DNA from: Chloroflexota bacterium | Lineage (GTDB): Bacteria > Chloroflexota > Dehalococcoidia > JABGRK01 | Assembly (NCBI GenBank): GCA_018648325.1 | Contig: JABGRK010000012.1 | Span: 132,159-196,158, forward strand | Length of the DNA stretch: 64,000 nt | Direction: 5' to 3' | Shown here: one piece after another, positions 1 to 64,000 of the stretch | How positions within the stretch are numbered: position 1 is the stretch's first letter | How the letters are laid out: every line of letters starts with the position of its first letter | The notes under the pieces: model-generated | Databases searched by the model: none | Seen by the model: the letters and a program-made list of their open reading frames with translations, nothing else | What the model was told of the DNA's origin: nothing | Made by a program: the position numbers and the translations under genes

Positions 1-354
1 ATGGCGCGTGGCGACAGGAGAGTGGGCAAGGCCATACACCGTGCATGGCAGTTGGGTTGCAGATACGATTCCTGGAGTGAGCATTTCAGGTACGATTTGT
101 GGCAGCAGTCCTTTGATCAGACTGGTATTGATCCGGGACTATACGCTCGTCGGAAGCGTGATCTAGATGAGGTGCTGCCTTGGTCACATATCGATATTGG
201 CGTTAGTGTAGATTTTCTGCGGCGCGAATATCAGCGAGCCATGGATGAGAAGGATACACCTGATTGTTCTCAGAATGCGTGTGTGGCATGCGGGCTTCAG
301 GCCTCGGACGTTAAGTGTCAGACGAGGCGTGAGTCTTCTGCTTCATCTGATTAA
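1..354 (+). CDS. TIGR03960-type B12-binding radical SAM protein, C-terminal end (partial)
   Basis: The reading frame is already open at the first base, so this is the 3' end of a longer gene and the ATG at position 1 is probably internal. The 117 residues resemble the C-terminus of the long radical SAM proteins of the TIGR03960 type: RGDRRVGKAIHRAW near the start, a W-rich stretch, then LPWSHIDIGVSVDFL and a cysteine cluster PDCSQNACVACG near residues 87-98. In that family the substrate is not established. The catalytic CxxxCxxC and cobalamin domains would lie upstream of this window. The last bases overlap the stop of the converging histidine kinase gene by a few nucleotides. Family recognition is from memory of conserved motifs. 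Confidence 0.7.
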   Translation: MARGDRRVGKAIHRAWQLGCRYDSWSEHFRYDLWQQSFDQTGIDPGLYARRKRDLDEVLPWSHIDIGVSVDFLRREYQRAMDEKDTPDCSQNACVACGLQASDVKCQTRRESSASSD

Positions 355-1100
355 ACCACCACTGCTGCTATTTCTCGGCTGTTAATTGTGATGCTATTGG
401 ATTGCAGGGTGAATACGAACTGGCTACCCTGTCCGTACTCACTTGATGCTGTAATATCGCCGCCCATAAGATTGGCCAGTTTTTTGCTCAAATACAGGCC
501 CAGACCGGTGCCGTCCTGGCTTTTGGTAAGGTCTGAATTGACCTGTTGGAATGGCTGGAAGAGCCTTTTGAGGTCTGTACTTGTGATTCCTGCACCTGTG
601 TCAGTAACTTTGAATTCCAGCGTTGTCTTGTCTTTAAGTTTGGTAGATATCTTGATACTGCCTTTTTCGGTAAATTTGATTGCATTACTAAGCAGATTGA
701 TTAAAATCTGTTTAATTCGTCTGCTGTCACTATGCAGGCATATGGCTTCTTGTATATCGGTGTTAATCGGCAGTTTTTTAAGATTGGCCATTGGCGAAAC
801 AGTATTTAGCACTTCGGTTAACAGATCATCCAGTTTGATATCAGCGGTAATAAGTTCGAATTTTCCGGCTTCCAGCTTGGAAATATCCAGTACATCATTG
901 ATCAGGCACAGCAGATGGTCGGCACTGCTTTTTACCATTGTTAGTTGCTGGCGTTGTTCGTCGTTTATCTCGCCGGTAAGTCCTTGCAGCATTATACCTG
1001 TAAAACCGATTACAGCGTTAAGTGGCGTTCTTAGTTCGTGACTCATACTGGCAAGAAATATGGATTTAAGCCTGTCAGCTTCCTGAAGGTGTATATTCAT
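351..1100 (-). CDS. histidine kinase, catalytic part (split from sensor part)
   Basis: This is a sensor-kinase transmitter module. The HisKA phosphoacceptor is H21 in SMSHELRTPLNAVIGF. The HATPase_c domain follows, with N-box QILINLLSNAIKF, G1 box DTGAGI and G2 box GTGLGLYLSKKL. It has no sensory or membrane part. The ATG at 1100 has no Shine-Dalgarno sequence, and the frame overlaps the end of the upstream sensor ORF by 26 nt. Together the two resemble one 7TM-PAS-PAS-HisKA-HATPase kinase broken at the PAS/HisKA junction. It could be translated by coupling, but a disrupted gene is the simpler reading. No response regulator lies next to it. Confidence 0.75.
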   Translation of the reverse strand: MNIHLQEADRLKSIFLASMSHELRTPLNAVIGFTGIMLQGLTGEINDEQRQQLTMVKSSADHLLCLINDVLDISKLEAGKFELITADIKLDDLLTEVLNTVSPMANLKKLPINTDIQEAICLHSDSRRIKQILINLLSNAIKFTEKGSIKISTKLKDKTTLEFKVTDTGAGITSTDLKRLFQPFQQVNSDLTKSQDGTGLGLYLSKKLANLMGGDITASSEYGQGSQFVFTLQSNSITINSREIAAVVV

Positions 1101-2454
1101 TTTTAATATGGGCGAAAGATGCCAGGGACGGGAAAAGGTATCCGTCTTTTCTAACGTGTTCTATTTCCGCCGTATGTGTGGAATTACCAGGTACAGATAG
1201 TATGCCAGAAAGTGTTTCAATTTTATTGGTGAGAAATCTGTTAATGTAATGCCGTAACTGTGTTCCGATGAGTTCTTGCGGAGTATATCCGAGCATGTCA
1301 GAGAATGCGTCATTAACATACGATATTTTCCTATCGATAGTGCTGATAATAACAATGCCATCGCTGGCTTGTTCCATGGCCAAGTTTAGCTTGCGTATGC
1401 TGTCTTCCATCTGTTGACGTGTTGTGATGTCACGGGCGATGAAAAGATATCCTATTCGTTTACCGTGCTCGTGTTGCAGCAAGGACGGCGATATGGATAC
1501 CGGGATGATTTTGCCTGTTTTGGACTGTAATGTTGCCTGGTAATCTTTTGCTTCTTTGAATTCGGGGCTATGCATTTTCCGAATAGTGTTCATTGTTATA
1601 TCTGCTTGAGGGAAGTATGCTCTGAGTTCGTTCCCCACCAGTTCTTCCTGCCGATAGCCGATTGTGTCCATAGCAGCGCGGTTAACCGTTGTGATTTTAC
1701 CATCAAGGTCGGTCAGAAACAGCAAGTCCGACATGGTATCCAGAATGTTTTCTGCTGCCATAGATGGTTCCACTGTAAATAGGCGGTATTTCCACATACC
1801 ATACCAGATAAAAAGGCCGCCAACGGTCCAGGCAGAGACAGTCATATCCGGCATTTGGATACTCAGTAATGGAGAAAGCAAACCCGTTAGCATACCTACT
1901 AATGATGGTATTGTGTAGCCGATTGCGATATATTTGGCCAAGTGCTTTTTGGCATGGTCTTTTTGCTTGATATAGTATCTCCACATTATGAAACCAATAA
2001 GCACGACCATTGATATGAACCAGATATTAGTAATCAGTGTTGTTGCGTTGAATTGTGATTCATTTGCCCACCCCCACCAGGCCTGTTTGATTTCCGAAGT
2101 CAGGTAATTTGTCGTTATAACGATAATAGTAAAGCACATTGCAGGAACATATATTAGTATGAGGGCTCGTTTTTTACTTAAGATCTTCCATTGTTCGGTA
2201 TAAGCCAGCGCGAAATGCAGGATGACTACCATGATAAGTGGCCACAGAACATCAATTTTTGCCCAAACCAGTGCCGCTGCTGTATTGCGTGACTGGCGAA
2301 GGCTGTATTCTGCGAAAGCGGTATAGGCCATCAGGATACATGTTATGGAGAAGAAACGATTGACTTTACTTTTAGAATTACTGGCATAAACCAGCGCTGC
2401 CAGCACAAGCGAAATGATGGCAGAAGCTAGTGATACGAAGGCAAAAGAATTCAT
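1075..2454 (-). CDS. histidine kinase, 7TM and PAS sensor part (split from kinase part)
   Basis: The N-terminal ~225 residues contain about seven hydrophobic segments of the type found in histidine kinases with an N-terminal 7TM region. Two PAS domains follow: one from about residue 235 (ILDTMSDLLFLTDLDGKI), with a PAC-like end VSISPSLLQHEHGKRIGYLF, and a second from about residue 350 (MEQASDGIVIISTIDRKI). The second PAS stops early: after FPSLASFAHIKNE the frame runs into EYTPSGS and a stop, so its last strands and the linker to the dimerisation helix are missing. The kinase module continues in another frame starting at 1100. The membrane sensor is therefore probably disconnected from its kinase unless frameshifting occurs. 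Confidence 0.75.
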   Translation of the reverse strand: MNSFAFVSLASAIISLVLAALVYASNSKSKVNRFFSITCILMAYTAFAEYSLRQSRNTAAALVWAKIDVLWPLIMVVILHFALAYTEQWKILSKKRALILIYVPAMCFTIIVITTNYLTSEIKQAWWGWANESQFNATTLITNIWFISMVVLIGFIMWRYYIKQKDHAKKHLAKYIAIGYTIPSLVGMLTGLLSPLLSIQMPDMTVSAWTVGGLFIWYGMWKYRLFTVEPSMAAENILDTMSDLLFLTDLDGKITTVNRAAMDTIGYRQEELVGNELRAYFPQADITMNTIRKMHSPEFKEAKDYQATLQSKTGKIIPVSISPSLLQHEHGKRIGYLFIARDITTRQQMEDSIRKLNLAMEQASDGIVIISTIDRKISYVNDAFSDMLGYTPQELIGTQLRHYINRFLTNKIETLSGILSVPGNSTHTAEIEHVRKDGYLFPSLASFAHIKNEYTPSGS

Positions 2455-2634
2455 CGTTACCGCCGATTATAGATAATATCTTCCCGAAATTATAAAATAC
2501 GGCAGCTTGCAGGTGGGAAAAAGGTCTTTTAGGGTCATTTTAGTGAGCGGATCAGCTCGTTTTTTTATTGGACAAAAATACATCATTGACATGGCGCTTG
2601 CGCAAACCTAAAATGCGCACAAAGGGGAAAACAT

Positions 2635-4032
2635 TTGGCTAGCGCAAAAGTGAGAGACTACTACAAGCTGGTGCGGCGTGTGACAGCGGAACTTCATGCC
2701 GAAAGTACGCTTGAGCATTTTAGTGCGACCGCTATCCGTGGTATCGCACGTAGCATGGATGGTTCCGCCTCTCTGCTTCTTTTGGATTCAACCGGTAAAA
2801 AACTGGTGCATAGTACTTCTTGGAAGCTGCCTCAATTCTATCTAAAAAAGGGCGTGCTAGATGCCCAAAAAAGTATTGCCGAGATAGTCAAACGACAGCC
2901 AATAATAGTGCCCAGTGTGCGCCGTAGCAAGCGTATGCAGTATCGTGAGCAGGCACTAGAGGCGGGATTCGCCTCAGTTTTAGGTGTTCCGATAATGAAT
3001 GGCAGCAGCCCGGTTGGCACTATAAGGGTTTATCTTAAAGAGCATAGGGAATTTACCAACAACGAGGTGGAGTTTGTTTCAACGATGGCTAGCTTAGTGT
3101 CGCTGGCCCTTGAGAAACAAACATGGTTGAATCAAACTAAGGATATGGCGGCAATCGAGCCAGTGGAACCCAAGCAATTGCCAAAGCTAAAGAAGGTAAA
3201 GTTTGTCCATCCCAGCGAGGAAGAATTTGCCAGTATCCTCGATTTCTACAACATCGAGTGGGTGTATGAGCCAAGGGCGTTTCCTCTGAATTGGGAGGGG
3301 CAGAGAGTAACGCAGATGTTTACTCCCGATTTCTATCTACCCCGCTATGATTTGTATGTAGAGCTTACTACCATGAAGCAGCGGTCGGTTACACTTAAAA
3401 ACAAGAAATTGCGCCGCCTGCGTCAGCTCTATCCCGGCACTAAAATAACATTGTTGTATAAAAAAGACTTTGAGCGTATGCTTGCCCGGTTTGGGTATGA
3501 ACCGATGGCACAGGCTAAAGGGCACGGCGTTGGCGAAGTACTCTTTTCTGCAGATCAAATACAGCGGCGCGTGAGTTCACTGGCAAAGCAAGTGTCCGAA
3601 GATTATGAAGGTAAAGTGCCACTGCTGGTGGGAGTTTTAAGGGGGGTGATTTGCTTTATGGCTGATCTTATACGAAATATGAGTATTCCCCTAAATGTTG
3701 ACGTGATGTCGTTGTCTTCTTACGCAAGTGATAGGGGTGAGGTGGTTAAGATAACCAAGGATCTAGCTATGGATGTTGTGGGCAGGCATGTGATTATGGT
3801 GGAGGATATTATAGATACGGGCATAACTTTGAACTATCTGCTCAATCACCTGTGGTTAAAAAAACCGGCAAGTCTAGCGGTATGTACGTTACTTGATAAA
3901 AAGGCGCGGCGTTTGTTGGATACTCCTTTAGACTATGTGGGATTTGAAGTGCCGGATCAATTTGTGATCGGCTATGGGCTTGATTATAAAGAAGAGTATC
4001 GCAATTTACCGTTTATAGGTGTGCTTGAGTAA
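2635..4032 (+). CDS. GAF - PD-(D/E)XK-like - phosphoribosyltransferase fusion protein
   Basis: This is a three-part cytoplasmic protein of 465 residues. Residues ~10-165 form a GAF domain (ASLLLLDSTGKKL, SVLGVPIMNGSSPVGTIRVY). Residues ~185-290 resemble a small PD-(D/E)XK-like or VSR-like fold: FTPDFYLPRYDLYVELTTMK followed by a basic helix. The usual lysine of ExK is not in register (ELT), so activity is uncertain. Residues ~300-465 are a hypoxanthine-guanine phosphoribosyltransferase-like domain with the PRPP loop VMVEDIIDTGIT and the hydrophobic lead-in PLLVGVLRGVICFMADL. The TTG start at 2635 is chosen because AAGGGG lies just upstream. Purine salvage or nucleotide-responsive signalling is inferred. 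The domain combination is unusual. Confidence 0.75.
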   Translation: MASAKVRDYYKLVRRVTAELHAESTLEHFSATAIRGIARSMDGSASLLLLDSTGKKLVHSTSWKLPQFYLKKGVLDAQKSIAEIVKRQPIIVPSVRRSKRMQYREQALEAGFASVLGVPIMNGSSPVGTIRVYLKEHREFTNNEVEFVSTMASLVSLALEKQTWLNQTKDMAAIEPVEPKQLPKLKKVKFVHPSEEEFASILDFYNIEWVYEPRAFPLNWEGQRVTQMFTPDFYLPRYDLYVELTTMKQRSVTLKNKKLRRLRQLYPGTKITLLYKKDFERMLARFGYEPMAQAKGHGVGEVLFSADQIQRRVSSLAKQVSEDYEGKVPLLVGVLRGVICFMADLIRNMSIPLNVDVMSLSSYASDRGEVVKITKDLAMDVVGRHVIMVEDIIDTGITLNYLLNHLWLKKPASLAVCTLLDKKARRLLDTPLDYVGFEVPDQFVIGYGLDYKEEYRNLPFIGVLE

Positions 4033-4446
4033 GAGTAAAAAACGGGCATAAAAAACCCTCCAGGTAACCTTTGTATCCTGTAACTTCCTGAGTAACTCCA
4101 GCCTTTCAGTTTAACCCTAATCGGCTTTTGTTTCCTCGTTCCTTTACTTTATACTCCGGTTTCCTGGAAGGACTTACAATTTGCCATAAAGCGGATTCCT
4201 TGTCAAACGTTGTATCGGGTAAATAGTGACGTTATAAGGCACTGACATCCAATGGCATATAGTATAATCTTCAATAATCCGCCTATTCCGTCAATTACCA
4301 CGATTAACTCCCTCTTTTGCCAAGGGGAGGTCACTACTAACGGGGCCACGGATTTTTGTTTAAATAGATGATGCAATGGGTTGCACAAAGTTATTTATCG
4401 AACATATAATGGTTATTCGTTAAGCAATTATTTGGGAGAGAGTAGG
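4033..4446. other. intergenic stretch without a recognisable gene
   Basis: About 410 bases lie between the phosphoribosyltransferase fusion and the first GNAT gene. I see no strong hairpin terminator, RNA gene or well-formed coding frame with a ribosome binding site. The only ORF on the minus strand lacks a plausible start context and recognisable content. The promoter of the GNAT pair is expected here but I cannot place it confidently. Confidence 0.4.
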
Positions 4447-5085
4447 ATGAATGATGATTTAATCGGGCTATACCGCTTGGATAAGACTGATGTTGATCGT
4501 GCGGCTGAAGCTCTGGGGCGGGCTTTTACTGATGATCCGCTCACTCTGTTTGCCTTTCCCGATGGAGTGCCGGATGATGGGGTAATGTTCAATTTCTTTA
4601 AGGTTCCGGTGAAGTACACATTGAAATACGGCGAGGCCTATGCTCCTTCCTCTGAGATAGAGGGTGTTGCATTGTGGTTGCCATCGGGCAGGTCTGCGAT
4701 GACCTTCTGGAGGATGTTACGTATTATGTCGCTGTGGTCCATGTTAAAGATGATGCGCAGAATAGGTTTTGGCAGGATGAAACGCATGGCCAGTATCGGC
4801 GGGTTTCTGGATAAAGCGCACAAGCGTCTGGCACCTTCTGAACACTGCTATCTACAAACACTGGGCGTTGATCCTGATCATCAAGGTAACGGATATGCCA
4901 GTAAACTGCTGCGGCCTATGTTTGCCCGCCTCGATGAACAGCGTATGCCTTGCTACCTTGATACGCTCACCGAAAAGAACGCTGCGATGTATGAGCACCT
5001 CGGTTTCAAGGTATTGGAAAAGATGGATATCCCTGATACTGACATCTCAGCTTGGGCTATGCTAAGGGAGCCGGGCGGAATATAA
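4447..5085 (+). CDS. GNAT family N-acetyltransferase, copy 1
   Basis: A 212-residue acetyltransferase of the GNAT superfamily. The acetyl-CoA binding motif A is LGVDPDHQGNGYASKLL, followed by PCYLDTLTEKNAAMYEHLGF, the usual C-terminal half with the Tyr general-acid region. The N-terminal half (DDPLTLFAFPDG, GVALWLPSGR) matches the subgroup of GNATs that begin with a DDP motif. The ATG at 4447 is preferred over the longer frame at 4381 because GGGAGAGAG lies just upstream and the copy-2 protein begins with the same residues. The substrate is unknown. The next gene is a close tandem duplicate. Confidence 0.85.
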   Translation: MNDDLIGLYRLDKTDVDRAAEALGRAFTDDPLTLFAFPDGVPDDGVMFNFFKVPVKYTLKYGEAYAPSSEIEGVALWLPSGRSAMTFWRMLRIMSLWSMLKMMRRIGFGRMKRMASIGGFLDKAHKRLAPSEHCYLQTLGVDPDHQGNGYASKLLRPMFARLDEQRMPCYLDTLTEKNAAMYEHLGFKVLEKMDIPDTDISAWAMLREPGGI

Positions 5086-5123
5086 TGGTTAATCATTTAC
5101 TGATTTTTAAAGGAGCAAGTGGG

Positions 5124-5765
5124 ATGGATGACGGTTTGAATGGGCTCTACAGACTTCAGAAGGATGATGCCGATAGTGTGGGTGAGATGCTGGGGAGGGC
5201 TTTCTACGATGATCCACTGACATTGTATGCTTATTCCGATAGGGAACGCGAAAGTGGTAGCCTGCACTACTTTTTCCAATTCCCCATAAGGTATTGTTTG
5301 CGCCACGGCGAAGGTTATACACTCACTTCCGAGATAGAGGGCGTTGCTTTGTGGTTGCCATCCAACAAGTATCCAATAACGTTCTGGAGGACGTTGCGCA
5401 CTGCATCGCTGTGGTCCATGTTAAAGATGAGCAGTAGGATAGGTATTGGTAGGATGAAACGCATGGCCCGCATAGGTAAACACATTGATGAAGCGCATAA
5501 ACGTCTGGCTCCGTCTGAACACATGTATCTATATGTATTGGGCGTTGATCCTGAGCATCAAGGACAGGGCCTTGCCAGCAAGCTGCTAAAGCCGATGTTT
5601 GCCAAGCTTGATCAGGAAGGCATGCCGTGCTACCTGGATACACTCATGGAGAAAAACGTTGGAATGTATGAGCATTTTGGTTTCAAGGTGCTGGAAAAGA
5701 TAGACATTCCAGACACTAATATTACAAGCTGGGCTATGCTTAGACAGCCCAGCTTGGCTATTTAA
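5124..5765 (+). CDS. GNAT family N-acetyltransferase, copy 2
   Basis: A 213-residue paralogue of the preceding gene. The two proteins align over their whole length, sharing for example EIEGVALWLPS, KRLAPSEH and FKVLEKxDIPDT. The acetyl-CoA loop is LGVDPEHQGQGLASKLL. AGGAG at 5111-5115 precedes the chosen ATG at 5124; longer in-frame extensions into the upstream gene have no support. The short spacing and common orientation suggest a two-gene operon made by tandem duplication. The substrate is unknown and may have diverged between the copies. Confidence 0.85.
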   Translation: MDDGLNGLYRLQKDDADSVGEMLGRAFYDDPLTLYAYSDRERESGSLHYFFQFPIRYCLRHGEGYTLTSEIEGVALWLPSNKYPITFWRTLRTASLWSMLKMSSRIGIGRMKRMARIGKHIDEAHKRLAPSEHMYLYVLGVDPEHQGQGLASKLLKPMFAKLDQEGMPCYLDTLMEKNVGMYEHFGFKVLEKIDIPDTNITSWAMLRQPSLAI

Positions 5766-5777
5766 CGTAGCATTTGT

Positions 5778-6551
5778 TTATACAGGCACACCACCGTCTA
5801 TGTACATGGTTTGGCCGCTCATATAGCTTGATGCATTTGATGCCAGATACAGCGCTGCTCCGGTAATCTCGCTTGTATGTCCTAAGCGCTTCATGGGTAC
5901 GCCCACCTTGACCATAAGTTCCAACGCAGGTGATTCCATTACCGGCTCGCCAAGGTCAGTATGAATAAGTCCCGGTCCAATTCCATTTACCCTGATGCCG
6001 TGCTGCGCCAGTTCCCACGAGAGCACGCGGGTAAGCATAACTACACCTGACTTGGCTACACTATAGGCACCAAGCTGGTAGATGGGGAACCTGCCGGCAA
6101 TAGAACTGACATTAATAATAACGCCACTTTTCTTTTCCAGCATGCATTTGGTGGCTGCTGCCTGACTGCACAGGTAGCCGCTTTTGAGGTTGTTGTTCAT
6201 TACCTTGTCCCAGCCGTCCTCGCGCAGTTCCATAAGCGGTACCATAACATTCATTCCGGCGTTGTTTACCAGAATATCGATGGTGCCGAATTCTTCAATA
6301 CATTTATCCACCATATTGTCAACGTCGGCTTTAAGGGCAACGTTGGTGGGGACCACTAGCGCTTTTCGTCCCAGCGCTCTTATCTCAACAGCTACTTTTT
6401 CCAGATCTTCTGCCGTTCTACTGGCTATACAAACGTTGGCACCCGCTTCGGCATAGGTAAGGGCAATCGCTCTTCCTATTCCTTTGCTGCCGCCTGTTAC
6501 TATCGCTACTTTCCCTTTAAGTGAGAAATCGGGTAAATTGGGCGTTGTCAT
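5778..6551 (-). CDS. SDR family oxidoreductase (FabG/glucose dehydrogenase-like)
   Basis: A 257-residue classical short-chain dehydrogenase. The Rossmann glycine motif TGGSKGIG lies near residue 19, NNAG near residue 92, the catalytic Ser in INVSSIAG and the YxxxK pair in YSVAKSG. The C-terminus ends GQTMYIDGGVPV, as is typical of the family. NAD(P)(H)-dependent oxidation or reduction of a carbonyl substrate is expected, but the substrate cannot be read from sequence. It converges on the GNAT pair with only 12 bp between stops. Confidence 0.85.
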   Translation of the reverse strand: MTTPNLPDFSLKGKVAIVTGGSKGIGRAIALTYAEAGANVCIASRTAEDLEKVAVEIRALGRKALVVPTNVALKADVDNMVDKCIEEFGTIDILVNNAGMNVMVPLMELREDGWDKVMNNNLKSGYLCSQAAATKCMLEKKSGVIINVSSIAGRFPIYQLGAYSVAKSGVVMLTRVLSWELAQHGIRVNGIGPGLIHTDLGEPVMESPALELMVKVGVPMKRLGHTSEITGAALYLASNASSYMSGQTMYIDGGVPV

Positions 6552-6646
6552 TTCTTAAACCTCTTTCTAAAATCCAACAGCTATACTTGTACTTACCTGC
6601 GATATAGTTTAACCTGTTGTGTTACTTCATATCAAGTGGGGGCGAG

Positions 6647-8035
6647 TTACATATCGGCAACCATGTCCATAATAAGTGTAGTCCATCCGTAGTCGGTGGC
6701 ACGTTCGCCCTTGCCTGTTTTTGCTGAGTAATATTCCCTGAATCCCTGGTTTTTTATCAGCTTATAAGTCCTTCTGGTCAGTTCGTCGGCAACATCGTTA
6801 TATCCATGCAACCTGAGGCCTTTTGCCAGATACCAGTTGGTATATATCCACGTCTGATGGCCGCGCCAGATAACGTGCATATTGTGGAACGGGGAGCTTA
6901 CCGGCTCGACTGGTACGGGATATTTGGCCCAGAATTCGTTAGGATTTAGCAGCCAGTCGTTTACCAGTTTATCGGCGTGTTTCTTATCTATATTTTCCAG
7001 TATCAGCGGCATAAGGCTTGATATGGTATTGACCTTGATTTGCTTATCTTTGCCGTGTCTTGCATCAAGGCTGAAGTATAGTCCTGTATCTGGGTCATAC
7101 ATTTTATCTAGGATAGAGCTTTCTACTTGATCTGCCATTTGGGTGAATCTAGCGCAGTCCTGATCATCACCTGATATATCACACAGGCGGCTTAAGGATC
7201 TTAAGTTCTGCGCGTAGACACAGCAGAAAAGGGTGTCTTTGACTCTAAACAAGTTGCTATCGATAATCTTTTTATGGTCCCATCCTATGCTTGCGTATCT
7301 GACGATAAGTCTTGCCATGGGACCTATCGGAGCCAGACCGGCGTTGGAATGGCCGTAGACGGGATCGTATTCAGGACTGCGATCCTTTGATTCGTAGGAG
7401 ATGAATATTTCCGGCAGATGATCGTTTCCGGTTACCCTGTGGTTGTGTATATAAAGATAGTACTTTTTTAATCGGGGCAGTGCCCATTTTAGAAAATCGA
7501 GATCGTCGGTTCCCTGATAAACATATTCTACGGCAATACGCTCTACCGTTGCAGCCATGGCCGGTGGTTGCAGATAGGGTGAGCCGTATCTTATAGGCAG
7601 CACCTTTTTTAAAAGAATATCGCCCCAGTGCATCCTGTGTGGATTCCATATCATATGAGGTATGAATCCGTCTTCTCTTTGGCCTCGCAGCAGAAGCTCC
7701 ATTTCTTCTCGGGCCAGATCGAGGTCAAAGTGAGTCATGCTGACGACATGGGCGCAGGAATCCCAGTTCCATTGATGTGGATACCTTACGTCTATCGGTT
7801 CTTTGATTTTCCACCACAGCTTGTACATCCACTTAAGCCATGAGGGCCACTTATGTGGGTATGTGAGCGGTTTTAGACTGGGTGCGTGGTATGACAACTT
7901 TCTGAAAGGGTTTCTTTTAGTGGGTGCCGGTTTGGTGACCCTGTTTTTTTCAAGGGTGGTCAGTACTGCTTCTTTCAGCCAGTTAACATCTATTTCATCC
8001 GATGCCTGCTGTATATGATTGGCTTTGTCTAACAC
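6647..8035 (-). CDS. GH63/MGH1-like (alpha/alpha)6-barrel glycoside hydrolase
   Basis: A 462-residue protein resembling the mannosylglycerate hydrolase / GH63 group of (alpha/alpha)6 barrels. It has HQWNWDSCAHVVSM, LLLRGQREDGFIPHMIWNP, a GLYFSLDARHGKD segment and a C-terminal HVIWRGHQTWIYTNWYLAKG region rich in aromatic residues. In the family such motifs line the sugar-binding cleft. There is no signal peptide, so it is probably cytoplasmic and could act on a compatible solute such as mannosylglycerate or on a disaccharide. The start is GTG at 8035. It follows gyrA on the same strand after about 55 bp, so co-transcription is possible. Confidence 0.65.
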   Translation of the reverse strand: MLDKANHIQQASDEIDVNWLKEAVLTTLEKNRVTKPAPTKRNPFRKLSYHAPSLKPLTYPHKWPSWLKWMYKLWWKIKEPIDVRYPHQWNWDSCAHVVSMTHFDLDLAREEMELLLRGQREDGFIPHMIWNPHRMHWGDILLKKVLPIRYGSPYLQPPAMAATVERIAVEYVYQGTDDLDFLKWALPRLKKYYLYIHNHRVTGNDHLPEIFISYESKDRSPEYDPVYGHSNAGLAPIGPMARLIVRYASIGWDHKKIIDSNLFRVKDTLFCCVYAQNLRSLSRLCDISGDDQDCARFTQMADQVESSILDKMYDPDTGLYFSLDARHGKDKQIKVNTISSLMPLILENIDKKHADKLVNDWLLNPNEFWAKYPVPVEPVSSPFHNMHVIWRGHQTWIYTNWYLAKGLRLHGYNDVADELTRRTYKLIKNQGFREYYSAKTGKGERATDYGWTTLIMDMVADM

Positions 8036-8090
8036 AAAAGCAGTATCCTTGCTAAATCCCTTTATTTATTACCTCTGACACCACATTTCA

Positions 8091-10676
8091 TTATTCGGGG
8101 GTATTTGTTTCAGTCTCTGGTTCACTTAACTCGGCTTTTTCGCTTTTGGTATCACTCTCTTTTTGCGGTTTAAGCGTTAGCTGTTTGTCCTTGGTTTGCT
8201 TTGGAGTGGTGGCGATTGGAACCTGGAAGCAGGCTATGGATGCTACGCTGTCGCCTTTGCCCAGCTTCATAATATTTGATCCGCGCGTTAGTCTGGAGCG
8301 AACTGATAGTTCTTCAAGCGGAACGTGATTGACTATTCCGCCAGTGGAAATAAGCATTACATCCTGTCCGGGGAAGACCATGTAAGATGCGACCAGTTTG
8401 CCCGTTTTTTCGGTGGCTCTGAATGTTTTAACGCCGACGCCGCCTCTGGCCTGCAATCTGTATTTTTCGATCTTGGTTAGTTTTCCGTATCCGTTTTCAC
8501 TTACCACCAGTAAGGATTTATCCGGCTCCTCGATCCCATCTTCGTCTATTAGTTTGGGACGGATAATACTCATACCTATAAGCTCATCGCCCGGAGCCAG
8601 TTTAATTCCTCTTACTCCTCCGCTGGTTCTGGTGCGTAGAGGGATGGCCGGAACGGTAAATCGGATAGACCTGGTGTTTTTGGTAACCAGAACCACTTCG
8701 TTTGCATCGTCTGCCAGATCTACAGATACCAGCTCGTCACCCAGTTCAAGGTCCATGGCAATCAGGCCGTTGCTGCGTACCGCACTGAAGTTTTCCAGTT
8801 TCATTCGTTTTATTTCGCCCATTCTGGTAGACAGAATAATATAAGCATTTGCATCCCAGTTTTTCACCGATACGACTGCAGTGACTTTTTCCTGCTGGTC
8901 GATAGAAATCAGGTTTATGATAGGAACGCCTCTGGAGGTTCTGGAGGAATCCTGATGCACCTCATAGCATTTCATGTGGAATGCCTTGCCCCTGTTGGTG
9001 AAAAAGAGCAGACTGTTGTGTGTATCTGCGACCAGTAATTGGTTGATGACATCGGCCTCTCTTGTTGTCTGGCCGGTAACGCCCCTGCCACCCCTGTGTT
9101 GCAGTTTATAGGTATCGGCAGCGACTCTTTTTATATATCCACGGTTGCTTATGGTGACCACCATCATCTGATGAGGTATCAGGTCTTCCAGTTTGAAGTC
9201 CCTGGCCTCTTCCTGGCTGATGGCACTGCGGCGTTTGTCGCCGAACTTCTCCTTGATTTCGACAATCTCGTCTTTAATCAGGAAGTATATTTTCTGAGGA
9301 TTTTCCAGCAGGTCCTGTAGATATGTGATTTTTATCATAAGCTCGTCGTACTCGTCGTTGATCTTCTTGCGTTCCAGTGCTGCCAGCCGACGTAGTTGCA
9401 TGTCCAGGATGGCCTGGGCTTGAGCCTGGCTCAGGAAAAAGCGGTTCATCAGGTTTTTACGGGCATCTTCCACGTTGGCCGAACCCCTGATTGCCGCGAT
9501 AATCTCGTTGAGGTGATCCAGTGCGATTTTTAGTCCCTCAAGGATATGTGCCCTGTCCTGGGCCTTTTTCAGGTCGAACTGGGAGCGTCTGACGATGACC
9601 TCGTGGCGGAATTTAATGTATTGCTGCAATGCAGTCTTCAGGCTTAAGACGCGTGGTTGTCCGTCTACCAGTGCCAGCATGTTGGCATAGAACGCCGACT
9701 GCATTGAGGTGAACTTGTACAAGCTATTGAGCACCATCTGAGGCTGGGCCTCTTTTTTGAGTTCGATAACGATGCGCATGCCCTGCCTGTCGGACTCATC
9801 GCGCAGATCGCTTATTCCCGTAAGTTTCTTATCTTTTACCAGCTCGGCAATTCTTTCGACAAGTGTTGCCTTGTTAGTTTGATATGGCAGCTCGGTGACC
9901 GCTATAAGGAATCTGTTGCCTTTGGCCATTTCCTCGATCTGAGTTTTGGCTCTGACCACGATGCGTCCGTGCCCCATGGTGTATGCGTTGTTGATTCCCT
10001 CTGTGCCTAAAATTATGCCGCCGGTGGGGAAATCCGGGCCTTTTATAAACTCTGTCAGTTCTTCAATGGTGGCGTTGGGATTGTCGATAAGGCAGGCTAT
10101 GCCATCGCACAATTCAGACAGGTTATGCGGCGGGATGGCCGTTGCCATACCTACGGCGATACCGGAGCCGCCGTTAAGCAGCAGATTGGGTATTCTTGAG
10201 GGAAGGACAGTAGGTTCGTTAAGTGAATCGTCAAAGTTGGGGCTAAAATTGACGGTATTTTTTTCGATATCGACCAGCATTTCTTCGGCAACTGCACCAA
10301 GGCGTGCTTCGGTGTACCTCATTGCTGCGGCAGGATCGTTATCCATGCTGCCGAAGTTACCCTGACCATCCACAAGCATGTATCTCATGGAAAAGTCCTG
10401 GGCCAGTCTTACCATGGCATCGTAAACGGATTGATCGCCGTGCGGGTGGTATTTACCAAGTACTTCACCCACGATTCTGGCACTTTTTTTGTAGGAACTG
10501 CTATGCGAAATACCCATCTCGTTCATAGCAAAGAGGATGCGGCGCTGTACCGGCTTTAATCCGTCACGCACATCAGGAAGGGCACGCGATACGATTACAC
10601 TCATAGCGTAATCCAGATACGAGTTGCGCATTTCATCTTCGATGTTAATGGGCTTTACGACGCCGATATTATCCAT
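8091..10676 (-). CDS. gyrA: DNA gyrase subunit A
   Basis: An 861-residue type IIA topoisomerase A subunit, which cuts and rejoins DNA for negative supercoiling together with GyrB. The N-terminus has [20 protein letters not shown] and [13 protein letters not shown]. The catalytic tyrosine is in [11 protein letters not shown] near residue 122. The C-terminal half contains the beta-pinwheel with the gyrase-specific GyrA box QHRGGRG, which favours gyrase over topoisomerase IV. The last ~35 residues form a charged, low-complexity acidic tail ([10 protein letters not shown]). The ATG at 10676 is preceded by GGGGAAA. gyrB is not in the window. Confidence 0.97.
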
Positions 10677-10838
10677 GCTTATTTCCCCTTTGGCATTAAT
10701 ATCTAAAACTTAGTTCTAATTTGCATTAATATGTAGCTGATACACTGCACAAATTTTATATCTTCCGGCGCACTTTTTCAAGGGTAAAAGATAGTATATA
10801 TTGCTATTGGATGTATTACCCGTTTATGGGGGGATATT

Positions 10839-11612
10839 TTAGTCGAGTGCGGCCCTTAGCTCTGTGGCGAAGTTACGCAGTGAGTCCAGCGAAACTCCTG
10901 ATTCCAGCAGCTGGATTATACGGCTACCTATGATTACCCCGTCTGATATTTCGGCTACCTGTTTTGCCTGCTGTGGCGTGGATATGCCGAAGCCGACGCA
11001 TAGCGGTTTATCGGTGACCTGTTTTACCCGCGATACAAAAGAACTCAACTCCTGGGGAAGTGCGGCTCTGGCGCCGGTCACACCCGTAACCGAAACCATG
11101 TAAATGAAACCACTGGATTTTTCGGCTATAAGTTTGGTGCGCTCATCAGTGCTGGTTGGGGCAAGCAGGTAGATGAGATCCAAGCCGTGTTTTGCACAGG
11201 CGTTGCCCAGTTCTGTGCCCTCCTCGGGGGGAAGATCGGGTATTATCAGGCCGTCTACTCCTGCTTCTTTCGAATCAGCGCAGAATTTTTCCACACCGTA
11301 GTGGAAGATAGGATTGTAATAGCTCATAAACACAATCGGTACATTGGTTTTCAGACGCAGTTTCTGTGCGGTTTCAATACAGGTTTTTGGGGTTACACCG
11401 TTTTGCAGTGCATCGAAGCTGGCCTTCTGGATGGTAGTACCGTCGGCCAATGGATCTGAAAAAGGGATGCCCAGCTCTATGATGTCGCAGCCACATTCGG
11501 CCAGTAGCGGGACTGCCTGAAGTGTTGCCCACATGCTGGGGTAGCCCACAGTTACGTAGGCGATAAAGGCTTTGTGATCTTTTTTGGCAAATACCGCTGC
11601 TATTCGGCTCAT
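10839..11612 (-). CDS. trpA: tryptophan synthase alpha chain
   Basis: A 257-residue TIM barrel that cleaves indole-3-glycerol phosphate to indole. The catalytic Glu is in [17 protein letters not shown] and the Asp in [11 protein letters not shown]. The phosphate-binding loop is represented by VGFGIST and GVIIGSRII. It is the last gene of the trp operon, and its start overlaps the trpB stop by 4 nt (ATGA), indicating translational coupling. No clear intrinsic terminator follows before gyrA. Confidence 0.96.
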
Positions 11613-12802
11613 ATATTTTCTCCCAATGCGTTTATGACAATGTCCATGTCCTTGTCGCCGCGTCCGCTCAAGTTTACCAGGACGATTTTATCTTTATCCA
11701 GAGTTTTAGCCAGCTGGGTCGCGTGGTACACTGCATGCGCCGATTCCAGCGCCGGTACTATACCCTCCGTCTTGCACAGCAGTTTGAATCCGTCCAGCGC
11801 CTGATCGTCATTCACGGCGATGTAGGTAGCACGGCCTGTGTCTTTGTAGTAGCTATGCTCCGGCCCTACGCCGGGATAGTCTAGTCCTGCCGAGATGCTG
11901 TGCGTTTCCATAACCTGACCGTTACTATCCTGCAGCAGGTATGATTTTGCTCCGTGCAGTACGCCGGGAGACCCTGCGGTCAGCGGTGCAGCATGCGCTG
12001 TTGTATCCAGCCCCCTGCCTCCTGCCTCCACGCCGACAAGCTTGACGTCGGCATCATCAACAAAGGGATAGAATATACCGATGGCGTTTGATCCGCCGCC
12101 GACGCAAGCGACAATATAGTCGGGCAATTGTTTGTAATCATCCTGCATTTGTTGCTTAGCCTCTATACCGATGACCGACTGGAAATCGCGCACCATGATG
12201 GGATATGGATGAGGGCCTACTGCACTTCCGATCAGGTAGTGGGTAGTTTCAACATTGGTTACCCAGTCACGTATGGCTTCGTTAATGGCGTCTTTGAGAG
12301 TTTTGCTTCCGGCATCTACCGATACAACCGTGGCTCCGGCCAGTTTCATTCTGAAAACGTTAAGCGCCTGACGCTGCACATCCTCCGAACCCATGTAGAC
12401 AATGCATTCGATTCCCAGCATGGCACATACACATGCTGACGCTACGCCGTGCTGTCCGGCTCCTGTTTCGGCAACGATGCGTTTTTTACCCATGCGTTTG
12501 GCAAGCAGTCCCTGCCCTAGCGCGTTGTTTATTTTGTGTGCGCCGGTGTGGGCCATGTCCTCTCGCTTAAGCATTATCTTCGCGCCGCCGCATTGTTCGC
12601 TCAGTCGTTTTGCATAGTACAGTGGCGTGGGTCGTCCCGAATAATAAGCCGACAGCGATTCCAGTTCGCTTAAGAACTCGGGATCGCCTATCGCTTCTGT
12701 ATAGGCATTTTCCAGTTCGCTTAGCGCTGGCATCAACGTTTCAGGCACGTATTTGCCGCCGTAGTCACCGAAGTAGCCGTTGAATCTTGCGGGTTGTTTC
12801 AT
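11609..12802 (-). CDS. trpB: tryptophan synthase beta chain
   Basis: A 397-residue PLP enzyme that condenses indole with serine to give tryptophan. The PLP lysine lies in [13 protein letters not shown], and the phosphate-binding loop is [12 protein letters not shown]. The length and the [10 protein letters not shown] motif match the TrpB1 type that pairs with TrpA. It overlaps trpA and trpF by 4 nt on either side, consistent with coupled synthesis of the alpha2beta2 complex. Confidence 0.97.
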
Positions 12803-13437
12803 TTTTTGGCCTCGCTAATAAATTTTCTGATTTTTGCCACGTCTTTTACGCCATCCGTTTCCACCCCGGAGGAAACGTCCACTCCCAGTGGTTTCATAGT
12901 TTTAATTGCCTCCTGCACATTGTTGGGATCAAGGCCTCCGGCAACAAATATTGGATATCTGGCTGAGATGGAGCGCGCAAGTTCCCAGTCAAAGGTTTTG
13001 CCGGTGCCGCCGTACTGCCCCTCTATATGGGTATCCAGTAATACGATGTAAAGGTTATCTGTAAGTACGTCTGTCCCGGCTACTATGGAGACAGTCATCT
13101 CTTTGTCAGTTTGATTTTTCATATGGATTGCTTTTATTATCGTCTTCTGAATATCTTCGCAGTATTCCCATGACTCATCACCACTGAGTTGCACCATATC
13201 CAGATTGCAATCGCGGGCGATACGGTTGACTTCATAAGCCAGTGTATTTACGAAAACGCCTACAGTTTTTACGGTGTCGCTTGTCTGCCTTACCGCTTCT
13301 ACTATCTGTTTTGCCTGCTCAGGCGTGACCTGACGCCTGCTTTTAGCAAAGACCATACCGATTAGATCAGCGCCGGCTTCTACCGCAGCTATGGCATGGC
13401 CTTTTTCCTGTATGCCGCATATTTTTACCTTTGTCAT
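12799..13437 (-). CDS. trpF: phosphoribosylanthranilate isomerase
   Basis: A 212-residue TIM barrel catalysing the Amadori rearrangement of phosphoribosylanthranilate to CdRP. The N-terminus KVKICGIQ carries the catalytic Cys, [11 protein letters not shown] follows, and the C-terminal phosphate loop is [11 protein letters not shown] with [10 protein letters not shown]. It overlaps trpC upstream and trpB downstream by 4 nt each. Unlike enterobacteria, trpF is a separate gene rather than fused to trpC. Confidence 0.95.
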
Positions 13438-14210
13438 AACACCAACTCTTTCAGCTTTTGCAGCGCATCGCTGGCTGTGACCAGAGATTCGCCAATAAGC
13501 GCTGCGTTTACCTTCCAGCTATTTAGCGTTTTTATATCGCTTCGGTTTTTTATACCGCTTTCACTTACGATTTTAGCGCCATCCGGCACCAGCGGCAACA
13601 GGCGTTTTGTTGTATTGATATCTACGTTAAAGGTTTTTAGATCACGATTGTTTATACCTATGATCTTGGCGTTTGCATCGGCTGCCCTTTTCATCTCATA
13701 TTCATCATGAACTTCTATTAAGCATCCAAGTTTAAGGTCACGTGCAAGTGCGATTAGGTCAGTTAGTTGCGTCTGCTCCAAAATTGCCACAATAAGCAGT
13801 AGTGCGTCTGCCCCGTAAGCTCTGGCTTCATATATCTGGTATGCATCGAATATGAAGTCTTTTCTTAAGATGGGGATGTTCACCTTGTCTCTGATATCAG
13901 CAAGATAGTTGATGTTACCCATAAAATATTTGCTTTCAGTAAGCACAGAAATAGCGGCGGCACTGCCCTGCTGGTATAGCTTCGCTTGTGCAACGTGATC
14001 AAGGTTGGGGGCCAGATTACCCTTGGATGGCGATGCCTTTTTTATCTCTGCGATAATGCTGGTTTTGTCACCGGTTAGAGCACGTGCAAAATCAAGCGGC
14101 GGCTTTTGCTCTGCAATGAGCTTTTCAAGAGTAGCAACTGGTCGTTCAACCTTGAGCCGCTGGACCTCTATTTTCTTATCTTTAACGATTTTTTTTAGTA
14201 TGTCTGTCAT
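13434..14210 (-). CDS. trpC: indole-3-glycerol-phosphate synthase
   Basis: A 258-residue TIM barrel that closes the indole ring. The conserved motifs IIAEIKKASPSKG (catalytic Lys), LRKDFIFDAYQIYEARAYGA and IIGINNRDLKTF are all present, and KIVSESGIKNRSDI forms the phosphate site. It starts 5 bp after the trpD stop and overlaps trpF by 4 nt. Confidence 0.96.
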   Translation of the reverse strand: MTDILKKIVKDKKIEVQRLKVERPVATLEKLIAEQKPPLDFARALTGDKTSIIAEIKKASPSKGNLAPNLDHVAQAKLYQQGSAAAISVLTESKYFMGNINYLADIRDKVNIPILRKDFIFDAYQIYEARAYGADALLLIVAILEQTQLTDLIALARDLKLGCLIEVHDEYEMKRAADANAKIIGINNRDLKTFNVDINTTKRLLPLVPDGAKIVSESGIKNRSDIKTLNSWKVNAALIGESLVTASDALQKLKELVL

Positions 14211-14215
14211 TTCAA

Positions 14216-15232
14216 TTATCCAAGGCTCTGGCTTAGTTTAATCAGCGCATTAAGCTTTTCAAGTGCTTTGCCGCTATCAATGGCTTGCTCTGCCAGCACT
14301 GCACCGCTTTTAAGGTCGGCAGCTAAGTTTCCTGCAACCAGCGCGGCGGCGGCGTTCATTACTACCACGTCGCGATGTGCGCCTTTTTCACCCGCAAGTA
14401 TGCGTTTGATTATATCCGCGTTTCCCTGCGGGCTCTCGCCTCTGATCAGACTTATGTCTGCTGACTGGTAACCGAAGTAACCGGGTGAGACCTGATATGG
14501 ATCGGCAACGCCATTTTCGGTGATATTCCATACAAGGGAAGTGGCGCCAATAGATATTTCGTCCATACCGTCCTTGCCGTGTACCACCAGCGAGTGTTTT
14601 GTACCAAGCCTGTGCAGTACATGCGCTATTTTCTCACCGATGTCCTTGCTGGCAACGCCTATGACCTGCGATTTGGCCCTGGCCGGGTTGGTTAGTGGAC
14701 CAAGGATGTTAAACACGGTGCGTATTCCTATCTCTTTGCGTGGCGGGCCTGCATACTTCATTGCAGGGTGGAACATGGGGGCGAACATAAATCCAAATCC
14801 CACTTCCTGGATACATTTGGTAACTGCATCGGCTCCAAGCTCTATTTTTACGCCCAGCGCTTCCAGCACATCGGCGCTGCCGCACTTGCTGCTCATGGCG
14901 CGGTTACCGTGCTTGGCCACCTTGAGTCCTGCGCCCGCTGCGACGAATGCTGCGGCAGTGGAGATATTAAAGCTGGACGAGTTATCTCCGCCGGTGCCGC
15001 AGGTATCTACGACATCGCCTTTTACATTAACAGGAGTTGCTTTATCTTTCATTACGCTTGCCATACCAGCGATTTCGTCGACTGTTTCGCCTTTTATCCT
15101 GAGCGCGACAACGAATGCGCCGAACTGCGCCGGTGTGGCTTGCCCGCTCATGATCTGGTCCATGGCGCTGGCCGCCTGATCGAAGCTGAGCGATTTATTT
15201 GAAACCAGAATATTGATTGCTTCAGTTATCAT
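14216..15232 (-). CDS. trpD: anthranilate phosphoribosyltransferase
   Basis: A 338-residue enzyme that transfers the phosphoribosyl group from PRPP to anthranilate. The PRPP glycine loop DTCGTGGDNSSSFNIST is clear, as are KHGNRAMSSKCGSADVLEALG and FMFAPMFHPAMK. It is not fused to trpG. The ATG overlaps the stop of the inserted membrane protein gene by 4 nt, so that foreign-looking gene is coupled to trp translation. Confidence 0.96.
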   Translation of the reverse strand: MITEAINILVSNKSLSFDQAASAMDQIMSGQATPAQFGAFVVALRIKGETVDEIAGMASVMKDKATPVNVKGDVVDTCGTGGDNSSSFNISTAAAFVAAGAGLKVAKHGNRAMSSKCGSADVLEALGVKIELGADAVTKCIQEVGFGFMFAPMFHPAMKYAGPPRKEIGIRTVFNILGPLTNPARAKSQVIGVASKDIGEKIAHVLHRLGTKHSLVVHGKDGMDEISIGATSLVWNITENGVADPYQVSPGYFGYQSADISLIRGESPQGNADIIKRILAGEKGAHRDVVVMNAAAALVAGNLAADLKSGAVLAEQAIDSGKALEKLNALIKLSQSLG

Positions 15233-15954
15233 ACAGGAAACTCCTCATCCTCTATCAGGTTTATATCTAAATTTCCTACAGAGTAATAGGCTTCTTTTTC
15301 ATTTATGTGAATTGTTCTTGTCGATTTAAAGCATCTGCCATAAATGTCTCTATAATATGCTAGCAGTACTGATTTGTCTTCCATTTGTTCCACACATAGT
15401 TTAATTGGATAGGAATTGTTTTCTTTATTAGTCAGAGTCCCAAAAGAGAACAGGCGACGCTGCGGTTCAGGTATATACGAATATATGTCCAGTGCCGGAC
15501 CTGCTCCTATATTTTGCAGTGCGCAACCCAAATATTGAAGTTGACCTGATTGAATAGCTATCTCTTGTTTTACCAGTCTCTGGCCTGCGGTTGGTTTGTT
15601 TGCGATAATATCAATTATTGGTCGGGCTGAATCATACCTTTGCTCGTTCATCTCCTTGGCCATTGTAATGCTGGCTCTGGATTGTCTGGTTGCCACCGTT
15701 GCAAAAATCACTGTAACTGCTACAAGTCCAATCATAAGTATGATTTGAGCTTGATCGGCAGGTCCGATAGTGCTTGAGTAATAACCTAAATACACTATGA
15801 ACAGGGCACCCATGCCCAGAGCAAGAAAAGCAGTAGACTTGTTGGTGGAACCGTCTTTGCGAATCATGCGGATTGCCAGTACACAAAGGGTTATTGCGCA
15901 CGATATAGCAATGACTATACTAATGCTCAAAATCCACGTTAATGCAATTATCAC
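15229..15954 (-). CDS. uncharacterised membrane protein embedded in the trp operon
   Basis: I do not recognise this 241-residue protein. It has an N-terminal membrane anchor at residues ~3-28, two more hydrophobic segments at ~43-62 and ~70-90, then a soluble domain of about 150 residues (SARPIIDIIANKP, CALQNIGAGPALDIYSY). A domain of that outline after two or three helices is common in small bacterial membrane proteins of unknown role. It begins with GTG at 15954 behind a good GGAGG and ends with a 4-nt overlap to trpD, so it is transcribed with the trp genes. A role in tryptophan transport or sensing is possible, but nothing in the sequence shows it. Confidence 0.7.
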   Translation of the reverse strand: MIIALTWILSISIVIAISCAITLCVLAIRMIRKDGSTNKSTAFLALGMGALFIVYLGYYSSTIGPADQAQIILMIGLVAVTVIFATVATRQSRASITMAKEMNEQRYDSARPIIDIIANKPTAGQRLVKQEIAIQSGQLQYLGCALQNIGAGPALDIYSYIPEPQRRLFSFGTLTNKENNSYPIKLCVEQMEDKSVLLAYYRDIYGRCFKSTRTIHINEKEAYYSVGNLDINLIEDEEFPV

Positions 15955-15981
15955 TTTTTATCCTCCCATAGCAAGGAAGTT

Positions 15982-16566
15982 TTAATAAGTCTTTGCCCTA
16001 CTCTCCATTGCCAGGAAATTTGCCAGCAGGTCTTTACCTTCTTTGGTCATAATGGACTCAGGATGGAACTGCACTCCCTCGATGGGGTATTCTTTGTGGC
16101 GCAGCCCCATTATAATACCGTTTTCCGTATGTGCGCTAACCTCGAAGCAGTCCGGCAGTCCTTGTCTTACAACAGTAAGCGAATGATATCTGATGGCCGA
16201 GAACGGATTGGGCAGCCCGGCGAGCACGCCTTCGCTATTGTGATAAACCAGCGATGATTTGCCGTGCTTTATCTCTCCGGCGCGATCAATGTTAGCACCG
16301 AAGGCCTGTGCGATGCACTGGTGTCCCAAGCATACACCCAGTATGGGCAGCTTTCCGGCGAAGTGACGTATTACATCGTTGGAAATACCCGCATTCTCTG
16401 GCCTGCCGGGGCCGGGCGAGATAACGATACGTTCCGGTGTCATCTTCTGGATATCGTCAATCGTTGTTTTGTCGTTTCTTATCACCACCACTTCCTGTCC
16501 CAGTTCGCATAGGTACTGGTACAGGTTGTAGGTGAAGCTGTCGTAGTTATCAATAAGTAGCAGCAT
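15982..16566 (-). CDS. trpG: anthranilate synthase component II (glutamine amidotransferase)
   Basis: A class I glutamine amidotransferase of about 194 residues that supplies ammonia to TrpE. It begins [15 protein letters not shown]; the nucleophile Cys lies in [14 protein letters not shown] and the His-Glu pair in [11 protein letters not shown]. The ATG at 16566 is chosen over an upstream in-frame start because GGCGGAGG lies at the right distance and the family starts there. It overlaps the end of trpE by 17 nt. In some bacteria the same subunit also serves para-aminobenzoate synthase. Confidence 0.95.
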
Positions 16567-17995
16567 GATCCGCCTCCGCCTGCTGAATTGCACGAATAAG
16601 CGCCTTGGCTTTATTCATGCTTTCGTTGTATTCAAGTTCCGGCACGCTGTCGGCCACAATGCCGCCGCCTGCCTGAATGTATGCCGTACCGTCTTTAATG
16701 ACGATGGTTCTTATGGTGATAGCTGTGTCCATATTGCCGGAAAACGAGAAGTAACCGACTGCGCCTGCGTATGGACCTCGCTTGTCGGGCTCAAGCTCGG
16801 CGATGATCTCCATGGCGCGTATTTTGGGTGCGCCGGATACAGTGCCCGCCGGAAGGCTGGCTCTAAATGCATCGAAGGCCGACATGCCGCTCTCGATTTT
16901 GCCCTGCACATGTGATACCAGGTGCATTACATGTGAGTAGCGCTCTACATCCATGAGTTGTGTTACCTCGACAGTGGCTGGCTGGCTCACCCTGCCCACA
17001 TCGTTTCTAGCCAGATCGACCAGCATGATGTGCTCCGCCTGCTCTTTCTCATCGGCGCGAAGTTCTTTCTCAAGCGCCAGGTCTTCTGCATCGTCCTTGC
17101 CCCTGGGGCGTGTGCCGGCGATGGGATGGTTAGATACGACGTCGTCCTCCAGTCGTACCAGCAATTCAGGAGACGAGCCGACGATGTGAAAATCGCCAAG
17201 GTTAAGGAAGTACATATATGGGGAGGGGTTAATAGACCGCAGCGCCCGGTATATGGCGAAGGGCTCGGCGCTGGTTTTTTTGGACAGGCGTTGTGAAAGC
17301 ACTACCTGAATGACGTCTCCGGCGTATATATATTCCTTGCCATTTTCCACCATGTTCTCGAACTGTTCTTTGGTCATATTGGACTGCACTTCGCCGTTAG
17401 TCGAAGTAGGCTCCGGCAGTGTTTCTTCGTAGGCTATGGGCTGGCTTAGCCTTTTGACTATCTCATCGATCTTGTCGGTAGCAACCTTGTAGGCAGATTC
17501 GACATTGTCGTCGATTTTGGCATGGGATATTACCTTTATTCGGTGGGCGATATGATCGAAGATAAGGATGGTATCGGCCAGCATCATTACCGATTCAGGG
17601 ACGCCCTGTGGGTCGGAATCAGGCGATGGCAGTTCCTCATAGTAGCGCGCTACTTCGTAGGTGAGATATCCCACCATGCCGCCGTGAAAGCGGGGAAGTT
17701 CGGGAATCGAAATGAGCTTGAGTCCGGCAAACTCTTTCTCCATAGCTTTTAGCGGATCGACAGGGTTGTCCTTGCCCGTTGTCAGCACCAGCGATGGGTC
17801 GGTGCCGATGACGCTGTATCTGCCCAGACGCTCGCCGCCCTCTACGCTTTCAAGCAGGAAGGAATGATCGCCGCGAGCTACTTTAAGGTATGCAGATACC
17901 GGCGTTTCCAGGTCGGCTCGAATCTCGCGATAGACCGGCAGCAGGTTACCCTGTGTGCTTAACTTTTTTGCCTCTTGCAGAGTTGGATTGTACAT
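16550..17995 (-). CDS. trpE: anthranilate synthase component I
   Basis: A 481-residue chorismate-utilising enzyme that makes anthranilate with TrpG. The N-terminal [17 protein letters not shown] motif corresponds to the tryptophan feedback site. The C-terminal catalytic half carries [38 protein letters not shown] and [12 protein letters not shown]. The ATG at 17995 follows GGGGGT and lies just beyond the T-box terminator, so the gene is the first of the operon controlled by tRNA-Trp charging. Confidence 0.97.
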
Positions 17996-18010
17996 GATTT
18001 TACCCCCGTA

Positions 18011-18045
18011 GAAAATAGAAAAACCCGTCCACTAAAGGGACGGGT
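18011..18045 (-). terminator. T-box regulated intrinsic terminator before trpE
   Basis: On the minus strand ACCCGTCC (18045..18038) pairs with GGACGGGT (18030..18023) across a 7-nt loop, followed by TTTTTCTATTTTC. It sits ten bases after the T-box sequence, the normal arrangement for transcription attenuation. Confidence 0.9.
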
Positions 18046-18300
18046 CAAAATATTCCCGCGGTGCCACCCTCCTTGGCCAAACTTTTGATTTGACCCTCTT
18101 GTCAGGTACGGAAAAGGCCAAGCCTTAACGATACCCTGAGCTCTGATAACGGTGCTCTTTCCGTCGACGCCTACTTGGTACTTGACCGTTCGGGTCGCAG
18201 CTCCCGAGTCCATTCAACTCCTGCGATAAGCACCGGCTCACACCTTACCCGGCTCTCTCTTGCCCCGCCTTTGAGTCTACTACTCTCGTTCACAGCTTTT
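18012..18300 (-). promoter_or_regulatory. tryptophan T-box riboswitch (leader of trpE operon)
   Basis: On the minus strand the leader contains the hallmark T-box sequence AGGGTGGCACCGCGGG at 18070..18055, which pairs with the tRNA acceptor end and forms the antiterminator. Upstream lies a stem I region with the AGTAGTAGA and GTGAGCCGG elements. The predicted specifier loop reads GAATGGACTC, giving the codon UGG (18212..18210) followed by a purine, so the effector is uncharged tRNA-Trp. A terminator hairpin directly follows the T-box. Low charged tRNA-Trp should therefore allow read-through into trpE. Confidence 0.93.
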
Positions 18301-18333
18301 GGGTGATATCAATTTATTAAGCTACTAGACATA

Positions 18334-18361
18334 AGCATATCAAATTTAAATCTTTTGTCAA
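18334..18361 (-). promoter_or_regulatory. promoter of the trp T-box transcript
   Basis: On the minus strand TTGACA (18361..18356) and TATGCT (18339..18334) are separated by 16 bp. The predicted transcription start lies about 25-30 bases before stem I of the T-box, as expected. Confidence 0.7.
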
Positions 18362-18389
18362 GTACGTGAATTTGATGTCTTGTTTTTGG

Positions 18390-18419
18390 TTGACGCAGGT
18401 ATTCCAATCGTGTTAATAT
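18390..18419 (+). promoter_or_regulatory. promoter of the marR-MMPL operon
   Basis: TTGACG at 18390-18395 and TTAATA/TAATAT at 18413-18419 have a 17-18 bp spacer. The perfect operator-like palindrome begins at the end of the -10 element. The promoter diverges from that of the trp leader about 30 bp away. Confidence 0.6.
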
Positions 18420-18434
18420 TTCCATAGTGGAAAT
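18418..18434. promoter_or_regulatory. perfect palindrome, likely MarR operator O1
   Basis: ATTTCCATAGTGGAAAT is a perfect 7+3+7 inverted repeat placed over the expected transcription start of the marR gene. A 12-bp part of it recurs in reverse orientation just before the exporter gene. This position and duplication fit autorepression by the MarR protein. Confidence 0.7.
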
Positions 18435-18451
18435 AAATATGGCAGAATTTG

Positions 18452-18943
18452 ATGACAGATAATAATCAAGATGACGATGTAGTACTGCAATTAATGCGTA
18501 GTGCAACAAGGCTGGGCATAAAATTCGAGATCAGCACTCCTGCAGAGCTTTTGAAAATGCAACGGCAGATATTTGGCGACGAGAGCAATACTCCTCATCT
18601 ATTCGATCTTCAGGGTTACTACCACATCGGCTCTACTATTCATGAAATGGGCTCTCCTACTATGGGTGAGCTGGCAAAGAAGCTGGATGTGCCGCTTTCT
18701 ACTACTACACGAATGGTAACATGGCTGGTTGATAATGAATATGTTCACAGAATTGTGGATGAGAATGACAGGCGTATTGTAAGGATTGCACTGGCCGATA
18801 AGGGTATGCAGGTTTACGAGGTGGCCACACAGTTTTTTGCACAGATAATCAAGCATAATCTGAGTGTGCTTACCGAGGAAGAAAGGGCAATTCTGTTTAC
18901 ACTGTTGCACAAGATAGTTAGGGGATTGCTTAATCAAGAATAG
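18452..18943 (+). CDS. MarR family transcriptional regulator
   Basis: A winged-helix regulator of 163 residues. The recognition region is SPTMGELAKKLDVPLSTTTRMVTWLVDNEYVHR and the wing is DENDRRIVRIALADKG, both typical of MarR. The ATG at 18452 is chosen rather than the TTG one codon earlier. It sits directly upstream of an MMPL exporter on the same strand with 52 bp between, and palindromic motifs flank the regulator gene. It probably represses itself and the exporter and is released by a small lipophilic ligand, as is common in this family; the ligand is unknown. Confidence 0.88.
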   Translation: MTDNNQDDDVVLQLMRSATRLGIKFEISTPAELLKMQRQIFGDESNTPHLFDLQGYYHIGSTIHEMGSPTMGELAKKLDVPLSTTTRMVTWLVDNEYVHRIVDENDRRIVRIALADKGMQVYEVATQFFAQIIKHNLSVLTEEERAILFTLLHKIVRGLLNQE

Positions 18944-18952
18944 TTAAGTATT

Positions 18953-18966
18953 ACCACTATGGAAAC
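18953..18966. promoter_or_regulatory. second MarR operator-like site O2
   Basis: ACCACTATGGAAAC contains the exact 12-bp reverse complement of the half and centre of the palindrome at 18418-18434. One half-site is degenerate. It lies in the short gap between marR and the MMPL gene and would give the exporter a second point of control. Confidence 0.55.
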
Positions 18967-18995
18967 AAAATGACAAATATTGGAAGAGGAACTGG

Positions 18996-21404
18996 ATGAA
19001 CCGCTTTTTTAACAGACTGGGACACATAATAGAAAACAAGTATATCTGGGTGCTGGTTATTGCCGGATTGCTGGTGGTAAGTGCCTTTTATGGAATGACC
19101 CGCATCAAGATGGAATCAGGCATGGGCTCCTTTCTGCCGGCCGACAATCCGGTACAGATAGATTACGAGAAGTTCACAGATGACTTTGGGGACGAGCAGG
19201 TAATTGTTTTGCTTTCTGCTGACAGTATTGAAGAGTTACTCTCGGCCCAGAATCTTCAGGCGATGAAGGACATTGAAGATGACGTCCAGGGCAATAATGA
19301 ACTGGAAGATGTTACGACGATAGGTCCGGCTTTTCTGCTCAATCAAGCGATAACACAGATGGAGAAGTGGGATGCGTCGCCTGATCCATCTCCGATAACT
19401 TTACCGAACCCGCTTCCGACGTGGCCACCCGATATGGATATGATTGAAGACATTAGGTCTATCCCTCTGTTTGGCGAAGGGTTTGGCCAGATGGTTGTGG
19501 ACAATACGGAAAGCGAGGAAAAAGAGCAAAAGGCCCACGCCATTATAGTTGTTTCATCCAATACCGATTTTATGTCTAAAAACATTAAAATTACTGGTGA
19601 TGCGATCAAAAAGGCGGTTGCAGATTCCGGCTTTGTTGGCGATGAGCCGGTTATTACCGGTGGTCCCCTGATTATGGATGAGGTTCAGGGTATGATGTCG
19701 GGCAATTTGATAGTGATGATGGTTTTGGCCATCTTTTTACTGTTTGTTCTGCTGGCGGTAATCTTCAAGGTGCGAGGTGTTTTTATTTGGCGCTGGTTGC
19801 CGCTGGGTGTGGTGCTTATCGGTCTCATATATACACTTGGTACTATGGGGTACCTCAGTGTTCCGCTAACCATGGTTTCTATGGCGGTATTTCCCGTGAT
19901 GTTGGGGCTTGGCATTGACTACGGTATTCAGTTGCATAACCGCTATGACGAGGACAGCATTGATAAATCGCCGGCGCAGGCCATTATTCATGCAGTTACC
20001 CATATGGGGCCGGCCGTTGGAGTTGCGCTTATCGCCAGTTGTCTGGGCCTGGCTGCCATGTTCTTCTCGCCGATGCTGATGGTAAGAGACTTTGGTTTGA
20101 TGCTGATGATTGGTATGGTTGCCAGTTATATTGTAGCCATGTTCCCGTTACCGGTCATTTTATACTGGTTTCATCGTCGCAAGCACAACAACAATGGTAA
20201 CGGCAAAGCAGAAGCCAAGCAAATCAACGTAGAAAGCCATAAGATGGGCTTTCTTGAAAAAGGATTGCGTCGCATTGCACCGCGCATAATAAGGTCGCCC
20301 AAGATAATTCTACCTATTGCACTGATTCTGGCGGCGGGTGGAGTGGTGGCCGACTACAATTTAGATGTCTCATTTGATGAAACCGAGTTTCTTTCTGAAA
20401 GCTCACCTGTTATGCAAAAGATAAACAAGCTTGCTGAGGTCGTTGAGGGGATGGCAGTCATTAATATTCTGGTTGAAGGCGATGATCTTGCCAACCCTGA
20501 AACTATGGACTGGATGCTGGGCATTAAGCAGGAAATTATGGATGACAAAGCGTTAGGTGACAGCGACATTAAGTATGTTGATAACGTAAATACTATCGCT
20601 GACACGGTTAAGCAGATAGAGGGTGGCAATATGCCAACAGATGTTGCCGCACTCAGATTAGTTCTGGAGGGGATTGACGTTGGACAGAAGAGCAATCTGG
20701 TGGTTTTGGCAGACGACGGGGTAAAGTACAGGGCAGCCAATATCATAGTTGCGGTAACCGAATGGGATATTGAGATTATTCCGGGAATCAGGGATAAGTT
20801 AATCGGGTATGCGGACAATCGTCCTGATGGCGTGAGTGTTGCCGTCACAGGTACTCAAATACTAAGTGCTGAGATAAAAGATGCTATGACCAGCAGTCGG
20901 TCGAAGATAACTTTTTATAGCATTGGGTTTATTCTTCTCGGATTGTTTTTAATGTTCAGGTTTGATATTTTGAATGCGATTATAGCTACACTGCCGGTGG
21001 TTCTGATTGTCGGTTGGTCGGCACTGACCATGTACGTGCTGGGTATGAATTACACTCCGCTTACCGCTGCACTGGGAGCGATGGCTATAGCTATAGGCGT
21101 TGAGTTTACCATATTGCTGATGAGCCGTTACTACGAGGAACGTGGCAAAGGTAATGCTCCTGCGGAGGCGATGACCATGGCCATGACCAAGATAGGGCGA
21201 GCTATAGCTGCCTCGGCACTGACTACCATAGGCGGATTTGCCGCACTGTTGTTTGCCTTTGATTTCCTCATACTACAGGATTTCGGCGTTATTACCATGA
21301 TAAACGTGTTCTTTGCACTGGCGGTGACCATATTTGTGCTGCCTTCGCTGGTGGTGATAATGGATAAATGGAAGATGAGACGCAAACAGGCGCGTATCGA
21401 GTAG
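18996..21404 (+). CDS. MMPL/HAE3-type RND superfamily transporter
   Basis: An 802-residue inner-membrane protein with the duplicated RND layout: one helix at ~17-37, a large external domain, then a block of five helices at ~240-395, and the same arrangement repeated with a helix at ~435 and a block at ~640-795. The motif GLGIDYGIQLHNRYDED in the first half and AIAIGVEFTILLMSRYYEERG in the second carry the conserved acidic residues of proton-coupled RND helices. The length and lack of a separate adaptor fit the HAE3/MMPL group, which exports hopanoids, lipids or hydrophobic toxins. AGAGGA precedes the ATG. It is controlled by the MarR protein encoded just upstream (inferred). Confidence 0.9.
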   Translation: MNRFFNRLGHIIENKYIWVLVIAGLLVVSAFYGMTRIKMESGMGSFLPADNPVQIDYEKFTDDFGDEQVIVLLSADSIEELLSAQNLQAMKDIEDDVQGNNELEDVTTIGPAFLLNQAITQMEKWDASPDPSPITLPNPLPTWPPDMDMIEDIRSIPLFGEGFGQMVVDNTESEEKEQKAHAIIVVSSNTDFMSKNIKITGDAIKKAVADSGFVGDEPVITGGPLIMDEVQGMMSGNLIVMMVLAIFLLFVLLAVIFKVRGVFIWRWLPLGVVLIGLIYTLGTMGYLSVPLTMVSMAVFPVMLGLGIDYGIQLHNRYDEDSIDKSPAQAIIHAVTHMGPAVGVALIASCLGLAAMFFSPMLMVRDFGLMLMIGMVASYIVAMFPLPVILYWFHRRKHNNNGNGKAEAKQINVESHKMGFLEKGLRRIAPRIIRSPKIILPIALILAAGGVVADYNLDVSFDETEFLSESSPVMQKINKLAEVVEGMAVINILVEGDDLANPETMDWMLGIKQEIMDDKALGDSDIKYVDNVNTIADTVKQIEGGNMPTDVAALRLVLEGIDVGQKSNLVVLADDGVKYRAANIIVAVTEWDIEIIPGIRDKLIGYADNRPDGVSVAVTGTQILSAEIKDAMTSSRSKITFYSIGFILLGLFLMFRFDILNAIIATLPVVLIVGWSALTMYVLGMNYTPLTAALGAMAIAIGVEFTILLMSRYYEERGKGNAPAEAMTMAMTKIGRAIAASALTTIGGFAALLFAFDFLILQDFGVITMINVFFALAVTIFVLPSLVVIMDKWKMRRKQARIE

Positions 21405-21427
21405 TCATCATTTGTATTATAAGATCA

Positions 21428-21452
21428 AAAGGGCTCCTTTACGGAGCCCTTT
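21428..21452. terminator. bidirectional intrinsic terminator
   Basis: AAAGGGCTCC and GGAGCCCTTT form a 10-bp stem with a TTTAC loop, flanked by T-rich sequence on both strands. It separates the MMPL gene from the converging DinB-like gene. Confidence 0.92.
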
Positions 21453-21456
21453 CTTT

Positions 21457-21984
21457 TTATATTGGTAGCCAGCCTTTACCAGCAATGAGGCCACGTACAT
21501 AAGAAGCTTGGCCCGAGTGCTGCAGCCCTTCCTCCAGCAGGCTGATCAGGCGTACTCCGACAGTAGGCGTTGGTGTGAACCATGACTCATCAAGTTCACG
21601 GTCAAGGTCGGCTTCAGAGAGCGAGTTTATATAGTCTTTTGCGCGATTTAATACGGCATGGTGATAGTCGAGCAGGATTCTGGTATCGGGCGATTTAAAT
21701 GCTGCTACCTGCTCCGGCGTATGTTTGAATCCCGAATCCGCCGGATCGGCAGGACGGTTGAATTTCTCATACCATTTGTCTTTCATCCATAGCTGATCCT
21801 GATCGCTTAAACTGGCGATGTTACGGTCGCGTCCGCGGGATAAATGCCAGCACAGCCAGCCAATGGTGTTTGTGTCTGAGCTTGGCTGCTGGTTGATTTC
21901 CTTTTCCGTGAGTCCGTCAAGCGTTCGTTTTATTGATTGCTCCACTCGTTCATATCCATCGATAAGTAATTGCTGCCAGTTCAT
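21457..21984 (-). CDS. DinB/DUF664-like four-helix protein
   Basis: A 175-residue protein of the DinB superfamily, a four-helix bundle with a metal site built from three histidines. Candidates are His in GWLCWHLSRGRDRN (~residue 48), in DYHHAVLNRAK (~127) and in EEGLQHSGQASYVRGLI (~155). Some relatives are bacillithiol- or mycothiol-dependent transferases, but the substrate here is unknown. It starts 11 bp after the stop of the upstream DUF1284 gene, so the two are probably co-transcribed. Confidence 0.75.
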   Translation of the reverse strand: MNWQQLLIDGYERVEQSIKRTLDGLTEKEINQQPSSDTNTIGWLCWHLSRGRDRNIASLSDQDQLWMKDKWYEKFNRPADPADSGFKHTPEQVAAFKSPDTRILLDYHHAVLNRAKDYINSLSEADLDRELDESWFTPTPTVGVRLISLLEEGLQHSGQASYVRGLIAGKGWLPI

Positions 21985-21995
21985 ACCTAGCCTCC

Positions 21996-22397
21996 TTATT
22001 TAAGGTAATCGGGGAGTTTTTTCGGGTCACATTTGTCGGCCCGGCTATATGGGCACCTGTTTGCACAGAAATCAAGGGGTGCATTTTTCTTGATCAGACG
22101 TTTTACCTTGTCGATCTTTATTGTCTGCCCATACTCAATATCCAGCCCCCGGAGTATTTTCGCATCCCATTTTCTGACCTGAGTTTCATCGCCATTGGGG
22201 TGAGTGCACGCGTCTCCATCGAAATAAGCACACGGCGTACAAAGCATGTCCGGGCCCTCGGTTACCTCTACCTCACCTTTTTCTTGCCTGAATGCTTCTT
22301 CTATCTGCTGTCGGGCGATCAGATAATCCTGACCTCTTTCCGGATCGGTAAGTCCCAGTATATGAAAACAATAGATATGATGTGGTCGCAACCTCAT
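21996..22397 (-). CDS. DUF1284 protein, cysteine-rich
   Basis: A 133-residue protein beginning MRLRPHHIYCFHILG, the characteristic RPHH N-terminus of DUF1284. Cysteines occur as MLCTPCAYFDGDAC (~residues 52-63) and FCANRCPYSRADKC near the C-terminus, suggesting an iron-sulfur or zinc site. The function is not known. It sits upstream of the DinB-like gene in a probable two-gene operon. Confidence 0.75.
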   Translation of the reverse strand: MRLRPHHIYCFHILGLTDPERGQDYLIARQQIEEAFRQEKGEVEVTEGPDMLCTPCAYFDGDACTHPNGDETQVRKWDAKILRGLDIEYGQTIKIDKVKRLIKKNAPLDFCANRCPYSRADKCDPKKLPDYLK

Positions 22398-22624
22398 TTT
22401 TTTGTATTCTACTCCGTTTCGCTTAAGTTCATGTCGCGGTTATATACGTAGATTGTCGTTTGTTGCTTAGTAAGAATGTTTTTGATCTCTTCTTTTTAGG
22501 TTTCTCATGATTATATGACTTTTGCGCTCTGTTGACCATATCTAGTAATATGAACTTGGATACTGTATGAACGGATGACTATATAGCCCTGATACTGTTC
22601 TTGAGACGTGTTACGACCAAAAAT

Positions 22625-22653
22625 GAACTTTTTTTCGCAATTTGGCGTATATA
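22625..22653 (+). promoter_or_regulatory. ECF-type promoter of sigma module 1
   Basis: GAACTT (-35 like, in a TGAACTTTTTTT run) and CGTATATA (-10 like) are separated by 15 bp. The same pair with identical 15-bp spacing precedes the PD40 lipoprotein gene at 28661-28689; even the ATTTGGCGTATATA block is shared. The GAAC core is typical of ECF sigma -35 elements. This suggests autoregulation. Confidence 0.65.
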
Positions 22654-22683
22654 GTAACAGGGGTAAGATAAGGAGAATAAAGC

Positions 22684-23214
22684 TTGGCGAAGCGCATCGG
22701 GTTGGACGATTTCGATAAGATCTTTCAACAGTACAAGGACATGGTATTTAAAACCGCGTACTTGACGGTAGGAAACGTGCAGGAGGCTGAGGATATATTG
22801 CAAGAGGTTTTTTTAAAGGTGTATGAGTCGGGCGGGACGTTTGATCCGGCTAAGGGTAGCATGAGTACTTGGCTGCACCGTATCACCGTTAACCACTGCA
22901 TATCGGGAAAGCGCAAAAAACGCCTTACCTCTTATTCCAGCGATGAGATGATGGAAGAAAGCGGCTTTGATATAGCCGATGTGACAGCCGAAGTTCCCGG
23001 GGAAATGCTGATAGAGCAGGAAGAGTGTTCAGAGATGTGGCAAGCGATCAACTCCATCGATAAGAAGCATCGTGCTGTATTAGCACTGAGATATTTTGAC
23101 GGTCTTTCTTACGATGAAATTGCCCGAGCACTGAATATGCCGCTGGGAACAGTAAAATCAAGGCTTAACGTGGCCATCAAAAACTTACGAAGCCAGATGG
23201 CCAAAGGTGAGTGA
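22684..23214 (+). CDS. ECF RNA polymerase sigma factor (module 1)
   Basis: A 176-residue group 4 sigma factor. Region 2 contains YKDMVFKTAYLTVGNVQEAEDILQ with the D-x-x-Q-E-V-F helix (ILQEVFLKVYE) and the region 2.4-like STWLHRITVN. Region 4 has HRAVLALRYFDGLSYDEIA and LNMPLGTVKSRLNVAIKNLR, the -35 recognition helix-turn-helix. Translation starts at TTG 22684 with AAGGAGAA just upstream. The next gene encodes its zinc-finger anti-sigma factor and overlaps or abuts the stop. Related sigma genes lie at 38964-39500 and 42440-42970. Confidence 0.92.
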   Translation: MAKRIGLDDFDKIFQQYKDMVFKTAYLTVGNVQEAEDILQEVFLKVYESGGTFDPAKGSMSTWLHRITVNHCISGKRKKRLTSYSSDEMMEESGFDIADVTAEVPGEMLIEQEECSEMWQAINSIDKKHRAVLALRYFDGLSYDEIARALNMPLGTVKSRLNVAIKNLRSQMAKGE

Positions 23215-23218
23215 CAAG

Positions 23219-24268
23219 ATGAATTGCGAACATATAAAAGAACAATTGCTCAGTTATATTAATAATGAATTAGATGCTAGCGAGCGGGAAAATATTGAAA
23301 GCCACTTTTTTGTGTGCCCTACATGTAAGGGCGAGATGGAGGCTCTTGCTGCAACCGAATCAAAGCTTCGCCAAGTATACGGTACGGTTGCGGCAGGGGT
23401 CTCTCCATCGCCCGGGGTCTTAAGTGAGATAAGGCAGGAAGTGGCAAGGCGCGAGCGCTCCCGTTCCACTCTTAGGGGTTGGATTGGTTTGCAGTTGAGA
23501 CAGACCTTTGCCAGATTCAATTGGCGCCGTCCTGTGCGACAGACGGCATTTGCCGGTAGTGTGGCAATGATCTGCCTCGCTGTGATTATGTTTAACAGGG
23601 GGCCAGGCAGTGAGCAGCTGTCAAATTCCGATTCTTTAAGCTTCGCATGGACGGCTAATGAGCAGGCGGCTATAGATATAGCCCTGAATGATCCCAGCGT
23701 GCAGGCCATGCTGGACGGTGAGGGAGTTGTGTATGAAGTTATACCCGTTAATGGTAACGGGACTACTGAAAAATATAAGGTTGCATTTTTTGATGTTGAT
23801 GAAGACGTAGCTGATGATATTAGCGAGAGAGGCTGGGACTCATATTCGGCCCCCAGTACTTATTCGGATGGGGTTGCTGTACCTCTTTCTGGAGAACTGG
23901 CATTTGATGCGTCAAACAATGCGATTGTGGACATAGAGGCTAACTCGGTGCTTCAATCTCATTCCAATAAAAATGCTGGTGCCAGTGTTTGGCTTAGTAC
24001 CGAGCAGATAGAGGAAGCGGCAGATATAGCTGTGTCCTACGGTAGCCTTGGGTCGGAGGCGGTTACTAATGGGGCGCTATCGATTGATTCGGAGGCGGAG
24101 GTACTTGTTAGAAACGTAACTCAGTTTAACGTTTATGATTCCTATTCCAACTCATTTAGTGACGAAATGGAGGTTTGGGTAAGGCTAACTATTGACGAAA
24201 CATCGTATTTTGCACAGGTTGATTTGGAAGAGGACAACGTGGTTAAGCTGATTGAAGGAGGAGAGTAA
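23219..24268 (+). CDS. zinc-finger anti-sigma factor with external domain (module 1)
   Basis: A 349-residue membrane anti-sigma factor. The zf-HC2 domain has C3, H29, C33 and C36 in MNCEHIKEQ ... ESHFFVCPTC, the redox/zinc fold that clamps ECF sigma factors. One membrane helix lies at about residues 108-125 (FAGSVAMICLAVIMF), followed by ~215 external residues rich in acidic and Ser/Asn residues, with no domain I recognise. The ATG at 23219 is chosen because MNC begins all three anti-sigma proteins in the window and AGGTGAG lies upstream; a GTG at 23207 would overlap the sigma stop. The stop overlaps the start of the propeller lipoprotein. Confidence 0.85.
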   Translation: MNCEHIKEQLLSYINNELDASERENIESHFFVCPTCKGEMEALAATESKLRQVYGTVAAGVSPSPGVLSEIRQEVARRERSRSTLRGWIGLQLRQTFARFNWRRPVRQTAFAGSVAMICLAVIMFNRGPGSEQLSNSDSLSFAWTANEQAAIDIALNDPSVQAMLDGEGVVYEVIPVNGNGTTEKYKVAFFDVDEDVADDISERGWDSYSAPSTYSDGVAVPLSGELAFDASNNAIVDIEANSVLQSHSNKNAGASVWLSTEQIEEAADIAVSYGSLGSEAVTNGALSIDSEAEVLVRNVTQFNVYDSYSNSFSDEMEVWVRLTIDETSYFAQVDLEEDNVVKLIEGGE

Positions 24269-26322
24269 TGGTAACTACCAGAGTTAAAAAAACATTGTTA
24301 ATTATTCTGGCTTGTGTTGGGATTATTGCTCAGGCGATGTTTGTTATGGCCTGTGATGTGCCGGCTGTAGGGGAAAACCAGATGCAACAGTTTTCCTCGC
24401 AAACTGAGTTAGAACAAACGCTTGAGCAGATGCGTTCTAATAAGTCTGGCGGCTGGAATAGTTATGATTCAGGGGGCATTCGCACATTTGGTAATCCTTT
24501 TGTTAATGGGGCTGTGATGGAATCTACAGATTCTACGATGGGTCCACAAGGGGCTGAAGGGACTGCAGGCGCTGCAGGGGATGATGGTTCAGTGCCGGGT
24601 ACCTATTCGCAGACCAATAATCAGGTTGTGGATGTGGACGAGGCCGACATAGTTAAAACCGATGGTAGCTATATTTACTACAGCGCAGGTCAAACGATTT
24701 ACATTTTGAGGGCGTATCCGGCTGATCAGGCCGAGATAGTATCCAAGATAGAGTTAGATGGGAACCCCTATCAACTTTTTGTAAACGACGACAGACTTGT
24801 GGTATTTGAATACCCTTCATATTCCTGGTACGGTGAATATGATCTGTACGTTGAAGATGCTAAGCATGGAGGTTCATTTGTTAGCAGTCAATATGTGAAA
24901 GTGTATGATATATCTGACAGGGCCAATCCTGAACTGGTAAGGGATATATCCACCAGCGGTAATTACGTAAGCTCGAGAATGATAGGCGATTATGTTTACA
25001 TGGTGATGAACGAGTATGCTTATGATTATAGTCGTGAAGATATAAACCTTCCCCAGATAAAGGTGGATAACGACGTTATTACTGTTCCGGCAACAGATAT
25101 TTACTATCCGGACATTATCGATGAAAGTGGCTATGGCTTTACCACGATTGTGGCCATAAACTTGAGTGATGATGACGCAGCACCGGATTATACGTCAATG
25201 CTTTTAGGCGCAAGTGGGGCAGTATATGTTTCCACAGATAACATTTATATAAGCCTGCAAAAGTATCTTCCCACCGGCAGTGTAACTCAGATTCACCGCT
25301 TCAGTGTTATCGATGGCGATGTGATTTACAGAGCAGCTGGTGAAGTTCCCGGCTGGCTTCTGAATCAATTTTCCATGGATGAGTACAACGGATACTTCAG
25401 GGTAGTAACTACCTCAAACGGCTTGGCTACAGGAACCACGCGGACGGACGTTATCACAGAGGATGGAGTTACCACAAGTGCGCCCGCGCCTATAGATGTA
25501 GAGATAGATAGCTGGACCACCAAAAACAACCTGTACGTTTTGGATATGGACATGGATGTGGTGGGCAAGGTGGAAGATTTGGCACCTGGCGAACGTATCT
25601 ATTCGGCGCGTTTTATGGGCGGTAGAGGTTATATGGTTACTTTCAGGCAGGTTGATCCGCTGTTTGCCATTGATCTTTCTGATCCGTACGATCCACAGGT
25701 GATGGGCGAACTAAAGATAACAGGGTACTCCGATTACCTGCATCCATATGATGAGAATCACCTTATCGGAATAGGCAAGGAGGCTACTGAACAAGGTAGA
25801 TTCCTGGGAATGAAGATTGCGCTGTTTGACGTAAGTGATATTAGCAATCCTCAACAAATCAGCGTATATGAGATTGGCGATAGAGGAACAGAATCACCTG
25901 CGCTGCATGACCACAAGGCGTTTCTGCTTGATACGGAAAGAAATGTGATGATAATCCCCGTTTCAATAGCGGAGGTTTATTCCGGTAATAATGCTGAGTG
26001 GTGGAACAGTCAGTATGTGTGGCAGGGAGCCATGGTCTTTGATATTTCGCCAGAGGATGGTATTGATCTGAAAGGCGGGATTTCTCACTACAGTGAAGGG
26101 CTGCCTGAGAATTACTATGGTTATAATGGGGGCTATGATGTTAAGAGGTCTCTCTATATAGACGACGTGTTGTATACTATGTCCGATGGCAAGATGAAGA
26201 TGAACGACTTTGACTCGCTAGATTACATAAATCAGGTGGCGCTTGAGGATGTGGATACAACGAATAATCCTGTTGGTATAGATGACGGAATACGAATGCC
26301 TCTTATGCCTATGATAGATTAA
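24268..26322 (+). CDS. beta-propeller lipoprotein (PF09826-like), module 1
   Basis: A 684-residue secreted protein. The N-terminus has a basic start, a hydrophobic stretch and a lipobox-like VMAC at about residue 29. The motif TNNQVVDVDEADIVKTDGSY is the signature of the Beta_propel family PF09826. Blades repeat phrases such as VYDISDRANPELVRD, FAIDLSDPYDPQVMGE and FDVSDISNPQQISV. A short Gly/Ala collagen-like linker (PQGAEGTAGAAGDDGS) lies near residue 92. It starts at the anti-sigma stop, so it belongs to the same operon and may act as the extracytoplasmic partner or ligand sensor of that anti-sigma factor (inference). Confidence 0.85.
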   Translation: MVTTRVKKTLLIILACVGIIAQAMFVMACDVPAVGENQMQQFSSQTELEQTLEQMRSNKSGGWNSYDSGGIRTFGNPFVNGAVMESTDSTMGPQGAEGTAGAAGDDGSVPGTYSQTNNQVVDVDEADIVKTDGSYIYYSAGQTIYILRAYPADQAEIVSKIELDGNPYQLFVNDDRLVVFEYPSYSWYGEYDLYVEDAKHGGSFVSSQYVKVYDISDRANPELVRDISTSGNYVSSRMIGDYVYMVMNEYAYDYSREDINLPQIKVDNDVITVPATDIYYPDIIDESGYGFTTIVAINLSDDDAAPDYTSMLLGASGAVYVSTDNIYISLQKYLPTGSVTQIHRFSVIDGDVIYRAAGEVPGWLLNQFSMDEYNGYFRVVTTSNGLATGTTRTDVITEDGVTTSAPAPIDVEIDSWTTKNNLYVLDMDMDVVGKVEDLAPGERIYSARFMGGRGYMVTFRQVDPLFAIDLSDPYDPQVMGELKITGYSDYLHPYDENHLIGIGKEATEQGRFLGMKIALFDVSDISNPQQISVYEIGDRGTESPALHDHKAFLLDTERNVMIIPVSIAEVYSGNNAEWWNSQYVWQGAMVFDISPEDGIDLKGGISHYSEGLPENYYGYNGGYDVKRSLYIDDVLYTMSDGKMKMNDFDSLDYINQVALEDVDTTNNPVGIDDGIRMPLMPMID

Positions 26323-26349
26323 ACTGGTTTGTGTTTTATTATACAAAGG

Positions 26350-26383
26350 AGGGAGTTTGCTTGAGCACTTAAGCAAACTCCCT
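26350..26383. terminator. intrinsic terminator between convergent operons
   Basis: GGGAGTTTGCTT and AAGCAAACTCCC form a 12-bp stem around an 8-nt loop, followed by TCTTACTTTT. It ends the sigma module 1 operon and faces the LOG-family gene. Confidence 0.88.
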
Positions 26384-26390
26384 CTTACTT

Positions 26391-27077
26391 TTATTTATCA
26401 TCCAGCGCTGGTTTGCCCATAAGTTCCTGTTTGTTATACCACTGCTCAACTGCATCGGTAACCTCGTCAGGGTGATCACAGACGCGCAGCAGGGAAAAGT
26501 CCTCATATGATATAAATCCCTTGGCCAGAACAGTGTGCCTGAGCCAGTCCAGGAAGCCCTTCCAGTAATCGCTGTCAAAAAGTATTACCGGAAATGGCTT
26601 TATTTTGTGTGTCTGCATAAGTGTAAGTACCTCGGAAAGCTCGTCCATTGTGCCAAGTCCGCCCGGGAATATGATAAAGGCAGAGGCGTATTTTACCAGC
26701 ATTACCTTGCGTATAAAGAAGTGGTCAAAGCTAACCGATTTTGTGGTGTAGGCATTGACGTTCTGTTCTTCAGGAAGCTCGATATTGAGTCCAACGGAAG
26801 TAGCCCCAGCTTCCATAGCACCCTTGTTTCCTGCTTCCATAACACCGGGGCCGCCGCCTGTGATAATGGCGAATCCCATCTCTCCCAGCTTCTTGGCTGT
26901 TTGCTCGATCTGTTTGTACAGCACTGTGTCCCGTTTAAGGCGAGCGCTGCCGTAGATAGTAACTGCCGGTTCGATACCGGACAACTTGTCAAATCCCTCT
27001 ACAAATTCGCCAATGAGGCGGAACATTCGCCAGGAGTCTTCTTTTACCAGATCATTTATTTCGTATCCGTTGGGCAT
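26391..27077 (-). CDS. LOG/TIGR00730 family Rossmann-fold protein
   Basis: A 228-residue member of the lysine decarboxylase-like LOG group. The two signatures are GGGPGVMEAGNKGAMEAG and FPGGLGTMDELSE, which in characterised members form the site of a nucleoside 5'-monophosphate phosphoribohydrolase (cytokinin activation type). The bacterial physiological substrate is often AMP, but is not certain here. The ATG at 27077 is chosen because GGAGGTT precedes it; a 10-residue upstream extension is unsupported. It follows the beta-CASP hydrolase gene by 30 bp and is probably co-transcribed with it. Confidence 0.85.
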   Translation of the reverse strand: MPNGYEINDLVKEDSWRMFRLIGEFVEGFDKLSGIEPAVTIYGSARLKRDTVLYKQIEQTAKKLGEMGFAIITGGGPGVMEAGNKGAMEAGATSVGLNIELPEEQNVNAYTTKSVSFDHFFIRKVMLVKYASAFIIFPGGLGTMDELSEVLTLMQTHKIKPFPVILFDSDYWKGFLDWLRHTVLAKGFISYEDFSLLRVCDHPDEVTDAVEQWYNKQELMGKPALDDK

Positions 27078-27107
27078 GATAACCTCCGTATGAACCTGTT
27101 TAAGCAA

Positions 27108-28514
27108 CTAATCCAGGATTACCTTTTGTCTGTATTCCGGCACCAGCGTGTCCCATCCTGTTTTTTGAGTGATATACTTACCGAAACTGTGAGCCGATTT
27201 TTCCTCACCGTGAATGATAAACACCTTTTTAGGTGGGTTTGTTAGTGCGGTTAACCACGTTAGAAGTTCATCTTTGTCGGCGTGTGCGGAGAATCCGTAT
27301 ATCTGTGCTACATTGGCCTTTACCCTGTACTGTTGACCCATAACCCTGACGCTTTTTTTGCCGTCTACTATGATTCTGCCCAGCGTGCCGATAGCCTGGT
27401 ATCCGATGAACATCAGTGTACTCTGTTTACGCTCTATATTGGCGGCCAGGTGATGTTTTACTCTGCCGCCGGTGCACATTCCTGATCCGGCAATTATCAT
27501 GATGGTGCCTTTTATGAAATTGATGCCCTTTGACTCCTCTGTTGCCGGGGTCATCTTCAGACCCGGGAAGTCAAACGGAGATTTATTCTGTTCTACCAGT
27601 TCGGTCATTTCCTCGTCGTAGTATTCCGGGTGGTTTCTGAACACCTCGGTCATTTTGATGGCCATGGGACTATCAAGAAATACCATGATGGGAGGTATTC
27701 GCTTTTCTTTACGCAACTTGTACATGAAGTACAGCATCTCTTGCGTTCGCTCTAGCGCGAAGCTGGGCACGACGATATTCCCGCCCGCTTCATATGTGTC
27801 GTTTATTATAGTAGCAAGGTTGTCTTCTATGCTTGAGGTTGGCGGGTGTACCCTGTCGCCGTACGTAGATTCGGTTACAACATAGTCGGTGTTCTTAAAC
27901 GTGTGCGGGTCGTTAATTATTGGCTTGTCATTTCTGCCCACGTCTCCCGAAAAGAGTATGGTTCTTTTTTCGCCGTCAACGCCTGCTGTTACCTTTATCA
28001 TAGATGAGCCCAGCACGTGTCCTGCATCGCAGAATCTGGCTGAAATACCGTCGCTGATTACGATCTCATCCTCGTACTCAATCGGTTTAAAGTGCGGCGC
28101 AACGGCTCTGGCGTCTTCTACGGTGTACAGCGGAACATCAGGGAAAGGGCCGCTTCTGCCTTCACGTTTATGTCTTTTTGCTTTATACTTGGCATCTTCT
28201 TCCTGAATGTGTCCCGAATCCAGCATAATTATATGAGCCAGCTCGGCGGTGGCATCTGTGCAATAGATTTTGCCTTTGAAACCATCCTTTACCAGCTTGG
28301 GTATCAGCCCGCTGTGGTCCAGATGGGCGTGAGTCAGTAGCACTGCGTCTATGGTATCCGGTGGTACGGCAAAAGGCTCCCAGTTTCTTACCTTCAGCTT
28401 CCTTTCCTGATACATGCCGCAGTCCACAAGTACCCTGCTGCCGTTGGCCTCGATCAGCGTACATGATCCGGTAACGCCGCGGGTGGCTCCCAAAAAGCTT
28501 AGTTTGGTTTGCAT
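27108..28514 (-). CDS. beta-CASP metallo-beta-lactamase-fold hydrolase (RNA specificity domain)
   Basis: A 468-residue protein of the CPSF/YSH1-like group. The metallo-beta-lactamase motif THAHLDHSG lies near residue 60, with GHVLGSSMI and FSGDVGR further on. The beta-CASP insertion and the C-terminal RNA-specificity motif VYGFSAHADKDEL-like (IYGFSAHADKDELL) follow. Family members are endo- or exoribonucleases. It begins with ATG 28514 behind GAGGTGATT. The adjacent LOG gene is likely in the same operon. Confidence 0.88.
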   Translation of the reverse strand: MQTKLSFLGATRGVTGSCTLIEANGSRVLVDCGMYQERKLKVRNWEPFAVPPDTIDAVLLTHAHLDHSGLIPKLVKDGFKGKIYCTDATAELAHIIMLDSGHIQEEDAKYKAKRHKREGRSGPFPDVPLYTVEDARAVAPHFKPIEYEDEIVISDGISARFCDAGHVLGSSMIKVTAGVDGEKRTILFSGDVGRNDKPIINDPHTFKNTDYVVTESTYGDRVHPPTSSIEDNLATIINDTYEAGGNIVVPSFALERTQEMLYFMYKLRKEKRIPPIMVFLDSPMAIKMTEVFRNHPEYYDEEMTELVEQNKSPFDFPGLKMTPATEESKGINFIKGTIMIIAGSGMCTGGRVKHHLAANIERKQSTLMFIGYQAIGTLGRIIVDGKKSVRVMGQQYRVKANVAQIYGFSAHADKDELLTWLTALTNPPKKVFIIHGEEKSAHSFGKYITQKTGWDTLVPEYRQKVILD

Positions 28515-28590
28515 AGATAATCACCTCATAAATAATTCAGTCGTTTGAGTGTGGGATATAAGATAACTTGCGCAATTATACACCATCTAT

Positions 28591-28638
28591 CAGGTTTATG
28601 ACATATTCACTTGACTGTGAAACCTGCAGTGGTATGAT
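28591..28638 (+). promoter_or_regulatory. inverted repeat and sigma-A-type promoter before the PD40 lipoprotein
   Basis: CAGGTTT (28591-28597) and AAACCTG (28620-28626) form a 7-bp inverted repeat with a 22-nt gap. TTGACT (28611-28616) and TATGAT (28633-28638) with a 16-bp spacer resemble a housekeeping promoter placed just before the ECF-type promoter at 28661. Dual control is a possibility only. Confidence 0.35.
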
Positions 28639-28660
28639 GCGGGCATAATAGTGAAAAAAT

Positions 28661-28689
28661 GAACTTTTTCTGCTGATTTGGCGTATATA
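28661..28689 (+). promoter_or_regulatory. ECF-type promoter of the PD40 lipoprotein
   Basis: GAACTT and CGTATATA with a 15-bp spacer, matching the module 1 sigma promoter at 22625-22653 in both elements and spacing, including ATTTGGCGTATATA. This places the lipoprotein in the predicted regulon of the sigma factor(s) in this window. Confidence 0.6.
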
Positions 28690-28705
28690 TTAGTAGGAGA
28701 ATGGT

Positions 28706-30218
28706 TTGAGCCTCATACGATTTACAATGGCGCTCCTTGTTGCAGCCATGCTGGTTGTGGGTATAGGCTGTAATGCTGGGGTGCGCACAAACGAACCTGT
28801 TGAAGGGCCAGTTGATAATTCTTCTCTGTCTACCGTAGTGCCTCCTGATACTAACGATATTCCCGAAGATGAGCCTGAACCTGAACCTGATCCTGAGCTT
28901 GTTGCTTGAGCCTTGGCCTATGCCTGTGATTATGTTTGAACCTGATCCTGAACCGGAAGATATGTGGCCCATTACCAGCTATCATAATGGTAACTGGAAT
29001 CCTGATAATTTTATTGCGCTGGATAGACCTCATGACCGTGACATATATATTATGAACGGGGATGGTTCGGAACCGGTAAATCTTACAAAAGATATAACAA
29101 CAAACTATTTCTTAGCAGACCTTCCTTCAGAAATAGGCTATATGATGTTCACTCACCCTCAATGGTCACCGGATGGGAGTAAAATCCTTTTCTGGGGTAG
29201 TGCTTACTATGAACCTACTTATTATGAAAGACCGAATCAATTCGGTGGATTAAGTAGTGGCTACGATAGGGAAGTAGCTGACAGTGCATACTATGTGATG
29301 GATTCGGACGGATCAAATATCATCAGGGTTATTGATTCTGGTTATGATAGGATTTTTTGGTCGCCCGATGGCAAAATCACTGTGGTTTACATAGATAAAG
29401 ACTATGTGGCAAACGAGCTTACTGAGGCAATAGTGGCAATGGATGCAGATGGCTCTAATTTAACAGAGCTCTTTTTTGAAATAACCCCGGATGGCAGGAC
29501 GTATAATAGGGTTAAGCAGGTATACTGGTCTCCAGATGGAAGTAAACTGGCTTTCATAAGAGATGACCACTTATATACGCTTAACAAAGATGGCTCAGAT
29601 TTGAAAGTACTCAATAGTGATGAAAACAAGATAAACACTTATAGCTGGTCACCGGATAGCTCCAAAATTGGATATGGCATATCTTGGGAATTCTACCTAA
29701 TGAATGCTGACGGTTCCAATCTTGTGGCAGTGTACAAAGCCGATAGTGCTACAATGAGACTTGAGTATTCACGTCGCTGGTCGGCAGATGGCAGCATAGC
29801 GGTGTATCATTTTAACAATTATCTTAATTACTTCGTATATGCAGATGGCAGCATCCAATCAATAGATCATCGTGATAACGGATGGTCTTTCATATCGCCG
29901 GATGGTTCCAAAGTTGCCTTTGAGCAATCCCACGACGTATACGTAATGAACGTTGATGAATCAGATAAAATAAACCTGACAGATAACGATATAGGTGGAA
30001 GTTTTCGTCGCTGGTCTGCCGACGGCAGCCAAATATATGTTAAAGCAAGTAGTGCAATATATGCTATAGATACGGATGGTTCAAATGTAATTAAGATAAT
30101 CGACAATCCTGCCGGAGAGTCGACAATAGTAAAAAAGTATTACTGGTCACCTGATAATAGCAAAATACTTGCTGATATAGAAAACAGGGATACCTTTGAG
30201 ATTTTAACCTCGGAATAG
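28706..30218 (+). pseudogene. PD40/TolB-like beta-propeller lipoprotein with a single-base frameshift
   Basis: The first 67 codons from TTG 28706 (after AGGAG) encode a lipoprotein signal peptide (LLVAAMLVVGIGC) and a Pro/Glu linker, then stop at TGA 28907. The rest, to 30218, continues in the next frame with repeats such as WSPDGSKI and MDADGSN that form PD40 beta-propeller blades. Removing one T at 28906-28907 joins the two: ELVA continues into EPWPMPVIMFEPDPEPEDMW, which extends the same linker. The intact product would be about 503 residues, anchored outside the membrane. It may be a true mutation, an assembly error or a recoding site. Confidence 0.75.
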
Positions 30219-30324
30219 AATATCGCATCAAGTTATCCTCAAGTCACCAGCTTCGTTCGTATGTACCATATAATAAGAAACATCCCCTTGACTATCGTGC
30301 TGTAGCTACCTAAACTGAGGTGCT

Positions 30325-31296
30325 ATGACAACGGTTATCACCGGTGCAACGGGTCACATAGGCGTAAACCTTATTCCGGCGCTGCTTGAGCAGGGCAGGA
30401 TGGTTCGCGCTGTAATCCATCGTACCAAGCCAGCAATAGCCGATCCAAACCTTGATGTTGTTAAGGGCGACATAGGTGATGTCGATTCATTGTGTCGTGC
30501 CTTTGAGGGTGCCGATGTTGTTTATCATCTAGCTGCCGCCATATCGCTGTCCAAGAAGGACTGGCCGCTGGTCGAGAAAACGAATGTCGTTGGTACGCGC
30601 AATGTCGTAGAGGCATGCTTGCGATTGGGTGTCCGTCGTTTAGTGTCTTTTAGCTCCATACATGCTATAGCGGACAATGATGATTGCATCGACGAGTCCT
30701 GTACGCTCAACGATTTGAGCTGCCGCCATCCGTATGACCGCTCCAAGGCCGCTGCTGAAAGGGCACTACGTGATGGAATTGAGCGCGGGCTGGATACGGT
30801 TATCGTCAGTCCGACGGGCGTTATCGGGCCATACGACTGGGCACCATCCTTTATGGGTCAGGCACTTCTCATGATGGTTAGCGGCAAACTGCCGGCGCGT
30901 ATTACCGGCGGGTTCAATTGGGTGGATGTGCGCGATGTTGTGGCCGGAGCGATGGCTGCCGAACAGAAGGCGGTAAACGGTGCCAAATACATACTCTCAG
31001 GGCACTGGGTGTCTATAGCGGGGATTACACTTGCGGTGCACCAGATCGCAGGGTCCAAGGTGCCGTCTTTTATAATTCCCACAAGGTTTGTATCTTTTAT
31101 CGCTCCTTTGGTGGAACTGCTCTATAAGGTAAGAAAGCAACCTGTGCTGTTTACCCGCATGGCCATGGATTCCATTTGTGGTTATGGGCAGATAAGTCAT
31201 GACAGGGCGACACGCGAGCTGGGATACAAGCCGCGACGTTTTGAGCAAACAATTTCTGATACACTTGCGTGGTTTGGGCAAAACGGGTACATTTGA
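30325..31296 (+). CDS. NAD(P)-dependent epimerase/dehydratase-like SDR (3-beta-HSD/DFR type)
   Basis: A 323-residue extended SDR. The N-terminal nucleotide loop is TGATGHIG, then VYHLAAAISLS, and the catalytic pair is in HPYDRSKAAAERALR with VSPTGVIGPYDW following. The overall pattern resembles dihydroflavonol reductases and 3-beta-hydroxysteroid dehydrogenases. TTGACT (30288) and TAAACT (30311) with 17-bp spacing lie upstream, though GAGG also precedes the ATG. The next gene encodes a steroid 5-alpha-reductase-like protein only 17 bp on, so the pair may reduce a terpenoid or steroid-like lipid (inference). Confidence 0.82.
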   Translation: MTTVITGATGHIGVNLIPALLEQGRMVRAVIHRTKPAIADPNLDVVKGDIGDVDSLCRAFEGADVVYHLAAAISLSKKDWPLVEKTNVVGTRNVVEACLRLGVRRLVSFSSIHAIADNDDCIDESCTLNDLSCRHPYDRSKAAAERALRDGIERGLDTVIVSPTGVIGPYDWAPSFMGQALLMMVSGKLPARITGGFNWVDVRDVVAGAMAAEQKAVNGAKYILSGHWVSIAGITLAVHQIAGSKVPSFIIPTRFVSFIAPLVELLYKVRKQPVLFTRMAMDSICGYGQISHDRATRELGYKPRRFEQTISDTLAWFGQNGYI

Positions 31297-31313
31297 GGTG
31301 AGAAAGGCAGTAA

Positions 31314-32078
31314 TTGAACGAACACACCATTTTTAATGGGCTGATAATAGGCTGGTTTGTGCTGGCAGCGGTAGTATTTATAGCGCTGCTCTTTTTTGTT
31401 GCGCCCTATGGCAGGCACGTGCGAAAAGGGTGGGGACCGACCTTAAGCAATCGCGTCGGCTGGATAGTAATGGAGGCCGGAGCGCCGGTAATTCTTGCAG
31501 TGTGCTTTGTGCTAAAAGGCAACATAATATCGGTTACTTCGGTGGCCTTTCTTGTGTTGTGGGAAACGCATTATGTTTACCGCTCGTTCGTCTATCCGTT
31601 CACACTGCGCGGAGTCACGGCCAAACGCATGCCGATATCTATTGCGGGTATGGGCGTTTTATTTAACGGCGTAAATGGATATTTGAATGGTCGTTATATC
31701 TTTAATTTATCCGGTGGTTATGCTGAAAGCTGGTTGCGTGATCCGCGCTTTATTATCGGCGTTATTATTTTTATTCTGGGCTACTTGCTCAACCGCCGTG
31801 CCGATCACATACTGCGTAGTTTGCGCAAACCGGGTGAGACCGGATACAAGGTCACGGACAAGTGGCCGTATCAATGGATATCATGTCCCAACTATCTGGG
31901 TGAGATATTGCAGTGGGTGGGCTGGGCTATTGCCACATGGTCTCTGGCGGGGCTGGCCTTTGTCGTGTGGACGGCGGCTAACCTTATTCCGCGGGCGCGT
32001 GCCAATCACTTATGGTACAGGCGTACTTTTCCCGATTATCCGCCTGAGCGCAAGGCGCTAATACCGCATGTGTGGTAA
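31314..32078 (+). CDS. 3-oxo-5-alpha-steroid 4-dehydrogenase-like membrane reductase
   Basis: A 254-residue integral membrane protein with about six hydrophobic segments. The C-terminus matches the steroid 5-alpha-reductase domain: GYKVTDKWPYQWISCPNYLG, EILQWVGWAIATWS and ARANHLWYRRTFPDYPPERK. In that family these residues bind NADPH and the lipid substrate. The start is TTG 31314 after GAGGTGAGAAAGG. It is probably co-transcribed with the SDR upstream and the rRNA methyltransferase downstream. Confidence 0.8.
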   Translation: MNEHTIFNGLIIGWFVLAAVVFIALLFFVAPYGRHVRKGWGPTLSNRVGWIVMEAGAPVILAVCFVLKGNIISVTSVAFLVLWETHYVYRSFVYPFTLRGVTAKRMPISIAGMGVLFNGVNGYLNGRYIFNLSGGYAESWLRDPRFIIGVIIFILGYLLNRRADHILRSLRKPGETGYKVTDKWPYQWISCPNYLGEILQWVGWAIATWSLAGLAFVVWTAANLIPRARANHLWYRRTFPDYPPERKALIPHVW

Positions 32079-32101
32079 TCTGTTTTTAAAAAGAGGATGT
32101 A

Positions 32102-32857
32102 TTGAGCGAAGCACTCAAACCTTTAAAGTGGTATAAGCAGTTATCTGGCAAGAAGGATCGTCTTACCGAAGGCGCTTTTCTGGTGGAGGGTCCGCGCGCC
32201 GTTGCGCAGGTGATGACGTCGTCACCTGACTCGATAATCGAGATTCTTACCGTCGAAAAGCTTGATGTATCTTTTGACTCTTATCCAACCAGACTTCTTA
32301 CTCAAAGCCGGTTAAATTCGATTTGTGCCACGCAGCATCCACAGGGGCCGATCGCGCTCGTTCGTTTGCCCGAGGGAGTTTATTCAGCCAGTCTGCCTGA
32401 TAATCTGGGTAGCAGGTTGCTGCTGCTGGAGGACGTGCAGGACCCGGGCAATGTAGGCACGCTTATTCGCACCGCCGCCGCTTTTGGTTTTGATGGCGTT
32501 ATCCTAACGTCAAAGTGCGCTGATCCGTTGTCTCCGAAATGTGTTCAGGCCAGCGCCGGTACCGTGCTGTCACTGTGGCTTAGGGTAAGCGACGATTACA
32601 TTAGCCTTGCGTCTGATATCCAAGAAAGAGGCTATGCCTTGGTAGCGACGGACCTTGATGGCGATGAGGATATATCGGCACTGGGTAAGGATAAATTACT
32701 GCTGACGCTGGGCAATGAGGCCGCCGGGTTATCCTCGAATGTTATTGACTTGGCTGACTATCGCATCAAATTTCCTGTTGTAAGCGCTAAGGCGGAGTCG
32801 CTGAACGTGGCGGCATGTGGCGCCATATGCATGTATCTGGCATCGCGCGGGGCATAA
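32102..32857 (+). CDS. TrmH/SpoU family RNA 2'-O-methyltransferase
   Basis: A 251-residue SPOUT enzyme. The N-terminal substrate-binding segment contains EGAFLVEGPRAVAQV. The knotted SAM-binding motifs are LEDVQDPGNVGTLIRTAAAF, LLTLGNEAAGLS and SLNVAACGAICMYL. It methylates ribose in rRNA or tRNA; which one cannot be read from sequence. The start is TTG 32102 with AAGAGGATG before it, 23 bp after the preceding stop. Confidence 0.88.
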   Translation: MSEALKPLKWYKQLSGKKDRLTEGAFLVEGPRAVAQVMTSSPDSIIEILTVEKLDVSFDSYPTRLLTQSRLNSICATQHPQGPIALVRLPEGVYSASLPDNLGSRLLLLEDVQDPGNVGTLIRTAAAFGFDGVILTSKCADPLSPKCVQASAGTVLSLWLRVSDDYISLASDIQERGYALVATDLDGDEDISALGKDKLLLTLGNEAAGLSSNVIDLADYRIKFPVVSAKAESLNVAACGAICMYLASRGA

Positions 32858-32934
32858 AATCAAGTTTCCATATCTGCTTGTTTTACTCCTCAAATCACCC
32901 TGTTTAGGGCTTCGGATGAGGCCTCCTGCTATGA

Positions 32935-32940
32935 TATAAT
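32935..32940 (+). promoter_or_regulatory. -10 element before dnaE
   Basis: TATAAT lies 15 bp before the dnaE ATG, with no Shine-Dalgarno sequence between. The -35 region is poor. If used, the mRNA would have an extremely short or no leader. Confidence 0.45.
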
Positions 32941-32955
32941 ACAGCTCAACTAACT

Positions 32956-35900
32956 ATGTTTACTCATCTTCATGTACATACCGAATACAGCCTGCTTGAT
33001 GGCATGTGCCGCATTCCGTTGGCTATCGCAAAGGCCAAAGAGCTGGGTATGACCAGCCTTGCCATTACCGATCATGGGGCGATGCATGGTGTTATCGACT
33101 TTTATCTGGAGGCTAAAAAGGCCGGTATTAAGCCGATAATAGGTTGTGAAGTATATCTGGCTTCAACCGATCGCCATAACAGGACCACCGGTCAAAAGGG
33201 ACCATATCACCTTGTGTTGCTGGTCAAGGACATCGAGGGCTATCGCAATTTGCTCAAGCTGGTCACTCTGTCGAATATGGAGGGATTTTACTACAAGCCG
33301 AGAGTGGATAAGGAGCTGCTGGAAAAGTATAGCGGGGGGCTTATAGCTCTTTCGGCATGCCTGAAAGGTGAGATACCACAGCTTATTTTAGAGGGCATGA
33401 CCGATGAGGCGGACAAGGCGGCGTTGTGGTACAAGCAGGTTTTTGGCGATTTTTATCTTGAGTTGCAGCAACACGACATACCAGCACTGGCTAAGGCAAA
33501 CCAGGGGCTTATAGACATGTCTGCAAGGCTGAATCTGCCGCTGGTGGTTACCAACGATTCGCACTACATAAACCAAGCCGACAGTTATGCTCAGGATGTG
33601 TTGCTGTGCATTCAGACCAATGCATCCGTTCATGATGAAAAGCGCATCAGGATGAGTGATGATTCGTATTATCTAAAGAGCGAGCAGGAAATGGCGGCCC
33701 TTTTCCCGGATATCCCCGAAGCAGTAACAAACACCCAGCGCATTGCTGATATGTGCAATCTTGAGCTTGAGTTTGGGCGCTTGCATCTGCCGGAGCATGA
33801 TACACCAAATGGACAAAGCGCGGATGAGTATCTGTCTGAGTTGTGCTGGAAGGGATTGGCTGAGCGCTATACAGACGTGACGCCTGAGATTGAGCAGCGC
33901 CTTACTTACGAACTGGACGTTATCAAACAGACGCAGTTTGCCAACTACTTTCTTGTAGTCTGGGAGCTGGTTGATTACGTACACGAGAAAGATATTTATT
34001 TCGGTGTTCGAGGGAGTGCCGCTGCCAGTATTGTGCTCTACTGTCTGTACATCACCAGTATCGATCCCATGGCTGGTGCCCTAATTTTCGAGCGATTCCT
34101 CAATATCGAGCGCAAGGAGATGCCTGATATCGATCTCGATTTTCAGGATGATCGCCGTGAAGAGGTGATTGCATGGGTATCACGCAAGTACGGCTATGAT
34201 CATGTGGCCCAAATCATAACATTCGGTACGCTGGGCGCCCGGGCATCGATTCGTGATGTGGGACGGGCGCTGGGTTTTGCCTATGGTGAGGTTGATCCAC
34301 TGGCAAAGCTGGTTCCCGCAGCACCACACATGACAATAGAACGTGCTTTTGAGGAGAGCCCGGAATTTAAGAATATGTACAATAGCGATGAGGCGCTTAC
34401 CAACCTTGTAGATACTGCGCGCAAGCTGGAGGGAATTGCACGCCATTCATCTACGCACGCTGCAGGTGTTGTCATATCAGCTGAGCCGCTTGATGGGTAT
34501 GTTCCGCTGCAAAGGCCCAGCCGTGGCAACGGCGAGGGCATCGCCATGACTCAATATGCCATGGGCAACATTGCGCATATTGGCCTTCTAAAGATGGACT
34601 TTTTGGGACTGGCCAATCTTACTATCCTGTGCAGAGCGGTTGATTATATATATGAAACCCGGGGAGAGCGTATTGACGTGCTTAAAATCCCCTTTGATGA
34701 TGAAAAGGCGTTTGAACTGCTGTCCGCGGGCGATACCACGGGGATATTCCAGCTTGAGGGAACGGGTATGCGGCGCTACATCGAGCAGCTCAAGCCCACT
34801 GTTTTCAGCGATATCGCCGCTATGGTCGCACTGTACCGTCCCGGGCCGATGCAGCATATCCCCACCTTCATCAAGTCCAAGCACGGCGAGATCCCCATAA
34901 CCTATCCTCATCCCAGTCTTGAACCGATTTTAAAAGAGACATATGGCATTATCGTTTATCAGGATCAGGTGCTCCTGATCGTTCAGGCGTTTGCCGGATA
35001 TAGTCTGGGGCAGGCCGATATAGTGCGTAAGGCCATGGGTAAGAAGATTGCCGGTATTATGGCGCAGGAAAAGCAGCGCTTTATAGACGGTGCTGCCACC
35101 AAGGGTTTTTCTGCCGATATCGCCCGGGACGTTTATGCACTCATAGAGCCGTTTGCCGGATACGCTTTCAATAAGGCTCATAGTTGGAGTTATGCGCTTA
35201 TTGCCTATCAGACGGCGTACCTGAAGGCCAACTACCCGGCGGAGTTTATGGCAGCGCTGTTTACCAACAATATGGGGCAGTCTGATAAGATGGCCTCTGC
35301 TATTACTGAGTGTCGCCGGCTGGATATTGCCGTAAAGGCGCCGGATATTAATATTAGTAGCGAGAACTTTACTGTTGGCCAGGATGGTAAAACCATCCAT
35401 TTCGGGCTGGCGGCCGTTAAAAATGTGGGTGCTGCTGCCGTAAAATCGCTGGTAGAGGCCAGGCAACAGGGTGGTCAGTTTGAGTCCATTATTGACCTGT
35501 GCCGTCGTGCTGATATGGGTAGTCTGAACAAGCGTATGCTGGAGAGCCTGATAAAGGTTGGTGCTTTTGACGGGTTTGGCAATCGTAATGCGCTACTGGC
35601 AAATGTTGATCGTATAATATCGATATCACAACGTGAACAACAGCTTAAGGCTAAGGGACAGTCTACCATGTTTGACCTGTGGGGTGATAGCGTGGAGGTT
35701 CCGGTGGCCGATGTGGATCTGGGAGACTATGAAGATATTTCCGATAAGGATAAACACCTCTGGGAAAAGGAACTTCTTGGGACTTACCTGGAGCATCCCT
35801 ATAGGTTTGCCGCTAAAAAGCTTGAGTATGAGATAGACGCATTATGCGGGGAGATAAACGAGCAAATGGCAGGGCAGGATGTAACTACTGCCGGACAGGT

Positions 35901-36522
35901 TGCATCGGTGCGGGTAGCTGCTACCAAGAACGGGCGACCGTTTGTAAGCGCCGTGATAGAGGACCTTGGCGGAACCGTAGAGGTTACCGCCTGGCAGGAC
36001 GTATATAAAAACACCAGAGATCTGTGGGGTGAGGGCAACATTCTTATTATTGAGGGTAAGGTGAGGGCTCGAAACGACAGGGTTCAGCTCAACTGTAAGG
36101 CTGTACGGATGTATCAGCCTGAGAACTATAGTGATCAGGTGATTGAATCACAACCATTGCCTGAGGTTGAGCAAAAACCGGAACCTCAAGTTGAACCGGA
36201 AGTAGTTCACGCGGTTGAGCAAGTGGTTGAATCACCAGCGGAGCCACCGATGACATCTAGTGAAGTAGAACAACCGTCTTCACCGAAAGCAAAGCGTCTT
36301 GTTGTACGTATGTCACAGACAGACGATGAGGATAGGGATGTCCAGCGCTTGCAGAGTATCATACGTATTTTAAGGCAGTACCCGGGACGTGATGAGGTAC
36401 AACTGGTTGTGGATGGCAAAAGCATGAAGTTTCCCGGGCTTGCTGTTGGCTTCAGCGATGAGCTGGAGCGGGAACTGGTGGCGCTGGTGGGGGCTGAAGG
36501 TCTTCAGTTCATTGTGCTCTAG
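32956..36522 (+). CDS. dnaE: DNA polymerase III alpha subunit
   Basis: The 1188-residue replicative polymerase. The PHP domain begins HLHVHTEYSLLDGMC with SLAITDHGAMHG. The palm active site includes the PDIDLDF motif near residue 390 and the GVRGSAAASIVLYCL segment before it. The HhH region is followed by an OB-fold at about residues 975-1055 (VASVRVAATKNGRPFVSAVI). The last ~130 residues are a Pro/Glu-rich linker and a small C-terminal domain (RLQSIIRILRQYPGRDEVQL). The length fits DnaE1. There is no ribosome binding site, and a TATAAT lies 15 bp before the ATG. Confidence 0.97.
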   Translation: MFTHLHVHTEYSLLDGMCRIPLAIAKAKELGMTSLAITDHGAMHGVIDFYLEAKKAGIKPIIGCEVYLASTDRHNRTTGQKGPYHLVLLVKDIEGYRNLLKLVTLSNMEGFYYKPRVDKELLEKYSGGLIALSACLKGEIPQLILEGMTDEADKAALWYKQVFGDFYLELQQHDIPALAKANQGLIDMSARLNLPLVVTNDSHYINQADSYAQDVLLCIQTNASVHDEKRIRMSDDSYYLKSEQEMAALFPDIPEAVTNTQRIADMCNLELEFGRLHLPEHDTPNGQSADEYLSELCWKGLAERYTDVTPEIEQRLTYELDVIKQTQFANYFLVVWELVDYVHEKDIYFGVRGSAAASIVLYCLYITSIDPMAGALIFERFLNIERKEMPDIDLDFQDDRREEVIAWVSRKYGYDHVAQIITFGTLGARASIRDVGRALGFAYGEVDPLAKLVPAAPHMTIERAFEESPEFKNMYNSDEALTNLVDTARKLEGIARHSSTHAAGVVISAEPLDGYVPLQRPSRGNGEGIAMTQYAMGNIAHIGLLKMDFLGLANLTILCRAVDYIYETRGERIDVLKIPFDDEKAFELLSAGDTTGIFQLEGTGMRRYIEQLKPTVFSDIAAMVALYRPGPMQHIPTFIKSKHGEIPITYPHPSLEPILKETYGIIVYQDQVLLIVQAFAGYSLGQADIVRKAMGKKIAGIMAQEKQRFIDGAATKGFSADIARDVYALIEPFAGYAFNKAHSWSYALIAYQTAYLKANYPAEFMAALFTNNMGQSDKMASAITECRRLDIAVKAPDINISSENFTVGQDGKTIHFGLAAVKNVGAAAVKSLVEARQQGGQFESIIDLCRRADMGSLNKRMLESLIKVGAFDGFGNRNALLANVDRIISISQREQQLKAKGQSTMFDLWGDSVEVPVADVDLGDYEDISDKDKHLWEKELLGTYLEHPYRFAAKKLEYEIDALCGEINEQMAGQDVTTAGQVASVRVAATKNGRPFVSAVIEDLGGTVEVTAWQDVYKNTRDLWGEGNILIIEGKVRARNDRVQLNCKAVRMYQPENYSDQVIESQPLPEVEQKPEPQVEPEVVHAVEQVVESPAEPPMTSSEVEQPSSPKAKRLVVRMSQTDDEDRDVQRLQSIIRILRQYPGRDEVQLVVDGKSMKFPGLAVGFSDELERELVALVGAEGLQFIVL

Positions 36523-36549
36523 TCGATTTCATACTTGAGGAGAAAAGAG

Positions 36550-36575
36550 AAAGGGCCTCACTTAAGAGGCCCTTT
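36550..36575. terminator. intrinsic terminator between dnaE and anti-sigma 2
   Basis: AAAGGGCCTC and GAGGCCCTTT pair over 10 bp around ACTTAA, followed by TT. It separates two convergent transcription units. Confidence 0.9.
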
Positions 36576-36601
36576 TGCGTTAGTACTGCGTTTTAGCTAT
36601 G

Positions 36602-38983
36602 TTAGGGTGTTAACCATAGATTCTCCTTGTAATGCAGGATGGTGCCATGGCCTCCTACCGCATATACATTTGTGGTAGATGTGCCCCATATGCCCTTGAG
36701 CTCACCTGTGGTGTCGCTGTCCATCTTGGTCCAGTCAGCGCCATTGTAGTGATAAATAGCGCCATCATGACCTGCAGCATAGACGCTTTTTGATGCGCTG
36801 CCCCAGACGTCATCAAAGCTGGCCCTGCTGTTGATTGTCATCGTACTCCAGGCACTGCCGTCGTAGTGATAAATGTCATGGCCTGCAACAAAGACATTGG
36901 TTGAGGAGCTTCCCCAGATTCCGCCTTGCCCGCTAATACTTATGCTAACATTGCCGGTGTCCATTTCGCTCCACGCATTGCCGTCGTAATGCATAATAAC
37001 GCTATCTGATGAGCCGTAGCCGGAGCCATGGAATGAACTAATTATCCTGCCGGAGGCGAAAACATTGGTTGACGAACTGCCCCAGACGGAGCTCAGCACG
37101 TATTGTTTGGCCCCTATATCCACCCTGCTCCATGACGTGCCGTCATAGTGTAGGATGACAGCTTCTATTTTGGTTATATTATGCTCATTTTCACTTACTG
37201 TAACTCGTTCCATGTAATTGCCAACGGCATATACGTCATTAGGGCCGCTGCCCCATATATCATCTATATCTACGCTACTCCACTCATTAGGTCCCTCAAG
37301 CAAATCTCCTGTATCCATTACCTCCCATGTTGTGCCGTCGTAATGGATAATCATTGAAAACATAGGAACATCTTCATTATTGTTGCCCCAACCATAAGCA
37401 AAAACATCGGTTGCCGAACTGCCCCAAATGGAGGTTAGACCACTTGTTGCCGGGCTGTCCATCAGGGTCCAGCCGTTGCCATCATAGTGCATTATGGTTT
37501 CTTTGCTTCCAAGGGTATTGGAGCCGTCTCCCACGGCATATATATCATCCGGAGCGCTGCCCCAGATGTCGCGGAAGTTTTGTGTGCTGCGTCCTGCGCC
37601 GTTTTGCTCCAGCGGGCTCCATGAGTTTCCGTTGTAATGAGCTATAGCGCCTGCGTAACCCACGGCGTAAACATTATCAGAAGCGCTGCCCCACATTCGA
37701 TCAAGCCCGCGTATATCGACCAGTTCTGTTATACTCCATGAATTGCCGTCATAATGCAGGATGGCATCATTGTAACCTACATGACCTTTGGCAAATATAT
37801 TGTTCGGCGCGCTACCCCAGATGCTGCTTATTCCCTGCGATGTGTCGCTGTCCATCGCGGTCCAACTGTTGCCATCATAGTGCAGGATGGTGCCATTTCC
37901 CCCTACGGCAAATACGTCGTCTGATGCGCTGCCCCAAACACCTAAAAGCGTATCTTCGGTGCCGCTATCCATTTCGCTCCACTCTGTACCGTCATAGTGC
38001 AGGATGAAATTCCCGTTAACGGTAGTCCGTTCTATGTTGAAATTTCTCACTCCTACTGCGAATATATCATTTGGACCACTTCCCCATATACCAAGAATTC
38101 CACCTGTGACACCACTGTCCATCTTGGTCCATGCATTTCCATCATAGTGCAAAATGTTGCCCCTGGATCCTACAGCATATACGTTGTCTGATGCACTCCC
38201 CCATATGCCAAAAATTCGGCCTGTAGTTCCACTATCCATTTTGCTCCAAGTGCTGCCGTCGTAATGAAGAATGACAGTATCTACTTCCAGATCACTGCCT
38301 TTATAGCCCCCCCATTGCTCTGCCTGTGCGGCAAATACATCCTGGGGCCCACTGCCCCAGACGGCGCTGAGTTCTTTTTTTGTACCGCTTGTCATTGGAT
38401 TCCATTCGCTACCATCGTAGTGTATGATAGTGCCTCCTACACCTACGGCAAAGATATCGTCAGAAGAAGAGCCCCATATGTCGTTGAGCCCGTCACCCTG
38501 TGGTTTGGGATTCTGCCATCCCCAGCCATCGTCGCTGACAAGAGGATTGCGAATCATTAGCGGTTCAGTTTGTGGTGGTCCTTGTGGAGACAATCCAACG
38601 ACGAGTTGTGTTACCACCAGCGCAGCAATTAGGGCTACTGCCAGCGTACTGGCGATCGCCCTCTGCCATAGTGGGCGCAACCAGAATGCTTGTACCCATC
38701 TGGATACTTTTGCCTTAATCGAATGCAGCATGGGTAGTTTGCTGCTTTTTTCTTGGGTTATACGTCGTTTAATTGCCACTAAGGTATGTGCGGGGACATC
38801 AAGTGTATCAATCGATTCCTGCATAGTTTGGCGGAAGTTGTTTTGCGCGCAAGACAGGGCTTCACGTTCTGCCATGCAATCAGGGCAGTGTGTGATGTGA
38901 GCCTCTATTGACGCTTTTTCTTCTGTATTTGCGCCGCTATCCAAATAAGTTACAAGCATATCTTTAACGTGTTTGCAGTTCAT
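36602..38983 (-). CDS. anti-sigma factor fused to a 14-repeat extracellular propeller-like domain (module 2)
   Basis: A 793-residue membrane protein. Residues 1-40 are a zf-HC2 anti-sigma domain with C3, H29, C33 and C36 (MNCKHVKDM; HITHCPDC). One membrane helix lies at ~109-131. From ~residue 165 to the end there are about 14 repeats of ~45 residues with the pattern IWGSxxxDVFAVGxxGTILH, then HYDGxxWxxMDSGT. Such WGS/HYDG repeats resemble beta-propeller blades. The start overlaps the sigma 2 gene by 20 nt. The protein most likely holds the sigma at the membrane and releases it when the outer repeats bind or bend (inference). Confidence 0.88.
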   Translation of the reverse strand: MNCKHVKDMLVTYLDSGANTEEKASIEAHITHCPDCMAEREALSCAQNNFRQTMQESIDTLDVPAHTLVAIKRRITQEKSSKLPMLHSIKAKVSRWVQAFWLRPLWQRAIASTLAVALIAALVVTQLVVGLSPQGPPQTEPLMIRNPLVSDDGWGWQNPKPQGDGLNDIWGSSSDDIFAVGVGGTIIHYDGSEWNPMTSGTKKELSAVWGSGPQDVFAAQAEQWGGYKGSDLEVDTVILHYDGSTWSKMDSGTTGRIFGIWGSASDNVYAVGSRGNILHYDGNAWTKMDSGVTGGILGIWGSGPNDIFAVGVRNFNIERTTVNGNFILHYDGTEWSEMDSGTEDTLLGVWGSASDDVFAVGGNGTILHYDGNSWTAMDSDTSQGISSIWGSAPNNIFAKGHVGYNDAILHYDGNSWSITELVDIRGLDRMWGSASDNVYAVGYAGAIAHYNGNSWSPLEQNGAGRSTQNFRDIWGSAPDDIYAVGDGSNTLGSKETIMHYDGNGWTLMDSPATSGLTSIWGSSATDVFAYGWGNNNEDVPMFSMIIHYDGTTWEVMDTGDLLEGPNEWSSVDIDDIWGSGPNDVYAVGNYMERVTVSENEHNITKIEAVILHYDGTSWSRVDIGAKQYVLSSVWGSSSTNVFASGRIISSFHGSGYGSSDSVIMHYDGNAWSEMDTGNVSISISGQGGIWGSSSTNVFVAGHDIYHYDGSAWSTMTINSRASFDDVWGSASKSVYAAGHDGAIYHYNGADWTKMDSDTTGELKGIWGTSTTNVYAVGGHGTILHYKENLWLTP
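36620..38520 (-). repeat. DNA encoding 14 tandem WGS/HYDG repeats
   Basis: The coding strand repeats a ~120-150 bp unit with recognisable shared phrases (GGxAGTGTxxTGGGGxAG for the WGS part, CATTAYGAYGGC for HYDG). Copies differ by scattered substitutions, so the array is old or under selection for the protein. It is a protein repeat array, not a CRISPR or a satellite. Confidence 0.75.
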
Positions 38984-39500
38984 TTTGCACCTCCTTTAGT
39001 TGCTTTTTCTTAAGAGAGGTAATGGCTGCGCTGATACGCGATTTGACCGTGCCCAGAGGGATATCGAGCGTTTCGGCTATTTGTTCATAAGACAGATCGT
39101 CAATGTATCTGAGCATAAGTGCTGCCCTGTACCTGCCGCTGAGCGAGCTTAGCATTTGTTCGATGGATTGCTTTGTTGCCAGCTTTTCGTTGAATTCAAC
39201 GATTTCTTCGTCCGGGTGGTGGCCGTTTTGGTGCAATTCATCTAGCGAATAGCTATACTTCCCTGATTTTTGTTGCCTTGTGATACATTCATTTACCGTG
39301 ATACGGCGAAGCCATGTGGCCATGCTTCCTTTTTGCGAATCAAACGACTTGCCCAGCCTGTAAACCTTGATGAAAACGTCCTGCAGAACGTCATCGGCTT
39401 GGCTGCGATCGCTCAGTGTCAGACAGGCGGTTCTGAAAACCATGTTTTTGTATTGCTCGAAGATATTCTCGAAATCCGCCATATCAAGGTGCTTAGCCAA
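38964..39500 (-). CDS. ECF RNA polymerase sigma factor (module 2)
   Basis: A 178-residue group 4 sigma factor. Region 2 contains YKNMVFRTACLTLSDRSQADD and VLQDVFIKVYRLGKSF, then MATWLRRITVN. Region 4 is YRAALMLRYIDDLSYEQIAETLDIPLGTVKSRI. The start is TTG 39500 behind AGGAGACC, matching the TTG starts of the other two sigma genes. Its stop overlaps the start of anti-sigma 2. It has an ECF-like promoter upstream on the minus strand. Confidence 0.92.
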   Translation of the reverse strand: MAKHLDMADFENIFEQYKNMVFRTACLTLSDRSQADDVLQDVFIKVYRLGKSFDSQKGSMATWLRRITVNECITRQQKSGKYSYSLDELHQNGHHPDEEIVEFNEKLATKQSIEQMLSSLSGRYRAALMLRYIDDLSYEQIAETLDIPLGTVKSRISAAITSLKKKQLKEVQNELQTR

Positions 39501-39530
39501 AATCCGGTCTCCTTTTTGCCTCTCTGTAAA

Positions 39531-39560
39531 TATATACCAAGGTGCACCTTAAAAAAGTTC
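39531..39560 (-). promoter_or_regulatory. ECF-type promoter of sigma module 2
   Basis: On the minus strand CCGAACTTTTTT has GAACTT at 39560..39555 and GGTATATA at 39538..39531, with a 16-bp gap. This is one base longer than the two best sites at 22625 and 28661. The motif supports self-activation by the module's own sigma or a sister sigma. Confidence 0.55.
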
Positions 39561-39645
39561 GGTCGTCTTTTATATTGCGTGAACAATTATACATCTGGAT
39601 GTGTGAGTATGGGTAGCTGCTGTGAAGTGATTGATGGCGGCGTGT

Positions 39646-40140
39646 TTATTTTGCGTTACGTTCGGTATCCAGAAGGGTTTGTTTCATATCAATGCCACTG
39701 CTAAATCCACCCAACTTGCCGCTGCTCGTAATCACGCGGTGGCAGGGGATTAGTATAGGTGTTGGGTTTCTTCCCAGCGCCTGACCTACGGCTCTGGCTG
39801 CTTTTGGTTTGCCTATTTGTGCTGCTACCCAGCCATAGCTTCTGGTCTGACCGTACGGGATGGTGGATGTCGCTTGCCAGACAGCTACATCAAAAGCAGA
39901 GACTTGTGTCCAATCGATGATGGACTCAAACTCAACTTTCCTGTCATCAAAGTATTGCATCAGCCGCTGGGGCAGGTCGCCGAAAGCGTTTTCATCAAGT
40001 TGTGCGTTTGTTGTATGCAGAAGGGCTAATACTTGATCGGGCGATGTTTGGGGCAGGACAACGTGACTGATGCTTGCGTTTGACCGTGTCAGCCCCACCC
40101 AGCCTGCTCTGGTTTCAAATATAGCGTAGTAAATGGGCAT
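39646..40140 (-). CDS. ogt: methylated-DNA-[protein]-cysteine S-methyltransferase
   Basis: A 164-residue suicide repair enzyme that removes alkyl groups from O6-alkylguanine. The active-site Cys lies in LIPCHRVITSSGKLGGFSSG. The DNA-binding helix region is STIPYGQTRSYGWVAAQIG followed by KAARAVGQALGRNP. The length and the short N-terminal domain fit Ogt rather than the Ada fusion. It begins at ATG 40140, which is divergent from dnaN. Confidence 0.9.
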   Translation of the reverse strand: MPIYYAIFETRAGWVGLTRSNASISHVVLPQTSPDQVLALLHTTNAQLDENAFGDLPQRLMQYFDDRKVEFESIIDWTQVSAFDVAVWQATSTIPYGQTRSYGWVAAQIGKPKAARAVGQALGRNPTPILIPCHRVITSSGKLGGFSSGIDMKQTLLDTERNAK

Positions 40141-40190
40141 TTGATGCAGTGTACCAGTAAATCGTTATCAGTGCCATATCCATGGGGACA

Positions 40191-40220
40191 TTGACTTAAA
40201 AAGTGTTGATGCATTATACT
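40191..40220 (+). promoter_or_regulatory. promoter of dnaN
   Basis: TTGACT (40191-40196) and TATACT (40215-40220) with an 18-bp spacer, about 32 bp before the ATG. Confidence 0.65.
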
Positions 40221-40251
40221 ATCGGCACACTAAATCTAAGGGATGTGATTA

Positions 40252-41388
40252 ATGAAGGTATCATGTATTAAAGATAATCTGAGCAAAGGACTTGCAATTG
40301 TTGGGCGTGCGGTGGCAACCAGAAGCACCATGCCTATTACTCAAAATATTCTTATTACCGCCAAGAAATCGTCCGGATTGAAACTGGCGGCGACCAATTT
40401 AGAGATAACCATGACCTGCGACGTAGGTGCCGAAGTCGAAGAAGAAGGATCGATAACCGTACCTGCCAGGCTGCTTACGGAGTTTGTCAATTCGTTACCC
40501 AGCGATACTATTACCATCAATCTTCCTGCTGATAGCCGCACTGTGGAGCTCAAGTGCGCCCGCTATAAGGCACGTATAAACGGGATGGATGCCAAGGATT
40601 TCCCCAAGATACCTACAGTAAGCGACGGCCTTAATATCAAGATTGCCCCGGATGCACTGCGTGAGGCCATTGGCAAGGTGGTTTTTGCGGCGGCTACCGA
40701 GGATTCGCGGCCGGTACTTACCGGCGTTCAGGCTGAGTTCGCAAACGGTGGCCTGACATTGGCAGCGGCCGATGGTTTCAGACTTGCAGTGTACAAGATG
40801 GCACTGTCAGAACCATTGAGTGAGGATATGTCGCTGATAATCCCCTCCAAATCATTAGGAGAGATTAATCGCTTGCTTACCGATCAAGAAGAAGCTGTTG
40901 ATATTACTGTTAACGCAAATCGCAGCCAGGTATTGTTTAACCTCAAGGGTGTGCAGATGGTGTCCCAACTTATTCAGGGTGCATTTCCTAACTATAATCA
41001 GTTAATACCACAGAGCAGCAATACCAAGGCTGTTATCGGGCTTGGCGAATTCCTGAGAGCCACCAAAAGCGCATCGATTTTTGCTCGTGACGGCAGTGGC
41101 ATTGTAAGATTGCAGATAGTTCCTGCTGCGGAAGGTGAAGCCGCCAAGATAATGATTTCGGCACAGGCAGAGGAGCTTGGAGACAACGTTAGTGAGCTCG
41201 ATGCCGAAGTTGATGGTGAAGAGGCCAAGATCGCCTTTAACAGCAAGTATCTGGGTGAGGTTTTGGGTGTAATTACTCAGGATAAGGTTACCCTTGAGAC
41301 TACAGGGTCATCAAGCCCCGGTGTGCTAAAGCCGATAGGTGATGATAACTACATCCATATAGTTATGCCGATGTTTGTTCAATGGTAG
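40252..41388 (+). CDS. dnaN: DNA polymerase III beta sliding clamp
   Basis: A 378-residue clamp of three repeated domains. The N-terminus MKVSCIKDNLSKGLAIVGRA is typical. Other markers are VPARLLTEFVNSLP, EDSRPVLTGVQAEF, FPNYNQLIPQSS and the C-terminal HIVMPMFVQW. GGGATGTG lies before the ATG. It is about 4 kb from dnaE, but no dnaA, recF or DnaA-box cluster is nearby, so this is not evidence of an origin here. Confidence 0.96.
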   Translation: MKVSCIKDNLSKGLAIVGRAVATRSTMPITQNILITAKKSSGLKLAATNLEITMTCDVGAEVEEEGSITVPARLLTEFVNSLPSDTITINLPADSRTVELKCARYKARINGMDAKDFPKIPTVSDGLNIKIAPDALREAIGKVVFAAATEDSRPVLTGVQAEFANGGLTLAAADGFRLAVYKMALSEPLSEDMSLIIPSKSLGEINRLLTDQEEAVDITVNANRSQVLFNLKGVQMVSQLIQGAFPNYNQLIPQSSNTKAVIGLGEFLRATKSASIFARDGSGIVRLQIVPAAEGEAAKIMISAQAEELGDNVSELDAEVDGEEAKIAFNSKYLGEVLGVITQDKVTLETTGSSSPGVLKPIGDDNYIHIVMPMFVQW

Positions 41389-41524
41389 GTGGAGCATGGT
41401 CTATAGGCTGAAATGTGAAATCAGTTGAGAATAGACTATGAAAGCTAAATACAAGATTGTAATCATCTTTTAGGAAGTTAAAAGCTTCTTGGATGCATTG
41501 TTTGTAAATGTTGATTTTTCGCAT
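41363..41524 (-). CDS. possible remnant of a small gene (53 codons), overlapping the dnaN 3' end
   Basis: From an ATG at 41524 the minus strand encodes 53 residues beginning MRKINIYKQCIQEAFNFLKD and continuing DYNLVFSFHS. The first half has the amphipathic look of a real small-protein N-terminus, but the second half is unconvincing and runs into the dnaN gene. I see no good ribosome binding site. It may be a decayed gene fragment or chance. Confidence 0.25.
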   Translation of the reverse strand: MRKINIYKQCIQEAFNFLKDDYNLVFSFHSLFSTDFTFQPIDHAPPTIEQTSA

Positions 41525-41654
41525 CACGACTACCTCAAATGGCTAACCTAGTATTGCCTGCGTTATATCACAACAGGTTTATTGGGATGTTCCGCAACTC
41601 ATGTGTACGGTTGGGCGATACCTTTTCGAACGTATGTTAAGGTGTAAAAATGTA

Positions 41655-41677
41655 CTTAAGCGATCAAAGCGCTTAAG
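41655..41677 (-). terminator. hairpin at the truncated end of the alpha/beta hydrolase
   Basis: CTTAAGCG and CGCTTAAG form an 8-bp stem with a 7-nt loop. On the minus strand it is followed by TACATTTTT. The hydrolase stop codon lies inside the stem. Confidence 0.45.
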
Positions 41678-42179
41678 ATATCCCCAATATTGTTATAGGG
41701 CAGGGAAATATGAGCCATCGTATAAACTGAGGTTTACCGGGCCAGGTCCAGCTGAGTCCATCCTTAGCTCCCGGTGCATCCGCCGGCCCCATTCCGGATA
41801 CTATCCCTGTTGCAGTCAAGCGCTCAGGTATCTTGTAGGCACAGGCGGCAGCATAAGGCCCGCCCCCAGACATCCCCAATACCGCAAAACGATTTATTTT
41901 AAACGCATCGGCCAGTTCAGCCACATCATCAGGCCAATCCAGCATTTCCCGATCAGGCTTGGGGTCAGACAGACCCATACCAGGACGATCAACAGCAATA
42001 ATGCGCGTATTGAGTTCAGCGGCAACGTTATTGGAATCACTGAGCAGCCAGTCTAGCCGTGAACTGGGAAACCCATGGAAATAGAAGACAGGCTTACCCT
42101 GCGGATCGCCATATTCAGCATATCCCAGCGCTCTTCCGTCACTCAGCGTTATTTGTAGTTCTGTTCTATCTATTGCCAT
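41673..42179 (-). pseudogene. alpha/beta hydrolase, truncated after the nucleophile
   Basis: The 168 residues start MAIDRTELQITLSDGRALGY and contain the oxyanion motif FYFHGFPSSRLDW and the nucleophile Ser in LGMSGGGPYAAACAYKIPE. The protein stops where the cap would begin, and the second half with the catalytic Asp and His is missing. Intact relatives are about 270-300 residues, and I see no continuation in any frame in the ~280 bp before dnaN. It is probably a pseudogene left by deletion; a stable short protein is less likely. Confidence 0.65.
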
Positions 42180-42383
42180 ATTTGGGCCTCCAGTTTGAAT
42201 AGATTTGAAGCATTATACCACGATGAACATCTGGGTAACTATATAGATGTGCCTATACTGTTCTGGTATGAGATTAGCCCGAGGCATTCTTTTCATTTTT
42301 ACTGCAACTTCCTTTAGCTTGCACTTTGTATTGCGGCTGGATATATTAAACATGATCATTCTGTTCTTTTTGAATGATAGACC

Positions 42384-42412
42384 GAACTTTTTTCCGTAAT
42401 TTTAGCTATTAG
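42384..42412 (+). promoter_or_regulatory. candidate ECF-type promoter of sigma module 3
   Basis: CCGAACTTTTTT with GAACTT at 42384-42389 is identical to the -35 region before sigma 2. The expected -10, 15 bp later, is a weaker GCTATTAG. The -10 element is therefore uncertain. Confidence 0.4.
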
Positions 42413-42439
42413 TTTATAACGAAGACAGGTGAATTGGGC

Positions 42440-42970
42440 TTGGTGAATCAGGGCATGATGGATGATTTTGAAACAATTTTCCATCAATACAAAAACTGGG
42501 TGTATAAAACCGCCTATTTGATTGTGAGAGATCCTCACAGGGCAGAGGATATCATGCAGGAAGTATTCATCAACGCATATAAATCCGGTCATACGTTTGA
42601 CCCTCAAAAAGGTAGCTACAGAAACTGGCTGCGTGCAATTACCGTCAAGCAGTGCTTTGCCAGGAAAAGTAAAAAGCACCAGGGCTCTTTTTCTCTGGAT
42701 GAACTTGAGGAAAAAGGCCTAAGCGTAGCTGATAAAAGCCCGTCGATTCCCGATCAAGTATCACTAAAAGATGATATGAAAAGGTTAATCGATTCTCTCA
42801 GCCCCAAATACCGCGCAACGCTTTTGCTTAGATATTACGAGGGGCTTTCCTATGACGAGATTGCACAGGTATTGGATATTCCGCTGGGAACGGTTAAATC
42901 CCGAATAAATGCTGCGGTTTTGAGATTACGTAAGACGCAGAAGGAAACAGCTCGGAAAAACAAATTATGA
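42440..42970 (+). CDS. ECF RNA polymerase sigma factor (module 3)
   Basis: A 176-residue group 4 sigma factor. Region 2 has YKNWVYKTAYLIVRDPHRAED and IMQEVFINAYKSG, then NWLRAITVKQCF. Region 4 has YRATLLLRYYEGLSYDEIAQ and LDIPLGTVKSRINAAVLRLR. I chose TTG at 42440 because AGGTGA lies 8 bases upstream and this gives the same TTGG start as in the other two sigma genes; TTG 42434 is an alternative. The stop overlaps the start of anti-sigma 3 by 4 nt. Confidence 0.9.
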   Translation: MVNQGMMDDFETIFHQYKNWVYKTAYLIVRDPHRAEDIMQEVFINAYKSGHTFDPQKGSYRNWLRAITVKQCFARKSKKHQGSFSLDELEEKGLSVADKSPSIPDQVSLKDDMKRLIDSLSPKYRATLLLRYYEGLSYDEIAQVLDIPLGTVKSRINAAVLRLRKTQKETARKNKL

Positions 42971-45900
42971 ACTGCAATGAAATACAACTTAAACTGGTCA
43001 GTTACCTGGATAATGCTTTGCCTGACTGGGAGCGCGAGGATATTGAGTATCATCTGTCTGTGTGCCCGGGATGCAGAGAGGAGCTAGGGGCTCTCGCAAA
43101 TATTCAGGCAGTATTTCACCAAGCCTTTGAAGAAACTGCTGCGAGAGCCTATCCCTCAACTGGCGCTTGGACAGAGTTTGAGCGCCGTATGGCAAAACCA
43201 AAACGCCGCTCGGTTCCAACGTTTGGCTGGGCCAAAACCATATTTGCCGGTTTGAGTCGAACGTTTGGGAAGCGTCGTTTGTGGCAAAAAGCGTTCGCCA
43301 TCGTGCTGGTTGCTGCAATTACAGCAACGCTGTTGGTAACAGACCCGTTTGCCCGAATGTCACCATCCGGTATGCTTGCCAGTGCCGCCGAGACAACCGG
43401 TAGTGTGCAGACACTGCATGCTTCTGTAGAAACAACTGGAGATTACTACGCAAGTTATGAAATAGATTACAATTCCTCGGGTCAGTGGGACTTAATCGAT
43501 AACTCGCCGCAAAGCGATTCGATTCAGTATCGCAATGTTGATTCCATGCTTTACTATCGAAGCTCTAATGATAGCGGCTGGTTGCAAGATGATAATCCGC
43601 ATATACATCAGATAGACGAAACTATTGCCCAAATAAGCCCGACCGCTAATGCTGTAAAGCTGACGTGGCTATCTGAAGCTGATAACGCTGCCGAAATCGT
43701 AGTTCTTCCCGATGAAGTTATCAGTGGCATTAATTGTGTACGTTATAGGGCTACGTATGGTGCTGATGAAAACCAGCCGATTATTATAGATTACTGGATT
43801 GGCAAGAGTGACCACCTGGTATACAAACAGAGCTATAGCGATGCCTGGACCACTACTTCAGATATTAACCTGTATGGCAATTTCTTTGCCCAAGGGACGG
43901 TAATAAGCATTACTTCAACCACAACGTTTACTGCTATAGATCGACCCGTTACTATTGTGGTGCCGTCCAGCAGTGCCATTCAGCCGTTGATTTCTAATAT
44001 CAGCGCATTTGACATTACAGTTATCCACGCCACTATAGGCTGGACCACGAATGTACCGGCTACCAGCCAGGTGGAATACGGCGAAACAAATCTTTATGGC
44101 GCAACTACCACGCTTGATAATACACTGAAAACCAGCCATAGCGTCACTCTAGCCGGGCTTGAAGCTGGCACACTTTATCACTTCAGGGTTAAATCAGAAA
44201 ATGGATCGGGGAATGAAGCTATTTCTGGTGATAATACGTTTACTCCCACGGCAGCGATAGATATTACAGAGCCGATTATATCAAACGTATCCAGCGCAGA
44301 CATCACGCATAACAGCGTTGTGATTAGCTGGTCCACTGACGAAACAGCTACTAGTCTGATTGAGTATGGACTGAGTGACACCTATGGTTCAACTACTGCT
44401 TTAAATACTGCGCTGACAACTACTCATGGTATTGCGCTTACAGGACTTGAGTCGGATACTATCTATCACTATAGGGTCAAATCGATGGATGGCTCTGATA
44501 ACGAGGCTGTATCAGGCGATAATAGCTTCACTACTGATGTTGGTGGTGATAGTGGCGGAGAGCAGCAGCCTGGCTGGAATACTCAGACTGTTGATTTCCC
44601 GGGTGGACAACCGTCGCTTGCATTGGACAATAATGGAAACCCAGCTATGAGCTATTTCTATCACAATGGTAATAATCTAAGATATGCGCATTGGAATGGC
44701 ACTAGTTGGGATATTGAAACAGTTGACTCGGCGGATGGAGCGGTTGGCGTCAATAGCTCGCTATCGTTTGACAGCAATAATAACCCTGCTATAAGCTACG
44801 CGGATGCTGATAATCATCTCAAGATTGCCCGGTGGAATGGCTTAAGTTGGGAAATGGAACTGGTGGATTCCGATGGTTTGGTCAGTGACCATTCTTCGCT
44901 TGTCTTTGATAGCAATGGTGATCCTGGTATCAGTTACTATTATATATCATCCAATGATTTGAAATATGCTTATTGGGATGGTTCAAACTGGGATGTTCAT
45001 GTGATAGATTCTGGGGTAAATACAAGCTCCTCGCTAGCCTTTGACAGCAATAGTAACCCAGTTATTTGTTATACAAACCAAGATGTGCATCTAAAGTTTG
45101 CCCAATGGAATGGTTTAAACTGGGATATTCAAGTGGTCGATACAGAGGGAGAGGGGTATCCCTCACTGGCCTTTGATAGCAATGGCAACCCTGTTATCAG
45201 CTACCAGGATAAAGATCGCTATCATCTTAAACTTGCTCGGTGGGATGGCTCAAGCTGGAATATTGAGACAGTTGATTCAAGTAATCCTGTTTGGGCTAAG
45301 GGGCTTGGTTCTATTAGTTCACTGGCGTTTGATATTAACGGCAATCCAGCTATTAGTTACAGCGATATTACCAATAACAATGATAGGATTAAATTTGCCT
45401 GGTTTAATGGTTCAAGCTGGGATATTGATGTGTTAGGCCCATCCTTGGATACAATTTGTCAAAGTTCATTGGCTTTTGATAGTCAAGGTAGGCCGCATGT
45501 AGTTTATCACGGCCAGGACAATGCTATGAAGTACGCTTATTATAATGATAGCAATGGTAGTGGTGATAAAATTGCCTTTGCTTCAATCCGTGATGGTAAT
45601 TGGGAAATATATACAATGGATGCAGATGGCACAGGTCAGACTAATAACACCAATAATCCGGAAGACGATAGCAGGCCCGCATGGTCTCCTGATGGCTCAA
45701 GTATTGCTTTTACTTCGTACCGTGACGGCAATTGGGAAATATATACAATGGATGCAGATGGGGGTAACCCAACCAGAATCACATATAACACTGCTATAGA
45801 TTTTACTCCCTCATGGTCGCCTGACGGCACAAAAATAGCTTTTTATTCTACCCGTGATGGCAACAGGGAAATATATGTAATGAATGCCGATGGTACAAAT

Positions 45901-46353
45901 CAGACCAGGCTTACCAATAATCCTGCCAGCGATCGATCTCCTTCATGGTCATCAGATAGCTCAAAAATAGCGTTTTACTCTGACCGTGATGGCAATGATG
46001 AAATCTACGTGATGAATGCTGATGGCACGGGTCTAATCAATATCACCAGTAATCCGGCTAAGGATTATTTTGCCGCATGGTCGCCGGATGGGGCAAAGAT
46101 CGTTTTCGTTTCGGATCGCGATGGTAATCAAGAAATCTATACTATGAATGTCGACGGCTCCAGCTCGACAAAACTTACCGATTCATCAGGTGTTAATTAT
46201 GCTCCCACGTGGTCATCTGATGGTTCAAAAATCGCATTTGTTGCTGACAACAACGGCAATCTTGAAATATATACAATGAATGCAGATGGTACAGGCCAGA
46301 CCAAGATTACCGATAACTCAACTGATGATCATTATCCAACGTGGGCACCTTAA
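42967..46353 (+). CDS. giant anti-sigma factor with LolA-like, Fn3, BNR-like and PD40 propeller domains (module 3)
   Basis: A 1128-residue membrane protein. Residues 1-40 are zf-HC2 with C3, H29, C33 and C36 (YHLSVCPGC). A helix at ~109-126 crosses the membrane. Residues ~150-310 resemble a LolA/RseB-like lipoprotein-binding fold (LHASVETTGDYYASYEIDYN). Two fibronectin type III-like domains follow at ~338-425 and ~436-525, each with a GLExxTxYHFRVKS motif. Residues ~535-860 hold about seven repeats of SLAFDSNGNPVISY / ARWNGSSWDIETVDS. Six PD40 blades (KIAFYSDRDGNDEIYVMNAD) end the protein. The ATG overlaps sigma 3 by 4 nt. The outer domains probably sense a surface ligand or envelope state (inference). 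Confidence 0.88.
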   Translation: MNCNEIQLKLVSYLDNALPDWEREDIEYHLSVCPGCREELGALANIQAVFHQAFEETAARAYPSTGAWTEFERRMAKPKRRSVPTFGWAKTIFAGLSRTFGKRRLWQKAFAIVLVAAITATLLVTDPFARMSPSGMLASAAETTGSVQTLHASVETTGDYYASYEIDYNSSGQWDLIDNSPQSDSIQYRNVDSMLYYRSSNDSGWLQDDNPHIHQIDETIAQISPTANAVKLTWLSEADNAAEIVVLPDEVISGINCVRYRATYGADENQPIIIDYWIGKSDHLVYKQSYSDAWTTTSDINLYGNFFAQGTVISITSTTTFTAIDRPVTIVVPSSSAIQPLISNISAFDITVIHATIGWTTNVPATSQVEYGETNLYGATTTLDNTLKTSHSVTLAGLEAGTLYHFRVKSENGSGNEAISGDNTFTPTAAIDITEPIISNVSSADITHNSVVISWSTDETATSLIEYGLSDTYGSTTALNTALTTTHGIALTGLESDTIYHYRVKSMDGSDNEAVSGDNSFTTDVGGDSGGEQQPGWNTQTVDFPGGQPSLALDNNGNPAMSYFYHNGNNLRYAHWNGTSWDIETVDSADGAVGVNSSLSFDSNNNPAISYADADNHLKIARWNGLSWEMELVDSDGLVSDHSSLVFDSNGDPGISYYYISSNDLKYAYWDGSNWDVHVIDSGVNTSSSLAFDSNSNPVICYTNQDVHLKFAQWNGLNWDIQVVDTEGEGYPSLAFDSNGNPVISYQDKDRYHLKLARWDGSSWNIETVDSSNPVWAKGLGSISSLAFDINGNPAISYSDITNNNDRIKFAWFNGSSWDIDVLGPSLDTICQSSLAFDSQGRPHVVYHGQDNAMKYAYYNDSNGSGDKIAFASIRDGNWEIYTMDADGTGQTNNTNNPEDDSRPAWSPDGSSIAFTSYRDGNWEIYTMDADGGNPTRITYNTAIDFTPSWSPDGTKIAFYSTRDGNREIYVMNADGTNQTRLTNNPASDRSPSWSSDSSKIAFYSDRDGNDEIYVMNADGTGLINITSNPAKDYFAAWSPDGAKIVFVSDRDGNQEIYTMNVDGSSSTKLTDSSGVNYAPTWSSDGSKIAFVADNNGNLEIYTMNADGTGQTKITDNSTDDHYPTWAP

Positions 46354-46649
46354 TAGGTCGCAATGCATGTTGTCATACCGTGACGTTCGGTCTGTACTCT
46401 AAGTCGGTCCAGCGGTGAAAAACGCTGATGCTGCGCTCTAACATGATCCGAGTTAAGGTTGGAATACCTCCTTACCATTTCCAGCATTGAGTGCCCCAAC
46501 ATCTTCTGTAGCGTAAATATATCACTTCCATTACGCAGGAACTTTTTAGTAAACGTATGTTCGCAAAGATGAGCGTGAAGACGTTTAATTCCTGTCCGTT
46601 CGGCCAATCTCCTGAGCACTAGCTTCATACTGTTCTCTGGCATCTGCAT
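46350..46649 (-). pseudogene. tyrosine recombinase/integrase, C-terminal remnant
   Basis: The 99 residues correspond to the C-terminal catalytic domain of phage-type integrases: RLAERTGIKRLHAHL, then the HTF motif, KFLRNGSDIFTLQKMLGHS and the nucleophile Tyr in MVRRYSNL. The expected FRHTF is CEHTF, so the second catalytic Arg is replaced by Glu, and the N-terminal core-binding domain is absent. It should be inactive. Its stop touches the stop of anti-sigma 3, hinting at an old insertion or excision at this junction. Confidence 0.7.
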
Positions 46650-46815
46650 ATTACGGTGAATTACAAAAAACTTCCTAATTGTCCGGATTTGTGTGGGAGA
46701 GTCAGGCCGGGCGTATAATCGGTCAGTTTTTTGTCAGACACAATGGTCTTTCTGTAACTGCGACGTAAGTTAATCCCACTAGTATGTAACTATAACAAAG
46801 AAAGAGGAGAATACA

Positions 46816-47139
46816 ATGAGTGCAAAAGAAAAACTTTGGGGACCACGTGTTCTGGTAAAAATCGTATATATATCTATAATTTTAAGGATCGGTGGAGCTG
46901 TTTTTGGTGGTTTGGTCGCGTTGCACGCTATTGGGCCTGTCATGGTCTTATCCCCAACTTATATGTGGACCAGCAACTCGCTTACGTGGGGAGGGACGAC
47001 TTTTGATCCTTTCCATTGGTCATGGCTTGTTGTGATAATTGGTATTCCGTTTGCAATTCTATCATGGCGGTTGAGATCCACAACAGCCAGCGTAGGAAGA
47101 TGGTACGGAAGAATGATGCAGGGACTTATTAAAATTTAA
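46816..47139 (+). CDS. small membrane protein of unknown function
   Basis: A 107-residue protein with hydrophobic segments at about 15-45 and 70-85 separated by a Trp/Thr-rich loop (YMWTSNSLTWGGTTFDPFHW). AAAGAGGAG precedes the ATG. I do not recognise a family. It is flanked by a terminator and appears to be a single-gene unit. Confidence 0.6.
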   Translation: MSAKEKLWGPRVLVKIVYISIILRIGGAVFGGLVALHAIGPVMVLSPTYMWTSNSLTWGGTTFDPFHWSWLVVIIGIPFAILSWRLRSTTASVGRWYGRMMQGLIKI

Positions 47140-47178
47140 GCATATTGAAATGGCTTGTATTAAATGAATATCTACCGG

Positions 47179-47211
47179 GGAGGAGATATGTAAAATGGTC
47201 TCCTCCTTTTT
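47179..47211 (+). terminator. intrinsic terminator after the small membrane protein
   Basis: GGAGGAGA and TCTCCTCC form an 8-bp stem with a 12-nt loop, followed by TTTTT. Confidence 0.85.
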
Positions 47212-47212
47212 G

Positions 47213-48136
47213 TTAGCTTTTATTATCAGGTACCACTGTTACGGATACATTTCCCTTTTTATGTCCTGTATCAGCATACCTGTGCGCCTCTACGATCTGT
47301 TCCAACGGATAGGTTTTATCTATGACTGCTTTTAGCTTTCCAGCCTCAATAAGTTCTCTTAGTAAAATTAAATTCTCAGTCTCTTCCTTTGCCACCGTCA
47401 TGGTGGAAAGATAACGTCCGTTTTGCTTGAGCGAGCTTTTGCAGCGTGCGGACGAAATCTTATTTACAGCGTCAAAAATGAAGTCATAAGTCCGGCCGCT
47501 TTTAGTAAAATCTTCTTGTGTATAATCAATTACGTCATCTGCACCCAGAGATTTAACCAACTCCAAATTCGCAGTGCTGCATACCGCAGTAACTTGTGTT
47601 CCAAAATGATACTTGGCAAGCTGTACCGCATAAGTGCCTATAGAACCGGAAGCTCCATAGATCAGAACTTCTTGTCCGCTCTGGATGTTCCCTTTCCTAA
47701 GGATTTGCAATGCTGTATTTCCTCCAACAGGAACTGCAGCAGCTTCTTTAAAGGACATATTGGCCGGTTTTATTGCCATTTGCCTGTCTTGCCGTAGACA
47801 TATGTACTCGGCATAAGCACCTGAGCTCATCCCGGTAGATGCAAAAACCTGGTCACCTTCTTTAAATAACGTTACATCTTTACCTGTTGATTCAATCACA
47901 CCCGCTAACTCATGCCCAAGTATTTTTTTTCTTGGGCCTCTGAAACCAAATAATATACGCATGGGAAGCCAGAACAAGGCAGGGAATGCGAAACCTCGAG
48001 TTTTATAGTCACCTGCTGTCACCGTTGTCGCATATACTTTGATAAGTACTTCATTGTCTTTGGGCACAGGTTTTTCTATCTCTTTGATCAGAAGAACCTC
48101 CGGTGGCCCGTATTTTTCATATATAATCGCTTTCAT
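47213..48136 (-). CDS. zinc-independent quinone oxidoreductase-like MDR protein
   Basis: A 307-residue medium-chain dehydrogenase/reductase. It begins [30 protein letters not shown] follows, then the nucleotide-binding [18 protein letters not shown] and [13 protein letters not shown]. No structural or catalytic zinc Cys cluster is present, which fits the NADPH:quinone reductase branch. The ATG at 48136 follows AGGAGAC; the longer frame to 48277 crosses the promoter and is rejected. The substrate is unknown. Confidence 0.85.
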
Positions 48137-48185
48137 GGGATGTCTCCTGATTTGTTTTGTTGGGTTAATTTGCAGTAATGGCATC

Positions 48186-48214
48186 ATTCTAGATATGAAT
48201 TGAGTCCATGTCAA
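48186..48214 (-). promoter_or_regulatory. promoter of the quinone oxidoreductase-like gene
   Basis: On the minus strand TTGACA (48214..48209) and TAGAAT (48191..48186) are 17 bp apart, about 50 bp before the ATG. Confidence 0.65.
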
Positions 48215-48231
48215 TGAATCAAAATGCTTTA

Positions 48232-48253
48232 GCGTATAACGTGTGCTATACGC
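48232..48253. promoter_or_regulatory. inverted repeat upstream of the quinone oxidoreductase promoter
   Basis: GCGTATA and TATACGC form a perfect 7-bp inverted repeat with an 8-nt centre, 18 bp upstream of the -35 box on the minus strand. It is a plausible regulator binding site. The rest of the ~360-bp gap to the ABC ATPase gene shows no gene. Confidence 0.4.
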
Positions 48254-48495
48254 GATGTTGACGAGAGCGATTTTCAAATAAAAAAGTAGGTTATAAAAGA
48301 GGTGGCCTACTAGTATTAAAAGTCCTATCAGTTTATCTACCCATCATCGTACCACCACTCTTTCCATCCCAATGGCATTCAGCAGAACAGATGTCATTCC
48401 CTACCGAAAATTTCAGCAACGATATTGACTGGCATATGTTGCCGTGTGATAATGCTTATCAATTAATATCAAGAATGCAGAACAAGGAGAATTCA

Positions 48496-49194
48496 ATGGA
48501 AGAAGCAATTATCAAAGCGACTGGTGTCCATAAGACCTATGACACGGGCAAGCTGACGGTGAATGCCCTGAAGGGGGTTGACCTGAGCATACAGCGAGGT
48601 GAGATGGTGGCTGTTATGGGTCCATCCGGATGTGGCAAAACAACATTACTCAATGTCCTGTCCGGGATAGATGATGTCACGCAAGGTCAGGTGGTCATCG
48701 ATAATTCATTTATTGATCAAATGCCGGATAAGGCGTGCACACGCTACCGGGCCGAGAAGATGGGATTTGTGTTTCAGGCCTACAACTTATTGCCTGTCCT
48801 CAGCGCCGTAGAGAACGTGGAACTTTCTCTTCTGGTGGTTGGGGTGAAGCCGGGTGATGCCCGGCGACAGGCGCAGGAGGCCCTTGCACTGGTGGGACTG
48901 GCCGGTGAAGAACACAAGCGTCCCATGGAGATGTCAGGTGGACAGCAGCAGCGGGTGGCTATTGCCCGGGCGCTGGTGAACAACCCCGCCATAGTGTGGG
49001 CCGATGAACCCACGGGCAATCTGGATAGTGAAACATCAGTTGAGGTTATGGACCTGTTGCGTCGGTTGAACAAGGAGAAATTGCAGACCTTCGTCATTGT
49101 TACTCATGATATTGCTGTCGGGCGCAGGGGAGATCGGATAATACGCATGGCGGATGGTGGAATCGTGGAGGACCTCTACTTGGGTGATGGATAA
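48496..49194 (+). CDS. ABC transporter ATP-binding protein (MacB/LolD type)
   Basis: A 233-residue ATPase. Walker A is GPSGCGKTT, the Q-loop [19 protein letters not shown], the signature [14 protein letters not shown], Walker [13 protein letters not shown], and the switch His is in VIVTHD. This subfamily drives MacB/FtsX-type permeases that export peptides, lipids or lipoproteins. AAGGAGA precedes the ATG at 48496. The upstream in-frame extension to 48391 lacks support. The permease gene follows after one small gene. Confidence 0.92.
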
Positions 49195-49244
49195 GCTATG
49201 CCTTGGTTAGTGTTAGGTAAAACAAGCGCTGTAAGGAGGAAAAC

Positions 49245-49559
49245 ATGTTTTCAAGGATAACTTTATTTGAAATAGATGTACTTAGAATTAGCGTAGACGC
49301 TGCGCTTAAGCAGTTCAAAGAGTTGATTGCGCCTGAAATGCGAAAACAGGGTGGATATGAGGGTGCCTATGTTATGACTACTCCGGATGGAAAGGGGCTT
49401 GTTATGACGCTGTGGGCGAGCAAGGAAGCAGCGGTGGCCAGCGAAGAGAGTGGATATTATGATGCGCAGATCGCCAAGTTCGTATCTCTGTTTCGCGCAC
49501 CTGCCGGGCGTGATCATTACGAGGTGATCCTTGCTGATCCCCCTAAGGCGGGCGTGTAG
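49245..49559 (+). CDS. small ABM-like (dimeric alpha/beta barrel) protein
   Basis: A 104-residue protein with the alternating pattern of the antibiotic biosynthesis monooxygenase-like fold: EMRKQGGYEGAYVMTTPDGK, GLVMTLWASKEAAVASEESG. Such proteins are dimeric barrels, sometimes monooxygenases or heme/ligand binders, and often have no enzyme activity. AAGGAGG precedes the ATG. It lies between the ABC ATPase and permease genes on the same strand. Confidence 0.55.
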   Translation: MFSRITLFEIDVLRISVDAALKQFKELIAPEMRKQGGYEGAYVMTTPDGKGLVMTLWASKEAAVASEESGYYDAQIAKFVSLFRAPAGRDHYEVILADPPKAGV

Positions 49560-49646
49560 TATCTTTTATCACTGACTTGAGACGTTTTGGCTATGCGGGA
49601 GCGTGGCTAATTACAAATAGGAACTAGAAAGCAGGAAAGAGCAGTC

Positions 49647-52646
49647 ATGGAAAAGTTATTTGGTATACCTATGAATCAACTTATGGTGGCCCTACTTATC
49701 ATATTCGGCGTGGGGATCGCTGTAATGGCGCTAATTGCCTTGCGCAATCGGGTATTACTTAAAATGGCGGTACGTAATATCCCCCGGCGCCGGACGCAAA
49801 CGATTCTTGTAGTGCTGGGTCTAATGATGGCTTCTCTTCTCTTTTCCGCTTCTTTCAGTACCGGAGACACATTGACGCATTCCATTCGACTCGAGGCTTT
49901 GGCCGAGATCGGAGAAGTGGATGTAATAGTACAAACAGAGGGACAGGACGTGTCCAACCAGGATTTTGATCCCACTCAGGACTTCTCTGAAAAGCCGAGC
50001 TACTTCGCCCAAACCTATTTTGAGACGGTCCGCGAGCGCTTGTCCAGCGTTCCAGAGGTAGAAGGCGTGGCCCCACTCATCAGTGAGGTTGCCCCGGTTT
50101 TAGCACCAACCACTCGACTGAGCGAACCCCAGATCGACATTCTCGGTTATGCCCAGGAGTGGATGGATGGGTTTGACCGACTGGTTGATAGCGAGGGTAA
50201 TACCCTCTCTGTGAGCGGCCTTACCGCAGGTCAGGTGTATGTGAGCAGTGAGATCTCCCAGAAGCTGGAAGTGGGCTCAGGGGACACGATCATGGTGTTC
50301 TTAGGCCCCCTGCCCACCGACTTAGAAGTGGTTGGCGTGTACGAGAAGGGAGCCAATCCAGCCGGTAAGCTTTCGCTGGTCATGCCCTTATCCGATCTCC
50401 AGACACTAACGGGAACCGAGGGCATGATAGACTCAATCATTATCACAAACAAAGGAGATGTTCTTCAGGGTTCCAGGCACACCGATGTGGTGCTTTCCAG
50501 TCTTGCACCACTGATGGAAGGGAATGATCTGGAGGCCGTCCCGGTCAAGAGGGATGCCATTGATGTAGCCAACGAGGCAGGAAGCATCTTCTCCACTATA
50601 TTCCTTATATTCGGGCAGTTCTCTATTGCAGCGGGCATTCTTCTTATCTTTCTCATCTTTGTCATGCTGGCCGCAGAACGGAAACGCGAACTGGGCATCG
50701 CCCGGGCTGTGGGCATGCAGCGGAACCACGTGGTTCGCCTGTTTGCCTTTGAGGGAGCAGTCTACTCTCTCATTGCTGCCGCCGTCGGTGCTTTGTTGGG
50801 GGTAGCAGTGGCATGGATAATGGTGCGCATCATCGGGATCGCTTTTGGCCAGATGGACTTGAACCTTACCTTTGCGTTGAACTGGCGGAGCGTGATCATA
50901 GCCTACACTCTGGGGATGGCCATCACGTTTGCCGTAGTCCTTATCTCGTCCTGGCGGGTGAGTCGCCTCAACATAGTGCGGGCCATCAGGGATATCCCTG
51001 AACCCAGCATTAGTAGCAAGACGATGAAAGGGCTGCTTTTAGCTGTTATGGTGCCGGTGCTAGGACTTATGTTGACCGTTGTGGGTGTTCAGGGTGACCA
51101 GATGACTGCTTTCTTGCTGGGAGTATCACTTGTGATCATTGGCCTGCCACTGCTGGCCAGACGCTTTGGTCTGCCGGACCGGGCAGTCTTTACCCTGGCC
51201 GGTCTGGGACTGGTAGTGTTGTGGCTTCTTCCTACTGATGTCCGGAGCTCCATTCTTCCGGATGCGCAGGAGGGAATGGAGTTGTTTTTCCTCTCCGGCA
51301 TCATGATTATCCTGGGAGCGGTGTGGACTGTTATATACAATTCAGACCTGCTGCTGGCGGCCATAGTGCGCGTTTTCGGGCGCATTCGCGGCCTGCCTCC
51401 GGTGCTAAAAACCGCGGTATCTTATCCCATGAAGAACCGGTTTCGTACCGGCATGACTCTGGCCATGTTCTCACTGGTGGTTTTCACGATCATGGTGATA
51501 TCATTTTTCTCCCACTCCATGTCCATAATGTTTGAGGACACTGAGCGGCTTTCCGGAGGCTTCCACATTCGAGCTAACACCAGTTACGCAAACCCTATTG
51601 CCGATATTCAGACTGCCATTGATGAAACTGACGATCTGGTTCTGAATGACTTCCAGACTATTGGCAGCTTTGCCGGTGCCAGGGTGAAGGTGAATCAGGA
51701 AGGAACGGACCAGAAACTGTCTGACTTCTACATTCAGGGGGTAAACACAGACTATACTGATAATGTAACTTACGATTTTGCTATGATGGCGCAGGGCTAC
51801 GACTCGCCCCGCCAGGTATGGCAGGCCCTTCAGGATGAGTCCGGGGCAGTAGTTGTTTCCTCCATGCTGGTACCCGTTGAGGGCAACTTGGGCGTTGATC
51901 CGGATGCTTTCCGACTGGAGGGTTTCCGGTTAACTGATGGAACTATGCCGGAGATCTACATTCAGGTGTATGATCCTATCACAGAGAATGAGCAAAGGCT
52001 GCGGGTTATCGGGGTGCTGGATCAATCAGCCTTCTATACCGGGGGCGGAATGATTACTTCCCAGGAGAATGTGAATACTCTGCGTTCACAGGTGGTGCTG
52101 CCCCAGTCTTATATGTTCTGGCTCAAGGATAGCCTGGACGCTGAAGCGACGGCCAAGGCATTGGAATCACACTTCCTGGAAAATGGTATGCAGACAGAGG
52201 TGATGGCGGATGAAATTCGCCAGAATGCCAGTGCGACCGGGATGATGTTTAACCTGTTCCAGGGTTTCATGGGTCTGGGCCTGGTGGTTGGCGTTGCTGC
52301 TTTGGGAGTTATCGCTGCGCGCTCTGTGGTAGAACGTCGCCAGCAGATCGGAGTGCTTAGGGCTCTGGGTTTCCAGAAGAGTATGGTGCAGCTCTCCTTC
52401 CTGCTGGAGTCGTCTTTTATTGCCCTGCTGGGCATCGTTCTTGGCATCGCCCTTGGTTCCGGCCTATCTTATAATCTCATTGCTGAGATGAGCAGCGGGG
52501 GATTTGAGGGTATGACCTACCAGGTGCCCTGGCTTAACATCGTGGTAGTTGCAATCATCGCTTACGGCGCTTCGCTGCTAACCACCTATCTGCCGGCACG
52601 GCAGGCGTCCAAAGTATATCCGGCAAAAGCACTACGCTATGAATAG
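49647..52646 (+). CDS. FtsX/MacB-type ABC transporter permease
   Basis: A 999-residue permease. It has an N-terminal helix at ~10-30, a MacB-like periplasmic domain at ~45-300, and an FtsX helix block at ~310-440 with ERKRELGIARAVGMQRNHV. A hydrophobic linker follows, then a second external domain at ~620-850 and a second FtsX block at ~870-999 with ERRQQIGVLRALGFQKSMV. This is the duplicated type common in Gram-positives and Chloroflexota. It works with the ATPase encoded upstream. The substrate is unknown. Confidence 0.9.
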   Translation: MEKLFGIPMNQLMVALLIIFGVGIAVMALIALRNRVLLKMAVRNIPRRRTQTILVVLGLMMASLLFSASFSTGDTLTHSIRLEALAEIGEVDVIVQTEGQDVSNQDFDPTQDFSEKPSYFAQTYFETVRERLSSVPEVEGVAPLISEVAPVLAPTTRLSEPQIDILGYAQEWMDGFDRLVDSEGNTLSVSGLTAGQVYVSSEISQKLEVGSGDTIMVFLGPLPTDLEVVGVYEKGANPAGKLSLVMPLSDLQTLTGTEGMIDSIIITNKGDVLQGSRHTDVVLSSLAPLMEGNDLEAVPVKRDAIDVANEAGSIFSTIFLIFGQFSIAAGILLIFLIFVMLAAERKRELGIARAVGMQRNHVVRLFAFEGAVYSLIAAAVGALLGVAVAWIMVRIIGIAFGQMDLNLTFALNWRSVIIAYTLGMAITFAVVLISSWRVSRLNIVRAIRDIPEPSISSKTMKGLLLAVMVPVLGLMLTVVGVQGDQMTAFLLGVSLVIIGLPLLARRFGLPDRAVFTLAGLGLVVLWLLPTDVRSSILPDAQEGMELFFLSGIMIILGAVWTVIYNSDLLLAAIVRVFGRIRGLPPVLKTAVSYPMKNRFRTGMTLAMFSLVVFTIMVISFFSHSMSIMFEDTERLSGGFHIRANTSYANPIADIQTAIDETDDLVLNDFQTIGSFAGARVKVNQEGTDQKLSDFYIQGVNTDYTDNVTYDFAMMAQGYDSPRQVWQALQDESGAVVVSSMLVPVEGNLGVDPDAFRLEGFRLTDGTMPEIYIQVYDPITENEQRLRVIGVLDQSAFYTGGGMITSQENVNTLRSQVVLPQSYMFWLKDSLDAEATAKALESHFLENGMQTEVMADEIRQNASATGMMFNLFQGFMGLGLVVGVAALGVIAARSVVERRQQIGVLRALGFQKSMVQLSFLLESSFIALLGIVLGIALGSGLSYNLIAEMSSGGFEGMTYQVPWLNIVVVAIIAYGASLLTTYLPARQASKVYPAKALRYE

Positions 52647-52715
52647 CAGGTGTGGCTAAACAATTTATTAGAATAAGAAAACCAGCGAATGATTAACATG
52701 TGGATGGAGAAACCT

Positions 52716-53504
52716 ATGAAAAAGCTGATGCTATCAATATTCGCAACAACGGCAATAGGAGCACTTTCCCTTTCCCTGTTGATTACGGGATGTATGAGTA
52801 CTGCGATTTCGGGTTCGGGGAATCTGATAACCGAGCAGGAGGATTATACCGATTTTACCCAGGTCGAAATAAACTCTGCCTTTGAGTATACGATCACTCA
52901 ATCAGATACCTTCAGCATAGGCATAACTGCAGACGATAATGTAATGCCGTATGTAAACGTTACTAAAGTCGGTAATAGAGTTAAGGTTGCTTTGGACAAT
53001 GTGAGCTTAAGAAATGCGCATTATGAGGCTAATATAACTATGCCGACACTTTCCGGGGTACTAATCGATAGCGCATCACGTGGATCGATCAGTGGTTTTG
53101 ATTCAACAGGCGCTTTATCGCTAACAGTTACCAGTGCCAGCCGACTGACTCTGGTTGATATAACTGCTGGAGCCATCACCGCAAACGTTAATAGTGCTAG
53201 CACCGTTACCGGCACGTTGAATGCATCCAGCTTGAATCTGAATGCTTCGGGAGCAAGCACCGTACAAATTACAGGCTCGGCAACTGAGGCAGACTTGACC
53301 GTGGGCGGTGCCAGCAAAGCATTGCTTGTCGGTTTTCCCATTGGCAACGTTGATGTAACCGTTGATGGTGCCAGCAAGGCTACGTTGAATGTTAGTGGTA
53401 CGCTTGATATTAACGCTGATGGTGCATCTACAGTGCAATACACGGGAGGTCCAACGATTGGCACACTTAATGTGGGAGGGGCTTCTACGGTCAGCGCTCT
53501 TTAA
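52716..53504 (+). CDS. GIN-domain (DUF2807) lipoprotein
   Basis: A 262-residue secreted protein. The N-terminus MKKLMLSIFATTAIGALSLS leads to a lipobox LITGC near residue 26. The rest is a head GIN/DUF2807 beta-solenoid: GSGNLITEQEDYTDFTQVEI, then repeated GAS(K/T) and NVGGAST turns. Function is unknown for the family. ATG 52716 (after GGAG) gives a clean signal peptide, so it is preferred to 52689. It is the last gene of the ABC operon and probably an export-associated surface protein. Confidence 0.8.
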   Translation: MKKLMLSIFATTAIGALSLSLLITGCMSTAISGSGNLITEQEDYTDFTQVEINSAFEYTITQSDTFSIGITADDNVMPYVNVTKVGNRVKVALDNVSLRNAHYEANITMPTLSGVLIDSASRGSISGFDSTGALSLTVTSASRLTLVDITAGAITANVNSASTVTGTLNASSLNLNASGASTVQITGSATEADLTVGGASKALLVGFPIGNVDVTVDGASKATLNVSGTLDINADGASTVQYTGGPTIGTLNVGGASTVSAL

Positions 53505-53536
53505 CTGCTATCATTAAGTAAATAATGTCTATAATA

Positions 53537-53561
53537 AAAAGCGCATCATTGATGCGCTTTT
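53537..53561. terminator. bidirectional intrinsic terminator
   Basis: AAAAGCGCATC and GATGCGCTTTT form an 11-bp stem with an ATT loop and T-rich flanks on both strands. It ends the ABC/GIN operon. Confidence 0.9.
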
Positions 53562-53647
53562 CTATTTGTATATAATACGTTGGCAAATATCAACACTATA
53601 CCAGTTCTAGTTTTTAATAAGGATTAGCAGTGATCTAGCTTTCTTGT

Positions 53648-53653
53648 TATAAT
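53648..53653 (+). promoter_or_regulatory. -10 element close to the alpha/beta hydrolase start
   Basis: TATAAT lies 12 bp before the ATG and no Shine-Dalgarno sequence is present between them, so the transcript may be leaderless. No clear -35 box was found. Confidence 0.4.
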
Positions 53654-53665
53654 CACTTATAGCTT

Positions 53666-54481
53666 ATGAGAATAAATGTAAATGGAATCTTAATTAATTA
53701 CGAGGTGCAGGGTAGCGGTCCTTGGCTTACCCTGATTCATGGTTCTGGTAATAGTTTAGACGTTTGGACACAGCAAGTAGCGGCTTTGTCCATGCATTTT
53801 AGTGTACTTACTTTCGATATTCGCGGGCATGGACAGAGTGATTTGGGCACAGAGTCGGCAACTGCAGATATGCTCACTGAAGATCTGCACGCTCTGTTTG
53901 AAGCGCTTGGTATCTCAAGCAGTACAGTGCTCGGGCATTCTATGGGTGCAGAAATAGCAATCAGGTTGTATTTGAAGTATTCACATATGGTAGATAATTT
54001 AATCCTGTGCAATAGTACTATGGGAGCATTGCTTAGTGATCAAGAGCTAATGCAATACAGGATGAAGCGGGATGAAGAGCGGATTGATGATCCTGATCAC
54101 GGTCATGATCCTGATAGCAGGATTGCGCGCTATTTCTCTATTGGGCTTATGCAGCGCAAACCAGAGGTTATAGAACGATACAAGGAAATACTAGCTATTA
54201 ATAGGAACCAAAAGTCATCGCAGCAACGTGGGCATCAGGGCTCAATGGTTGGAGAACTGATAAATGCGCCTGCAGGTGAATTCCGCCAAGTTTCCTGTCC
54301 TACGCTGGTAATATTAGGTCTCAATGATATTATCGTAAGACCATCGGCAGTAGAGCCGGTTGAGAAGTACTTTAGTAACATGCATGTGGAGATAATACCT
54401 ACCGGGCACTTTTCTTATTTGGAACTACCCAAGGAGTTTAGTCGGCTTGTACAAAACTTTGTTTTAAGTAAAGGTATATAG
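53666..54481 (+). CDS. alpha/beta fold hydrolase
   Basis: A complete 271-residue hydrolase. The oxyanion strand is WLTLIHGSGNSLDVW, the nucleophile Ser is in VLGHSMGAEIAIRLYLKY, the acid is in VILGLNDIIVRPSA, and the catalytic His is in IPTGHFSYLELPKEF. The cap contains an acidic-His stretch (DDPDHGHDPDS). The substrate is unknown. It may be translated from a very short leader. Confidence 0.85.
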   Translation: MRINVNGILINYEVQGSGPWLTLIHGSGNSLDVWTQQVAALSMHFSVLTFDIRGHGQSDLGTESATADMLTEDLHALFEALGISSSTVLGHSMGAEIAIRLYLKYSHMVDNLILCNSTMGALLSDQELMQYRMKRDEERIDDPDHGHDPDSRIARYFSIGLMQRKPEVIERYKEILAINRNQKSSQQRGHQGSMVGELINAPAGEFRQVSCPTLVILGLNDIIVRPSAVEPVEKYFSNMHVEIIPTGHFSYLELPKEFSRLVQNFVLSKGI

Positions 54482-54675
54482 CTTAATCCCTTTTTATTGT
54501 GAGTTTTTTAGATAAGAAACGTTAACATTTTCTCCAATCTTGCCTCTTAATTACCTTTCTATTCCTTAGCTTTGCAAAGTGATTATAATCATCCACACCG
54601 CTTCTTTCATTGATGCGCTTTTTCCCGTTTGGCGGTATAATGCTCATATTGTTTCATAAATCAGGAGGGATGTGG

Positions 54676-55464
54676 ATGATTACGGTCAAAGACAAAGTGG
54701 TCATTATTACAGGTGCCGGTCAGGGTATCGGCAAGGGATTTGCTGAAAGCCTGGCGAGCGATGGTGCTAAGGTAGTGATAGCTGAAATCAACGAGGAAAA
54801 GGGCAAACAGGTTGCCAATGATATAAAAAGCGCTGGCGGCGATGCCGTTTTTGTAGCCACCGATGTAACAAAATACGGTGCGGTCCAATCAATGGTATCT
54901 GCCACCATTAGCACATTTGGCAAAATAGATGTACTAATCAATAATGCCGCCTTTTACTACAACATAACCCGGGCACCTTTTGTTGACCTATCTGAGCAGG
55001 AATGGGACAGAATGATGGCGGTAAATGTGAAGGGAACCTGGAACTGCTGCCGGGCGGTCGCTCCCCAGTTGATAAAGCAGGGCAGTGGCAAGATTATTAA
55101 CATGGCATCGGCATCGGCTTTTAAGGGTAATTCCAACTTCCTTCATTACGTAGCTTCTAAGGGCGCGGTTATTTCTATGACACGAGCCCTTGCCCGTGAA
55201 CTAGCGGAAATGGGAGGAAATGGTATTACGGTTAATGCTATAGCTCCCGGGTCCACGGAGACCGGCGTGCGTGAAAAGCTGGAGGATATACTGCAAAAAC
55301 TACCCGGTGACAAGAAAAACACGGGGCCGATGGCGTCACGAATCCTGAAACGCCCCGAAACTGTCGAAGACATTGTAGGAACGATGCTTTTCCTTGTTTC
55401 GGATGCCAGTGATTTTATTACCGGAACCATTATTGCGATTGACGGAGGATCATCTCTGCATTAA
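54676..55464 (+). CDS. SDR family oxidoreductase (first gene of the AOR operon)
   Basis: A 262-residue classical SDR. It begins MITVKDKVVIITGAGQGIG, with VLINNAAFYYN, the catalytic Ser in INMASASAFKG and Tyr-Lys in FLHYVASKGAV. The C-terminus GTIIAIDGGSSLH is typical. The ATG at 54676 follows AGGAGG at the right distance. It ends 17 bp before the aldehyde oxidoreductase gene, so it probably interconverts an alcohol or hydroxy acid with the carbonyl compound that the next two enzymes use (inference). Confidence 0.85.
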   Translation: MITVKDKVVIITGAGQGIGKGFAESLASDGAKVVIAEINEEKGKQVANDIKSAGGDAVFVATDVTKYGAVQSMVSATISTFGKIDVLINNAAFYYNITRAPFVDLSEQEWDRMMAVNVKGTWNCCRAVAPQLIKQGSGKIINMASASAFKGNSNFLHYVASKGAVISMTRALARELAEMGGNGITVNAIAPGSTETGVREKLEDILQKLPGDKKNTGPMASRILKRPETVEDIVGTMLFLVSDASDFITGTIIAIDGGSSLH

Positions 55465-55481
55465 AGGAGTTCAAAACTGTA

Positions 55482-57344
55482 ATGACTGAAGTACTCTATG
55501 GCTATGCCGGAAGCATACTGCAAGTTGACTTAAGTGATAATAGTATAAGTATAGAAAAGCCGGATGAGGCGACATATCGCCAGTATCTGGGTGGTACCGG
55601 TATCGGGGCAAAGTATCTATATGAGGGATTGCCTCAAAAAACCGAGTGGAACGATCCCCAAAACGTGCTGGTTTTTGCCACAGGCCCGCTTGGTGGCACC
55701 ACGTTGCCCGGTTCCGGAAACTTCTCGGTAGTAACCAAGGGCGCCCTTACCAACGGTGCCACATCTTCTCAGGCCAATGGTTTTTTCGGCGCATACATGA
55801 AGTTTTCCGGGTTCGATGCAATTATCGTTAAGGGCGCGTCATCTAAATGGGTGTATCTGTATATGCATGATGGCGTTGCCGAGCTGATTGATGCAACCCA
55901 TCTTCTGGGCAAGGATACTTGGGAGATTGAAGATGCGATTAAGCAGGATCAGGGACTAACCGAGCATCAGGCCAGCGTATTTGGTGTCGGGCCAGCCGGT
56001 GAGAACATGGTCAGGTTTGCCTGCATCGTTGGCGATAGAGGCCACGTAATGGCGCATAACGGGGCAGGCGCAGTGATGGGATCAAAAAAACTCAAAGCCA
56101 TTGTTGCAACCAGAGGCAAAAAACCGGTTCCTGTCAGAGATAAAAAAGCCATCTCGACCATCAACAAAGAGGTTATCAAAGAGGCCAGAGTTGTGTCAAA
56201 CTGCTATGAGTGGGGAACATCCCAGATATACGGCGCGCACATGAGGTTGGGCATGCTGGCCATAAAAAACCTGACGACCGCATCATTCCCCGAATACACC
56301 AACTTTATGGGGCAGAATTACCGCCCCACGCTGGAAATGAAATGGACTCCCTGCTGGGCCTGTCAGGCTCATCATTGCCATATCGTTAAGGTACTTGATG
56401 GTCCATACGCAGGGTATGTAGGAGAGGAACCGGAATACGAGGGTTTTGCTTCATGGGGTTCCATGATCAACCAGACAGATGTCGGGGCTGCCATAATGCT
56501 GAGCAACACCGTTGATCGACTGGGAATGGATACCAACGAAGCAGGCTGGCTTGTTGCTATGCTCATGGAATGCTACGAGAAGGGCATAATCGATAAAACG
56601 CAAACGGGCGGGATCGATCTAACGTGGGGCAACGCTGAAGCGGTCAAAGAGTTGCTGCATATGATTGCCAGACGCGAAGGTTTTGGGGATGTGCTGGCCG
56701 AGGGAGTAATGCGTGCAGCCAAAACAATTGGAGGGGAAGCCCCAAATATCGGGGTCTACCTGAAAAAAGGACACACTCCGCGCAGTATAGATCACCGTAG
56801 CCATTGGGCCGAAATGTTTGATACTGCCACGGCCAGTACCGGAACCCTTGAAACAGGCGCTTTCAAGCTTGCTGATTCATCACCGCAGAAGGTTTCAGAG
56901 GTTACCGGCGACATAAAGTGGGCCCGTTTTTTCAAGGACTCTTTGGGCATATGCGTTCAGGCTACCGGAACCTATTTTACGCAAGTTCAAGGCAATGACG
57001 CTTCTTTAAATCGTTTGATTGACCTGCTCACAGCGGTAACCGGCTGGGACTACACGCTGGATGAGGTCAGGCAGATGGGGCTCAGGACGGCAAATCTTAT
57101 GCGTCTATTCGATCTAAAGCAGGGCTTAGGTTCTGACCTTGAGTATCCATCGCCCAGATACAGCTCTGCTCCATCGGGAGAATTGGCCGAAAAAGGCAGT
57201 ATCATAGATAGTTGGGAACCGATGCTCATAAATTACTATAAACAGATGGGATGGGACACAGATGGTGTTCCTTTACCGGAGACATTGGATGAACTTGGTT
57301 TAGGGTATTTAGTAAAAGATATAGCTGCAATTAAACAGCAGTGA
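55482..57344 (+). CDS. tungsten-dependent aldehyde:ferredoxin oxidoreductase family protein
   Basis: A 620-residue AOR. The N-terminal domain starts YGYAGSILQVDLSDNSISIE, with YLGGTGIGAKYLYEGLP and the pterin-binding GPAGENMVRFACIVGDRG. The [4Fe-4S] cysteines are C291, C294 and C299 in PCWACQAHHCH, with a distal C491 in LGICVQATG. The CxxCx4C spacing is one residue longer than the CxxCx3C of the archaeal enzyme, and a His follows. It should oxidise an aldehyde to an acid, or the reverse, with a ferredoxin or other low-potential carrier, and needs tungsten or molybdenum pterin. It starts 17 bp after the SDR. Confidence 0.88.
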   Translation: MTEVLYGYAGSILQVDLSDNSISIEKPDEATYRQYLGGTGIGAKYLYEGLPQKTEWNDPQNVLVFATGPLGGTTLPGSGNFSVVTKGALTNGATSSQANGFFGAYMKFSGFDAIIVKGASSKWVYLYMHDGVAELIDATHLLGKDTWEIEDAIKQDQGLTEHQASVFGVGPAGENMVRFACIVGDRGHVMAHNGAGAVMGSKKLKAIVATRGKKPVPVRDKKAISTINKEVIKEARVVSNCYEWGTSQIYGAHMRLGMLAIKNLTTASFPEYTNFMGQNYRPTLEMKWTPCWACQAHHCHIVKVLDGPYAGYVGEEPEYEGFASWGSMINQTDVGAAIMLSNTVDRLGMDTNEAGWLVAMLMECYEKGIIDKTQTGGIDLTWGNAEAVKELLHMIARREGFGDVLAEGVMRAAKTIGGEAPNIGVYLKKGHTPRSIDHRSHWAEMFDTATASTGTLETGAFKLADSSPQKVSEVTGDIKWARFFKDSLGICVQATGTYFTQVQGNDASLNRLIDLLTAVTGWDYTLDEVRQMGLRTANLMRLFDLKQGLGSDLEYPSPRYSSAPSGELAEKGSIIDSWEPMLINYYKQMGWDTDGVPLPETLDELGLGYLVKDIAAIKQQ

Positions 57345-57369
57345 TTAAAATGTATAGGGAGATTTAGAT

Positions 57370-59076
57370 ATGGCGGAGCATGGCGGAGATTTGCTGTTAG
57401 ATTTGTTTAGCAGTCATGATATTGATCATATATTTTGCTCGCCGGGTACAGAGTGGGCACCGGTATGGGAAAGTTTGCTTAAGCGCTATGACAGTGGAGA
57501 CAGAAGTATTGAGTACATCAACTGCCGTCACGAGATATTGGCGGTTGCAGCAGCGTTGGGTTACGCAAAAAGTTCACGCAAGCCAAGCGCGGTATTGTTG
57601 CATGCCAACGTCGGGCCGCTTCATGGCGCAATGGCTATGCGGGCAGCACTACTAACACGTGCTCCCATAGTTATTTGCAGCGCATATTCCTCTGATTTCG
57701 GTGACTACGAGGGCAATATGAGTCATGAGTCACACTGGATTAGTCGGTTGTCTGATATCGGTGGGCCGACCACACTGGTAAAACCATACGTAAAATGGAC
57801 CAACACCGTTACATCGAAGCAGACACTGATAGACTCGATCAACAGGGGGGCTCAGATCGCACAAGCCGATCCCTGCGGGCCGGTATTTCTTGCTATACCC
57901 AAGGAACTTATGGCCGAGGATTTGGGTAGTGCTAATCTGCCTTCATCAGTAAACGTCTCAGTTAAAACGCAGCCCGCATGCGATGATTTAACTGAAATGG
58001 CGAGTCTGCTTGTAGAGAGCAAAAACCCACTCATCATTACCGAGTATGCAGGAGAAAACCCCGGAAGCGTAAACAGACTAGTGGAACTGGCAGAACTTCT
58101 TAGCATCCCTGTAACCGAAACGAGCAGCCCTGTTTTTACCAGTTTCCCCAAAAAACATCCTCTTTTTCAGGGTAACGGGGACACAGAGATACTGGCACGA
58201 GCTGACGTCGTACTGGTTGTTGGTTCTACTACTCCCTGGTTTCCGCCTTCCGCTTATCCCAAAAACAACGCAAAGGTGATAGTACTGGACGAGGATCCAT
58301 TAAAGGTTCGATTACCCTATGATGGCTATCGAAGTAATTTTCACGTAGTTGGTGACATAGAACAATCTTTGATTCAATTAATTGGTGCTGTTGGCAACTG
58401 CCTGGAAAATAACGCAAAACCAAACTCGCTTTATCAGCAGCGCCTTGAGCGATACACGACCAGACACAATCAAATGGCAAAGCAAGCTTTAGCAGAGGCA
58501 AAAGCCGATAAATCGCTGAAACCTATTTCTCCAAAGTGGTTTCACTATGTGGCCAACCAGATACTGCCGGGCAATGCAATCAGCATTGTAGAGACTCTTA
58601 CGCATTCCCGCCACTTTTACAGGTATATGACAGAGTCCCAAACGCTTTTCAGATGCAGTGGCGGTGGATTGGGAAGTGGCATGGGGATCGCTATCGGGGC
58701 AAAAATCGCCAGTCCGGACACGCCGGTTATTTTTTATGTGGGTGACGGCAGCTTTAATTACAATCCGGTACTGGCCGGATTGGGACTGTGTCAGGAATAC
58801 AAACTACCGATTCTGACCGTAATTTTCAATAATGGACGTTACGCCGCTATGGGAATCGGACACAGGAGTCTTTTCCCTGATGGTTGGGCTGCAACGCATG
58901 ACTCTTATCTTGGAGTGGACATTACTCCACAACCGGATTACGTCAAAATTGCAGAAGCATTTGATACTTATGCCGAGAAGATAGAAGACCCAGCTGGTAT
59001 CGAGCCAGCTCTAAAAAGAGCACTGAAAAAGCTGGCTGATGGAAAATCGGTTTTGCTTGATGTTATAACATCATGA
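57370..59076 (+). CDS. ThDP-dependent enzyme of the acetolactate synthase-like family
   Basis: A 568-residue thiamine diphosphate enzyme. E55 in NCRHEILAVAAALGYAK is in the place of the cofactor-activating Glu. The diphosphate motif is VGDGSFNYNPVLAGLGLC ending in FNN. The domain order PYR-central-PP matches acetolactate synthase, benzoylformate decarboxylase and relatives, but the usual acetolactate synthase FAD and regulatory-subunit context is missing. It lies 25 bp after the AOR gene. Decarboxylation of a 2-oxo acid to an aldehyde for the AOR is a reasonable inference. Confidence 0.85.
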   Translation: MAEHGGDLLLDLFSSHDIDHIFCSPGTEWAPVWESLLKRYDSGDRSIEYINCRHEILAVAAALGYAKSSRKPSAVLLHANVGPLHGAMAMRAALLTRAPIVICSAYSSDFGDYEGNMSHESHWISRLSDIGGPTTLVKPYVKWTNTVTSKQTLIDSINRGAQIAQADPCGPVFLAIPKELMAEDLGSANLPSSVNVSVKTQPACDDLTEMASLLVESKNPLIITEYAGENPGSVNRLVELAELLSIPVTETSSPVFTSFPKKHPLFQGNGDTEILARADVVLVVGSTTPWFPPSAYPKNNAKVIVLDEDPLKVRLPYDGYRSNFHVVGDIEQSLIQLIGAVGNCLENNAKPNSLYQQRLERYTTRHNQMAKQALAEAKADKSLKPISPKWFHYVANQILPGNAISIVETLTHSRHFYRYMTESQTLFRCSGGGLGSGMGIAIGAKIASPDTPVIFYVGDGSFNYNPVLAGLGLCQEYKLPILTVIFNNGRYAAMGIGHRSLFPDGWAATHDSYLGVDITPQPDYVKIAEAFDTYAEKIEDPAGIEPALKRALKKLADGKSVLLDVITS

Positions 59077-59193
59077 GCAGTTGCTTGAATATTAAGTGCT
59101 GAGCAATATTCTTGCTAAATAGTTTAAAAAAGCTAAGTAAACCTGTAAGCACTTGATGGTAAATATAGTACAAACCTCTAGTCGCCATCCATA

Positions 59194-59334
59194 CTAGTGA
59201 CAGATCCCGCCAATGTCAGGGGTGTCGTCTGGTCTCCGTTTATCTTCTAAGGTCAATAGTTTACGGCAATGCGGGCATCTTAGAGCCTTTGCATTAGCCG
59301 TCCTCCCACAGTTTGAACATGTAACAATAGGCAT
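59194..59334 (-). CDS. 46-residue zinc-ribbon protein
   Basis: From ATG 59334, behind GGGGAGG, the minus strand encodes 46 residues with CSNC near residue 6 and CPHC near residue 20, a double CxxC zinc ribbon, then a charged tail ending ICH. It is too short for many gene finders. It is the last small gene after the copper cluster, on the same strand. Its role is unknown. Confidence 0.7.
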   Translation of the reverse strand: MPIVTCSNCGRTANAKALRCPHCRKLLTLEDKRRPDDTPDIGGICH

Positions 59335-59393
59335 GGTAAATTCCTCCCCTCGTTTGAGTATGCAATCTTAGGTCGGGTTGACACCATTATCAA

Positions 59394-59630
59394 CTAACGC
59401 AAATCGCTTTTAATTTGCTCAAACTCCACTTTGGATATTTCACCTTTTGCGTAGCGTTCTTTAGCAATGTCTATGGGATTGTGTCTACTTTCGGTCTTTG
59501 ATGTTGAGTTGTTCTGGGATAATCTGTTGATTCCCCAAACTACCAGCGCAATAATCGCGCCCCAGAAAACAAACATCATTATGCCACCGAATATATTCCA
59601 CCCGCCCATAGCTCCATCAAAATGCCACAT
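59394..59630 (-). CDS. SHOCT-domain membrane protein
   Basis: A 78-residue protein with a membrane helix at ~13-33 (FGGIMMFVFWGAIIALVVWG) and a C-terminal SHOCT motif, IAKERYAKGEISKVEFEQIK. SHOCT proteins are short membrane-anchored oligomerising or regulatory factors of unknown action, frequently near metal and stress genes. GGAGG precedes the ATG. Confidence 0.8.
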   Translation of the reverse strand: MWHFDGAMGGWNIFGGIMMFVFWGAIIALVVWGINRLSQNNSTSKTESRHNPIDIAKERYAKGEISKVEFEQIKSDLR

Positions 59631-59700
59631 AACTGGCCTCCTTATAGCACAACGGTTTGGCTATCACCATATTCATTTAACTTAAAACTTGCGCTACTTT

Positions 59701-59847
59701 TTATTTGCTTAAGTATTTTTCGGGATCAGCGTCAAAAGCCTTCTTGCAACCTACTGCACAGAAGTAATAATTTACTCCTTTGTACACCGATGTCGCTGCT
59801 GCACTTTTTTCGTCAACCTGCATCTTACAAACTGGATCTATAGCCAT
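59701..59847 (-). CDS. 48-residue YHS-domain protein, copy 2
   Basis: From ATG 59847, after AAGGAGG, the minus strand encodes MAIDPVCKMQVDEK, then YYFCAVGCKKAFDADPEKYL and a stop. This is a compact YHS domain with three Cys and the DP-Y motif, thought to bind metal. It is a paralogue of the 70-residue YHS protein just upstream. Confidence 0.8.
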   Translation of the reverse strand: MAIDPVCKMQVDEKSAAATSVYKGVNYYFCAVGCKKAFDADPEKYLSK

Positions 59848-59891
59848 GATATGCCTCCTTTCTTTGTAGATAGAATCAGCATTTGGTATTT

Positions 59892-60104
59892 TTACCTTGC
59901 CCTCTTAGCTGTATATCCATCCCGTTTATGATACTTTTTTATAAGCCTAGAAACGGCGTCAATTAAAATGTATCGCTCTGGATCTTTATCGAATGACTCC
60001 TTACAGCTCGGCGTACAGAAGTAATATTTCCTTCTGTGGTATACCGACTGGGCAGTCGCATTATTTTTTTTAAGCTGCATTCTGCAAACTGGATCGATAG
60101 CCAT
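59892..60104 (-). CDS. YHS-domain protein, copy 1
   Basis: A 70-residue protein beginning MAIDPVCRMQLKKNN with YYFCTPSCKESFDKDPERYI. The YHS domain is followed by a basic C-terminal extension (IKKYHKRDGYTAKRAR). In other bacteria YHS domains occur at the N-terminus of copper ATPases or as small partner proteins. It sits 10 bp after lgt in the copA operon. Confidence 0.82.
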   Translation of the reverse strand: MAIDPVCRMQLKKNNATAQSVYHRRKYYFCTPSCKESFDKDPERYILIDAVSRLIKKYHKRDGYTAKRAR

Positions 60105-60114
60105 TTCAAACCTC

Positions 60115-60924
60115 TTAGGTATAATTTTTGTACTTCTCCCTGTTTTTAGCCAGGTAAATAAGTATCGGAATGCATATTATCATTATGAGCAGCGTGATTA
60201 CCTGCGCCTGCTTGAGTGCCCCCAGGTATGGGTCGTTCACCCTGAGGAAAGTAATCATAAAACGCCCCAGCGAGTACATGGAAAGGTATAGCAGGTAGGA
60301 AACGCCACTGGGTTGTAGTTTCTTGCGGAATATCAGAAGCACAGCAAGCACCAGCATGTCCCAGATAAACTCATATACAGGCGTCGGATGCCCCACATAT
60401 GGAGCCGGGGCAGTGGTGCTTCTGGCATTGATATGAGTATATGTTAATCCCCACGGCAGCCCTGTGGCTGTGCCATAGGCATCGCCGTTTATGGTACAGC
60501 CGATCCTGCCAATTGCCATTCCCAGAATCGATCCCGGAGCCGCTAAATCGGCGATTTTAGCCAGCCGTGTCCAGCTCCATCCGACGATTTTAGCGTATAT
60601 CGCTCCGCCGATGGCTGCGCCCACAACAACTCCCACAATGCTGGAACCCTGCCATATATTAAATATACTGCTGACATTCTGAGAGTATGTTTCCCACTGA
60701 TCTACAACGTGGAACACGCGTGAGAAAATGATACCCCCTATTATTGCGGCGAAGATGGGGCCGACAAGATCATCTATTTTGGTCCCCGATTTTTTGGCCA
60801 GATACGCGGTCAGGACGAGGCCGCTCAGCAGTCCCAAAACTACCATTACCCCATGCCACTCAAGGGGAAAGCGCCCGAACAGCTCCGTAATTCTCGGGTC
60901 CATGCCAATAGTAATAGAATTCAT
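60115..60924 (-). CDS. lgt: prolipoprotein diacylglyceryl transferase
   Basis: A 269-residue, seven-helix membrane enzyme that moves diacylglycerol from phosphatidylglycerol to the lipobox Cys of preprolipoproteins. Signature residues are in GRIGCTINGDAYGTATGLPWG, YVGHPTPVYEFIWD and GRFMITFLRVND. The usual GRxGNFINGE motif is changed to GRIGCTINGD, so it may be a divergent paralogue. It lies 12 bp after copA, which is unusual for this gene. Confidence 0.87.
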   Translation of the reverse strand: MNSITIGMDPRITELFGRFPLEWHGVMVVLGLLSGLVLTAYLAKKSGTKIDDLVGPIFAAIIGGIIFSRVFHVVDQWETYSQNVSSIFNIWQGSSIVGVVVGAAIGGAIYAKIVGWSWTRLAKIADLAAPGSILGMAIGRIGCTINGDAYGTATGLPWGLTYTHINARSTTAPAPYVGHPTPVYEFIWDMLVLAVLLIFRKKLQPSGVSYLLYLSMYSLGRFMITFLRVNDPYLGALKQAQVITLLIMIICIPILIYLAKNREKYKNYT

Positions 60925-60936
60925 TTCACCTACACC

Positions 60937-63417
60937 TTAAAATCTGGCTGGTTTAAATCTTTTCAAACGCAGTGAGTTGGACACCACGGTAATTGAACTG
61001 GCGGCCATAGCTGCGGCTGCCATCATAGGATTTAAGAACCCATGTTCACCCAGAATGAAGTTCAACCCTGATGGAACACCGCCAGTACCGAATACGAGGT
61101 ATAAGATACCAGCAGCTATAGGGATAAGAGCTGTGTTGTAAGCAAAAGCCCAGAACAAGTTCTGTTTTATGGTTCTCATAGTGCTTTTACTTAAGGATAT
61201 AGCCGTTACGATGCCAGCCAGATCACCGCTGATCAGGGTGATATCAGCGGTTTCCATGGCAACGTCTGTGCCGGTGCCGATTGCAATGCCAACGTCCGCC
61301 TGTGCAAGTGCAGGAGCATCGTTTATTCCATCCCCTACCATTGCCACCACCATGCCCTCTTCCTGAAGCCTTTTAACCTCCTGAGATTTGTGCTCAGGAA
61401 GCACTTCGGCCAGAACACGGTCAACGCCTACTTCTTTGGCAATAGCAGCTGCGGTACGCTCATTATCGCCGGTGAGCATAACTACCTTAACTCCCATAGA
61501 ATGCAGTTTATCTATTGCCTGTTTTGCGTTTGGCTTAAGTGTATCGGCAACGGCGATGATGCCGATTGCTACGCCATCAGCTGCTACAAACATGGCCGTT
61601 TTCCCGTTTTCCCAAAGGCGGTTAGCCTCTTTATCCAGACCATTTAAAGCAACAGCTTTGTCTTTTATCAGTTTAAGATTACCAAGAAGAAGCTTCTTAC
61701 CATCTACCAAAGCCTCGATACCATGACCGGGAATAGCATTGAAGTGACTAACTTCGGATAGCTTTAGTTCTTTTTCTGTGGCAGCCTGTACTATAGCCTC
61801 ACCCAGCGGATGCTCAGAACCGCGTTCAGCCGATGCGGCCAGGCTGAGTATCTCTTCCTCGGAACTGGAAGCAATTGCGATAACATCTGTTACTTTGGGT
61901 TCGCCAACGGTCAGCGTGCCGGTTTTATCCAGCAGTACTGTGTTTATCTTGTGAGCCATTTCCAGTGATCCCGCACTCTTAATCAGCACACCGTATATCG
62001 CCCCGTTGCCGGTACCAACCATAATAGCGGTTGGGGTAGCCAAGCCCAGTGCGCAGGGACAGGCGATAATAAGTACCGCCACGAAGTTCAGAAGTGCAAG
62101 CGTTAGCGTTGGGTCCGGTCCGGCAAAGAACCACACCAGGAAAGTGATAATGGAAATACCGATTACTATAGGCACGAAGTAGCTGGCGATGACATCTGCC
62201 AGTCGCTGAATGGGTGCTTTACTTCCCTGTGCCTCATCCACCAACCTGATGATTTGGGAAAGGGTGGTGTCTTTACCCACCTTGGTTGCCTCAAATTGAA
62301 AGCTGCCGGTTTTATTTATGGTAGCACCGATAACCTCATCACCAACGTTTTTCTCCACCGGTATACTCTCACCGGTGATCATGGATTCATCGATGCTGGA
62401 ATAGCCCTGACGGATTTTACCGTCTACGGGTATGCGGTCTCCGGGGCGTACCAGAATAAGATCGCCTATCAGCACGTCTTCTATGGGGATTTCCTTTTCC
62501 TGCCCGTCTCGGACAACAAGTGCTGTTTTGGGCTGCAAACCTATTAGTTTTTTAATAGCTTCAGAAGTGCGACCTCTGGCCCTGGTTTCAAGAAATCTTC
62601 CCAGCAGAATCAATCCTACTATCATTACAGCAGTATCAAAATACACGGCTGCCGATAGGTCGTTGTCTGTAAATATGCTGGGAAAAATGGTGGCAACAAC
62701 ACTGTAAAAGTAAGCGGCCGATGTGCCTACAGCAATCAGCGTATTCATATCGGCAGTCTTATGCTTGAGTGCTCCCCATGCCCCCTTATAGAAGCGCAGA
62801 CCTGCCCAGAACTGAACCGGCGATGCCAGCGCCCACATCACATAGTGCTTGCCGGTAAATGCAGGCACCCAACCCAGTATCATTATCGTGATGCCGATTC
62901 CCAGCGCAAATATAAATCTGTCCCTTGTTTTTCTGATTTCCCGTTGTGAGGCAGTAGTCACATCTTCCAGTTTCGCTGCCTCTGCCCCCAGTTCATAACC
63001 AGCGTCTTTAACTGCGCGTTTCATGCTGACAATATCTGTATCCTCTGTATATTCCACAGCAACTTTTTCCGATGCCAAGTTAACACTGGCTGAAACCACA
63101 CCCGGTACTCCGGATAAGGCCCCTTCTACACGGGACACACACGATGCGCATGTCATCCCGGCTACGGGGAAAATGGATTTTTTGGTCGCGGTACCATAGC
63201 CAATCTCTTCAATCGTACTTTTGATCTTAGCCAGATCTGCCTGCTCAGGATCATATTCTACCGTAGCCTTCTCCGATGCAAAGTTAACATCGGCGTGCTT
63301 TACGCCCTCAAGCTTATCCAGCCCTTTTTTAATTGTCCCTGCACACATAACACAAGTCATGCCGGTGATTGGAACATGCACTTTTTCCAGTTTCTTAGCG
63401 TCTTTTTCTTCCGCCAT
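60937..63417 (-). CDS. copA: copper-translocating P1B-type ATPase
   Basis: An 826-residue ATPase that exports Cu(I). Two N-terminal HMA domains carry GMTCVMC and GMTCASC. The membrane metal site is CPC in [11 protein letters not shown]. The phosphorylated Asp lies in [19 protein letters not shown] and [15 protein letters not shown] complete the set. The ATG at 63417 is chosen because AAGGAGGTG lies upstream; an 11-residue extension is less likely. It is transcribed with csoR, which probably regulates it. Confidence 0.94.
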
Positions 63418-63455
63418 GGATGACACCTCCTTGATGTCTTTGATCCCCAAAATTG

Positions 63456-63749
63456 TTATCGCTTAATAGCTTTACGTATGGCCGCCATTAATTCCTCTAT
63501 ATGATGTTCACTGTGATCTGCTTTAATTGCGTTTGAAACACAGCCCTCTATATGACTTTGTAGAACGGCAAGGGATACTTCACTGATAGCGGAGGATACC
63601 GCGGTTAATTGCTGAACGACATCTATGCAATATCTGTCGCCTTCGATCATTTTTTGGATACCCTTAACCTGCCCCTCAATTCTGTTTAGCCTTTTGAGTA
63701 AAGCGTCTTTGTTTTGGCTATAACTATGTTGATGCGTTTGCTCGCTCAT
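63456..63749 (-). CDS. csoR: CsoR family copper-sensing repressor
   Basis: A 97-residue helical repressor. The Cu(I) ligands of the family are present with the standard spacing: C41, H66 and C70 ([17 protein letters not shown]). The DNA-facing helix contains [15 protein letters not shown]. It is the first gene of the copA operon, and a palindrome overlaps its promoter. Copper binding should release it and allow expression. Confidence 0.92.
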
Positions 63750-63787
63750 ATCTACAAATACTCCTTGCGTATTTCGCTATATACTAC

Positions 63788-63804
63788 ATACTACTATACA
63801 GTAT
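63788..63804. promoter_or_regulatory. candidate CsoR operator
   Basis: ATACTACTATACAGTAT has 5-bp complementary arms (ATACT/AGTAT) and overlaps the -10 box of the csoR promoter. It lacks the G/C-rich centre of the best known CsoR sites. Confidence 0.5.
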
Positions 63805-63820
63805 ATTCTAGATTTGTCAA
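63793..63820 (-). promoter_or_regulatory. promoter of csoR-copA operon
   Basis: On the minus strand TTGACA (63820..63815) and TATAGT (63798..63793) with a 16-bp spacer, about 45 bp before the csoR start. Confidence 0.7.
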
Positions 63821-63840
63821 GGAAGTTACATAGGTTATGA

Positions 63841-63882
63841 AATAGTAAAGAGGATGCTTTTTACGGCATCCTCTTTACTATT
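63841..63882 (-). terminator. long terminator hairpin after the partial gene at the window end
   Basis: A 17-bp perfect stem (63841-63857 with 63866-63882, core AAAGAGGATGC/GCATCCTCTTT) around an 8-nt loop. It separates the minus-strand gene ending at 63909 from the csoR promoter. Confidence 0.8.
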
Positions 63883-63908
63883 AATCTACTAACCTTTGTG
63901 TTTAAGAC

Positions 63909-64000
63909 TTACTTTTTGCCTTTGCCCTTACCCTTGCCGTTTCCTGAGTCAGGGTTTACATTGCCCTCGTTAATGACTCTGATTACATCGGTTCCGCTAA
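63909..64000 (-). CDS. C-terminal end of an unidentified protein (partial)
   Basis: The minus-strand frame entering from the window edge encodes about 30 residues ending NPDSGNGKGKGKGKK and a stop at 63909. The Gly/Lys-rich tail is unusual, but there is too little to name the protein. A strong hairpin follows, which supports a real gene end. Confidence 0.5.
   Translation of the reverse strand, partial: SGTDVIRVINEGNVNPDSGNGKGKGKGKK

Follow-up and report, generated by a model that had tools for sequence, protein, structure and literature searches.

The usual description of an ECF circuit pairs one sensor with one sigma and one regulon. The nearest described analogue of the locus analyzed here is clostridial SigI/RsgI, with which, as far as the accessible text on that system goes, it shares paralogous pairs of a sigma and a membrane anti-sigma whose genes mostly overlap, a single membrane segment, differing surface modules at the C-terminus, related promoters ahead of the sigma genes, and a suggested cross-talk; it differs in its zf-HC2 anti-sigma domain, in modules that are propeller-type or un-named, and in targets that look like envelope defence. 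In Clostridium thermocellum, the available parts of two papers describe the RsgI modules as carbohydrate-binding (CBM3, PA14, GH10) and the targets as cellulosome genes (PMC4711584, PMC12203970). Likeness to Sigma-W/RsiW of Bacillus subtilis is seen in the anti-sigma profile, which best matches RsiW (structure 5wuq), in sigma 1, which scores best against SigW models, yet below their cut-off, and in the likely targets, which include NfeD and SPFH genes as does the yuaFGI operon, sigmaW-dependent according to the portion of the source at hand (PMC2636767); here, in contrast, no PrsW was found, the ectodomains are very large and there are five paralogs. WD40-like repeats also occur in the ECF57 system, where the sections available place them on the sigma factor itself rather than on the anti-sigma as here (PMC8999054). 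Class I anti-sigmas likewise combine a zinc-binding domain and a membrane helix with varied fused domains, and 72% of Chloroflexi ECFs adjoin such a protein; the accessible text of this source on fused domains mentions no propeller (PMC7406223).

Within 24 kb of the window (the whole stretch of 64,000 nucleotides that was analyzed) lie three ECF sigma genes, pairwise 46–49% identical, each overlapping the gene for a one-helix zf-HC2 anti-sigma, by 8, 20 and 4 bp in modules 1, 2 and 3 (Table 1). The sigmas consist of sigma2 and sigma4 regions only, in about 180 residues, as ECF sigmas do, and beside each is encoded the H-x3-C-x2-C zinc finger of class I anti-sigmas, so that this part of the initial annotation holds, with these Pfam domains above cut-off in all three modules. 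The single hydrophobic segment that it had given each anti-sigma is also found, starting at residue 110, 113 and 110, respectively; since Lys and Arg number 10, 7 and 10 in the 35 residues preceding the segment and 1, 2 and 1 in the 35 following it, P0002, P0004 and P0007 are predicted to lie N-in and C-out, with the repeats outside the membrane, as had been proposed. The zinc finger, described as an identical C3-H29-C33-C36 in all three, has this numbering in modules 2 and 3, while in module 1 it does so only when counted from an internal ATG at 23219, the likely start of P0002 (counting from the GTG start adds four to each number). The proposed sigma/anti-sigma pairing is backed at the profile level: a profile of 11 clade anti-sigmas, from which P0004 and P0007 are absent though they carry the same zf-HC2, matches RsiW best among solved structures (E 3e-4), with DdvA and two others following at only E 0.01–0.5. 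RsgI was absent among the Pfam matches of window proteins at E up to 1, zf-HC2 and ECF regions being found instead.

Table 1. Coordinates of the three modules and of the additional site of the shared motif in the window.
Feature	Position	Strand	Basis
Module 1 promoter site, GAACTT-N15-CG-TATAT	22625..22652	+	One of five sites defining the pattern
ECF sigma 1 (P0001)	22684..23214	+	Sigma70_r2, Sigma70_r4_2 (Pfam) and TIGR02937, above cut-off
Anti-sigma 1 (P0002): zf-HC2, one helix, un-named ectodomain	23207..24268	+	Pfam, zf-HC2 above cut-off
PF09826 propeller protein with lipoprotein-type leader (P0003)	24268..26322	+	PF09826, 557 bits
Fourth site of shared motif	28661..28688	+	Pattern match, not among the defining five
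Lipoprotein-type leader frame, 17 bp past fourth site	28706..28909	+	Reading of sequence
PD40-repeat frame (P0129), in a frame different from the leader's	28869..30218	+	PD40
Anti-sigma 2 (P0004): zf-HC2, one helix, 14 WGS/HYDG repeats from residue 169	36602..38983	-	Pfam (zf-HC2 above cut-off), motif count
ECF sigma 2 (P0005)	38964..39500	-	Sigma70_r2, Sigma70_r4_2 (Pfam) and TIGR02937, above cut-off
Module 2 promoter site, N16 spacing	39532..39560	-	One of five sites defining the pattern
Module 3 promoter site	42384..42411	+	One of five sites defining the pattern
ECF sigma 3 (P0006)	42434..42970	+	Sigma70_r2, Sigma70_r4_2 (Pfam) and TIGR02937, above cut-off
Anti-sigma 3 (P0007)	42967..46353	+	zf-HC2 (residues 3-37, above cut-off in Pfam), helix from 110
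P0007 proximal domain, common to C11 anti-sigma of same genome	residues about 132-343		
P0007 2 Fn3	residues about 345-523		Pfam fn3, 2 stretches
P0007 7 BNR-like repeats	from residue 550		
P0007 6 PD40 repeats	residues about 880-1128		Pfam

Beyond the helix the three anti-sigmas differ. The un-named ectodomain of P0002 is present at least twice in each of ten further anti-sigmas of the clade; a PepSY-like identity for it was considered and dropped, Pfam giving no match in P0002 or in the scanned clade members. The separate PF09826 propeller lipoprotein noted earlier for module 1 is present as P0003, and it can be tied to the anti-sigma of this module because in a relative (locus L031) a single protein combines zf-HC2, helix and PF09826 propeller; P0003 is probably a co-receptor of P0002. 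The 14 repeats reported for module 2 are equally real, with 14 WG[S/T] motifs spaced 37–57 residues apart and 14 HYDG-type motifs in P0004; none of 2000 shuffles had more than 2 WGS motifs. The array has no Pfam family above cut-off and no match among PDB sequences, and the N-terminal part of P0004 found no relative among 969 candidates from protein databases. For module 3, the two Fn3 stretches, the seven BNR-like repeats (44–52 residues apart, without a Pfam name, and none in any of 2000 shuffles) and the six PD40 repeats of the earlier description were all recovered; its LolA-like (LolA/LppX/RseB) label for the proximal part was not, as sequence methods lent it no support, neither Pfam, run on P0007 and on the C11 anti-sigma, nor a comparison of a two-row profile with PDB sequences. 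The PD40 repeats of P0007 follow the helix on the chain that also bears zf-HC2, which agrees with the earlier statement that the anti-sigma itself bears propeller repeats. The long arrays of P0007 are predicted to fold as propellers outside the cell, as may the WGS array of P0004. Searching protein databases with the N-terminal part of P0007 returned only the window's own protein; relatives of the window anti-sigmas were reached via genome searches.

The modules had been called independent, which does not hold, because they are members of one paralogous set: the genome has five such sigma/anti-sigma pairs in total, three in the window and the others on contigs C11 and C12. The C11 anti-sigma has a zf-HC2 match below cut-off (13.9 bits), and that of C12 stops right after the helix, without an ectodomain. 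Across 393 genomes of the class, with up to 8 candidates per genome scored, the ECF clade is sharply bounded, with at least 20 places at 165 bits or more against the sigma profile and the next score at 123. Five of the 20 places belong to the source genome. In a tree of the 20 clade sigmas and three outgroup sigmas (rows trimmed to the last 190 residues), all 20 fall on one side of a branch with 96/94 support and all five own copies fall within a 7-row group (98/98); the five require two changes on this tree, so it does not establish a single origin for them. Searching contigs with the sigma alignment turned up 6 loci of 26–36% identity, the best of which (L043, a Chloroflexota MAG) is outside the clade by score because it reaches 111 bits against a three-row sigma profile. 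Judged from their sequences, modules 1–3 are paralogs of one set with one promoter class. A fused propeller-type array is seen in only 3 of the 20 clade anti-sigmas.

The promoter class is described by GAACTT-N15/16-SS-TATWW, found upstream of all five own clade sigma genes; these five matches are by construction, because the pattern was derived from them. Beyond them the genome holds 14 further sites (19 in total), compared to 3 for a reversed-pattern control. Some 3 of the 19 would be chance matches, and 5 fall within genes or not near a start; the other 14 stand close to gene starts, 5 of them at sigma operons and 9 at other genes. The window has 4 sites vs. 0.06 expected in all when shuffled, one of the 4 being an extra, non-sigma site that precedes the leader and PD40 frames of Table 1. 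Elsewhere in the genome, further copies precede genes for secreted or membrane proteins: a strong site lies 22 bp before a serpin gene (406 bits in Pfam) with a lipoprotein-type leader, and another lies 130 bp before NfeD and SPFH genes (Pfam), all of them likely targets. An ABC ATPase with permease (52 bp past a site) and a 280-residue lipoprotein (41 bp) were identified by reading only. In 34 other genomes (12 with clade sigmas), with 0–5 sites each, the motif is no commoner than its control, so that only the source genome shows the larger regulon; one of the 34, the other genome of the genus, has 2 sites and no clade sigma was seen in it. Judged by eye, a similar site stands upstream of 12 of 17 clade sigmas (two of the 17 being own copies), with no clear site for the other 5. 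A looser second pattern was uninformative (8 sites vs. 4 in its control).

Propeller-bearing anti-sigmas are not confined to this locus. The phylum listing gave at least 13 zf-HC2 frames of 600 residues or more, of which 11 were taken plus one of 832; of these 12, one (L199) had no frame passing the zinc-motif filter and one (L197) was left out, leaving 10 scanned, 9 of them from elsewhere in the phylum. A propeller-type family is above cut-off in 7 of the 10, and the combination of zf-HC2, membrane segment and propeller, which the initial annotation suggested searching for, is thus recurrent. Scanning five further zf-HC2 proteins of this length (P0004, P0007, L031, L032, L149) added P0007 and L031, making 9 of 15 overall, while L032 and L149 gave no propeller family. 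Propeller-type ectodomains are also found repeatedly on zf-HC2 proteins encoded next to ECF sigmas from other groups. PF09826 is joined to anti-sigma-like N-termini in two different ways; at 5 of 35 PF09826 loci (34 stretches plus L031, the window's own locus excluded) an ECF gene lies 93–156 bp upstream of the gene for a propeller protein that has a short tail at its N-terminus and a helix, and at 20 of the 35 the stretch examined contains no ECF gene on the same strand. The belief that this architecture is undescribed agrees with a search covering the open-licence literature and little of the subscription literature, where no account of an anti-sigma with propeller or WD40 was found; for the accession PF09826 it returned one paper, on a protein-families pipeline (judged by title).

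Taken together, it seems probable that modules 1–3 are three of five paralogous ECF pairs under one promoter motif, whose differing large ectodomains likely respond to different conditions at the surface and feed one envelope-protecting output. The likely picture is one of sensor-swapped ECF circuits in which several inputs act on a common envelope regulon resembling that of sigma-W; surface sensing is their inferred role. In the proposed mechanism, the zinc-finger domain would keep its own sigma off RNA polymerase until a change in the ectodomain exposes the anti-sigma to a first (site-1) protease, after which an M50 site-2 protease would liberate the cytoplasmic part of the anti-sigma and the liberated sigma would drive transcription of both its own operon and the targets common to the set. 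Given the close resemblance of the five promoters, different inputs would feed into a single output, and cross-activation could occur. The genome has two candidate M50 genes that may act in these circuits, and a PrsW-type site-1 protease gave no match at E 0.001 in this 93% complete genome.

The pairs might instead be ordinary paralogous ECF pairs with separate regulons, their repeats wall-spanning or adhesive and their release brought about by general envelope stress rather than by a ligand. WGS-repeat relatives are indeed common in other proteins (6095 of 7994 scored), zf-HC2 occurs in 0 of the 120 relatives listed, and the C12 copy manages without an ectodomain. We nevertheless consider this unlikely, since a single common promoter motif argues against separate regulons and since both the recurrence of propeller-type ectodomains beside ECF sigmas of other groups and the two modes of PF09826 fusion also weigh against it. 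Chance offers a far less credible account, in which the site excess reflects base composition or another sigma factor and it is by accident that the three modules lie close together. Low-complexity T runs do follow GAACTT in many sites and the genome does carry other ECF-type sigmas besides the clade members, but the excess over the reversed-pattern control and over the shuffled window, the low counts in the 34 other genomes, and the similar sites upstream of clade sigmas in other genomes all tell against it. So does the clustering, as 3 of the 4 zf-HC2 matches in the 2.0-Mb genome fall inside the 24-kb region (p about 0.002 for 3 of 4 random points inside 23.7 kb, and about 0.004 for 3 of 5).

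The long ectodomains could also be bait cut by foreign or misplaced proteases, which the secreted serpin of the response would then block. Repeat propellers usually resist proteases, which weighs against such a role, the serpin is one target only, and a literature search for serpins with ECF or anti-sigma factors yielded nothing relevant among the papers listed, so that we rate the idea as improbable despite the placement of the serpin gene just past a strong site and despite two-step proteolysis being the usual release route of membrane anti-sigmas, according to the part of the source available (PMC10202637).

We therefore retain the reading of different sensors converging on one output. A fuller version, which we hold only tentatively, would join five ectodomain-swapped pairs (un-named repeat domain, WGS ring, double propeller, PF09826 co-receptor lipoprotein) under one promoter, with propeller-lipoprotein and secreted-serpin targets, to a phylum-wide and undescribed class of propeller anti-sigma receptors. 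The analysis connects beta-propellers, PF09826 included, with transmembrane signalling, and the shared promoter motif provides a first predicted regulon for this lineage. Differently built sensors on close paralogs with an apparently common promoter open both input convergence and sensor swapping to direct testing.

The three ECF sigma/anti-sigma modules lie where the initial annotation had placed them, and the coordinates give gene overlaps of 8, 20 and 4 bp in modules 1, 2 and 3. Each anti-sigma carries a zf-HC2 domain above the Pfam cut-off and a single hydrophobic segment flanked N-terminally by positive residues, and the three supply three of the genome's four zf-HC2 matches. The repeats described earlier were recovered as well: 14 WGS and 14 HYDG-type motifs in the module 2 anti-sigma (P0004); two Fn3 domains, six PD40 stretches and seven BNR-like repeats in that of module 3 (P0007), whose PD40 part matches TolB structures in sequence comparison; and, encoded by the third gene of module 1 (P0003), a PF09826 propeller behind a lipoprotein-type leader. 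No Pfam family covers the WGS/HYDG repeat in the scan of P0004, which also lacks a match among PDB sequences; the repeat's family is very large, 6095 of the 7994 candidates scored being relatives. The three genes 3' of module 3 (see table) occupy a stretch containing none of the window's four promoter sites.

Pairwise identities of 46-49% among the window sigmas indicate that the modules are paralogs. A five-row sigma profile was run against 393 class genomes, themselves sampled from a larger group, with at most eight candidates scored per genome. At least 20 places reach 165 bits, the next score being 123, and this genome accounts for five of the 20: three in the window and one each on contigs C11 and C12. 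In a tree of these 20 sigmas and three outgroup sigmas, a 96/94 branch holds the whole clade on one side, the five own sigmas group with those of genomes G085 and G100 (seven rows, 98/98), and the sigmas of C11 and C12 join sigmas 2 and 3 (88/88), the C11 sigma pairing with sigma 3 (91/54). That all five own sigmas share one origin is not shown by this tree.

The un-named ectodomain of the module 1 anti-sigma (P0002) aligns, by eye and in an 11-row alignment, with ten other clade anti-sigmas, which hold two to about five copies. A domain just past the helix is common to P0007 and the C11 anti-sigma (32% identity), and therefore P0007 looks like a C11-type anti-sigma that has gained Fn3 and two repeat arrays. 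In the C12 anti-sigma (124 residues) the chain ends directly past the membrane helix, and no ectodomain is evident in the stretch that follows.

At locus L031 (genome G100), a single chain of zf-HC2, helix and PF09826 adjoins a clade sigma and is the fused counterpart of P0002 and P0003. A frame of 87 residues between the sigma gene and the fused gene has a second zf-HC2-like start and resembles the leftover of a duplicated anti-sigma. A same-strand ECF gene occurs within the stretch read at 15 of 35 PF09826 loci (20 have none). At five of the 35, found in as many genomes of another family within the class, a PF09826 protein that begins with about 47-55 residues and then a helix is encoded 93-156 bp downstream of an ECF sigma gene from a different group. 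At five further loci a one-helix protein comes after the ECF gene; L101, the example scanned, has Fn3-type repeats without zf-HC2. Within the genus, the other genome, G001 (1.2 Mb, 90% complete), yields zero zf-HC2 matches and, for PF09826, a 29-position tail only.

The zf-HC2 plus propeller combination, for which a phylum-wide search had been proposed, was indeed found. Among the matches listed for long zf-HC2 frames, 10 proteins were scanned, and seven have a PD40, BNR or sortilin-type family above cut-off (two others have WD40 below cut-off only, one has neither); with five other proteins added, 9 of the 15 scanned zf-HC2 proteins of at least 600 residues carry a propeller-type family. Against the clade profile, the sigmas adjoining the phylum set reach 46-85 bits (29 at L199), so the architecture extends beyond this ECF clade.

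The motif GAACTT-N15/16-SS-TATWW stands close upstream of all five own sigma genes, matches that arise by construction as the pattern was drawn from them. Genome-wide there are 19 sites, 14 beyond these genes (the reversed pattern gives three; about three of the 19 are expected by chance), and the window holds four against 0.06 expected, one of them new. Nine of the 14 precede a start by 17-188 bp, and five lie within genes or off any start. Thirty-four other class genomes have 0-5 sites each, not above control, though 12 hold clade sigmas; G001 has two sites and no clade sigma among the matches listed. Read by eye, 12 of 17 clade sigmas have a similar upstream site (just within the called ORF start at L146 and L149), three have none (L148, L152, L155) and two show nothing clear (L151, L158).

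Coordinates of features in the window or in fetched loci (L-numbers)
Feature	Position	Strand	Remark
Secreted serpin, lipoprotein-type leader	L187:1033-2283 (C17)		22 bp past shared-motif site
Fourth promoter site	28661-28688	+	
Lipoprotein leader frame	28706-28909	+	after fourth site
PD40-repeat ORF	28869-30218	+	overlaps leader in different frame
ABC ATPase, MacB/FtsX-type permease, DUF2807 adhesin-like protein	48391-53504	+	3' of module 3
87-residue frame	L031:1584-1847		between sigma and fused gene
C12 anti-sigma	L144:2869-3243		

Behind further sites, genes backed by Pfam matches encode a serpin (406 bits), NfeD with SPFH, and the PD40 repeats in the window. A 62-residue zinc-finger-like protein falls below the Pfam cut-off, and no Pfam family covers two small membrane proteins; an ABC ATPase with permease, a lipoprotein of 280 residues, and trigger factor with ClpP after it are candidate targets by reading only. 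The overlap of the leader and PD40 frames runs through a stretch coding EPEPDP-type repeats and may reflect a sequence error, a slippage site or a broken gene. NfeD-SPFH is under sigmaW in B. subtilis (PMC2636767), which suggests a sigmaW-like envelope response here.

Among solved structures, RsiW is what the 11-row clade anti-sigma profile matches best (E 3e-4), and on this basis the zinc-finger domain would keep the sigma bound. An event at the ectodomain would trigger two-step proteolysis. The site-2 cut would be made by an M50 protease, for which the genome has two candidates; the site-1 protease PrsW was searched for in the genome and not found. The released sigma would transcribe its own operon and shared targets, with P0003 probably acting as co-receptor in module 1, and the inputs would converge because the five sigmas have one promoter class.

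Among described arrangements, SigI/RsgI of C. thermocellum is nearest: it likewise has paralogous pairs, varied surface modules, related promoters and suggested cross-talk (PMC4711584), but is a separate family by sequence. In ECF57, the WD40-like repeats sit on the sigma itself (PMC8999054). Class I anti-sigmas are classified in PMC7406223, which places 72% of Chloroflexi ECFs next to one. Searches of open-licence papers turned up no description of an anti-sigma with a propeller or WD40.

The modules are real, and their anatomy and promoter are well supported. Both broader readings are slightly weakened by two points: the five own promoter matches follow from how the pattern was drawn, and the larger regulon shows up in a single genome. 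It seems rather probable that these are sensor-swapped sigma/anti-sigma pairs feeding several inputs into one shared envelope regulon. More tentatively, and with the balance tilting against it, they may constitute a many-input, one-output surface-sensing network and belong to a phylum-wide, undescribed class of propeller-ectodomain anti-sigma receptors.
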